From contig OX453287.1 in assembly GCA_949710005.1 (NCBI GenBank), positions 19,803,017 to 19,867,016 of the forward strand: a stretch of 64,000 nt of DNA, given 5' to 3'. Origin of the DNA: Ricordea florida. Its lineage: Eukaryota; Cnidaria; Anthozoa; Corallimorpharia; Ricordeidae. The position numbers were made by a program, and so were the translations under genes. Under the pieces are notes generated by a model. That model saw only the letters and a program-made list of their open reading frames with translations, was not told the origin of the DNA and made no database searches. Of the stretch, positions 1 to 64,000 are shown piece after piece. Within the stretch, counting starts at the first letter, position 1; each line of letters starts with the position of its first letter.

Positions 1-13100: not shown

Positions 13101-13700
13101 CAGTTCGGGACCGCTCAAGAATTCACCATCGCAATGCACTTTCACATCTCTTACTTCCGGGTGTTTTAGGGGAGCTTTCCAACCTAATCCAGAATGGAGT
13201 ATGAGGTCGGCAATATCTCTGCTTACATGTGCTGAATAACCACGAGGTTCAACTCGGCCTTCTGTGATTTTCTTGTGTGCATAGGTTGTCAGCTTTGCCG
13301 ATACAACCACGTCTCCCAACTTGACCTTCTTGGAATTCAATGCACCGGCAAAACCAACACTGAACACCGCTTTTGGCCTTAATTCAGTTACAGCGTTTTT
13401 CACCGTAATCAACGAACCTCTTACGTTGTTATGAGCGCCTTTAAAGCACCGCATTAAAGCGACTTTCACTTTCCCAACTTGACTCTTTCCCATTTGTCCG
13501 AAAAAGACAATGCCTAGACCATAGCGATAGCTTTTAAAGCGATTTTCCAAGTACGAATAACAAGCCAGAAACTCGCAGTCCTCAGCTGTCACCAACAAAA
13601 TATCGATCGGTACGAATTCATCTTTCCATTCTTTAACGGGATCTTCAATATCTCCAAGCTTTGCTAGAGGGAAACTCAATTCTGGTGGCGCAATTTCCAT
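1126..13700 (-). CDS. Nucleoside phosphorylase - GT4 glycosyltransferase - novel domain fusion gene (5' part)
   Basis: Six exons join in frame on the minus strand: 13025-13700, 11219-11449, 10125-10231, 8433-9629 (donor places the end at 8432), 6371-6517 and 1126-1812, all with GT/AG ends and matching phases. Start is the ATG at 13700. Exons 1-2 encode a PNP/UDP phosphorylase-type domain similar to MTA/SAH nucleosidases: the substrate-site motif EMEGEG is split by intron 1, and the catalytic-Asp motif ISDYAD follows in exon 2. Exon 4 is a GT4-like glycosyltransferase with the EGFGLAALE (E-x7-E) nucleotide-sugar motif. Exon 6 (about 229 residues) is a globular domain I do not recognise. About 1015 codons are seen with no terminal exon, so the gene probably continues left of the window. 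No signal peptide is evident, which suggests a cytosolic protein. Corals are known to combine glycosyltransferase domains with NACHT/NB-ARC domains; a STAND ATPase beyond the edge is possible but not seen. Confidence 0.8.
2864..3001. mobile_element. MITE with TGGAATGATTTC ends
   Basis: Inverted ends tggaatgatttccacacaag / tgtgcagaaatcattcca extended by tccctacttcatt / aatgaagtaggga. Non-coding. Confidence 0.6.
3062..3352. mobile_element. Composite MITE cluster (ACAATTAGACCC and AGTATCACCCA ends)
   Basis: 3062-3167 has inverted ends acaattagaccc / gggtctaattgt with internal hairpins (gtagcccgcaagggctac; tagcccat...atgggcta). It abuts 3170-3352, with ends agtatcacccagctagt / actagttgggtgatact. 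Non-coding intron sequence. Confidence 0.6.
3779..5093 (-). CDS. Nested gene of unknown function inside an intron
   Basis: A long open frame lies wholly within the intron between the 6371-6517 and 1126-1812 exons of the surrounding gene, on the same strand. The frame stays open to 3726, but a good donor (TTCCAAG then GTACAG) at 3779 suggests the last 18 residues are intron read-through and that small 3' exons may follow. The likely start is the Met at 5057 (MGTLADLCGIEPD) or the upstream Met at 5093. The product is charged, with an acidic Ser/Asp stretch and an Arg/Lys-rich run near the middle and a leucine-rich hydrophobic segment (DFLLFWIIPYLL). I do not recognise the family. The mostly intronless structure fits a retrocopy or a domesticated element gene. 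It could also be an alternative exon of the host gene, but no acceptor with the right phase was identified. Confidence 0.5.
5195..5540. mobile_element. CpG-rich palindromic MITE-like block
   Basis: Contains hairpins tagcgggccgtac/gtacggcccgcta and tccgtactgtaaaatacgga with its inverse, around a ttcccgtcgatcgacgggaa palindrome. The edge motif tacgcgcgctgtgattggtca recurs at 9820 (tacgcgcgctctgattggtca), so it belongs to a dispersed family. It lies upstream of the nested gene. Confidence 0.6.
7128..8242. mobile_element. CAGGGTGTCAAG-ended non-autonomous DNA transposon
   Basis: Perfect 12-bp terminal inverted repeat CAGGGTGTCAAG/CTTGACACCCTG flanked by CAATAT on both sides (7122-7127 and 8243-8248). 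The ends look hAT-like but the duplication appears to be 6 bp. It lies in the intron between the 8433-9629 and 6371-6517 exons. The interior carries a minus-strand coiled-coil gene fragment (7337-7860). Confidence 0.7.
7337..7860 (-). pseudogene. Coiled-coil gene fragment captured in the transposon
   Basis: A Lys/Glu-rich coiled-coil run followed by ASDELLYLVMQHQNSM, with a Lys-rich C-terminal remnant (KKGKRTKVIQ) downstream in broken frames. No intact gene. It may be the tail of the parent element's transposase-linked protein or a captured host fragment. Confidence 0.35.
9800..9905. repeat. Fragment of the GCGCGCT-TGATTGGTCA repeat family
   Basis: Shares the edge motif with the block at 5195 and has an internal inverted pair (ctatgttttatca / tataaaacatag). 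Intronic. Confidence 0.5.
11819..12530. repeat. Tandem duplication, 2 copies of ~357 bp
   Basis: Both copies start tggtaattgaactgagtggagtgc and contain the internal dyad cgaacgagcgcatagcgcgagttcg and the inverted pair gaaatcatacgcgtgattt / aaatcacaagtatgatttc. Only a few differences between copies, so recent. It lies in the first intron of the phosphorylase-glycosyltransferase gene. Confidence 0.88.
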
Positions 13701-13753
13701 TTGGTTTAAGATTCTTCTTCTCGGAGTTTGAGTTTAAAAGATTTGAGCTTTTA

Positions 13754-13827
13754 AGGCGTCAATTTATGATAATCACTATTTCATGACACTGGAAAGATAA
13801 CAGAGTGAAGACTAGGTTCCAATGCTG
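13754..13827 (+). repeat. Left copy of 74-bp perfect inverted repeat
   Basis: This 74-bp block starts AGGCGTCAATTTATGAT and ends TTCCAATGCTG. It is identical, base for base, to the reverse complement of 58931-59004. It lies 12 bp before the ATG of the KDZ-type gene and 53 bp from the start of the divergent phosphorylase-glycosyltransferase gene. It is the candidate left terminus of a 45-kb element. No matching target duplication was found: the outer 8 bp are agctttta on the left and aatttata on the right. Confidence 0.85.
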
Positions 13828-13839
13828 ATTTGATTCAAG

Positions 13840-16800
13840 ATGGAGGACGAACACGGTAAGAATCTGTATCATTTTGCAATGATTCCTTTTATTCTTTATG
13901 TTTTATCCTTTCGATTTTTTGTATGTCATTTAGCCATGTATCATTAAAAGTTTATATCAAATTCTGTAATCACTTTTCTCACAATCAATCGACTTTTTAG
14001 AATTCGACAGGGAGCAGTGTCACTCGACTCAGCGACATCAAAGGCGACGGAAAGAGAAGCTTCCTGCAATGAGCAGTCTCATCATGCAAAGTAAGGCCTT
14101 ATTGTCAAAGAAAAGAAAAGCCAGGTACCTGGAGTTCAGTAATGATCCTGTCACTGGACGAAGAAACTGCAAGGGTACCTATTCACCCTCAAGAAGACGA
14201 AAGCGTTGCGCCACCGCCACGAATCAAAATGCCAATCTAGATGCAGGAGAAATTGGTACGTTAACTGAAATTTTATAAGCTCAACTGTATGATGTTCGCT
14301 ATATAACCTTCCAGCTTGTCAATGTGATTTTCATGCCAATCAGTAAATATTGTGTCGGCAAATTCTTTATTAAATTTCCAACCATACCTGATCGAGGCGA
14401 CAAGGATTAATACCAGCAGATAAAACCTGACGTTACTGATCGAACTGTTCGTTTGATGAGTTCCAATTTTTGAGAGAGAGAGAGCTCGATTGCGTTCGAT
14501 TTCCGAACTATTCGAACCCAATGACACTTAATCGAACACAATTAAGGGAAAATCTCGGCAAAATCCACCCAAAATACCACCGGATATTTGAACAGTCTGT
14601 CTGAGTAGTAATAGCTACCAAGAATAAACCGAGTATAAAATCGTGCCACTCCATTTTGTGACTTGTTTTTATCATCCTACGGAGTCCCGCATTGTCTGCA
14701 TAAGTAGTAGGTGAGAGGGTTTTGCCCCACACACACACATGTTGTTGTTGTTTTCACCCACACACATGTTGTTTTTTTACACACACGCGCGAACATTTTT
14801 TGTTATCACTCAAGAGTACGAAAAAGATTTATGTAAAGATTCACTCAAAATTACACAAGATCAAGCAAAAGGTGAAGATTAGCCAAACAACCGTAAAGGT
14901 TCCTAAAGATCTCGTAAATTTTTATCAGAGTGTTAATCAGATATTGTGAATAAAAAAATGATTTTAAAAAAAAGAAGTAAAGTTAAAAAACAACAACATG
15001 GATAGACTTACTGTGGATCAGCTGAAAGAACTTGCGAAAGAATATAAAATAAAAGGAAGGTCAAAATTGAGGAGAAAAAGCGGCCTTTTAACAGAATTGC
15101 GAAAAATTCCTGAAATTGTTGAAATGTATGATAATGTGGAACCGCAACTTGGCACGCCTCCAGGTAGCCCCCCACCCACCCCCCGCCCAGGCACACCACC
15201 ACGCCGGCCACCAGCTTTTACAAACCCCGTAAAAAATATTCCTAAACAGAAGGAAAGACCTCTCCCAACCCCTGTAAAAAATATTCCTAAACAAAAGGAA
15301 AGACCTATCCCAACCCCCGTAAAAAATATTCCACCCAAAAATTCAAAAGTGTCAGAAAGAATAAAGTTTTTTGAATCTGTTAAGGATACCAAAAACTCTA
15401 AAAAATCCGAGCCAAAAAGAATATTCAAAAACTACAAAGTGGAAGATAGAAAAAAGTTTTATGAAGAGGTTACATTTACAACTAATGAAAATTTACCCAA
15501 TAAACCCAAAAGGAATATAATTAAAAATTACAAAGTGGAAGATAGAAAAAAGTTTTATGAATCTTTACAAAATCTAACAAATAAGAAAATCATAAAACCA
15601 ATTCCACCGCCCAGAAAAAAGGTTAATAATCAAACACAAAATAAAACTAAAACAGTAGAAAATAAAGATAAGAAAATTAAACTAAGACCTCCAACAAATT
15701 TTAAATTTATTCCTTTTGGAAGAGAACCTGACGAGATAATGGGGCAAAACAACATTGTAATAAATGCGGATCTTATTAATGACATATCACAACTAATTAT
15801 GGATAGAATAAGACCGGAGATACAGATGCGAACAAGGGTTGTATATGGTTTCAAAGCAGAAATTCATCGGGGAAAAGGAGAAATAGTTGAGTACCACAAA
15901 ACAATTTCGGGGAAACAACTAGGAGCTTTAAAAACATTAAAAGAAATTGAGGAGTATATTGAACAATGTGAAATAAAAAGACTAGATTTGGATAACGTAG
16001 AAGTGTGGAATAAAGCGTATCTTCCAGCAACCGAAGTTGTAAAAAAACCTGGTGTATATCAAGGTAGAGTGGTGTTTAAAGAAGTTCATGTAAAAATAAT
16101 TCATACAAATGAAACTTTACTGGGTTGTGGGCCTTTACCAGATTGGCTACACAAGAAGAAATCTATTCATGCTCTTGATAATTATGATAACAAAATGTGT
16201 TTTTGGAATACCCTGGCTGTGTTTAGGAACTATCTTGATGAGAAAAATAGACCCGCCGAAAGAATAAAACAATTAGCTTTAAAATTAGCCCAAGAATTTT
16301 ATGGTAAACCAAATCTGAAAGAAGAAGATATAAAAGGAACGGATCTTATTGAGCTTGAAGATATCTCAAAGTTTTTTGCTATTAACATTAGGATATTTGA
16401 GCCAAAAGAAGACAAAAAAACGTGGGTGTTGGTGTATGGTAAAGGTAAAATCAAAAAACAATTACCAACTTTGGATGCAGGAATTCATAATGATCATTGT
16501 TTTTACATAAAAGATTTACCGATGTTGACTAATAGTTGGGAATGTCATGGATGTGCACAAAGATTTAACAGACATGATAATTATAATAGACATTTGAATG
16601 ACAATACATGTGCAGGAGGAAAAACACAAGTAATTTGTAAAGGTAAAAAATGTGTTCCAACAATGAGCAGCTCAGAAAAAATATTTTATGGCGGAAATAC
16701 CCAATTTAGTTATGTTGGATGTAGATGGATAGAGAAACAGTCTGAACTTATAGGTAAACATATTCATCATGCTCTATGTGGACATGGCGGTGAAAGATGC

Positions 16801-19800
16801 GTTAAGGACGGCGAGAAGGAGATTTTTTTGGTGGATGGTTACGAACCTGTGACTAATACAGTTTTTCAATTTTATGGGTGTAAATGGCATGGTTGCCCCT
16901 GTTCAACTTTTGATAAAACTAGATACAATGAAACGATGAGAAAGGAACAAGTAATCAAATCTTTGGGGTATAATTTAGTATCTGTTTGGGAGTGCGAAAA
17001 CCCTGAATTAAAATATGTAAAATTTAAAAAGAAATTTTTTCATTATCCATATTTTATTGTTTGGGATTCTGAAGCAATGCAACCAAAACAACCTGAAAAG
17101 ATTACTGAAGATCTAACTTTTATAAATAAACATATTCCGATTAGTATAGCTATATCTGATAATTTATCGAAAAAACCAACGTGTTTTGTGAATAATAATC
17201 CAGAAGAGCTTATAAAAGATTTTGTTAAAGATTTGGAAAGAAGACAAAAAGATATTGTTAAAAAAGTGCGAGAGGATTATACTCTTCCGGATGAAGATAG
17301 TATTCCCAAAAAAGTAAAAGAGATGCATGAAGAGTGGTGTAATCAAGTTCCTGTTTTAGGTTTTAATTCAGGAAAGTATGATTTTAATATGATTAAGATA
17401 CATTTTGTAAATAGTTTTACCGAGATGGAGGGTACACTAAATGTGGCAAAAAAAGAAAATAAATATATGTACCTTAAAAATCCCCGTTTTAAATTTTTGG
17501 ATATGATTAATTACTTAGCACCCGGTCTTTCGTTTGATAAGTGGTGTAAAGCAAATAACTGCGAACAACAAAAACTTTTCTTCCCATATCAATTTTTGGA
17601 TAGTTATGATAAGCTTTCTCACATTGGACCTGTAAAATATGAAGATTTTTACTCAGATCTCAAAAAGAAAATAACAATATCCTCCAAAGAATATGAAGAA
17701 TATAAGACCGAAATGAAAAAAAGAGGGTGTATAACCATGAAGGATTGGTTGATAGAGTATAACCAAGGTGATGTTATTCCTTTTGTAGAAGCTGTTGAAA
17801 AAACACGCGCAAAATATTTCTGCGATGAAATAGACATGCTGAAAGACGCGGTATCAATACCCGGAATATCAATGAGATATGTGCTGAATAAAGCCATAAA
17901 AAATAATAAGGGAAAGTGTGATTTGTACACTCCAGGCGATCCTTGCTATTGTGTATGCAGTGTCAATTGTGAAAAACCGAAAAGCGGTAAGGGAAAATGT
18001 AAAAAATGTTTTACTATAAGAAAAGAATGTACTAAATGCAGTAAAAATAAAGCTTATGATCTTTTAAAAACAGGCATGGTCGGGGGTCAGGCCCAGGTTT
18101 TTGTTCGTTGGGCTGAGGTTGGCAAGTCATTTATTCGTTCTAATAATTATAAAAATCCAAAACCATGTAAAACTATCCGTGGTTATGATGCAAATAGTTT
18201 ATATTTATATGTGTCGGGGTTGGAAATGCCTTGTGGTAAAGAGAAATATTTTGAAGTAAAAAATCCAACAGATCCTGAATATATTAAAAAATTTTGTAAT
18301 GATATTCTTACAGATAAATTGTTCGGTTTCTGTCAAGTGGATATTCACACACCAGATAATCTTTTAGAAAAATTTGAGGAGATGCCGCCTTTATATGTTG
18401 TAGATACTGTTCCCGAAAATTTAATACCTGATCATATGAAAGAATATCAAAAAGCTACAGGCAGAAAAACTATAAAAGGAGCACTAAAATTGTTGAGCGT
18501 AACAAGAGCAAAGGAAATTTTACTATATACACCGGTAATAAAATGGTATCTTAATCATGGTTTGGTAATAACAGCTGTTCATAAAATTTTAGAATATCAA
18601 CCAGGAAAACCGTTTGAGTGGTTTCCAAGTGAAGTAAGCAATGCGAGAAGAGATGGTGATATTGAGGTTTTACTAGAAAAGTTAAGTAAAGCTTTTGATG
18701 AAAACAAAATAGATGATGTTGTAACCCTTACTAATGAATTAAATCAATTCCCTGACATATTAACATTTATTGAAGAAAATACGGAGAAGGAGGGGTTGAT
18801 CGAAAAACTAAAAACAAAGTATAAAGGTTGTAAAGAATTGGCTGATACCAACAAACTAAAAGGAAACGCATTTTATGGCAAAATGATTGAAAATAAACAA
18901 GAACACAAGAATACAAGTTATACTCAACACGAGGATGATGTTAATAATGCTATTAGAAGCCCGTTCTTTCTAGATATGGAAAAGATAAAGGAAACTTATG
19001 AAATAATAAAAAAGAAAAGGAGTGTAGAAATAACCACTCCTTATCAGTGCGGAATAGCTGTATATCAACTATCCAAACTTAGAATGTTAGAATTTTACTA
19101 CGATTTTATTGATTATTATTTTGACAGAAGTGATTTTGAGTTGATTTATTCAGATACAGATAGCTATTACTTTGCATTTTCTGATGAAGATTTGGATAAT
19201 CTTGTAAAACCTGAATTAAGAAATGAATATTTTAGGGAAGGTAAAGAAAAATTTCTATCAACCACAAAATATCACGATAGAACACCGGGGCTGTTTAAGA
19301 AAGAGTTTGAAGGAATAAGAATGATTGCTCTTTCACCAAAATGTTATTACGCCGATGATGGAAAGGGAAAAACAAAGTTTAGTTGTAAAGGGACAATACA
19401 GCACCAAAACAATATGACGTGGGGTAGATACTATGAAGCTTTAAAAGGGGCAATAGATAGGGTAAAAAACACAGGTTTTAGAGTTAATAAAAACGAAATT
19501 GTAACATATACTCAAAACAAATTAGGACTTAACGCATATTATGATAAAAGAAGAGTTGAAGAAGATGGAATTCACACAAAACCTTTATATTAAATCGGTC
19601 GAAGACCTCCCCGCTACGCGGAAATCATTTCAAAACAGAAGAAGGAGGCAACTCAGTATCATAGGGGACAACTTGAAGTTCTTCTCGCACAAAACCCCGT
19701 ATTGGCCCTTCTAATAAATAATATAAAACGGGCTGGTTGGGTGAAACGACTCTACGCGTAATATAATAAATTTTTATGCTCCAAATGGGATCAGTAGCTC

Positions 19801-22800
19801 GCCTTTTTTCACCACCCTCAAGCTCTCCTGGAGATAATAAATATCTAACTTTAACCTCAATTGGTAGTCTAACTTCATCAACCCCTACTTCGCGTTGGTA
19901 TTTTTTAGGCTCAATATCAACCTCTTTCAGTTTTATAGCCTTAGCAGGTTCTTTACCGGTTATTCTTGTTGGTGTATTATTCAAAGTTTTTAGAATATCA
20001 GGTAATCTTTTCACCCATACTCTGGATCGGGCAGAGCCCTTTCGTTCCTCAGTCATTTCTTGCGCATATTGATGACTAAATAATCTTTCGCCTAGTATTC
20101 TGTTTGCTCTTTCAACAAATGCTTGGGCTCTATGATTTCCAGCTTCACTTCTTTGTATTTTAACATTATGATAATTCATAAGTTTGGAAACCGCACCCAT
20201 AAATTCTTTTCCAGGATCAACCATTAATGTTTTAGGGTATTTCATTCTTCTGGAATATATTTTTGTAAAAGCTTTAGATATCTCGCGACTTTCTTTTGAG
20301 GTTAATGGTTCAGCATCTTTGTATCTTGAAGCCACATCAACCACAACTAATGCGTATTTATATGTTTTTCTTCCAACTCTATCATGCGGTAAAAATAATA
20401 AATCTGCTTGGTGAATCTGATTGGGTTTATCCACAGTCCAGTGAGGTCTGGGTATATATTTAGGGGATGGAAGATATATTTGCCATATTGCTTGTTTCTC
20501 TAACCATTGTTTTGCCTCATTTTCACTAACCTTTGCCTTTTCAGCTAATTTATTAATAGCAGAATATCCTTTCCAATATCCTTCAGTTGAATAATATATC
20601 TTTGAAAGTATGTTTCCGTTACTCATTTAAAGATTAACCAAAGTATCTTATAAATCAATATGGCAACCGTATCTGAAAAAATTAATCCAAACAGGATTCC
20701 GAGAGTACCGCTGGGTTTGAAAGCGGAATCAACATTGCATAGAATTACTCTAAATCCCTCATCGGCAAATCCTGGAGAAACGCTTTATATAAATATTCCT
20801 AAACTTTCTGAAAATTTAGTGATTGTTCCAGGAAGCGTTTACCTAGTTTTTAAATTGACTGTTGAGGGGCATGAAAATAACACCCTAGTGAATAATGTAG
20901 GTAGTAACCTCGTATCCAGACTCAAGGTTCTTTTTGGAGGTGAAACACTACAGGATACTCAAAGATACGATTTATTTCAAACTTACCACGACTTATTCTT
21001 ATCGGATGAAGAACGAGAGGATGGATTAAGGCAAGGTATTTCTTCTGTAAACATGAGGAAGCTAAGGTCAAATGCGGGCGATAAGGTAGACACAGACGCA
21101 AAAGAAGTAGCCCTTGCAGTAGTACATAACACCAAGTACCAAATCCCGCTAAATCATCCTATTCTAAACGATCACGGGGTTTTCTACCCAAAGGCGTTAG
21201 GTCATCAACTAATATTTGAGATTACTCTAGCTCCAGTCTGGGATATTGTTGTTTATTCTGATACAACAAAGACTCCAACTTACAAAATCACAAACCTTGA
21301 GTTGGAATATTCTTGTATATCAAGCGAATACTTAGCTCGCGAGGCACAGGCAGCTTATCAGGTTGGTAAGGGATTCTTTTATGAAAATGTCACTCTACAC
21401 AAAACTTTCACAATATCCAGGCCTACTGATAGTGTTATAAACCAGCATATTAATCTCCCGAGAAGGTCAATTACGGGGATATTATGTTTGTTTGTCATAC
21501 CATACACCGGAGGAACACGAGATTCTGAGAATTTTTCCAATCCAGGTATCACCTCAATCAATGTCGATGTTAATGGCGTTCCAAATCGTTTTTACTCAAA
21601 GGGAATGGTGCCGTCAGATCTTTGGGAGTCGGTAAAGAAGAGATTTGGAAGAAATGAAGGTTCCTCCCTTCGGTCGGTGAAAGAAAAGGATTTTTATGGT
21701 AATAAGTTTGCTCTGTGGATAGATTTGAGAACACACCCAGATAATAGCATTCATGGAGGGGGTTTAGCCTTAAACAATGCACAAGACGGAATAAAAATAG
21801 AAATTAAAAGAATAGCTATTGGTTCTGGTATTATGACTTGTTACATGTTTGTGGTTGCTGATGCATTAATGGAGGTTATGAATTCAAACTTAAGATCAAT
21901 CATGTACTGACTAAAGGGAAGAACTTAGTTAAAAAGATGGAAGAATTACGAGATAAAATTCCTTTTCATTGTATAATAACAGGCCCAACAAATTGTGGGA
22001 AAACAAAGTACATCATAGATCAATTACGAGGACCATTTCTAAAATTGTTTGAATTCATTGTTTTAATATGCCCAACTTATGCTAAAAATAAAACTTACCG
22101 AGACTTTGCTCGAGGAGATAAACGTTTCTTTGTATTATCCCCTGATGCTAGTAATGTTGATGAGATTAATGAGTTATTAACTGATTGCCAAACTTTATTC
22201 TCGGGAACAAATACACTAATAATTTTAGATGATTGCGCCGTTTCGAGTGATCTGAAGAAACGAACGAATAAGTTTATAGATTTAGCATTCTCCGGAAGGC
22301 ATCATGGTTTATCAGTTTGGGTTCTCACTCAACAATTAACATCGATATCAAAACCATTCCGTGAAAATGTTGCCTGCGTTGTTACTTTCCATAATCCATC
22401 GCAAAAGGGGATGAAGATGCTTTTCGAAGATTATGGGGGTGATTTAGACCCTGAAACTAGTAAAAAGTTTGTTCAACTCCTGAAAAAAGAAAAATATTCT
22501 AGACTATGTTTGAGTTTGCGTTACCCATTTAATTGTTATTTAGAGATTCCCGAAGTGATTTAAAAATAACCCATTTATTATCACAAAGATGACTGAAATT
22601 GAAGATTATATTAGCGAAGAAAAAGATGTACAACCGAAGATAGGAACGGTAAAAGATGATAATGAACTTGAAATAAAACAAGAATCACTAGCCATTCTAG
22701 CATCCCTTGGAACTACAAAGGAATATTTGGGGGTTGATATGAGTCTGGGAGATGTAAAAAAATTATCAGGAAAAGATGTAGAAAAATATTATAATCGCTA

Positions 22801-25800
22801 TCAAGCGGTATTAGGAAAGAAAATTAGCGGAGGATTGGTAGATTCATCTCTTCAATTAGTTTCTCAAGTCATTTCTTATATTGTTCCTGTGGATGATATA
22901 GAAGCTCTTTGTAAGGATTTGAAAAATGATGATTTGGTTAATCGTGAACTAACAAACATTGTAGGTCTCTTAGCATTGAAAGCAGGAAGATTGGCAGCAC
23001 TTGCTAGCGGGCTATTTCAAGTAACTAAACACATTAAATTAGGTAAAAATCAACAAGTTGCAAGTACGACTGAGCATAAAATCCAAGAGGATTCCAACAA
23101 AACTGAGAAGACTACTAAGCAAGATGCTGGCGGTACTGATACTGTTTACTAAGCATGATTTAAAGATTTCTTAATGATATTTAAAATAATGTCTGACCAA
23201 ACTGAACGAAGTGAAGGAGGAACAGAAGTTGCGGAACAAATTACAATGGATCCCACGCCAGAAAAGAAAGATTCAAAAAAGAGAGAAAAAGACCCTAAAA
23301 AAGTCGCTGCTGGTAAGAAATTAGCGGAATATAACAAAAAAGCGAAAGAAGCATTAGCTAGGGAGATGAAAAGGGAGCAAAAAATTAAACGCGAAGAAGA
23401 GAAAAATGAAGAAGAAACAGTTGAATCAAAATCATGGCTTCCAGAGTTATCTTTTACAACTGTTTTATCCGTTGTTGGATTGGGGTTTACAGCATTTGAT
23501 ATTTTTATGAGATACCGATCGAAGGAAGGAGCCCGACAAAAGGAGGATAATAAAAACAGAATACCTGATTGTCCTGCGGTATCTCAAGCCCCTCCCATAA
23601 AGATTCATAATCCACAACCAAAAATTGGAATGATGTAATTATAAATTATTTTTTACTACAAACCCTAAAGATATCTAAAGGTTTCTTACTGATGTAGTAA
23701 AAAATCATGTCAAACGAAAACAAACTTGTTAAAACTGTTACTGATTCCGCAGTACTTATCGGATTAGCAGCTGGAGTTGGGTACGTGGCTAAAAAGATGA
23801 TGAAAGAATCATTTATGAATGATCCATCCTCAAGTGTTACAAATTATGCAAAATGGGTAGCTGTATTGTCAGGTAGTATGTACCTAAAAACATATTTAGA
23901 GGATCAAAAGATTTTACCGACCTAAAGGGGAGGAACCTCAAATTAAACATGGCAACAATAGCAATGATGTTTGGAGGAGCAGTATTAAATGCAACTGCCT
24001 TTGTTGGCGGATCATATCTTGCAAAATATCTATCAGGAGATAAAACCGATACAGAAAAAATACGGCACGATAAGGCATTAGAAAAATATCAAAAAGATTA
24101 TGCCGCATTTCAGGAAAATAGACAGAAACTAATTGATTGGAAAGTACAACAAAAAGATGAAAAATACCAAGCATCAAAAAATATTTCGAATACGGATGAA
24201 CAGTTTGAATTTTATTCCGCTTCGCTCGATGAACCAAAATTCTCTGATTATTATAGACCAAGTAGTAATCAAAAGACGGGGGAAATATGTGGGAGGAGGA
24301 ATGTTGGCATTAGGTTATGCAGCAAGTAAATTATTTTAACTTATTATATAACTTGTAATACATAAGTTATATAACATAATTCTATTTACATGAGACTTCC
24401 ATCATCATCGCTATCAATATCAGATTTTATACTTAATTCTTCTATTAATTCAGCTGATGATTTTGCCTCTGAAATAGCAACTTCTTCATCATATTTTGGT
24501 TTACGCATTAATTTTTTGACTTCAATTTGTGGTTCTATATAAGCTTCATATAATTTTACTTGAAGAGAAATTATTTTTGCACCAATAAATATTGATTCAA
24601 TTTTGATTACGCATTCAGTGCGACAACGTTTATTCAATAAATCTGTATATTCAATTACTTCATCCGTTTTCATATTATAAAATTTTGTTAGGTATCTATT
24701 TTCTCTTCTTGAATGCATTAATTTTGCATACAATGTTGGTCCTTTTCCTTCAGCTTTTTGCATATAAGTTTTATTATTAGCATCAGTAATTTTCACCATT
24801 TTCCAATATAAAGGATTCAAACCTCCTTTTATTTTTTCAAGATCTTTCCTTTCCAAATCATACTTTTCAATTTTGTCTTTATTTTCTATCAAATGATCTA
24901 TACAGCAATCCACTATTTCGTTAAAATTATTGAGCCATTTTTCTTCTTCTTCCGTTGGTTCATCCCTAGACCATAAACACAAAGGAAAAGTATATCCACT
25001 AATTTTTTTTGTTTCTGGGTTTACATTTTCTGAAACTCCATATGAATACAAACGATTAGTTGGAATAACTAATTCTCCTTCAGTTCCATCTTCATTTTTT
25101 GTAAAGATGTTAATACGTTTGAATTCAATCTTTGGTTTTGTTCCAGGAACTTCCCCTGAAATTGGTTTAGAAAATACAATATTTTGTTTTGGGTTGTAAT
25201 TGTTAACATTTATTAATTGTGTATTTTCATTAGACATTTTTTCTTATTTTTCTTATCTTTCAATCATAATTCATTTTTTATAATTTCCAAAAATAACTTT
25301 AGGTCTAAAGATTTCTTTACTGATTAGTAAAAAAATCATGGCAGAAGGAGGAGATGTACCTAAAGAAATACCAGACTTTGAACCAACTGATCTAGACGAT
25401 GATGTTGATAGAGAAAATATGGAAATGGATCCAATATCATCAACCACCAGTCTAATTAACCCTGATGATGATGAGGAAGAAACTTCATTTGGTGGTAGGG
25501 ATTATGAGGAGGGGGGTGCCATACCCAAAATACCCATTGATAGATATGATGAAAGGAGAGATGCACTACAACATATCAAACGTTTGTTTCCAAATTTCAA
25601 CCCTTTGGATTCTCCATTTACAGCAGAATGGGATGAGTATGGTAATTTGAGGGTTAAATTGAGTAATCAGAAAAATGCTGTAGGACATATATTGATTGAT
25701 AAAGATGGGGTAATAAAAGTTGATAATTTACCAATTACCTTCAGAAAAGCTCTAGGTGCTGATTATGAATCCATGCTTATAAAAAATAATAATCTTTTAT

Positions 25801-28800
25801 CACAATGGAATGAAGCTAATGAACAAAATATGGAATTACTTAATGTAGTACAAGGTTTGGAAGCAACCACAAAAGTATATCCTTTGGAGATTAAGCTATA
25901 TGAACAAAAAGAAAAAGAAATACGCCAATTCGCTGAGAAACAACAAGTTGAAAAAACGGAAATAAAAAGTCTTTTTGACGCAACTGTTAAACAGAACACA
26001 GAATTAAAAATACAGAAAGAGAAACTTTTGAATGAATTGAAACGATACAAAGATGAAATAGATAAGTATAAGAAGGGTCAATCAAATTTAACAATGTTAG
26101 AACGCGGTAATGAAAGATTAAAAGCTGAAGTTGATAAATTCAGAGAACTAACAAGAAAGAGTATTATTTACAACCAAGAACAAATAGCTGATCTGGAGAG
26201 TAAAAATGAAGAAATAATTAAAAATCTACCATTACGGGAACGGATAAAGTATATCTTCAAAAAGTACGGTTTTACAGTCTTTGCTGTTGTAAGTGCTGTT
26301 GGTGTTGTTATTGGTGTTATAGTTTCTAATCTTTCCAAAGGTTTATCCACATTAGGTAGGGGTGTTGGTAATGGTTTTAAAGCTATTGGTAAGAAACTCG
26401 GTGAAATATTACCTGGAATGGTTGGTGCAATAGTCAGCTTTCTGTTCAAAACAGCGGGTGAGGTTATTGGATTTTTAGGTAAGAATGCTTGGCTTTTGAT
26501 AATGGCTGTGGTTCTATATTTTGTGGAACAATTTAAAAAGAAGGGACGCTAAGTAAAAAAAACATGAATGATACAATATTTCTATCTATCTATATGCTTG
26601 CTCCCAAAACAAGAATTTATCTAGATCCACCCTTAACCAATGTAAAAGAGATACAAATGCTATTTAGCTACATTCCTAAAGCGTTGAATACAAATCCTTT
26701 CTACTTAATGTGTGATCTTATAGAGTCAAAGTCTTCATATTCCAATTGTTGTATACCCGAAGGTGAAAATGTAAAACTTAAACCCGCACAACTACTAGCT
26801 GTTATTCCATCTCAAAATCATCCTTGTTTAAGAGTTTTACAAACCAAAAATCCGGTCAACTACTTTGATTTGTTGATTTTAGATAAAAAAGGAAGAAAGG
26901 CTGACTTAAATAACGAACCCATTCGTATCTATTTAAAGATTTCCTGTTGATCAGAAAAATACAATATGGATGACTATAATAGAATTTATCCTAATCTGCC
27001 CGTTAATTCCGCGAATTTCAGACTACAAAAGTCATGTGAAGTACTACAAAATCTTGAGAAGGAAATTAAACATTACGGGGAAGTTAGAAAAAAGTATAAC
27101 CGAGCTAGGGGAATATTTACAAAAATCAGTGTTGGTAGTGGAGTGTTTTCAGTTATCTTATCTGCAAGTGGATTGGGGACCTCTCTTACTGGTTTTGGTG
27201 CTGTTGTTGGTATACCATTAGGAGCTGTGGGGGGTATTTGTGGGGGAATATCGGTTGGATTTGGATACGCATCAAAAAGACTTTCACATAAAGTTAGTAA
27301 ACATGAACAAACAGTTTCTCTGGCAAAAGCAAAAGTAAACACTATTAACGACTTGGTTTCAAAGGCTTTGAAAGATAATGTTATATCTGATCAAGAATTT
27401 TCTCTAATTTTATCAGAGGTGGATAAGTTTGAAAAACTAAAACAAGAAATCCGCCAAAAAAACATTAAGGATACAGAAAAAAACTTAAATATGAATCAGA
27501 TAAGGAGAGAAGTTCGAGAGGAAATATTAAAAGAATTAACCGGCGGGAAAGAACATTAAAAATTTCATATGAAAGAACTGATGTTGGGTTCAATTGTTTT
27601 GCAGGCATTAGAAATACTAGTGAATATTAATACTTTACATCTTATTCTTAATCTAAAGACCAGATTATCTGAAACACAAAGAATAAGATGTTATTATACG
27701 ATTTCAAAAATAGGTACCCAAACGCCAACCTTAATAAATTTACATTTGTGAATGATTCATATGGAGGATATATTAAATGGAAAGTTAATGGGACAGCAGT
27801 TATGTCAAATGATGATCCTACTGGAAAAACTTGGACTGATTATCTTCCTATTAATTTGAAAACATTATTATGGCAAGATTTAGGGTTAGAAAATAAAGTT
27901 AAGGTTGGTTCATTTCCAAAAAGTTTATCCATTACAAATCAAAAATACTCAATACCAGCTATTAACTTTGATGACTTTACAACTGATATAACAAAAATGC
28001 TAACCTTTCTAGATATATACGTTTCAAATACAAAGAAATTTACAGCAAAGATGAGAAACATATTTACATCTCAAGTTGTAACATTCAAATTTGGAAAGCA
28101 GAGTAGAAAATGGTTAAATTCACCTGATATGAATTATTGGCCTCAACAGCTTAACTTTGCAGTATGGTGTGCTACATCTGGCTGTGGTATAAGTCCTTTT
28201 GAGAGTTTAAATTATCCTAAAGTAGTGAGTAGTTTCATAAAGTTTCATGTGTATTTTACAATAAGACGAATATTGTATGAAATGAAACTACCTTTACCCG
28301 ACGAACAACCTTTTGTGATAAATAATAATCCATATAGTAAAGTTGCATATCAACGATTGTGCGCTGAATTTGGGGTTAGTAATAATTCTGACTTTAGATG
28401 GAAAGGTGGAAGAAATTCAGGATTAGGAGATATATTCCTTGATTACGGTGCAGGATATCATGGAAAAGGAGGGGGATATCAAAATGTACATATTGTAAGA
28501 AATTATGATGTTGAAGCGGATCAATGGCCTGGTGAAGGCGGTAAATTCGCTGATGAAGGAGGTAAGAAAGAAAAGGGTAATCTCATCTCATTTATCCGTA
28601 ACGATGACTTTGCCGATTTCAAATATGCTTGGTTTATCCCAACAATCGGGCATGGACTCACTAAAGCTGGACTTGGAAGATTGAATCGGTCTGCAGAAGC
28701 TTTTGTATACTGTATATTGGGGGCACAAGTAAACACTAGAAATTCTATTTATGGTAATGGTGGTGGAGCGATAGAGACTCAACAAGAATTCTTGTCTTTA

Positions 28801-31800
28801 TTTGAAAGTAGTGTGATCGAGAATGACATTTCTAGTTCTATCCAAAGGTATCAATTAGCTGTACAAGAATCGAAATTACGTCTTGATGTCGCTATTGCTC
28901 CTGGTGTATGGTTGATGCCGAGTAATATGATTGTCAATACAGAAAGCGTGGTTGGATACAATAACAAGTTGGTTAAAGCCACTGAAAATATGAATTTTGG
29001 GGTAAATAATTCCCTAAACACTGAAGCAAAACCTGTTGGAATAAACCATAATTTGGGGACTTCAAAAGTTTCATTACCGCATAAAACCGAAAACAAACCA
29101 CCATCAGAAACAACACAAACAGATCCAATTAAACCAGAAAATAATATTAAATCAACTCAACATGAAGATAATCTGATAGTATTTATGGTTTTTGGCGGTG
29201 CAATAGCTTGGTTCCTATTTCGTTAATGTTTTGATTATAGAAATCTAAAGATGAATATTATGTAATCAAAACAAAATGTTAAGTATTACCATGTATGAGT
29301 CAGAAAGTAGGATTTATTTAGATCCACCGCTGAAAAATATTCGGGAGATACAGCTTCTGGATTGCAATATAAAAACTAAAAGATTGATTAATTTCAAGGA
29401 TAAACAGACCTTATTCAATGATAAGAATCGTGGCTTCATAATAATTCAACCCGGTACATATTCTCTTCGTAACATTCAATCAGTCTTTCTTAATGATCCT
29501 GATGGGGAAAAGATAACAATAATTGAGACTGATACTTTTGATTATCTTTATTCGAATAAGAACTTCAAAATTAAACTTACGAGAGGATTGTCGATTGGTT
29601 TAGGAGTGCCCGAAGTCATAAATCCAGGTAAATTATACCCCATAAATATCCAGATTAAGGAACCCCTGAGACTTATGTGTAGTATAGTTGATAACAAGTC
29701 TTCGTATTTGAATAAAACCAAAAATGGTGAACTTGTGAAACTCTCTCCATCGCACCTACTCGCGAACATACCCTCAAAGGATTATCCAACAATTCCAGTT
29801 CGAAAGTATGATAGCGTCATAAACCACTTTGATTTAACCATATTAAACAATGAATGGGAAAAACTTGATCTAAAGGGTTCCCCCATAACTTTTAGTTTAA
29901 GATTCAGATAATTCGCCGTGGTTGGTCCTTAAGGTCTTTTTGTTAAATAACTATTACTTTAGTTATGTAACACAATTACATAAGATTATTCATCCGGTAA
30001 AGAATTATAAATTGCTTGTTCCTCAATGTCGTAGCACCAATCCATAACTCTGTCTTGATTCCATGTTACTACCATTAATTCATCGTGAAGGCCATTATAA
30101 AACGCCTCTTTATGCGCAATCTTGTATTCATTTAAACTTACATTTACTGATAATTTTTCAATAAGAAACTTTTCATCAAAGGTGTCAATTCGGCATTCCT
30201 CGTCATAGTATCCAAGATAAAGACCATCTTCATGAAAATAATTAAATCTATCCCAGTTTGTAATAACCAAATCGCGGGACGGTAAAAAATGGTATTCACA
30301 AATATTATCATGAAGAAGATCATTATTAGCGGCTTTTAAAATTTTTTTTACAAATTCATTAACACAAATTCCATCAACGCCAAAATCTGTTTTTGTTTCA
30401 AAACCAATAAAATGAGAAAATGAAAAAAAATCGTTATTATATACTACTTCAAAAATTATTTCATTGGATTCATCATCATCATAATCCCTGGTATCAAGAA
30501 AATATTGCCGATTTTTTAATAATTTTTGATGCAAGTCTTCTTTTATTTCTTCGATAAAATCGCAAATACTTAACTTTTTGTCATTTTCGTAAACAACTTC
30601 TAATCGATCCATGTTGTTGTTTTTTAACTTTACTTCTTTTTTACAAATCATTTTTTTATTCACAATATCTGATTAACACTCTGATAAAAATTTACGAGAT
30701 CTTTAGGAACCTTTACGGTTGTTTGGCTAATCTTCACCTTTTGCTTGATCTTGTGTAATTTTGAGTGAATCTTTACATAAATCTTTTTCGTACTCTTGAG
30801 TGATAACAAAAAATGTTCGCGCGTGTGTGTAAAAAAACAACATGTGTGTGGGTGAAAACAACAACAACATGTGTGTGTGTGGGGCAAAACCCTCTCACCT
30901 ACTACTGCATAGCTGGCAACTTTGTGGGAAAGCATGCATACAATATTATAGTCCAGTTACCAGTGAGATTACTGTGAAGACTCGCCTCCTCTCATTCCCC
31001 ATGTGACTTTTCCATTGCTTTTAGCAGCCTGCTTGCTGCTCATTCACACACTCCCCAACATACCCCTATTTCCAGGCAAATGCAATCTAACCGTGAAAGT
31101 CAACTGTTGTTTTCCAATCAACATCCAGCCTCAAATTTAACACAATTCAACCAAATTGAACCAGTAGAACTTGATCAAGCCCAATCAAATGCAATCAAAT
31201 GTTCAATCAGTTTCAATTTATCAAACATTTTTGTGGGGGTTGGATTGTGTTCGATTATCATACTCACTTGAACCCAATATTTGCATGATTGTGTTCAATA
31301 AAGTTCGATTGAATTTTATAATTCCTGCTTTCAATTTGGTTTGATTAGTAAATTCTGGATTAAAAACGTCTAAAGTTCTGCAGAGTTATCTCTCCCTTTG
31401 TTCACTTTTCTTTCCCTTTTTTGTATTCCAGTCCTGTGAATAATAATAATAATATTAATAATAATAATAGTTATTATAGTAATAATAATAAGAATTATTA
31501 TTATTTTTATTATATTTATAATAATAATAATTCTGTTATAATAATATTGTTCTTAGGGATAGAACTATGCAGTGAAGATTTATCAGATGGTGCTCCTGAA
31601 ATATCAACAATTACAAGTATACCTTAATTCTTTTTACAGTGTCCAGTGTACTTTGTTATATTATACTTACTTATTTTATATTTAAATTCACGTTTGCTGA
31701 AAGTTGGCTGAACAGTTTCTAACCTTTGGGGTACCTTCCCTTCATTTTGCTTTTACATTCAAACTATTGCAGCTGCAGCCTCAAAACTAACAGGTTACAA

Positions 31801-32784
31801 GATAAGCTTTGGCATTTTGGTATTTTTGTTTTACCAAAGAGCATTTTGCATTATCATAGCAAACCAGGTAATTTAATTTGATTTGATTCTGCTCAATTTT
31901 AGAAAATTCAGTTAATTAGTAGATTTTTCTTTATTTATGTACAACAAAGTTTGAAAATCTCTGATGTTTTAGCATTAATATAATAAAGCTCTAACAGAGG
32001 GAACTTAGCCAATGCAATTTGCTACATATCTGTAATCAGCTATATATGCTAGATTGCATATGAGGGTACCTGATATTTTGACGTTTTCTTTGATCTTCAA
32101 TTTAAGATTTAACAGTCAAAGTTCACTGTCATAGCACATGAAATAAAAACTAAAATTATGCAGTTATATCTTCTACAGCTTTATTTTCTTTTCTCTCTCT
32201 CTCTCTTTTTTTTTCATTTTCAGATAAAATGACAGATATCTTGCTTGAGGCAAAGGATCTATTGTCCTCAGAGGACAAAAGTTTTGTTAAAAAATCCCAA
32301 AGGTGGGAAGATAGAGTATCTATTTCTAATGAAAGTTGGGCAGATTCACGTACTGCCCTTTGTGAAACACTGTTAAAAGCAAGATTTGCTGTAAGGGATG
32401 CAGCAAACTGCATGAAATGTCTCAAAGAAACAGCAGTCCTTAGATGTCATGAGTGTCCTTCCACTAAATACTTGTGTGGATCCTGTGACAAGAACCTCCA
32501 TGAAGTGTTTCCATTTCATGACAGAGATGCCATTGTTGATGAGCACTATCAACCAATTCCACCAACCCTGTCAATGAATAGCAGTGGAGAATGGGTTACA
32601 ATTGGTATGTGATTTAATTTTTAAACCATCTAATAGCTATCCTTTTAACATAGCAATTACCTTGAAGTGAACTATATTTTCATATTTGGTGACAAAACAC
32701 TAATATTTTTTACATCAAACTTGTTGTCACATTGATGTTTTTACTTGGTTAATAATAACCATAACAGTAAAAATAATGATAGTG

Positions 32785-32823
<39 letters not shown>

Positions 32824-35800
32824 GTAATAATAATAATTATTATTATATAAGTAATAATAATAGTATTTTATACAATAAAAATATTTCCTAGAGAAAACGA
32901 AAAAGGAATTAATTTATTAAAATAATTGAACACAGCTTTCATTATTATTTACATGAACATTAATTCTTTCAATTTACTACCTCTTGGTTGAGTAATGATT
33001 TGTATAACCTATGCAAATATGTGTCATGAGTTAATTACCTAACTTTTATTTACATCACTGCTTTATCAGTAACAGGATATCTTGCCTTTGGTAACCACTT
33101 CTAAATACTCATGAAGCTGTGTTGCCCAAAATTATTAATCCATTTATAAATTTATCCATTTTAACAATGTGTGTTTTAAAAATGCCTGTTTTTTAGTGAG
33201 GCAACTCCCACATTCAGAAATTTTCTGCCCTGCATGTGGTGGAAAATGTAAGCCCCTGGTAAATCAGCAAGAACATCACTGCATTGCTGTTTCTTTCAGA
33301 GGTCAGTAACATTTTAATTTTTTGCTTTATTTTTCTACCAGATGGTTACTCAAAAGTGATCTAAAAATTTATTTTGTGCAAATACTTGCATAATTCAAGT
33401 AATCGTTTTTACGAAATGATGTGTGCAATCGCTATGTAAGATCCTTTTTTTGTTTAACAGATGCCATGTGTACATTTCTACCTCATGCCCTTAAAATAGA
33501 TCCATGTTACATGTGGTCATGTTACCGTTAAATTATACAACTTCGGAAGGGGTTTTGGGTGGGCTTATAAGCGGGTGAGCTTATAAGCGGAATAAAAAAA
33601 ATGTTTCGAAACGAGCCACAGTAGTGTTGATCGAAGTACGTTTTTAAGTTGAAAAGTCATAATGAAGCAACATTTAGCCCTGTTCAGTACTGTCATCCAG
33701 CAGAGGGGGGCTTATATCCAGGGGGGGCTTATGACAGGATGTATTGTATTGTTTCCAGGTAGATGGGCCTATAACCGGGGGATCTTTTAAGCGGGGAGGC
33801 TTATAACCAGAATTTTACAGTATTCCGTGGAAGTAATGAAGAAATTAAATATATTAATATTATGATTTCTCATTAGGACGATTTGATCTCAATCATGGAG
33901 GCTACCAGTGTCTGGATTGCCAGAAAGTTTGTAGCACATCTAATCCATTGGTGATTAGTCAGCTGGGATTCTGGCCAGGGAGTATAAGTGATACGACATA
34001 CATCTTCCATCAGGACCTGTTCCTTCATTGGAATATTCTGCAAAAACAAATGCCTGGTGTTTCCGAGAGGTCTTTTGTTAAGTCACTAGAGCTTTTCTCA
34101 ACGCGAAAAGGAAGAGTACGTGTGTCAACATATATTACCTTTGGGTTCTTGTTTTTCCACAGGATGTGTAATGTTGCATACTGGATGACCTGCGTGTATA
34201 TATGCTCTCTGGCATACCCACTATATAGGACATTTTCTTATGTAAAGTTTTGAAAATTGAAGAACAAGAATTATACTTTTTTTTTCACTTAGCTACACTG
34301 TAGTTAGAAATTATTCAACTAGAGAGTTTAGTTAAGAGACCTTTGCATTTACTATGGAGAGACTTTCATTGCTTCAATTTGATGCCTGTGACTAGCATGT
34401 CCTGATAAATGTTGGTAAACCCAATATTAAATTTTCTTCTTGTAGTTGAAACAGCCTTCTTACATGTACATTGTATCTACTAATTATCACAGCTTGGAAC
34501 AATAAATATCACCGCATTTGCCACTTCTTTCAAGGAGTGGAAATTCTGCCAGTATGAGCTTGATCTTAGTGGGAGACAAATCAACTGGATGGAGTGTCCA
34601 GCATGTGACACCCAGCAGCATTCTGTTCATGTGGATGGCAACATGAAGTTGTATAGGTTCAAATCTGCTGGTGTGTAAGTAAATATCATTGCTGTTGCCC
34701 TGCTGTGGGAAATTATGTGCATGTATTCTTTTCATCTCTTCCTTTTGCAAAGTTATAACTTGGATGGAAATTTTAATGTTTCATTTATTGGCTTCACAAA
34801 ACATACATGTATTTTTCTAAATATTTTTGTGTGCCTAATAATCTGTCGTTATTGATGTTTCACTATGCTTGTGTTTTTTCTTGCAAAAAATGATGATGTC
34901 CCAATTTTCTTTGTTAGGAGTAAAAGAGAGTGTTACTATGGAGAGATGTTCATAGCTTCAAATTCAAAAGTTGACAGTCATATTCATAAAGTTTACCAAG
35001 GTGTCAAGCACAGTGTGAGTTTATTTGTTTTTAAAACTAAAAGCCAACATCAGATTGGGCAATTACCTTGTTAAGTGTGACATAGAGAATCAAAGGAAAC
35101 AGGGAAGAAATGCAGAATTGAGTTTATCTTTGCTAAGAAGAAATTGCATGAATAATCTAGATAACAAATAAGATATTAAGTGTATTATTTGTTGTTAATT
35201 GCAATTGTATCGATGTCAACTGCTTGCTATTTTAATCTACAAGGCTAATAGTTGATCTGAATTTATTTTTTCATATGAAATAAGCCCTTCAGTTTAAGAA
35301 ATGTTTATTGAGTTGCCATTTGAGCATATCAAACAAATTCTCCAAAATAAAGCAAACTAAAAATATAGAAGAACAGCGGAATTTTTGGTAAAAAAAGATC
35401 ACACTACACACTTTATGTTGCAGAAAGACAACCAGCAAAAACTCTGTGGTGATTCAAGCTGGCACGCCGCAGGCAACTCAGTACAGAAAAAGAAGAACCT
35501 CAGTGAGACAGGACTAGAGATTGCTGGCTGCAGACATGCTGTTGCCCAACATGCCATCAATATGATGTGTGGCGAACTGTATGGCTATGCACACTACATG
35601 CAACAAAACTACTTCATATCGAGGAATGTTAAATTTCTTTGGTATGATGTCGTGTGCAAATATTGGCCATGGCTCAAAAAGCAGAACAAAGAGTTTTCCG
35701 AGAGAATGAAACCTGCTTTGTCCATCATGCATGCAAAGGCCCATGCTTGGTATTGTCAGGTTGGCACAGTTAGTAGTTATGTGAAAATTGCTTTATTTAA

Positions 35801-38800
35801 ATTGTGATAAGTGTTCTCGTGATTGCATAGTAATGTTGGTTGGTCAGTGTGTATGTTTCTGATATTTCATTTAAAATTTTTCTACACAAATTGTATTTTC
35901 CTATGTCCACCACACATGCACAATCTTCCTGTTTTTAAGAGCTTGCATGTTTTGGTGTAACTCTGCCACTGCCCGGTTCCAAGCCCACGATGTGAAAGGA
36001 GGAGGCCAAGTTAACTTAACTTTACGATTTAACTTTACTTTGCCATTTTTTTACAGTCCATGCTGCAGACATGTGATGAAAAAGAAACCATTGGTAATGG
36101 TTGGTTGTTAATATTCACGGCAAATGCCGGCGAAAAAAAACCCGTAACGTGTAATAAATAGTTCGTCCTTAGTTCCTCATCGTGATATACGTAATATCAA
36201 TTGTTGATAAACGCCTCAATATAGATAATTTCTTTATTGTTGCATCACCCAGATAAAATGTTAATGTGGCTAGCTTTCTTTGAATTTCAGGTTCAGTGGG
36301 GAGGAAGATGGCAAGATGAAGCGGGTGCAACAACTGGCGAGGAAGTTGAACAGATTAACAGCCACTTCTCGCCGCTCGGCAATTCCACCAAGCACATGCT
36401 TCCAGAAGGTAACATTTTAGTCTATTTCTCAGGAATACTATGGAATTATGTTGCACAACTTACAGCATATGACATACCGTTGTTTTTCGGTTACATTCGA
36501 TATGAGGAACACTTGTGAACTTCATCATATCAGACTTTATAATGGACTTTTACTATAGTATTTATTGTATGCTTGGAGTATCTAATTTTGTTTTTCATTA
36601 TAGGGAGAGAAGAATTACTTACCGAGCATGCTCTTGAGTGGAATAGACGGAAAGTTGAAGGGCTTCCGCAGTCTCTGGCAAAGCGTTACAAAAAGGTTTG
36701 CATATTGATTACATCCATTTGGTTTTACTCAGTGAAGTATTTTTTATGCGGTAAGGACATTTCTTTAACTTGTTAACTGCACCCGTTTTACTTTACCTTC
36801 TCTACCATGATCCCTTTTTAATTTTAACAGATCCAGAGTCAGCTTAAGAAGGCATGTCTTGACCTCGATGAGTTGTTAAAGGGACTTCATCAAAACACAG
36901 AATGCCTTGAGAAGTGGAAAACCGATGTACTTCAGTTTGCTCAAGGTCAGTTGTTGCGCTAACTTGTTGTACTTTTTAATCTGCCGTATATTAAAAAAAA
37001 AACATTCAGCTGGGTTAAGCAAAATATTTTACACCGGCAGTAACCACCCAAGGTATATTACATGGTTGTGTTGAATACAGCAAATAATTCCGAGATATTG
37101 CGTAGAATAAACACTGTACCTTAACGTGAGATTTAGTAGCAATTCTTTAATAATCCGTACTTTTTTTACTTAGAGGAAGAAAATTTGAGGAACAGAAAGG
37201 AGCATATGTCGCCGCAAGAAGAAACCTATCTGTGTCATTTAATTTCACAGGAAAGGCTAACACCAAAGCAGCAACTTCTCTTTGAAGCTGCGCAACAGCT
37301 GTACGGGAAAAAGGTGAAGGAATTGTCCGCCACAACAGACACGAACTTCGAGGCAGGCGCAAGTGTCCTAAAAAAGAAGACCTTGTCCCATTTTCGGAAG
37401 CACATGGAACATTGTCATTTTTCGATATCGCATTTTTCTTTGAACATGGGGAAACTAACAGGTGCAGAAAAGACGTTTTTGATTTTTTTGACTCAACTTG
37501 TAGTGTACCATTGCCGTGGATAACATGCCGCGGATTGCAGTTAGTATACAGTGTTAGAAGTTATTACAGTAAATTATAGTAAAGGTGTTTACTTTTTGTT
37601 ACAAGTCTAGCTTGGGCCACACATTGTATCATTGTACAACAGATGTCGCTCCGACAATGTTGGAACGTGTAGCACCCGTACTGGATGATGTTATTCCAAC
37701 ATTTTTGTCAAAAGTGTTTTGATTGCGAATAAACATTTCGCCGAACATAAATCAATGCCGGAAGGTTTAGCCGGCTTTTCACTTGAATAATGTCGCATGC
37801 CAACGACCAGTCCGTTTAAGCACCCAGTCCCCAAGCCGACAACATTGGCTCTTCAATATAGTAGATCAAGTAGTCGAATAAGGAGCACATAGCTTTGTCA
37901 CACGTGCACCTTATCATATCCGACATTTGTTTTATAACAATGTTGGAGACGTCTTACAACAATATTGAAAGGAAAAGCCCCTCCTTAAGTTGTTGTTTTC
38001 ATTTTCAGATTCCTCCAAGCAGCGAACGCGACTTCGTAAGAAAATCTCCACGGAGAAAGCTGATCTCGAAAAAACAATCTGCAAATACAACCAACTTGTA
38101 ACAGACCACCCCATCCGCAAGGAAGACATCGAAAAAGGTCATTTCCCATGGAGTGAGAGTTCATCTGACGCAGGTACTGCGTACTGTCGCACCAGTATGA
38201 AGCCTTTATTAAGTAGTAACCTTGGCTATTAAACTACCGCGGCTGTTTTCTAGCTGTTTTTATCTGAGTCAAATGGTGACTTCATAAAAAGAAGCAATGC
38301 TAATAATTGTACCCTGAATGCAAAGAGAAATATGAATATTTACAATACCTTTTAATCTTGTCGTGTTTTAGTTCCTGCCAGGACTAAGAGGCTAGCTGTA
38401 GACAAGCATATGGAGGTTCAAAGGTTCAAAGAAGAACTTAAGATTCTTGAGAATGAGATGCTCGTCTTTATGAAGTTCTACAAAGACAAGATGTTGCCAT
38501 CTCTACAGCTGCAGCGGCAAAAATTGCTTAATGGCGTGGAAGGTAGGTATTTCTAGCGTTGTCTAACATGATGTAACTTGCTGTAACCGAGAGTAGCTAT
38601 TAGCTATGACGCTACAGGTGAAGAACAAATCAAACGTAATTGATGATATGATGACTTTAAATAATCTACAATAAAAAACGAAACTGAAAATAATAAGAAG
38701 TGGAAGAAAAAAATAAAAAATTAGCAGTTCCCTTTATTTTCCGTTTCTCGTCCTTCCCAAAAGGAGCTTAAAAAGCTCTCTCTTCTCTCGATTTAATGGA

Positions 38801-40140
38801 GAGCCTTTTCTGTCTGTAACGTGAAGATTTGAATGCATATGATTTCCAAGTCATTTAAAGAGTTATTAAGGGCGCCAAACACCCGCTCCCCCGCCTTCTT
38901 CGCGTGTCATTCATTAAAACTGTCGAAGAACGTTCAAAGAAGCAACTGTCTCTTTTAGATAGGTATCATTGTCACATCTGCAAATAACTTCATGTTTTGT
39001 CTTCCTTTTCAGATGATGACACCAGCGATGAAAGAATTAACAATATAGTAGGTTTTTTTATAATCTATTCATCTTGTGAGCCAAAATGTTGGTGTTGGCA
39101 ACTTCAGTTACTGAAATAGTTTTGTATTGCTATGTTTTATTCTGTAGGGCCGGCGTTACTTCTCAGCATCAACAGAGAAACAAGTGGTAGCTGGAAAGCT
39201 GGCTCTCATATCAGAGGGCATAGCTTTTGTCATGAAGCAGGTGGCAGCCGGCATTGTGGCCTTTGCACCTGTTCTTAATTGCGAACTAGACAGTTTTCGC
39301 GAAGTGCTCCTCACCCATCAATGTGACGAAGTCGAGAGTGACGAAGAATGTGTAGATGACGATGACAATGGCGACGGCGATGATGATGGCGATGATGATG
39401 GCGATAACGAAGTATTAGAGTGCGATGAGGAGGATTCCACCAGTGGTAGAAATTCTAAATCCGAATTTATTCTTGTTGCTTTACAGAAATTAACTGTTGA
39501 TTCTTCGGAGCCTGTTTCGGCTGAAGAGGTTCGACCTGGTGTGTCCTGCTGGCGCCTTCCAAGTGAGATAAGCCAGGGTCGTTACAAAGGGCGCAATGGA
39601 AGTAATGCCTGTAGTTTAATATCACTTATGATTGGATACGTGTTCCACAAAAACAAACCGCCAATTCCACTGCAACAAACCACCTTGTCTGACAACATCA
39701 TCGCTATTATATGCGGTTGCATGGAGCTTGGTAACCGAGTTTATGATTTGTGCCGACACAATTTACCTTCAAGATACCTTTCCATTCAAGAGGCTGCGAG
39801 TGTCTTGGACACTTGGCTTGATTGCTCTGTTGGAAAAGCATTACCAGTCCGATTACAAGATCCACACGAGATGTCTACTATTTGTGGTCAACTTAGTTTG
39901 GCCATGTCTTCCCAAGATGCTTCGGTTTCATTTCTCATAATGAATGAAAAAACATCGTTTTTCTTTACGACAACGAACGAAGTACTTTACATAGATACTC
40001 ACAGCCATTCACCTCATGGTGCTGTTGCAATCGTTTCCACATTACCTTATATTGGTGAATTCTGTAATGCTGTGTGGAATCTTGAAGGACATAGCGAGAA
40101 CACATTTGGAAACTTGGCATTTGTTAATTTTCCAGTGTAG
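13840..40140 (+). CDS. KDZ-type transposase-like protein with papain-like C-terminal domain, 17 exons
   Basis: Exons with consistent GT/AG ends and phases: 13840-13855, 14001-14255, 31557-31616, 32224-32604, 33197-33301, 33877-34115, 34493-34674, 34918-35014, 35424-35759, 36291-36408, 36604-36695, 36831-36945, 37174-37362, 38009-38173, 38372-38542, 39013-39047 and 39148-40140. They give an uninterrupted 1182-residue frame (the 37362 donor is the least certain). Order: basic N-terminus; Cys/His cluster resembling a B-box (exon 4); further CxxC pairs (exons 5-7); KDZ (Kyakuja-Dileera-Zisupton) core with candidate catalytic D455 (GDSSW), D520 (WYDVVCKYW) and E574/E575 (TTGEEVEQ); a coiled helical region; an acidic Asp run; and a C-terminal domain with Cys1007 (GSNACSLISL) and D1135/H1137 (DTHSH) that looks like a herpes-tegument-type (C76-like) cysteine protease. 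Intron 2 holds the 16.2-kb Polinton. The gene starts 13 bp inside the left 74-bp inverted repeat. The transposase call is strong; the protease call is by motif only. Confidence 0.82.
14697..14702. repeat. Left target-site duplication (TGCATA)
   Basis: TGCATA abuts the left terminus and is repeated at 30906-30911. Six base pairs is the normal Polinton duplication length and indicates integrase-mediated insertion. Confidence 0.75.
14703..15009 (+). repeat. Left terminal inverted repeat of the Polinton
   Basis: Matches the reverse complement of 30601-30906 with very few differences: a short indel/mismatch patch around 14962-14972, plus a few changes past the ATG. It contains tandem CA-rich/TTG blocks (cacacacatgttgttgttg) and a CCTAAAGAT box at 14903. 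It extends through the first codons of the DNA polymerase gene. Confidence 0.92.
14998..19593 (+). CDS. polB: Polinton protein-primed family B DNA polymerase
   Basis: 1531 residues. Replicates the linear element. Residues 1-40 resemble a SAP DNA-binding domain. Residues 70-230 are basic, with tandem repeats (PVKNIPKQKERP three times in variant form; NYKVEDRKKFYE). Residues 390-505 form an OTU/papain-like block with candidate Cys401 (NKMCFWNTL) and His500 (GIHNDHCFYIKD). A Cys/His zinc-finger-like cluster starts at C516 (CHGCAQRF). Exonuclease motifs: D690/E692 (WDSEA), N790/D795 (GFNSGKYDF), Y921/D925 (YNQGD). Polymerase motifs: A at D1064 (GYDANSLY), B at 1286-1294 (KLKGNAFYG), C at 1384-1389 (YSDTDS). 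All catalytic residues are present and the frame is intact. The start lies at the inner edge of the left inverted repeat. The polymerase call is firm; the OTU-like function is inference, although alpha-adintovirus polymerases are reported to carry such a domain. Confidence 0.96.
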   Translation: MDRLTVDQLKELAKEYKIKGRSKLRRKSGLLTELRKIPEIVEMYDNVEPQLGTPPGSPPPTPRPGTPPRRPPAFTNPVKNIPKQKERPLPTPVKNIPKQKERPIPTPVKNIPPKNSKVSERIKFFESVKDTKNSKKSEPKRIFKNYKVEDRKKFYEEVTFTTNENLPNKPKRNIIKNYKVEDRKKFYESLQNLTNKKIIKPIPPPRKKVNNQTQNKTKTVENKDKKIKLRPPTNFKFIPFGREPDEIMGQNNIVINADLINDISQLIMDRIRPEIQMRTRVVYGFKAEIHRGKGEIVEYHKTISGKQLGALKTLKEIEEYIEQCEIKRLDLDNVEVWNKAYLPATEVVKKPGVYQGRVVFKEVHVKIIHTNETLLGCGPLPDWLHKKKSIHALDNYDNKMCFWNTLAVFRNYLDEKNRPAERIKQLALKLAQEFYGKPNLKEEDIKGTDLIELEDISKFFAINIRIFEPKEDKKTWVLVYGKGKIKKQLPTLDAGIHNDHCFYIKDLPMLTNSWECHGCAQRFNRHDNYNRHLNDNTCAGGKTQVICKGKKCVPTMSSSEKIFYGGNTQFSYVGCRWIEKQSELIGKHIHHALCGHGGERCVKDGEKEIFLVDGYEPVTNTVFQFYGCKWHGCPCSTFDKTRYNETMRKEQVIKSLGYNLVSVWECENPELKYVKFKKKFFHYPYFIVWDSEAMQPKQPEKITEDLTFINKHIPISIAISDNLSKKPTCFVNNNPEELIKDFVKDLERRQKDIVKKVREDYTLPDEDSIPKKVKEMHEEWCNQVPVLGFNSGKYDFNMIKIHFVNSFTEMEGTLNVAKKENKYMYLKNPRFKFLDMINYLAPGLSFDKWCKANNCEQQKLFFPYQFLDSYDKLSHIGPVKYEDFYSDLKKKITISSKEYEEYKTEMKKRGCITMKDWLIEYNQGDVIPFVEAVEKTRAKYFCDEIDMLKDAVSIPGISMRYVLNKAIKNNKGKCDLYTPGDPCYCVCSVNCEKPKSGKGKCKKCFTIRKECTKCSKNKAYDLLKTGMVGGQAQVFVRWAEVGKSFIRSNNYKNPKPCKTIRGYDANSLYLYVSGLEMPCGKEKYFEVKNPTDPEYIKKFCNDILTDKLFGFCQVDIHTPDNLLEKFEEMPPLYVVDTVPENLIPDHMKEYQKATGRKTIKGALKLLSVTRAKEILLYTPVIKWYLNHGLVITAVHKILEYQPGKPFEWFPSEVSNARRDGDIEVLLEKLSKAFDENKIDDVVTLTNELNQFPDILTFIEENTEKEGLIEKLKTKYKGCKELADTNKLKGNAFYGKMIENKQEHKNTSYTQHEDDVNNAIRSPFFLDMEKIKETYEIIKKKRSVEITTPYQCGIAVYQLSKLRMLEFYYDFIDYYFDRSDFELIYSDTDSYYFAFSDEDLDNLVKPELRNEYFREGKEKFLSTTKYHDRTPGLFKKEFEGIRMIALSPKCYYADDGKGKTKFSCKGTIQHQNNMTWGRYYEALKGAIDRVKNTGFRVNKNEIVTYTQNKLGLNAYYDKRRVEEDGIHTKPLY
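19625..20626 (-). CDS. Polinton integrase (rve, DDE)
   Basis: 333 residues, convergent with the polymerase gene (31 nt between stops). The retroviral-type catalytic core has D75 (HQADLLFLP), D137 (LMVDPGKEF) and E172 (AFVERANRILGE), with 34 residues between the last two. The C-terminal ~90 residues form a beta-rich SH3/chromo-like module (DPIWSIKIYYI to VREELQVVP). The N-terminus has a helical DNA-binding look rather than a clear HHCC zinc finger. The enzyme would join the inverted-repeat ends to target DNA, producing the 6-bp duplication seen here. The start at 20626 is divergent from the capsid gene, with only 33 nt between the two ATGs. Confidence 0.95.
   Translation of the reverse strand: MSNGNILSKIYYSTEGYWKGYSAINKLAEKAKVSENEAKQWLEKQAIWQIYLPSPKYIPRPHWTVDKPNQIHQADLLFLPHDRVGRKTYKYALVVVDVASRYKDAEPLTSKESREISKAFTKIYSRRMKYPKTLMVDPGKEFMGAVSKLMNYHNVKIQRSEAGNHRAQAFVERANRILGERLFSHQYAQEMTEERKGSARSRVWVKRLPDILKTLNNTPTRITGKEPAKAIKLKEVDIEPKKYQREVGVDEVRLPIEVKVRYLLSPGELEGGEKRRATDPIWSIKIYYITRRVVSPNQPVLYYLLEGPIRGFVREELQVVPYDTELPPSSVLK
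20626..20635 (+). promoter_or_regulatory. TTTAAAG box before capsid gene
   Basis: TTTAAAGATT, 34 nt before the ATG at 20660. Member of the shared late-type motif set. Confidence 0.55.
20660..21910 (+). CDS. Candidate major capsid protein (double jelly-roll type)
   Basis: 416 residues, mostly predicted beta-strand, without signal peptide or membrane segment. It is short for a Polinton major capsid protein, but the layout (polymerase, integrase, capsid, ATPase) and beta-rich character fit. Blocks such as LNPSSANPGETLYINIPKL near the N-terminus and the Gly/Asp-rich loops are consistent with a hexon-like fold. It is followed after 26 nt by the packaging ATPase, the usual morphogenesis pairing. 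Preceded by a TTTAAAG box 34 nt before the ATG. A fold prediction would decide between this protein and the 512-residue protein at 27688 as the main shell protein. Confidence 0.65.
   Translation: MATVSEKINPNRIPRVPLGLKAESTLHRITLNPSSANPGETLYINIPKLSENLVIVPGSVYLVFKLTVEGHENNTLVNNVGSNLVSRLKVLFGGETLQDTQRYDLFQTYHDLFLSDEEREDGLRQGISSVNMRKLRSNAGDKVDTDAKEVALAVVHNTKYQIPLNHPILNDHGVFYPKALGHQLIFEITLAPVWDIVVYSDTTKTPTYKITNLELEYSCISSEYLAREAQAAYQVGKGFFYENVTLHKTFTISRPTDSVINQHINLPRRSITGILCLFVIPYTGGTRDSENFSNPGITSINVDVNGVPNRFYSKGMVPSDLWESVKKRFGRNEGSSLRSVKEKDFYGNKFALWIDLRTHPDNSIHGGGLALNNAQDGIKIEIKRIAIGSGIMTCYMFVVADALMEVMNSNLRSIMY
21911..21918 (+). promoter_or_regulatory. CTAAAGGG box before packaging ATPase
   Basis: CTAAAGGG, 26 nt before the ATG at 21937. 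Confidence 0.5.
21937..22563 (+). CDS. A32/FtsK-HerA-type genome packaging ATPase
   Basis: 208 residues. Walker A at 16-23 (GPTNCGKT), Walker B at 94-99 (LIILDD), and a polar sensor motif at 130-133 (LTQQ), as in poxvirus A32-like packaging ATPases of Polintons, virophages and NCLDVs. It would pump element DNA into the capsid. Preceded by CTAAAGGG 26 nt before the ATG. The length is normal for the family. Confidence 0.92.
   Translation: MEELRDKIPFHCIITGPTNCGKTKYIIDQLRGPFLKLFEFIVLICPTYAKNKTYRDFARGDKRFFVLSPDASNVDEINELLTDCQTLFSGTNTLIILDDCAVSSDLKKRTNKFIDLAFSGRHHGLSVWVLTQQLTSISKPFRENVACVVTFHNPSQKGMKMLFEDYGGDLDPETSKKFVQLLKKEKYSRLCLSLRYPFNCYLEIPEVI
22589..23152 (+). CDS. Polinton protein of unknown function (187 aa)
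   Basis: Open frame 25 nt after the ATPase stop. Acidic and helical, with a long amphipathic/hydrophobic helix region (IVGLLALKAGRLAALASGLF) near residue 130 and a charged, Ser/Thr/Lys-rich tail ending TDTVY. Its place in the morphogenesis block suggests a minor virion or scaffold protein. No family recognised. It lacks its own TAAAG box and may be transcribed with the ATPase. Confidence 0.7.
   Translation: MTEIEDYISEEKDVQPKIGTVKDDNELEIKQESLAILASLGTTKEYLGVDMSLGDVKKLSGKDVEKYYNRYQAVLGKKISGGLVDSSLQLVSQVISYIVPVDDIEALCKDLKNDDLVNRELTNIVGLLALKAGRLAALASGLFQVTKHIKLGKNQQVASTTEHKIQEDSNKTEKTTKQDAGGTDTVY
23159..23170 (+). promoter_or_regulatory. TTTAAAGATTTC box before 149-aa gene
   Basis: The extended form TTTAAAGATTTCTTAATGAT, 30 nt before the chosen ATG at 23189, closely matches the boxes at 25304 and 26932. 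Confidence 0.6.
23189..23638 (+). CDS. Small membrane protein with coiled basic segment (149 aa)
   Basis: I choose the ATG at 23189 (MSDQTERSEGG) over 23174, because it lies 30 nt after the TTTAAAGATTTC box, as in the neighbouring genes. The N-terminal half is highly charged Lys/Glu; a single hydrophobic helix (FTTVLSVVGLGFTAFDIFM) follows near residue 95, then a Pro-rich tail. Likely a minor virion membrane-associated protein. Function unknown. Confidence 0.65.
   Translation: MSDQTERSEGGTEVAEQITMDPTPEKKDSKKREKDPKKVAAGKKLAEYNKKAKEALAREMKREQKIKREEEKNEEETVESKSWLPELSFTTVLSVVGLGFTAFDIFMRYRSKEGARQKEDNKNRIPDCPAVSQAPPIKIHNPQPKIGMM
23664..23693 (+). promoter_or_regulatory. Double TAAAG box before 72-aa gene
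   Basis: CCTAAAG then TCTAAAGGTTTCTTACTGAT; the second starts 33 nt before the ATG at 23707. Confidence 0.6.
23707..23925 (+). CDS. Small two-helix membrane protein (72 aa)
   Basis: Short open frame with two hydrophobic segments (VLIGLAAGVGYVAKK and WVAVLSGSMYLKTYL). It is preceded by two TAAAG boxes (23665 and 23674), the nearer one 33 nt before the ATG, which supports it as a real gene despite its size. Unknown role; small membrane proteins are common in Polinton morphogenesis blocks. Confidence 0.6.
   Translation: MSNENKLVKTVTDSAVLIGLAAGVGYVAKKMMKESFMNDPSSSVTNYAKWVAVLSGSMYLKTYLEDQKILPT
23921..23930 (+). promoter_or_regulatory. CCTAAAGGGG box before the frameshifted small gene
   Basis: CCTAAAGGGG, 28 nt before the ATG at 23949; overlaps the stop codon of the preceding gene. 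Confidence 0.5.
23949..24339 (+). pseudogene. Small membrane protein gene with an apparent frameshift near its 3' end
   Basis: The frame opened at 23949 has an N-terminal hydrophobic segment (MMFGGAVLNATAFVGGSYLA), a charged helical middle, and ends at 24329 (126 aa) with a non-hydrophobic Cys/Arg tail. An overlapping frame, joined around the G-run at 24280-24286, instead encodes a short Gly-rich hydrophobic end up to 24339, which looks like the natural C-terminus. This suggests a one-base indel in the G-run, or a programmed slip there. CCTAAAGGGG lies 28 nt before the ATG. Confidence 0.55.
24386..25237 (-). CDS. NCLDV DUF2738-like protein (possible ssDNA-binding)
   Basis: 283 residues on the minus strand. 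The block GYTFPLCLWSRDEPTEEE, followed by NPLYWK, GPTLYAKLMHSRR and ECVIKIESIFIGAKIISLQ, resembles the DUF2738 family found in nucleocytoplasmic large DNA viruses, which I recall as a proposed replication or DNA-binding protein. An acidic Asp/Ser tail (SDIDSDDDGSLM) fits the acidic C-termini of ssDNA-binding proteins. It is divergent from the next gene; the shared 100-bp spacer holds the near-palindrome CTTTAGGTCTAAAG at 25297-25310. Family assignment from memory of motifs. Confidence 0.65.
   Translation of the reverse strand: MSNENTQLINVNNYNPKQNIVFSKPISGEVPGTKPKIEFKRINIFTKNEDGTEGELVIPTNRLYSYGVSENVNPETKKISGYTFPLCLWSRDEPTEEEEKWLNNFNEIVDCCIDHLIENKDKIEKYDLERKDLEKIKGGLNPLYWKMVKITDANNKTYMQKAEGKGPTLYAKLMHSRRENRYLTKFYNMKTDEVIEYTDLLNKRCRTECVIKIESIFIGAKIISLQVKLYEAYIEPQIEVKKLMRKPKYDEEVAISEAKSSAELIEELSIKSDIDSDDDGSLM
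25297..25324 (+). promoter_or_regulatory. Divergent TAAAG palindrome (CTTTAG GT CTAAAG)
   Basis: Two facing boxes form the inverted pair CTTTAG-GT-CTAAAG at 25297-25310. The plus-strand one continues as GATTTCTTTACTGAT, 34 nt before the 404-aa gene; the minus-strand one points to the DUF2738-like gene 60 nt away. Confidence 0.6.
25338..26552 (+). CDS. Coiled-coil membrane protein (404 aa)
   Basis: Acidic N-terminus (Asp/Glu-rich, residues 1-60), a globular part to about 150, a long heptad-rich coiled coil at about 155-300, then two or three Gly-rich hydrophobic segments (VFAVVSAVGVVIGVIV; LPGMVGAIVSFLF; AWLLIMAVVLYFV) and a basic end (KKKGR). It looks like a virion membrane protein or tape-measure-like structural protein. 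TCTAAAGATTTC lies 34 nt before the ATG. Unrecognised family. Confidence 0.75.
   Translation: MAEGGDVPKEIPDFEPTDLDDDVDRENMEMDPISSTTSLINPDDDEEETSFGGRDYEEGGAIPKIPIDRYDERRDALQHIKRLFPNFNPLDSPFTAEWDEYGNLRVKLSNQKNAVGHILIDKDGVIKVDNLPITFRKALGADYESMLIKNNNLLSQWNEANEQNMELLNVVQGLEATTKVYPLEIKLYEQKEKEIRQFAEKQQVEKTEIKSLFDATVKQNTELKIQKEKLLNELKRYKDEIDKYKKGQSNLTMLERGNERLKAEVDKFRELTRKSIIYNQEQIADLESKNEEIIKNLPLRERIKYIFKKYGFTVFAVVSAVGVVIGVIVSNLSKGLSTLGRGVGNGFKAIGKKLGEILPGMVGAIVSFLFKTAGEVIGFLGKNAWLLIMAVVLYFVEQFKKKGR
26564..26950 (+). CDS. Short paralogue of candidate vertex (penton) protein (128 aa)
   Basis: The N-terminus (TRIYLDPPLTNVKEIQML) and C-terminal half (LMCDLIESKSSY; YFDLLILDKKG; PIRIYLKI) match the 211-residue protein at 29276, but about 80 central residues are missing. 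The frame is intact. Eleven nucleotides follow the upstream stop, and no TAAAG box of its own was seen. It is either a degenerate internally deleted copy or a functional short version. Confidence 0.65.
   Translation: MNDTIFLSIYMLAPKTRIYLDPPLTNVKEIQMLFSYIPKALNTNPFYLMCDLIESKSSYSNCCIPEGENVKLKPAQLLAVIPSQNHPCLRVLQTKNPVNYFDLLILDKKGRKADLNNEPIRIYLKISC
26932..26951 (+). promoter_or_regulatory. TTTAAAGATTTCCTGTTGAT box
   Basis: 34 nt before the ATG of the 197-aa gene. It overlaps the end of the preceding coding region. Confidence 0.55.
26966..27559 (+). CDS. Glycine-rich membrane protein (197 aa)
   Basis: Helical N-terminus (YPNLPVNSANFRLQ), a Gly/Ser/Val-rich hydrophobic block at residues 52-100 (glycine-zipper-like, GICGGISVGFGYASKRL), then a conserved-looking helical segment (SKALKDNVISDQEFSLILSEVDKF) and a charged tail. 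This pattern is recurrent in cnidarian Polinton-like loci, as far as I recall; function unknown, perhaps a virion membrane or entry-associated protein. ATTTAAAGATTTCC lies 34 nt before the ATG. Confidence 0.7.
   Translation: MDDYNRIYPNLPVNSANFRLQKSCEVLQNLEKEIKHYGEVRKKYNRARGIFTKISVGSGVFSVILSASGLGTSLTGFGAVVGIPLGAVGGICGGISVGFGYASKRLSHKVSKHEQTVSLAKAKVNTINDLVSKALKDNVISDQEFSLILSEVDKFEKLKQEIRQKNIKDTEKNLNMNQIRREVREEILKELTGGKEH
27652..27660 (+). promoter_or_regulatory. TCTAAAGAC box before 512-aa gene
   Basis: 36 nt before the ATG at 27688. Confidence 0.55.
27688..29226 (+). CDS. Large Polinton structural protein candidate with C-terminal anchor (512 aa)
   Basis: Mixed alpha/beta protein with aromatic-rich blocks (NFAVWCATSGCGISPFESL; KFHVYFTIRRILYEM), a Gly-rich central part, a tail of low complexity and a final transmembrane helix (LIVFMVFGGAIAWFLF) ending in Arg. 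Probably a virion protein anchored in a membrane. TCTAAAGACC lies 36 nt before the ATG, supporting this start. I do not recognise the fold; an alternative is a receptor-binding or second capsid protein. Confidence 0.7.
   Translation: MLLYDFKNRYPNANLNKFTFVNDSYGGYIKWKVNGTAVMSNDDPTGKTWTDYLPINLKTLLWQDLGLENKVKVGSFPKSLSITNQKYSIPAINFDDFTTDITKMLTFLDIYVSNTKKFTAKMRNIFTSQVVTFKFGKQSRKWLNSPDMNYWPQQLNFAVWCATSGCGISPFESLNYPKVVSSFIKFHVYFTIRRILYEMKLPLPDEQPFVINNNPYSKVAYQRLCAEFGVSNNSDFRWKGGRNSGLGDIFLDYGAGYHGKGGGYQNVHIVRNYDVEADQWPGEGGKFADEGGKKEKGNLISFIRNDDFADFKYAWFIPTIGHGLTKAGLGRLNRSAEAFVYCILGAQVNTRNSIYGNGGGAIETQQEFLSLFESSVIENDISSSIQRYQLAVQESKLRLDVAIAPGVWLMPSNMIVNTESVVGYNNKLVKATENMNFGVNNSLNTEAKPVGINHNLGTSKVSLPHKTENKPPSETTQTDPIKPENNIKSTQHEDNLIVFMVFGGAIAWFLFR
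29244..29252 (+). promoter_or_regulatory. TCTAAAGAT box before penton-like gene
   Basis: 32 nt before the ATG at 29276, right after the preceding stop codon. Confidence 0.55.
29276..29911 (+). CDS. Candidate vertex (penton-like) capsid protein (211 aa)
   Basis: Predicted beta-rich. It starts with ESRIYLDPPLKNIREIQLLD, has a central segment with alternating polar/aliphatic residues, and ends with the strand-like pattern HFDLTILNNEWEKLDLKGSP, like the single jelly-roll minor capsid proteins of Polintons and virophages. Paralogous to the 128-residue protein at 26564. TCTAAAGATG lies 32 nt before the ATG. The fold call is inferred from pattern and context. Confidence 0.65.
   Translation: MLSITMYESESRIYLDPPLKNIREIQLLDCNIKTKRLINFKDKQTLFNDKNRGFIIIQPGTYSLRNIQSVFLNDPDGEKITIIETDTFDYLYSNKNFKIKLTRGLSIGLGVPEVINPGKLYPINIQIKEPLRLMCSIVDNKSSYLNKTKNGELVKLSPSHLLANIPSKDYPTIPVRKYDSVINHFDLTILNNEWEKLDLKGSPITFSLRFR
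29986..30612 (-). CDS. Right-end Polinton gene, unknown acidic protein (208 aa)
   Basis: I take the start at 30612 rather than 30663, because this ATG aligns exactly with the polymerase ATG within the inverted repeat and the first four residues (MDRL) are shared. The product is acidic (many Asp/Glu), rich in Tyr and Phe, with no membrane segment. It is presumably expressed with the polymerase from the same repeat-borne promoter, so an early or regulatory role is plausible. Family not recognised. Confidence 0.7.
   Translation of the reverse strand: MDRLEVVYENDKKLSICDFIEEIKEDLHQKLLKNRQYFLDTRDYDDDESNEIIFEVVYNNDFFSFSHFIGFETKTDFGVDGICVNEFVKKILKAANNDLLHDNICEYHFLPSRDLVITNWDRFNYFHEDGLYLGYYDEECRIDTFDEKFLIEKLSVNVSLNEYKIAHKEAFYNGLHDELMVVTWNQDRVMDWCYDIEEQAIYNSLPDE
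30601..30906 (-). repeat. Right terminal inverted repeat of the Polinton
   Basis: Inverted copy of 14703-15009. The start codon of the rightmost gene (minus strand, 30612) aligns exactly with the polymerase start codon at 14998, and both proteins begin MDRL although the codons differ. The repeat therefore carries a shared promoter and leader for both outermost genes. Confidence 0.92.
30906..30911. repeat. Right target-site duplication (TGCATA)
   Basis: Second copy of the TGCATA duplication. Its first T may instead be the last base of the terminal repeat, which would leave a 5-bp duplication. Confidence 0.7.
31438..31550. repeat. AAT/ATT microsatellite
   Basis: Imperfect (taa)n and (att)n runs immediately upstream of KDZ exon 3 (31557). 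Open frames across it are compositional artefacts. Confidence 0.85.
32745..32870. repeat. AAT microsatellite
   Basis: (aataat)n run with interruptions in intron 4 of the KDZ-type gene. Confidence 0.85.
33540..33820. repeat. GCTTATAAGCGGG repeat block
   Basis: Repeated, partly inverted motifs (gggcttataagcggg; ggggcttatatcc; gaggcttataaccag) form a MITE-like block in an intron of the KDZ-type gene. Similar text (cttataagccctcccc, taggcccatctacc) occurs at 3357-3420. Confidence 0.5.
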
Positions 40141-41292
40141 CTGTTCAATTAAGTTATACCTTAAAATCCTCAAATGCAGTCGGCTGTATGTTTTGTTCTT
40201 GAGAACTGCCGCACAGAATATTATAAAAGAAAAAATTGTAACCACGGTATACCGTAGACCATGTCATGCTACGCTGTATTCGCAACGTACTCGTTGACGA
40301 AAGTGGCGATAGCTTCTAAAATGAAACGAGCAATACTCTGAACGGATCAGATATGAGTAGCTTTCCAGTTCCACCTGTGCATGTTTCACCCATCCACTAG
40401 TTTAACAACTGAAAGATGCTAAAAGTTTTTTTTAAATAGCCGGAATAGATTAGACTAGTGTAGACAAACTTTCTTTAGAATCTGGAGTGGTTGCCCATTC
40501 TCCCGAGCCTGGATCTCGAGTTAAAAACTCACAGCTCGTTACATTAAAAACATTACTACTTTCATAGAGGTCTTCAATAAGGACAACCTTGCGTTATTGA
40601 TCTTTACAATTGACAGCTCAAGTGCGGGAATGAAAAATATGAAAATTAATTAAAAATCAAATAGAAGTAACGATTGTTTCAGTTATATGAAAATATATAA
40701 GAGAGATTTAAAAAAGTCAGTTGGCTTGCTGGATACGTGTAGCTTGGTTGATCACAACGCTGCCATATGAGTGGTATTAAATGACGATCATTGGTTGAAT
40801 TTCGTTCAAGCCTGAATATCTGTAAGGCTCTATTTTTTACTACTGCTGACCTATGTATACATGTACAAATGCAATTATCTTTCTTATATTAAAATCTTCA
40901 TTCTATTGTTCAAAATACGAATTTTGATATTTCCTGTTACAATTAAAATAAACCTGAACACGCCCAACACCTTGCAAAATTTTTAAAGCTCTTGTAATAT
41001 ATTACATCACAGAAATGCCAAAATTGCACCACGTACATCACACGAAAGCCAGTTAAATGGCCATTTACGAAAATAAACTATTCCACAAGCCACGCTTGCT
41101 TTCCATCCTATTTTCTTAACTATCTCAACACAATTTCAATCTGAGACGCGAGGCGAATATTTAACAACAACGCCTGGTAAGTCAAGTTTATCCCAGGATA
41201 TTCTCAAAGTCTCGCGTTTTTTCTTGATTTCGCGAGATAAAATCAAAAATCGATGATCTTTGGATGTCGCAAGTCTCAACAATATTGCATTA
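40141..41292. other. 3' flank of the KDZ-type gene, no gene seen
   Basis: Non-coding sequence between the KDZ stop codon and the satellite. No exon, RNA gene or repeat ends recognised. Confidence 0.5.
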
Positions 41293-44200
41293 ATAGATTG
41301 GATTGTCATGATTTACCCCGTTTTTCTTGAATTCGGTAACAAAAACAATGGAAAATGGGAGTGAACATTGAATATCGCTAATTCAAATACATTGCATTTA
41401 ATTTGAAGGCTGGAGTGCCCGAATTTACACCGTTTATAAGGAACAGTTCGCTGACCACAAAATAAATCGAACATCAGTGTAAGGATTGGATATAGCAACC
41501 TGGGACATATCGCATTCGTAGGGTACATTGTCACAATTCACCCAGTTTTTCTTGAATAGTTCGCCGATCACAATATAAATGGAAAATCGGGGTGAAGATT
41601 GGCTATAGCAAGTTGGGACATACATCATTTATAGGTGACACTGTCAGAATTCACCCCGTTTCCCTTGGATAATTAGCCGATCACAATATAAATGGAACAT
41701 CGGGGTGAAGATTGAAAATAGCAAGTTGGGACAAATTGCATTTGTGCGGTACATTGTCAGAATTCACCCCGTTTTTCTTTAATAACTCCTCAAACACAAT
41801 GTAAATGGAAAAACGGGGTGAAGATTGGCTATTGCAAGTTCTGGGACATATCGCATTCCTAGGGTACATTGTCACAATTCACCCAGTTTTTCTTGAATAG
41901 TTCGCCGATCACAATATAAATGGAAAATCGGGGTGAAGATTGGCTATAGCAAGTTGGGACATAAATAATTTATAGGTTACATTGTCAGAATTCATCCCGT
42001 TTTTCTTGAATAATTCGCCGATCGCAAAATAAAAGGAAAATCGGGGTAAAGATTGGAAATAGCAAGTTGGGACACATTGCATTTGTGGGGTACATAGTCA
42101 GATTTTACCCCGTTTTTCTTGAATAATTCGCCGATCGCAAAATAAATGGAAAATCGGGGTAAAGATTGGAAATAGCAAGTTGGGACACATTGCATTTGTG
42201 GGGTACATAGTCAGAATTCATCCCGTTTTTCTTGAATAATTCGCCGATCGCAAAATAAATGGAAAATCGGGGTGAAGATTGGAAGTAGAAGGTTGGGACA
42301 CAATGCATTTGTGCGGTACATTGTCAGAATTCACCCCGTTTTTCTTTAAGAACTCGTCAATTACAATGTAAATGGAAAATCGGGGTGAAGATTGGAAGTA
42401 GAAGGTTGGGACACAATGCATTTGTGCGGTACATTGTCAGAATTCACCCCGTTTTTCTTTAATAACTCGTCAATTACAATGTAAATGGAAAAACGGGGTG
42501 AAGATTGGAAATAGCAAGTTGCGGCTCATTGCATTTGTGGGGTACATAGTCAGATTTTACCCCGTTTTTCTTGAATAATTCGCCGATCGCAAAATAAATG
42601 GAAAATCGGGGTAAAGATTGGAAATAGCAAGTTGGGACACATTGCATTTGTGGGGTACATAGTCAGATTTTACCCCGTTTTTCTTGAATAATTCGCCGAT
42701 CGCAAAAAAAATGGAAAATCGGGTTGAAGATTGGAAGTAGCAAGTTGGGACACAATGCATTTGTGCGGTACATTGTCAGAATTCACCCCGTTTTTCTTTA
42801 ATAACTCGTCAATTACAATGTAAATGGAAAAACGGGGTGAAGATTGGAAATAGCAAGTTGCGACACATTGCATTTGTGGGGTACATAGTCAGATTTTACC
42901 CCGTTTTTCTTGAATAATTCGCCGATCGCAAAATAAATGGAAAATCGGGGTGAAGATTGGAAGTAGCAAGTTGGGACACAATGCATTTGTGCGGTACATT
43001 GTCAGAATTCACCCCGTTTTTCTTTAAGAACTCGTCAATTACAATGTAAATGGAAAAACGGGGTGAAGATTGGAAATAGCAAGTTGGGACAAATTGCATT
43101 TGTGCGGTACATAGTCAGAATTCACCCCGTTTTTCTTTAATAACTCCTCAAACACAATGTAAATGGAAAAACGGGGTGAAGATTGGCTATAGCAAGTTGG
43201 GACACATTGCATTTGTAGGGTAAATTGTCAGAATTCATCCGTTTTTCTTTAATAACTCGTCAATTACAATGTAAATGGAAAAACGGGGTGAAGATTGGAA
43301 ATAGCAAGTTGCGACACTGCATTTGTGGGGTACATAGTCAGATTTTACCCCGTTTTTCTTGAATAATTCGCCGATCGCAAAATAAATGGAAAATCGGGGT
43401 AAAGATTGGAAATAGCAAGTTGGGACACATTGCATTTGTGGGGTACATAGTCAGAATTCATCCCGTTTTTCTTGAATAATTCGCCGATCGCAAAATAAAT
43501 GGAAAATCGGGGTGAAGATTGGAAGTAGAAGGTTGGGACACAATGCATTTGTGCGGTACATTGTCAGAATTCACCCCGTTTTTCTTTAAGAACTCGTCAA
43601 TTACAATGTAAATGGAAAATCGGGGTGAAGATTGGAAGTAGAAGGTTGGGACACAATGCATTTGTGCGGTACATTGTCAGAATTCACCCCGTTTTTCTTT
43701 AAGAACTCGTCAATTACAATGTAAATGGAAAATCGGGGTGAAGATTGGAAGTAGAAGGTTGGGACACAATGCATTTGTGCGGTACATTGTCAGAATTCAC
43801 CCCGTTTTTCTTTAATAACTCGTCAATTACAATGTAAATGGAAAAACGGGGTGAAGATTGGAAATAGCAAGTTGCGGCTCATTGCATTTGTGGGGTACAT
43901 AGTCAGATTTTACCCCGTTTTTCTTGAATAATTCGCCGATCGCAAAATAAATGGAAAATCGGGGTAAAGATTGGAAATAGCAAGTTGGGACACATTGCAT
44001 TTGTGGGGTACATAGTCAGATTTTACCCCGTTTTTCTTGAATAATTCGCCGATCGCAAAAAAAAATGGAAAATCGGGTTGAAGATTGGAAGTAGCAAGTT
44101 GGGACACAATGCATTTGTGCGGTACATTGTCAGAATTCACCCCGTTTTTCTTTAATAACTCGTCAATTACAATGTAAATGGAAAAACGGGGTGAAGATTG

Positions 44201-45440
44201 GAAATAGCAAGTTGCGACACATTGCATTTGTGGGGTACATAGTCAGATTTTACCCCGTTTTTCTTGAATAATTCGCCGATCGCAAAAAAAATGGAAAATC
44301 GGGTTGAAGATTGGAAGTAGCAAGTTGGGACACAATGCATTTGTGCGGTACATTGTCAGAATTCACCCCGTTTTTCTTTAATAACTCGTCAATTACAATG
44401 TAAATGGAAAAACGGGGTGAAGATTGGAAATAGCAAGTTGCGACACATTGCATTTGTGGGGTACATAGTCAGATTTTACCCCGTTTTTCTTGAATAATTC
44501 GCCGATCGCAAAATAAATGGAAAATCGGGGTGAAGATTGGAAGTAGCAAGTTGGGACACAATGCATTTGTGCGGTACATTGTCAGAATTCACCCCGTTTT
44601 TCTTTAAGAACTCGTCAATTACAATGTAAATGGAAAAACGGGGTGAAGATTGGAAATAGCAAGTTGGGACAAATTGCATTTGTGCGGTACATAGTCAGAA
44701 TTCACCCCGTTTTTCTTTAATAACTCCTCAAACACAATGTAAATGGAAAAACGGGGTGAAGATTGGCTATAGCAAGTTGGGACACATTGCATTTGTAGGG
44801 TAAATTGTCAGAATTCATCCGTTTTTCTTTAATAACTCGTCAATTACAATGTAAATGGAAAAACGGGGTGAAGATTGGAAATAGCAAGTTGCGACACTGC
44901 ATTTGTGGGGTACATAGTCAGATTTTACCCCGTTTTTCTTGAATAATTCGCCGATCGCAAAATAAATGGAAAATCGGGGTGAAGATTGGAAATAGCAAGT
45001 TGCGACACATTGCATTTGTGGGGTACATAGTCAGATTTTACCCCGTTTTTCTTTAAGAACTCGTCAATTACAATGTAAATGGAAAAACGGGGTGAAGATT
45101 GGAAATAGCAAGTTGGAACAAATTGCATTTGCGCGGTACATTGTCAGAATTCACCCCGTTTTTCTTTAATAACTCCTCAAACACAATGTAAATGGAAAAT
45201 CGGGGTGAAGATTGGATATACAAAGGGGGGATATATTATGTTAGTAGGTTAGATTTTCAGAGTTTACCCCGCTTTTAGCGAACAAGTCGCCGATCACAAA
45301 ATAAATGTGGGGTCGGGGTAAGGATTGGATATAGTAAGTTTGGACATATCGCGTTTGTAGGTAAGATTGTCCGAAATCTCCCCGTTTTTTTCTTGAATAA
45401 TTCGCCGATCAAAAAAAAAAAGTGGAAATCGGGTTGAACA
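41293..45440. repeat. 113-bp satellite array with higher-order structure
   Basis: About 36 tandem units with a 113-bp period, e.g. tcaccccgtttttcttt ... gtaaatggaaaaacggggtgaagattgg ... cacattgcatttgtg. Each unit contains a dyad: ttcaccccgttttt and its inverse aaaacggggtgaa about 45 bp apart. Longer blocks repeat almost exactly at 1240 bp (42105 vs 43345) and 1580 bp (42670 vs 44250, 42896 vs 44476), showing block duplication. Units at both ends are divergent. Minus-strand open frames of about 67 codons recur in each unit, but this is expected of a repeat and they are not called genes. It lies between the KDZ-type gene and the Harbinger copy. Confidence 0.95.
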
Positions 45441-45454
45441 TTGAATATCGAAAA

Positions 45455-45835
45455 TTGGGATATATTAGGCGCCCCTATTCCAATAAGCGCCCCCTTTTTT
45501 ACAGGCGCCCCCATTCCCCATTCTTGCCACTGAAGTCATCGACGTCGAATAGAGATACTCATGAACATTCACCGTACTGTACATGTATATTTGTAACTGC
45601 TAAAATGAACAATTCTTTTAAAAGTAACTGAACTTTCAACAATTTGTTACTATTACAGTTTCTGTTATTGTTAGTTATTTTCATATTTATTGAAGTTTCG
45701 TTCTTGAACATTTGGTTGTTTTCCAATAAATTAATTAAGCGCCCTGTCCCGAATAAGCGCCCTGTCTCGAATTAGCGCCCTCCCTTGAGGTGCCAAAGGT
45801 AAATAAGTTCCCCGGGCGCTAAATCGAATCATTAC
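45455..45835. repeat. GCGCCC-rich repeat block
   Basis: Variants of aataagcgccc in both halves (gcgcccctattccaataagcgccc; gcgccctgtcccgaataagcgccc) flank a 190-bp AT-rich core. Looks like a degenerate MITE next to the satellite edge. Confidence 0.5.
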
Positions 45836-46266
45836 GGTCTGTGGCTGCTTATATTGTCGTTGAATATCTGGATATCACAGATTGGGGCAATTGGAAATGT
45901 AGGTTATATTGTCAGTATCAGCCCTGAAAAAAATTGGTTGAAAATTTGATGCAAACCATTTTCTCTTGACCCTAAATATTGCAGTTCGTTTTGGCTAATT
46001 GTACTTCAATTGTACACCTAGAATTGTCATTCATGAGAGGGCAGCCCTGTCGGAACAGTTTGATGTTTTGTCTTTTTTTGTGGTGTTTTTTCATAAATAA
46101 GTTCACTTTTGAGGGGCGCATCATGTCGGCACTTAGTTCTCTTTTTCAAATGTTAGTAGTCTGACTAATTGATCAATAGGTGGGAGGGACGGGTGAGGCC
46201 GCGGTAGAAAATAATTAACGAAGTATTGGACACGTGATCAACTAGTGTACATCGCAAGTCAGGTAA

Positions 46267-46272
46267 GGCCCA

Positions 46273-46307
<35 letters not shown>

Positions 46308-47891
46308 CTGAGGTATTAAGTGCGGCAAAAGAGCGGCGTCTGAATCAGTTTGGTACGGCAGTTTTAATTTGGTGCGGCAAAAACGTTAAGTTCGACAGGG
46401 TCTGTCGCATTATTCGACATTGGAGCGGCAGGTGATTCATACGGCGTTCTTCTCATGTGCCGAATCAAATGCATACATTATGATAATTTATAAATCTTCC
46501 CATAAGTCCTTCCGAGAACTTGTTACGCATGCGCGTAAGTCTTACGAGGAAGGGAAAATGGCGGCAAGAGACGGATAGAGCTGTAAACAGTGCAGAAGAT
46601 GGACCAAATATCGCTGCATTCGCTGCAAAGTAGCCATTTGCAACTTATGTAGCGAGCCAGAGATGGATGAAAGCATATTGGATAGGTGGGAAGAGTGTCG
46701 GCTACTGTTTTGAGTGCGAAACTGTAAGGCCCGTAACCGAGTCGCTGATCGTAAGTAAGCACAGTTATGAAGAAGCTGAAGAAAAGGAAGATGCGACAGA
46801 TGAAGGCCACAGATAAAAGGAAGGGTAATCTTCTTTCGCTAATAAAAGTGATAATGAGCAAGAAGCTGTCACAAACCAGAAATGTAAACACCCGATGTAG
46901 TTATGTTTGCAGTTTATCTCATGCGTGATTGATTCTCTTTTCCAACACAACAAAATCATCGCCGAAGGAATTCCAGCATTCAAGGTTTCCTTTGTTGCTT
47001 TAAAGTAAGCGTAAGTTTAAGTTAGGTGATTAAAATTGATCAACAGAAGGGTATAATTGAATAATTTGAAACTGCAAATTGCTTGTGTTAATGTTTATAT
47101 TTATCCCTCTGTGGAAGGTCAATAATAGTGGCCATGTTGTGGTTCAATTTTTTCCTTGGTTTAAATTTTATTTTCCTTGGTTTACATTTATGTTCTTTCG
47201 TTCATTTCCTTCATCTTATCCTTAAAGTCCTCCTCAGTGCATGGCATATGCTTCTTGACACAGTCCTCCCAAAGGTTTTCAACGGTCGATTGACATACCT
47301 GAGTTACAATCTCATGTACAGTTGAAACACCCAATCCAGCCATTTCCGCTATGGTGTAGTAATAATCACCTCTTCCGAGCCTATAAAGGCAAATGCCTAG
47401 CCGACATTCGGGTGATATGGGGTCTTCGTTTACTGTCTGGCGTTCCAAGTCGTTTCGAATCCGGTTCAGAATGAAACTGAATGTATTCTTCGAAATTCTA
47501 AAAGTTATCTTGAATCGTTCATCGGTATATGTTGTCCAAACCATCTCCCACCAGCCGTTGCTCCTGAGCAGACCGCCAGCAAGATCGTACATGAACCATC
47601 TCCGTGGCTAAATTCTGCTTACGCGAAAGCAACAATATCCCTGCCAAGGACAAAAGAAGAGCTATCCGTCGTCTTCTTAATGCAATGGGCATTTGCGCAC
47701 TTTCGGAAAACATCCTCCTGCGTTCGTTTCCCCGAGAAATATCTCTAATCAGAGCTATCCTCTCCTTCACAGCCACCATCTTTGAAAGTTGAATTATGGC
47801 GCGAAGATATGATATCGGACCCAGGTCTTTTTCGTTCTCCCTACATGAAATAAAGATTAGGTTCGACACACGGTGCGCCGTCTGAATCAGA

Positions 47892-47922
<31 letters not shown>

Positions 47923-47933
47923 AAACTCAATTG

Positions 47934-47965
<32 letters not shown>

Positions 47966-47971
47966 CAGGCC
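46267..47971 (-). mobile_element. PIF/Harbinger element with truncated transposase
   Basis: Terminal inverted repeats of about 38 bp (GGCCCAGTTCAGACGCCGCT... and ...AGCGGCGTCTGAACCAGGCC) flanked by TAA on both sides (46264-46266 and 47972-47974), the 3-bp TWA duplication of this superfamily. Inside, minus strand 47592-47188 encodes a HARBI1-like N-terminal region. Confidence 0.85.
47188..47592 (-). pseudogene. Harbinger transposase N-terminal fragment
   Basis: 134 codons with GWWEMVWTTYTDERFK, FSFILNRIRNDLERQ and the helix-turn-helix region RLGICLYRLGRGDYYYTIAEMAGL, typical of HARBI1-like transposases. It ends before the DDE catalytic part, so the copy is non-autonomous. An overlapping minus frame (47519-47902) may represent its upstream part. 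Confidence 0.7.
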
Positions 47972-48571
47972 TAAGTTTTGATATCAAATTCACTGCGCGG
48001 CCTAATGCTTTTACACAGACATTCAATTTTCTGTTTCTAATTCTTTTTAAAGTCTTCATACGTTTCTGACATTTTTAGGATCGATCGATTGAACGAAATC
48101 GAATTATTATACCTCGCTCTTTTTCACAGCTTCACTGGAGTCCTAAAGAAAAAAATGTTCCGAAGAAATCGTGGTAATTTTCCTTCGAAGGTAAGGTTAC
48201 TCCCCGAAAACAGATAGAGAGATGAGCGCGCCATGCAGTGCTAAATCATTCTTAATTTTGGCACATTTGGACTTAACAAAATTACAAAATTGCTTTGGCA
48301 CGGTTTTCCACGCTCGTGCAATTTTCAGAATCCAGGAATTCGAGTAATAATTGTGATTCTTGATATTAAAAGGAAACCAAATTGTACACTAAAGGAATAC
48401 TCATGAAATTAGGAAATAATTTGACTCATGGTATTTTATTTCAAAGTTATAATAATCGAATGTTTAATCTGATAAATTGCACGTGCACAATATGAAGCCA
48501 TTTGATTAGTCGTCACTATTAGGTTAAATAATATAATGAGTTTAATTTTGGCGCTAAATTTAACAAATTGA

Positions 48572-48748
48572 CCTCCGTTTTTTATGCGTCTGTCCTCTTA
48601 TTGATGATAAATTGCGTCATAACATTGTCAAAGTGTTGTAGATCCACGAGCCGATAGGCGAGTGGATCTACAACAAACTTTGACAATGTTATGACGCAAT
48701 TTATCATCAATAAGAGGACAGACGCATAAGAAACTGACGTCAATTTGT
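48572..48748. mobile_element. Fold-back element with long near-perfect hairpin
   Basis: Two arms of about 65-80 bp (atgcgtctgtcctcttattg ... gttgtagatccac and the exact inverse) surround a 14-bp loop (gagccgataggcga). The outer part (acaaattgacctc / gacgtcaatttgt) is also inverted. A related half-arm (ctcttattgatgataaa) occurs near 49015. Confidence 0.85.
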
Positions 48749-50153
48749 TTTTTACAATAACAAAACGCGAAAAAGGTCAAATGAAGCCTTAAATGAAAAG
48801 AAAACGCAAGTAAACAGCAAGTAAACTCGAAAAATGCTGAATTTTATTTAAATTGACGCAATCAGGGTGCAACTATTCTCAATAACTTTTCTTGCCTTCT
48901 CATTGGCTTGTGACAACACGTAATACAATTTGATTGGGTAAAAATCTGACTGTTTGACAGCTCACTTATCACGCGAAAAAACCTTGCATAAATTAAAATT
49001 TTATGTGTCTGTACTCTTATTGATGATAAAAATTAGCCAATCAGCGTGCGAGAATTCGCTCAGTTATTGTAAAATCTATGATTTCACATGTGTTTACGTG
49101 AAGGACAGGTGTGGGGTGGGAAAGAGGCAAGGGTACCCCAACTAAGTGAGCATCCCACCTAACCAATCTACCCTGGTTGACCAACTTTTGCATACATTCT
49201 GTAAGAAAAACCTGTGTACATGTGAGACAGGCCAGGTAGCCTGGGTAGCCTGGCCAGCCAAGGCAGTAAGACACTACCTCTCAACCTCCATTTTCATTCG
49301 CCCACTGTAAACACTACCTCTACTGTTATTCAGGGCTAGGGGCATTGTTATGACCTGTTATCTATTGTTTTTAGAACCAATGAAGTAACTCGTTCTGAAA
49401 GGTAGTGGGCGACCCAGCCAAGGCACCCTGTCTGCTTGTTTATTTGTACCACAATTCTATGTGGGCTATCAGGATAAGGAAAAATTCAGAGACAGACCAT
49501 TATTTTTTTTTTTGAGCGGGTGGGGGAATCTTGGCAAGGTAGTTTTTCCTCTTCAGGATGTGCAACATTTTTTTATTGGCCACTTGGTTAATGTTTTTCC
49601 CTATGGCTCCCCTTTGGCATGATTGTGTTCAGCCTTTTTCCTGTGCAGGAATTTTTTTTGGAAATTGCTCATACCCCCCCCCCCCCCTTTCCATAATGGA
49701 AATCAATTATTGTGTGCTTTCTGGCACAGGCATACATCCATGAAAAGACACTGATTAGAAAACATATTCTTAATTTCAGTTACAATTTTGGAGAAGAGTT
49801 TTTTGTGTTTTGCAGAATATGAAAATTACTGCTAAAATATAATCTATTCCAAAAGAAACATGACAAATTCAAAAGGATAATGACTTGTTTTCTGAGTATG
49901 TGTAGAACTTTTGTCAACCAAACCTTGAGGTAAAACCATGAGGTCTTACTTAAGTATGTCAACTTTAGGGGAGGTTGGATTAATTGTCAGTACACATAGA
50001 GTTTGTTGTTCAAATTTTTAACTTCATGGGAAAATTGTTTAGTGGGCTGGAGTTAAATACATTTGCCATTTTTTTTTCATAACGGTTTTTTTTTTTAAAA
50101 ATTGTCCAGTGCTGTCACTGACACTGATAATTATTTTTGTAATAACTTTTCAG
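48749..50153. other. Non-coding stretch before the zinc-finger frame
   Basis: Contains a partial copy of the fold-back arm near 49015 and a poly-C run at 49674-49687. No convincing exon. Confidence 0.4.
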
Positions 50154-51266
50154 GGCAAAAGTGGTGTTTGTCGAATTCAAGGCTGTCCACAAATGGGAAA
50201 AATGCTCAAGAGACTCGACAATCACCTTTCAAGGTGCCACCAAGGGGTGACAAGAGCAATGAATGATTGACAGCCACATTTTGCATCACAATCTAGGTCA
50301 CGTGTTACTTGCATGTTGCCTGGTTGTGGAAAAGAGGTCCTGCACTTATCCAAACACCTCAAAAACATCCATGCAATGAGTGCCACTGACTATCTTGCAA
50401 AGGTGGAAGAAGAGAGAGAAAGTCAGGGAAAAAGAAAAAGTTCTTCCAAGTACCACACAAACATAGATAAAACAAATGAGACTAAGAAAATAAAAAATGA
50501 CGAAAGTGTTCATGATAAAGAGACAACTGGGATGGGCTTTGAACCTGTTCCAGAAAGTGACTTGAGTGAAACTTCCACTGTGCAGGACAGTCCAGATGTC
50601 TTCAGAACTGAAGATAAGGATCCAGAGACAACTGGGATGGTTTTTGAAGCAGTTCCAGAAAGTGATTCAAGTGTACTAGATTTCACTGAACAAGAAAGAC
50701 CAGATGTCTTAAGAAGTGAAGATAAGGATGCAGTTCATTGCGAACCAAGTAAACTGGTTTTAGAAGAGTTAAATCCTGATACATATTCAAGGGAAAAACT
50801 CAGATACCTTGTGCACAACACATCACCTGATGGTGTACGTTTCCTGCTTGTGTATGTAAAAAGAAAAGGAGGTTTGGCAGACTTTCATAGGTCAAAACTC
50901 TGTACAGACATTCTTGGAAATATGCCTTTTTCCACAGTGAAAGAAATTTACCTCTACCGGAAGTACCTGACAAGTTTTTATCGGTTGGCCAGGTTCTACC
51001 CATATCCTGATAAAGAGATGATAAATAGTTGCTTGGCCTGTGATGTGATGGGGAAAGGACAATGTTCATGTCCCGTTCTTCCAAAGTCTTTTTATATTTT
51101 TTGTAGACAAAAATGCTCAAGTGACTTAAATTGTAAGAAATGTATTTATTTTGATCACAGACCATCTCATTGTTTTGATTTTTTTCACTGCAAACGATGT
51201 GATGAGGACTACAAAGCATCCACAAGACATCAGCCGTACCCACAGATTAACAATGGTGCAAATTAA
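50154..51266 (+). pseudogene. Zinc-finger protein gene with an in-frame stop between its fingers
   Basis: An acceptor (ttttcag) at 50153 opens a frame with one C2H2-like unit (CRIQGCPQMGKMLKRLDNHLSRCH) that meets TGA at 50268. The same frame continues with a second similar unit (CMLPGCGKEVLHLSKHLKNIH) and stays open to 51264. From the ATG at 50313 the protein has 317 residues: an acidic repeat-bearing middle (ETTGMGFEPVPESD and ETTGMVFEAVPESD) and a Cys-rich C-terminus (CLACDVMGKGQCSCP; CSSDLNCKKCIYF; CKRCDEDY). Either the TGA is a disabling mutation in a multi-finger gene, or 50313 is the true start and the upstream finger is relic. Function unknown. Confidence 0.5.
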
Positions 51267-51838
51267 ACAACACATTTTATAATTTAATATTGTTATTATT
51301 ATTGCTATTTTTATTCAACATTCCAAAATCTGTACTCATAATTTACTCTGTATGCTTATTACAGAAACAAAAGTCAGACTCCCCACTCAGGTATTTATTA
51401 TGTAACAACTCCAATATTTCTGTATAAACAGAGGATATTACTTGGCCACACAGTAATAGTGCTATAAGCATGTATAGAGGGTAGGAAATTGATAAAAACT
51501 GCTATCCCACTGTTATACACTTGTTTTATATCATGGTTACATCGTGTGATATCATTTTTATCAATTTGCTATCACTTGACATACCATGAAAGTTTTATAT
51601 TACAATAAATAGAAATATCACAAGTAATTAATGCAAAATATCCAGAATCCAAAAAGGTTTCCTGAAAGGTTGGAAACAAACCTCTAGATACCACTTTCAA
51701 AATCTCTTGGATTTTGATTGGGGTAAGTAGAACAGAGCATATTATGTTTCAGAACAATGAGCCTAGTGTAATGAATATCTTTTATTAAGGCACTCAAGAA
51801 AAGTTTGTCTAAGTATTCATTAGAAATTGGATAAATCA

Positions 51839-52420
51839 AACGAGTTGATTAAGTAAGTTATACCACCGTAAGGTGAATGGGAGGTACTGACATTTCGAGC
51901 GTTAGCCCTTCGTCGGAGCGAATGAGAGGATTGTGGGTTACGTACAATTTATATAGAGAAGTTTGGAGCCATGCTATCGGTGGAACCATAGCAATGTGTG
52001 AATGGAAGTGAATAAATTAGATGAATGATTAAATGAATGAGAAACGTTCGTTGATACCGTGGGGATTAAGAGAACCGAGTTGGAATATAAACTTCTGTTC
52101 TAGGTTTTTACGGCTTTCCGTGTTGCCCTGATGCACGGAAAGGCCACATACTGCCATGTTGTGAGTTGAGTGGTTAGGTAGATTAAAGTGTCACGCTACA
52201 GGTTTCGATGCATCTTTGTCATCTCGTTCGACGTCACGCAGATGTTCGCGGAAACGGTCACCTAATCTCCTTCCGGTCTCGCCGATGTATATCTTCTTGC
52301 ATAAGGTGCATTTTATGCAATAGATAACATTGGCAGAAATGCATGTGAAACGGTCTGTGATTTTAAACGATCGTTTAGGTCCTGCTATTTTGTCTGTGTT
52401 GTAGATGATAAGTATTCATT
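51839..52420 (-). mobile_element. Penelope-like retroelement 3' remnant with GIY-YIG endonuclease
   Basis: Translating the minus strand from about 52400 gives CIKCTLCKKIYIGETGRRL and GDRFREHLRDVE, then an in-frame TGA (where Arg would be expected) followed by HFNLPNHSTHNMAVCGLSVH. This is the linker Cys pair and GIY-YIG nuclease domain found at the C-terminus of Penelope-like elements. About 200 bp of 3' sequence follows. It is 5'-truncated with no reverse transcriptase left, and broken by the stop. Confidence 0.75.
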
Positions 52421-52618
52421 ACACTAGGCTCATGGTTCTGAATTCAAAGTCTGTTCCTCAAGGGGAACGCTGAGGTAACTGCCTCCATATAGTTCTAACT
52501 ATTTACTATACTTTTATCTTTGTTCATATATTGTATTTACCAGTACCATATGTGTCTTTTTTATGTGGACTTGCAAATCAGAATAAATCAAAAAGGTGTA
52601 CATGACAGTGTACATCAA

Positions 52619-55600
52619 CTACTTCCTGTAAACATAGGGTGTCAATGCTAATGATTTATTGGCTAACAGCCTTGCTGTCATCAAACACTTAGCAGGTAAT
52701 GCAAAAAACTTTCCCTTCTCCAGAAATGAGTTTTCAGACTCATCCCCAAGAATGAGTGGTGCCTCATGGTTTGGTTTGGTGGTTGTGATCATAACGCAGT
52801 GATGGTCTGGGGGGATTCTAAAACCATGAATGTTTTCTCTTTGAGGTTGAACATGACCTCCTGCAACAATGGTACCATTAAGAACATACACCACCATATC
52901 TCCTACAACAAAAATATGTGCACATATCAGTATTCATATCTGTATCAGTGCAATTAATGTGAATAAGGGGAAGCAGTGTTGAGGCCTAAAGAGAAAAGAA
53001 ATAAAAATGGCTGTGAACAGACCATCTCGTGTATAACAGACCATCTCTTGTATATTTAACAGTTATATTTCCACAAGTGTGCATTGGACATGAGATGGTA
53101 GATAGCCAACGAGGCACGTTAAGCGCCAAGTTGCCTATAACAATCTAATATCCAACAAGCACAAGTGGAATAATTGTTTTATTAAAAACACCCAAAAGAA
53201 TTTCAATATTTGAGCTCCCCAGCTGTGTTTGTTCATGCGTATCAGTTCCTGTTCACAGAGGTTGTTCATTTGCTCTCAACCTCTCACTTTATTATTTTTG
53301 TGTAGTATGTAGTGGATCATATACCTGATTGAGGTGTCAATGAAATTGGTGATGCTATATCTTCCAGGCTGTTGGATTCCAGGTGTGATTCTTTATTACC
53401 TGCATTACGTAAAATATGAACCACATTTTACAATAACAAGGCAATAAGTGCAATTTTAAATTCATGTAAAGAGCTCATGAACAAAAGCATAGTCACTATG
53501 TCCATTCTACAGTATGGTCTCTACAAATTTAAAAATGATTCAGGTATGCAGACCACTTCTGTTAAACTTGTCCATAATTATTCCCTGCATGCCTAGACAT
53601 CTTAATCACCAGCTACACATTAAGAAGGTGCTGCAGAATAAAAACCACCCCTAGCTATACACTTTAATTTCAATAAAGCTTGAATAGTTGAAAACAGTGT
53701 TCTTTCCATTTCTTTAATTACAGTAATACAACTCCGCAGGGGCAAGTTTAACAATTATTAGTCATATGATTAACAGTTGCAAATGGGTTATTCATAAACA
53801 GTTTTTGCTATCAAGTTCTCACTTTGATAATTTTTTAATGTAGTATATTGTGGATCATATACCTGGTTGAGGTGTTGATGAACTTGTTGGCATTACATCT
53901 GTTACCCCTTCACGGCTGTTGAATTCCTGGCCTGATACGTTACCTAATATATATATTTATATATAACTAATTAACTGGAGACAGTACTGTTTCGGCATTC
54001 TGGGCCTCATAAGTGCAGTGCTGATGCTAGGATGGAGGTTGAGCTATAAAGCCACCCCAAATGATCCCACACATGGCATCATCTAAGCCATAAGTGCTCA
54101 AACTAGTAAAACTAGTGAGCATATAATTTCAATTTCATGAAAAGTAAACACTGTCCAGCCATAGAATTATCACTACCAATTTGGAATGATTCAGATATGC
54201 AGACAGCACAATGGTGTTTGTCAAAGCTGTACAGGGGCGTAGCCAGGACGATCCCTGAGGTTTTCTTGATTCCCTCCTTTGTGATATAATGTTTTAATTA
54301 AACAACATACAAACCTAATAATTCAGGTGGCTAAAAAGCGTGAATCAGGAGAATCAACATGCCATAAATTGTTTGTAGTGCTAGTTAGTTACATACTCCA
54401 TTTTCAGGACCAACCATCTGCAGTGGACTACGTAAGTACCCTGGGTGTGAAAGTGTGACCATGCACTTTTTTGAAAACTCCTTACCTAGCTATGCCCCTA
54501 CTATAATATGTACCTTAAGCAACTAGAGGAATAAATTGCTACTCTTCCTGTATGATGAGATGCTTCTCCATGGCAGGTGACCCCCCCCCCCAAGCATTTT
54601 GTCAGGTATCTTTGACAGTTTGCTGGTTAAGCCATTTATACAGCTACTACATTAAAGCTCTTAAACTGCCTAGAAAGCTATAACCATCAACTAGGCAATG
54701 CATCTCCCAAAAAAAGTATACTCATAGCAAATACCCAGAGTTAACCCTTCACCTTGCAGAGTGGAGGAACAGTAAAGTTGTCATTATTAATATTGTTAAA
54801 AAATTATTATACATCTAAATTTTACATCTTATTTGTACAAGCTACAATCCACATAAAGCAGCTTGGATACATTTCCCGTGAATAAAACAAATAAAAATAA
54901 TAGCAGAAAAGAAGAGCAAAATACATGTACAAACCATTTTCGTGGGGCATGGCAACCTCCTTATTGCCCTTGTCTGACTTGAGTGACTTGAGATCTATGC
55001 ACACACACACAAAATGCACAATTATTTAAAAATATATTTAGTAGGAAGTAAAAAAAGAGAGAAAAAAAAGCAGTTAACTGCATGTATTGAAGCTTAAGGT
55101 CCCCTATACGTTTTAATGAAGTGTGATTGGGGTTATATATTTTTCTGTGAAACATTTCGTGCTTCGTGATTTCCAATTTCAGTATCGTTTCTTTACCTGC
55201 ACATGAAATATGCACTTTTTAACTTAAACCTGACCATGCGTGAATAAAGAATTGAATTAGATGTGATTCATGAATCATCTTGTTTTGTGTGAGTAGTAAA
55301 TGTATGTCTTTGTTTTCCGCTCTGTGGTTGGGTTTTTTTGAACACAAAACTTTTGTGAGCAAAATCAAGATGTGATACTTTTGCAACACAAATTTCAGCA
55401 GTTTTAGGCCTTCAGAGCGCAACAGTTTGAACAGGGATCGCCTTGATTTTTGCATGAATGTGATAATATCTTGGTTATTATTCATGACGCATGATAATTA
55501 AGGCCTAACATTTTTACGTTATTACATTTAACAAAGGGGTATAAAGGACGCTCTGTATTTTCTTATTTTCTTAATTTTCTTTAATTGAATATTTAAAACT

Positions 55601-58600
55601 ACAAGGTAAAATATAAATAAAACCATACTTTTGTTCTCTTTTCCAAAGTATTACTATGCACTTTGACTCATTTTTTGACAGTCAGTGAGATAATACAGAT
55701 ATAATGATGACCATGCAATTTTCTCCTTTTCAAGGCCCAGTTGTTCAAAAACTGTATACCATCCAGTGGATAAGAAACTTTCTTTTCTTATCCCTTTACC
55801 ACTGGATAGCAATTATTTATAGCACGGATTTATCTTGTGAATAGGGTTATTCACACTTTGATAAACTGGGGCTAGTTGTATTATTTTGTTTGTAAATATA
55901 ATTTTTGATTATACCCTCCATAAACTTTCGAAAAAGTCTAACAGCCATTGCACCGCCATCTGATGTTTTAACATCACTTTTGTTTCCTATGAATGAGACA
56001 CCTTCTCCCTCTGTTCCATAAAAAGTGACGGTTTCACCACTTGCATACTTGTGGCACATCATGATGACAACATGGCAATCATGATTATAGTGAAGGATGT
56101 CTGCCTGCAATGACAAGCATATGTACAAGAAAAGCAATATACATACTGAATTGTGTTAAAAAACACAAATTTTAATATGAAAAATATGATTTTTCAAAAA
56201 CAATAAGTATAATTATAATATACAGTTAATAATTATATAATAAACACCAACAAAAAACAATACCTCCATAGCAATAATTAATGAAATGATATACAGATGC
56301 TATAATATGGCCAACAGTATGCAAAAGAGCATTGCCCACACATTTGTTGAGTGCTACTGTTTAAAGTTTTTCTTCAAAATTATACTTTATGTAATGTTTA
56401 ATAAATGAGCAGCAGTGTTTTATCAAGTTTAAAACATGAGGCACAGCCGAGTGTTTTAGACTTGATAAATTATGAAATGCGAATTTATTGAATGGCTTCA
56501 AACTCTTCTGATGTAGATCAACTCATTCTTGTACTAATATTTAGATTTGAGGTTATTTTGGCCCAGAAAATTGAACGTAAAATTCAGCCATGTCTTTATC
56601 AGATATAAAGACACTCATTAATAATTACTCATTACTATTAATGAGTTTCTGAATATATATTGTATCATCTCACAGTGCAGAGTCATTTCAGCACTGGGTA
56701 AAACACCAACTAGGCAGGGAGCAACCAGTTCTCTAAGTCTAGCAGGCAGCTGGGAACCTCAACAAGATGCGGAGGCCAGGACTGCTGTCTTCTGGATAGC
56801 GTCACTAAGGCACTCGCTCTCAATGCCTAGATGTTTATTATTTATTTTATTGAACTACTTCAATAGCTAAATAATGCCAATGTTCTTCCCTTGTATGTTA
56901 TTTTCTTTCTGGATTTACCATAAAGGCCTGGCTGTCACATAGTCCAAAACAGAAAACAATAAACAAAGAAGTTTGATCAAAAGACAAAAAGCTACTTAAT
57001 TTTATCATCTCTGTATAATAAATACTTAATTGGCTACATAGTGCTAATTTTAATGTAAAAAAGACAAAACAGTAATAGATGGGCAGAAATCATTGTGAGT
57101 TTAAATATTTTGAAAATTATTATGATTAAATATCATTACGAAACAAATAAACATGTTACAGTGAGATAAACACTTTGAATTAACTCACCCGTTTTTCCAG
57201 AAGTCTTTTTTGCTGAGTGATGTTTGTTTTTAAGTTTTTCAGTTTGTCAACATCCTTGAGCCGTTTCGGAAATGGTGTCTCACATTCCCCACATATCTTT
57301 GCAGCTATTGGCTGTTCTTCTGAACAGTAGGAGCACCTCTGGATTACAAAAAATAAATAATTTAACAAAATAAAGCAACCATAAATTTTACTTAGGACCT
57401 AATGAATGCTCTTTTGGGCTACATCACGGGCATTTCACAGATTTTTGGTCTAATCTGTTCTGAAATTAGTGGTTAAGGTAACTTAACCCAAGGAAGACAT
57501 AATTCCCTAACTTTGTGGATAGAAATCAAACTCAAACTATAAATATTGATTTTCAACAATAACGCTCGGATGAAAAAAAAATTTAAGTTGCAATCCATTT
57601 CCATCCAAGCCATCAGCAGGAAAGCTGCTTGCTGACAGTTTCAGTGCTCTTATATAGCAATTATTGTTAATAAAAATGAGCATTATGAGCGTTAACTATA
57701 AATTTTAGCTGTTTGGAAATCTGTCAAAATCCGTGACAAAGGTGCAATCATTATACTGGAGTAATTTTCTAATATTTCATTAGAAATATGAGCTGGAAAA
57801 ACCTTTGGCAGTCCAGACTTAGGGGCGCAGGGTTTCAGGGGAGCAGGGTTGGCGCAGTGGTGAGAGCGCTCGCCTTCCACCAATGTGGCCCGGGTTCGAT
57901 TCCCGGCCCCGGCGTCATATGTGGGCTGAGTTTGTTGGTTCTCTACTCTGCTCTGAGAGGTTTTTCTCCGGGTACTCCGGTTTTCCCCTCTCCGCAAAAA
58001 CCAACATTTGATTTGATTTAATTTATTTCATTTGTGCTTTACAGTGTCCCCAATTAGTACAGCAGTGCTAAATACACTTGACACTCAAATAAAGTTCATT
58101 ATTATTATTATTATTATTACTTATGATGTGAGATGTAGTCACCATCAATTTATTCAGATCATTAGTGCCACTTGCCTTATAACCTTTCCTCCCTTTTGCT
58201 TGTGAGTTATCTATGGGACAAGTGCACATTTAAGAACCATTTTTATTCACATTTCTAATTTTGCCTTATGTCTATAGTTATAACATTGCAGCCATAATTA
58301 AAGATTCTACTGTAAAGCGCAACCAAACTTATTCAGTGGATTATTCACACGCCAAACGTGTCACAAGTAAGATTCTAAAACATTACATCAATTTAAAAAG
58401 GACAGCCTTAGTATACATATCCGCTTTTTTTGGCTGCTTGGATTGTCAAATAATTTGAGTGATGGGCTGATAGGCTCTTACAAGTTCCTAGTAAAGCTAC
58501 GCGTAATCATTTATAAGCTTAAATTTGTTCAGATTTGTTTGCCATATTTACTACGTACAGCGCACCGCGTAGCGAATATATACACATTGTAAAGCAGTAA

Positions 58601-58923
58601 AGGAAGCTTTCCCGCGACGTATCCTAGGAGTTGGAGTGCCAGGGTATTCCGTAGTTTAGCTAGCCAACTTAATGACTGAGTAGCTATACTGGTATGGCAA
58701 GCATTCAAACTGTTCGCAGTGAAGCAACATTTGAATTAAACTAAAACCCCTGGGAGCAACTCTGTGAATGAACGTGATCCATAAACGGTTCATTAGCTTA
58801 AAATAAAAGAGCACGCGTGAACATAAATTAAAACAAGCAATTATTCAATAGAAAACACTAAGAAAATTATAAAACACTTACCAGCCATGCTTGACCTTCT
58901 TTTGTTTTTCGCGGGAAACGCAT
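52619..58923 (-). CDS. Cys-rich protein gene at the right end of the 45-kb element, 7 exons (289 aa)
   Basis: Minus-strand exons with matching phases: 58882-58923, 57189-57338, 55915-56104, 54935-54994, 53863-53931, 53325-53399 and 52619-52902; they give one open frame of 289 residues. The N-terminus is basic, followed by a zinc-ribbon-like four-Cys unit (CSYCSEEQPIAAKICGEC) and a Leu/Lys helix. Exons 5 and 6 look like a duplicated small exon: both are Ser/Thr-rich, end STPQPG or LTPQSG, and share the same donor context. The last exon has a beta-rich part. The start codon lies 7 bp inside the right 74-bp repeat. Family not recognised; as a partner of the KDZ-type gene it may be an accessory DNA-binding protein of the element. 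Confidence 0.65.
57843..58120 (+). repeat. tRNA-derived SINE
   Basis: The head resembles a tRNA gene with A box (TGGCGCAGTGGTGAGAGCG, about 57850) and B box (GGTTCGATTCC, 57893-57903). It is followed by a body with ctccgggtactccggttttcccctc and a 3' (ATT)n tail. The tail and body show it is a SINE, not a functional tRNA gene. It lies in an intron of the seven-exon minus-strand gene. Confidence 0.85.
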
Positions 58924-58930
58924 CGACCCG

Positions 58931-59004
58931 CAGCATTGGAACCTAGTCTTCACTCTGTTATCTTTCCAGTGTCATGAAATAGTGATTATCATAAATTGAC
59001 GCCT
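58931..59004 (-). repeat. Right copy of 74-bp perfect inverted repeat
   Basis: Reverse complement of 13754-13827 with no mismatch over 74 bp. It lies 7 bp before the ATG (58923) of the inward-facing seven-exon gene, mirroring the arrangement at the left copy. It is the candidate right terminus of the 45-kb element. Confidence 0.85.
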
Positions 59005-59372
59005 AATTTATATTTTACGATAATCGTAATTCCAGCCTCGAGGACATATAAAAGGCCGACAAGGCGGAAAAACCGCTGATTGGCTGAGCAAAATGACGCA
59101 TGGGCGCTGCTTAACAGTAATGCGCCTGCGCGTGCTTTTGAGATTTTTTGATAAGAACATGGCGGACGTGCACTAGGCATGTGGCGTGAATACGCAAAGA
59201 TGCTGGATCTCACTGATCTTACAAACAACCTACGATCGATTTTGTGAAGAAGGTTGCCCTGTTTATTGGTCATTGACTTTTGCATATTGAGTGGCTTCTA
59301 AAGAAGCCGTTTTTAGTGGTCATTCAGGCGTTCTTGGAGTTCCACGTGTCTTCAGCCGGAGTGTGCCGTTGT
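59005..59372. other. Spacer between the 74-bp repeat and the RING gene stop
   Basis: Presumed 3' untranslated and flanking sequence of the minus-strand RING gene. No other feature recognised. Confidence 0.4.
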
Positions 59373-62300
59373 TTACGTGGTCGTCTTGTCTGATCTGTTG
59401 ATCAGCCTATTGTCTCGATGAGGCAATGCTGAGAATCGGAGAACAGCTTTCTCCTGTATCTTAATAATTCGTTCCTTGAATGACTTTTCATCGAATTTTG
59501 ACTCGTTCTCTTCATCGTCGGTTTCATCATCCTGGTCGTCGGTGCCATCGTCTTCTTCGGCGGCGTCGATGTCATCGTTTTCACCTGCCAGATACCTAAA
59601 AAAAGTATTGAAATCAAGACACCTCGTCAGTATAACAGGTCAGTACAATCCTTCAATAACTCGAGCGACTAGAGCTTGTGGTCGTATGTAAAGCTAATGA
59701 AGTATATTTACATTATCAGCAAAGTCGTTTCTTCCTGTTTTTGGATTTTATATTAAAAACTAAATATTTATATTTATGTTAAAATGAACTTCTATCAATA
59801 GCTGGTACGTAATTTTTCATTTACCTTATATTTTTTGTAATCGTAGTATATTGTGGCTGAAAAGCCCTGGCAAGTGAGCTTCTACAAAATGTACACGATT
59901 GTTTGTATTCGTATGTATGTATTTACGTATTTTATTAAATTCCGTCAGTGTAGTGTACGTTTGATTGAAATCGGAAACTGTTTTGACCAAAGAGTTATTT
60001 TTTTCTTTCACATCATCAAGCAAGTTTACATTTTTCTTGAACCCACCTGTTAAGTGTGTTTGCAAGTTCTTCCATACGATGGCACAATGGCTCATAGCAA
60101 ACAGGACATTTAACTTGATCTTCTCTCATTGCGTAGCTGTGCTCTTGTTTGCTTTCGCTTGGATGGAACAGACATCCTCTGTGGAAGGTATGGCCACAGT
60201 TTAGCCGTATGATGGGTTGTTCGGTCTCCACAACGCATGCTGGCTCGTCACAAGTTAAGTCTTGATCAGGCTCCTTGCCTAAAAAGGCATAACCCATGGG
60301 AAGGCAGCGTTGGTCCAGGGTTGTATCCAGTGCAGGGAAATAGTATGGCTGCAAGAAAACAAATACAGGTATACAGTCAACTCTCTCTAAGACGGACACC
60401 GTTGGGACCGGATCCAACTGTCCCTCTTAGAGAGGTGTCCAACTTATAGGGAGTTTAGTTACAGTAAAATGACTGAAAAATGGCAGGGATGGAACCAACG
60501 CCAGGTGTCCGTTTTAAAGAGGTGTCCGTCTTATAAAGGTGTCCGTTAAGAGAGAGTTGACTGTATATGTGTATTCATGTTGAAGCTTCTGAAGTAGCAT
60601 TATTTTCCCACAGTTGCCCTTCAGTACTAGTGCTTGGAAGATCCATCTCCTAACTCATTTTGTTAAGTGTGATATTTCAAAATCCCTACAATTATTATCA
60701 ACCTGATATTTTCGTTTTCCTTTAGGAATCCTGTTGGTCTGGCCCAGTGTGTTCCAGACTTCACAAAACAGGTCAATGAAAAATTCTGCTGCTGAGTATA
60801 CCAGCTGTGAAATATTGTTGATGCCCCTTCCTCTGCTGTACTGGGGAAGAAACCAATCCATGAAATCACAGTCGAACCGTCTTCCACTCAAAGCATGTGC
60901 CATTATGTGAATTTCATGTGGTGTTGCCCAAACTGGAACATTTCTACATAAAACAGGTAAAGTTTGTCTGTTAGTTTTAAATACATTTAATAACTGATAG
61001 CCGTGTTGTTGTGTCTCACTTAAGTTGTAGGTGTACAGCGACTATTCAATGTTGCTGGTACTGATAAGCAACAGTGTTTATTTTTCTCTTAGTTTATACC
61101 CTGGGAGCTGTATGTTTTGAACAAACCTTCTTAACACAGAATGAAATACTTCCACTTTCTTCTCAGTGAATGTGTTAAGGTACATCTTAATGTTGTTCGC
61201 CAAGTCTCGATTCTCAGTGCAGTGGTAGAGAACATCAGATAGTTGACAGAGAGTTGCTTTGTCATAGTTTTTCCTTTTGAAAGTTATAAAAACAAGAGCC
61301 ATGCGAAATGTAGCAGTGAGCCATTGGTCAAAGTCTCCACCTCTGAACACTGTGCAGTAAAAGTAGAACACTAGTGATAGCACTTCATCAAAGAGGTGAA
61401 GGAGCAGCATATATTGGGGATCTTTGCAGACTGGTCCAAACTGCTGACAGACAGCATCCCGAATGATTGTCCAGCCACCAAATGCCGCTGTTGTCAATGT
61501 GCTTATCCGGTGTGGTTTCGGTTTCTTAGGCAGCACCTGTTTAAAACATTTTCAAATGTGTCCAATTAATCTATTTTCATACTTCATGTATATTTGAACC
61601 TGCTAATGGTGACATGATTTTGAAACTCACAGTTGCTCCTTTATATAATAATAATTTTTTATTGCACGTCCACATATTAAGTGTTGTCAAGAATAATAGT
61701 GAAAGGATTATGTGTTCTGTCTAACACCTTGTTTTTTAAGCTGCAATACTCTGTTGGTATTGTTTTCTCACACTGGGCTCGGGGTAAAATATTTTTTAAG
61801 TAATAATTAATTAACATAATATCTCTGTTAATATTTCCTTGCAAACAGATGATCACAACTACCTTGTTTCTTCCAAAGAGCTTCTTGTACAACTGTTCAA
61901 AGACTGGCCTGAACAGCAACACTGTTGATTCCTCTGCATTGAGTGACACGTGGAATGGCCCTTGCCAAGGTATGAATGACGGCACTGGACTCATTGGCTC
62001 TGTTATGGGATCCCACTTCATGTCCATACAATGATAAGAGAAACATTAAATTAAAAAATATTAAGTGATTTAGTTTCTGATGATCTGGCTTGTTGATTGT
62101 AAATGCAACTTACGTCTGCAATGATCTTCTTGTTGTACTTCCAAGTTGGGAAGTCACCTGTCAACACCACAAGGTTTTGTTTCAGGTATTGTCTTAGTTC
62201 AGGGGCCACATCGAGTAGGTGGTGCATAGCTGTACGGTAGTTGGCCACACTTTTTAGACTTTGTTCAAACTCCTCTATCAACCAAGTTGTCCTTAGCAGC

Positions 62301-63976
62301 TCTAACTCGTGTCTCGCTTCATCTGAGTATACTCTAAACCAAAGGAAAATCATTGAGAAGTGGAAGCAACATTTTATTTGGGATATTGTATTTCATAATG
62401 TGAATTCTCAATCACAGTTTGTGAATTTCTGGTTTTCTCATTGGCCTATCTTTGTACAAAAATTCTACATGTTCATGTTTGTATCAATAACTGGCCCCAC
62501 TTTTTACCTCGCAATGAAAGGAAATGATACAGTCAAGTGCTGCAATGTTTGTTTTTATTATTTCTAGCAAATTCAGAAATGTTTAACCAAGAAAAAGTTT
62601 ATTTGGCCAAGCAGGAAAATAAAAACAAAGTCAGTGAGATCATATTAGCATTATTATTATTATATTACAGTTGGTTTGTACGCGGGTGTTGGAGTCAAAT
62701 AATAATTATTTGACATTATCATTTTTTTTCTTTAACCTTAGATTTTCACAGCTTTGCCTTATGTTGGTCATGTCCAATCTTCTGTACTCTGTTGGCAATG
62801 TAGTAAGGTAGCTTGACACAAAGAAGTTGTGTAGCGTGGAAGAAAATTTGTCCAGAATTGATTTCACATCTACTCCTCCTCTGCACTGTTTTACAGCACC
62901 ATTTTTCATTGTAACTGGGACTGTCTGGTGGAGCCTGTTGATATCAGATGGCAAGGATACCGCTGGTATTTTTTCCTGCCCGTCCAACAATCCTGTGCAC
63001 ATGTGCCAGGCAGTGCTTGTGGTGGTGGTTTTGGGGTGTTGACATGCATGGATAAAGTGGATGTCGTCTTCAATTAAGAGCAAAAACTGCTTTTTCTGTA
63101 AAAGATGAGAACACATCTTACTAGCACTTAAGATTACGGCAACGTACAACGCATGATGAGTGTACTTGCATAATTTGGTTTGGTTCCTCTCTGAATCAAG
63201 TGCAAAAACAGTTAAGATGTTGGATTTAAATGTAGGTAGTAGAAAAGTTGAATAACCTGTAATTCAATCAGAAGAAAGTTGTATACTAATATTTGCTGGT
63301 ATTTTTCTCTCCTGCTTTAACTCTAGGGTTGAGTAGACAAAAATCTCAGTTTGTTGAATACCTGAACATGTTGTAACTTGGATAAAAATAAAATGACCAT
63401 TTGTTGTGAGTGTGGAACAAAGCAAAATCAAAGTCCCAGGCAGTGATCAAATCCATGTCATCGCAGATAACGTTCCAAACAAGGCTGTTTACTTTGTTCA
63501 TATGTGACAGCACCATGCAGTATGCAGGGTGCGTGTCACATATGAACCTAGTAAATGTCCTTGCTCGCCAAGTGTGTCTTGTAGTTCAGTGGTTAGAGCA
63601 CCCAACTAGTGTCTGGAAGCCATCGATTTTATCCCATGCTCGCAGCAAAATTAATGGTCATTTCATCTTAATCATTTATTTAATGAGCTTAAAATTTACC
63701 ATCTTCATGTTACATTTGCATTAATTCAGTTATAGACTCGAAAAGGGAAACTAAAGAATCGTAATGATTAACTGAAATAAGTATTCTTACTGTCACAGCT
63801 TCCAAGATTCTCTTCTTTGTCTCTTGCTTGTTAGCCTCTGCTAATGATTTTTCATAGTTGCGAAGAGTTTTTGGGTGGCAGCTATATCCCATGACCATCC
63901 CTGACATCAGTGAATTGTAACTTGCACCACACATTTTGAGATTCAAGCCATTTGCTTTTTGCATTGGACAAATTTT
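59373..63976 (-). CDS. RING-finger protein gene with acidic tail (3' part)
   Basis: Exons read in frame on the minus strand: 63791-63976, 62737-63095, 62114-62333, 61863-62015, 61100-61536, 60703-60943, 60047-60348 and 59373-59595 (stop TAA). They give about 706 residues; the 5' end is beyond the right edge. The seventh exon holds a RING-type cluster (CDEPACVV, LNCGHTFHRGC, CPVCYEPL). The last exon is Asp/Glu-rich (DDIDAAEEDDGTDDQDD) with a basic end. Earlier exons include MCGASYNSLMSGMVMGYSCHP and EDDIHFIHACQHP; repetitive families of this look occur in cnidarian genomes and may be transposon-derived, but I cannot name the family. Intron 6 carries a CAGTCAACT-ended MITE. A ubiquitin-ligase role is suggested by the RING only. 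Confidence 0.72.
60374..60563. mobile_element. pogo/Tigger-like MITE
   Basis: Ends CAGTCAACTCTCTCTAAGACGG and its inverse CCGTTAAGAGAGAGTTGACTG, flanked by TA. Internal gtgtccgt repeats. No coding capacity. It lies in an intron of the RING gene. Confidence 0.75.
63575..63645 (+). repeat. Degenerate tRNA-like SINE head
   Basis: TAGTTCAGTGGTTAGAGCA resembles a pol III A box, but the B box region (CCATCGATTTTATCC) is degenerate. It lies in the intron between exons 63791-63976 and 62737-63095. Confidence 0.4.
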
Positions 63977-64000
63977 CTAGAAATAAGCTTTGTGTCTTAG

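Follow-up and report, generated by a model that had tools for sequence, protein, structure and literature searches.

A probable autonomous KDZ transposon of about 25 kb with a predicted deubiquitinase domain in Ricordea florida

Genes and features of the locus

The window, by which we mean the whole 64,000-nucleotide stretch of Ricordea florida DNA analysed here (C16:19803017-19867016), carries exact inverted copies of a 74-bp sequence at 13754-13827 and 58931-59004, far beyond chance; the perfect inverted repeat of the original prediction is thus borne out, both copies being exact over the full 74 bp. Outside the repeats, host-like ORFs lie to the left on the minus strand (8412-13733), with matches to the GT4-conflict glycosyltransferase domain PF20706 (E 4.6e-80) and to PNP_UDP_1 (E 7.4e-8), which we take to be domains typical of genes for conflict systems or immune receptors; the frame with the PNP match extends to within ~20-55 bp of the cut left repeat. 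To the right, also on the minus strand, is a multi-exon-looking coding region (59373-63976) with a RING finger at 60019-60426, while three other ORFs of that region gave no Pfam match above the cut-off.

A plus-strand KDZ transposase gene begins 13 bp inside the left repeat and was modelled, splice sites included, over 13840-40140 as 16 exons (13840-13855, 14001-14255, 32224-32604, 33197-33301, 33877-34115, 34493-34674, 34918-35014, 35424-35759, 36291-36408, 36604-36750, 36901-36945, 37174-37461, 38009-38173, 38372-38542, 39013-39075 and 39167-40140) encoding 1,193 aa in an open frame, which stayed open in four variants of the splice model. The start and the intactness of this gene are as originally predicted, and the predicted exon number of 17 becomes 16 in our model; an automatic gene model arrived at 17 exons, with 1,223 residues when the stop is counted. 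The frame is open in five of the six copies examined. Pfam identifies the KDZ domain PF18758 (E 8.2e-29, 101.3 bits against a cut-off of 26.6) and the cysteine cluster CxC3, PF18804 (E 3.5e-21), and a Nematostella homologue is 45% identical over 98%. D380, D500 and E554, which we infer to be the catalytic DDE-type residues, are conserved in 15/15, 13/13 and 15/15 aligned sequences, respectively. Viral contigs searched for a relative of the Nematostella transposase yielded 24 pattern-matching stretches, of which zero were confirmed.

The end of the last transposase exon (39511-40137, plus strand) encodes a C-terminal domain predicted to be a viral-tegument-like deubiquitinase (VTD). Its predicted fold is papain-like and closest to M48/VTD; a first fold of the whole last exon was a poor model (pLDDT 48.8) with structural matches of the same kind, and the fold call is based on a second, better model. 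C34, D162 and H164 (a Cys plus Asp-x-His arrangement), the presumed catalytic residues, are invariant in the five rows of the alignment (A3). A VTD match was found in 5 of 14 KDZ relatives, and the nine without one are shorter (662-1,001 aa). A sequence search of the PDB with a further alignment (A1) returned no useful match.

Downstream of the transposase, an array of 35 copies of a 113-bp minisatellite occupies 41447-45443 and varies in length between copies of the element. It is followed by gene P, whose plus-strand 331-aa ORF (50271-51263) is zinc-finger-like, appearing C2H2-like by eye, all of its Pfam matches being below the cut-off. Coding sequence also lies upstream of this ORF within 50043-50267, and a premature stop at 50268-50270 in the window is absent from the four other copies in which this region is present. 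Gene R, on the minus strand at 52619-58936, would encode a cysteine-rich, zinc-ribbon-like protein of ~290-315 aa and has its start codon inside the right terminal repeat; its modelled exons include 58882-58936, 58143-58210, 57189-57338, 56002-56104, 53863-53926, 53325-53399 and 52619-52902, the middle ones being uncertain. Its zinc-ribbon Pfam matches also fall below the cut-off, and a MADS-like assignment considered by eye was dropped, as it found no support in Pfam or in a PDB sequence search. The inward-facing cysteine-rich gene foreseen at the right end is therefore there, with its start moved: since an Acropora homologue supports another frame, position 58924 was abandoned for 58936, in the repeat, or an ATG further in. 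Homologues of all three element genes occur in other anthozoans, for gene R just one.

Dispersed copies, element ends and the size of the unit

All 30 candidate matches to the 74-bp repeat in the genome (537.8 Mb in 48 contigs) were scored; 22 of them pair up in inverted orientation, giving seven long pairs (~25-45 kb from end to end) and four short ones (1.7-7.8 kb), eleven in all, and the other eight are single ends, including a second left end on C7. When the surroundings of the 28 matches besides the window's own two were compared, homology was found to continue outward for 47 bp beyond the window's left copy, up to a shared CAACATG terminus, at 25 ends (that of the left end of the C6b copy lacking its first three bases), while the remaining three ends are degraded. 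In these other copies the full terminal inverted repeat is 121 bp, and the 74 bp seen in the window are its inner portion. The window's left repeat (13754-13827, plus strand) retains only this portion, without the outer 47 bp and the target duplication, and its right repeat (58931-59047, minus strand) is 117 bp long, falling short of the full 121 bp by its last 4 bp. This loss of 47 bp and 4 bp explains the absence of a target duplication, so that the earlier failure to find a clear one holds for the window copy, which, with both ends damaged, is probably now immobile. A TATAAA-like stretch, noted by eye in the outer part of the 121-bp repeat, has gone from the window's left copy.

The uninterrupted element measures 24.8 kb in the C6a copy and 25.3 kb in the C13 copy. 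Of the 45-kb giant KDZ transposon originally proposed, the KDZ transposon thus stands, but the mobile unit is ~25 kb and the remainder consists of nested inserts absent elsewhere: the window copy is longer because Polinton, Harbinger-like and SINE-like insertions lie inside it. The largest, on the plus strand at 14703-30904 in transposase intron 1, is a 16.2-kb Polinton/Maverick bounded by 287-bp repeats that are 97% complementary, and its empty site was read in five other copies. It has Pfam matches above the cut-off to rve (E 8.2e-10) and Pox_A32 (E 9.6e-11), a Capsid_N match that at 20.4 bits (E 4.1e-4) does not reach the cut-off of 24, and a 1,541-aa ORF, a putative counterpart of the protein-primed family B polymerase, for which Pfam returned a weak Rho_N match alone. 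With its retroviral-type integrase, packaging ATPase and long repeats, and a putative capsid-like protein, it resembles known Polintons/Mavericks, the difference being that here it is a passenger inside the KDZ element and not the element itself. An insert at 46266-47972 with a TAA duplication, which we presume to be Harbinger-like, gave no Pfam match, and its empty site was read in the C13, C6a, C6b and C7 copies. A 297-bp insert at 57822-58118, which we take to be SINE-like, appears as an alignment gap against all five other whole copies, in one of which the empty site was read.

That the whole 45-kb unit is the transposon, with the Polinton and the other inserts as regular cargo, might be suggested by the presence of a Polinton in three of the seven long KDZ copies (the window and those at C2:39360501 and C16:3230275). 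However, the window's own Polinton is missing from five other copies, which show a clean empty site, and the three Polintons are inserted at different points, with no more than 69-84% identity between them where they align; two lie in transposase intron 1, only ~65 bp apart, and no Polinton is shared at a shared internal position among the seven long copies. The terminal repeats of the C2 and C16 Polintons are 100% identical (over 352 and 376 bp), so these two probably inserted recently. Such nesting may, moreover, be expected from the abundance of Polintons, and we consider the 45-kb unit very improbable. Genome-wide, 121 scored integrase matches are at least 88% identical and first-look candidates number 5,877, the real Polinton number probably lying between the two. 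With the long copies adding up to ~175 kb of the 537.8-Mb genome, these figures give expectations of 0.04 and 1.9 hits, respectively, against the three of seven long copies observed, and the idea of the Polinton as cargo or as a targeted passenger was set aside, enrichment not being shown by a range this wide.

Ten pairs other than the window's were considered for target duplications and seven were testable; of the remaining three, the C7 pair contains a run of N and L023 and L025 each have a degraded end. All seven testable pairs are flanked by a direct 7-bp duplication, whose two copies are identical in six cases and differ at a single position in the seventh. When left and right flanks of different pairs were combined, none of the 42 combinations matched with one mismatch or fewer. 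The original prediction had named paired repeats around KDZ genes, with varied flanks and a short duplication, as the marks of a transposon, and these were found at several sites. They also bear on a segmental duplication, in which a multi-gene host locus with inverted repeats would have been spread by recombination, as the near identity of the copies and the presence of two in tandem on C7 beside an N gap might suggest. Against it, the flanks differ outside the repeats, the boundary base is constant at most ends, short derivatives have just the ends and the minisatellite in common, and the 7-bp duplications at 7/7 testable pairs refute it as a general explanation, leaving it a very slight probability overall, even if the C7 pair itself may have arisen in this way. 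At that site (C7:30505830-30542863) two left parts of a KDZ element stand in tandem with 200 N between them, the first copy ending at the N gap; the tandem is possibly an assembly duplication.

Five other long copies were compared whole, together with parts of a sixth, C16b (the seventh long copy), of whose first ~20 kb (3230275-3249774) only the end entered the comparison. Across five copies, window included, divergence from the C6a reference was 0.10-0.38% with the array excluded, measured over 13.4-13.7 kb outside the array, or over 21.9 kb for the two C7 pieces combined. The C16b parts are 99.2-99.6% identical to the window, and the window's long alignments, array included, show 97.2-99.9% identity. 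With one KDZ exon as query, 29 matches were obtained in total, eight places at 98% identity or above and other KDZ families at 66% or below. Since the compared copies differ by just 0.1-0.4%, we conclude that movement was recent. A domesticated gene cluster with the repeats as relics, to which the large intron-rich genes and the damaged window copy might point, is likewise very improbable, being contradicted for the family by the dispersal of seven long copies (of which the six that were compared in full are at most 0.38% from C6a), by their target duplications and by non-autonomous derivatives; for the window copy taken by itself it may apply.

Short derivatives, a second family and a proposed mechanism

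The short derivatives (L022, L023, L024 and L025) retain the 113-bp minisatellite. Three of them, of 1.7-2.9 kb, consist of two inverted right ends (~650-700 bp each) around 113-bp repeats, and L024 (7.8 kb) has the same build plus an insert of ~6 kb in one end copy. Because these derivatives keep just the ends and the array, their structure suggests that the minisatellite acts in cis.

A second KDZ family lies at C2:13.17-13.20 Mb (C2:13172000-13199999; L053-L055), where one copy was examined of four exon matches in the cluster. Its transposase aligns with that of the main family in 12 blocks of 32-85% identity, eight of them at 45-66%, and has a C-terminal domain with the same Cys and Asp-x-His motifs; with it occur a 102-bp minisatellite, the counterpart of the 113-bp array, as well as homologues of gene P (40%) and of gene R (45-56%), in the same order and orientation. 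Between its imperfect 98-bp repeats (84%) the element measures 23,996 bp. The repeats start with CAACATGATCTCGAG, and their termini, CAACATG followed by CTCGAG, are similar to those of the main family. Its target duplication is 8 bp, TTCTTACC, so that, judged by this one copy, duplication length seems to differ between the sister families. It is inserted within a Polinton, the nesting being reversed relative to the window: one flank aligns with 28495-28852 of the window's Polinton (87%) and the other with 25935-28491 (76%), two segments that adjoin each other in the window. That two diverged families share this gene layout suggests that the added genes do work for the element instead of being cargo picked up by chance.

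We interpret these data to mean, with a probability of about 0.9, that the locus derives from a recently active autonomous KDZ (Kyakuja-Dileera-Zisupton) cut-and-paste transposon of ~25 kb with 121-bp repeats, within which the roles of the VTD domain and of the added genes are proposed. The reading is built on what can be read from the DNA itself, namely the copies and their ends, the 7-bp duplications, the empty sites of the nested inserts, the open frames, the three conserved genes and the minisatellite; the true ends, the unit size, the predicted deubiquitinase fusion and the conserved layout go beyond the original prediction. In the mechanism that we envisage, the transposase would bind the terminal repeats and make 7-bp staggered target cuts through its DDE-type site (D380, D500 and E554), while the VTD part would deubiquitinate the transposase, or proteins acting with it, and thereby spare a large complex from degradation. 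The two cysteine-rich proteins, P and R, may bind end or minisatellite DNA, or may shield the element from silencing. The genes on both sides would plausibly be driven by putative promoters that lie within the identical repeats or next to them.

More tentatively, and in our estimation rather doubtfully, the element may belong to a lineage of its own among giant animal transposons, one whose parts come in a set arrangement: a KDZ transposase-deubiquitinase fusion, a long minisatellite, a gene for a zinc-finger-like protein and, convergently oriented, one for a cysteine-rich protein. In such a lineage the minisatellite, bound by one of the extra proteins, would work in cis and allow a DDE transposase to bring together ends separated by 25 kb, the deubiquitinase would stabilise the complex, and the short derivatives would be parasites retaining exactly the parts required in cis.

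Comparison with known systems

As a many-exon KDZ transposase gene between terminal inverted repeats, the Ricordea transposon resembles Zisupton as described in PMC12730594 and PMC9297572, and the 8-bp target duplications that the former gives for Zisupton recur in our second family. The main family differs from it in its 7-bp duplication, its size of ~25 kb, its predicted VTD domain, its two added genes and its minisatellite. With the fungal Kyakuja the main family shares the 7-bp duplication and 5'-CA..TG-3' termini: two Laccaria Kyakuja families, chosen for their TET/JBP genes, have both according to PMC12730594 and are reportedly without terminal inverted repeats, in contrast to the 121-bp repeats and the predicted VTD domain found here. 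As Zisupton and Kyakuja marks are mixed, we place the element in KDZ without naming a sub-lineage. A Hydractinia table in PMC9926710 lists one likely KDZ transposase gene. Our literature search found no description of a ~25-kb KDZ-VTD element, subscription journals being mostly beyond its reach, and the main text of a review of giant eukaryotic transposons (PMC6431247) mentions neither Zisupton nor KDZ.

Of a first set of non-viral VTD homologues collected in PMC9741609, the majority are in Helitrons, and the domain predicted here resembles the VTDs described in that paper in its papain-like fold, its Cys and Asp-x-His residues and its residence in a transposon. It differs from that set in its host element, a KDZ cut-and-paste transposon; the term KDZ is absent from the main text of PMC9741609. 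A KDZ transposase fused to a predicted deubiquitinase of the herpesvirus-tegument type would show concretely where the transposon-linked VTDs that the paper notes in cnidarians could come from, and it makes testable the idea that transposons benefit from ubiquitin removal. Finally, the efficacy of DNA transposition is said in PMC6431247 to fall strongly above 6 kb of cargo; despite this reported limit, a three-gene unit of 25 kb has moved recently in an animal, and the element illustrates how a large multi-gene cut-and-paste transposon can be built.
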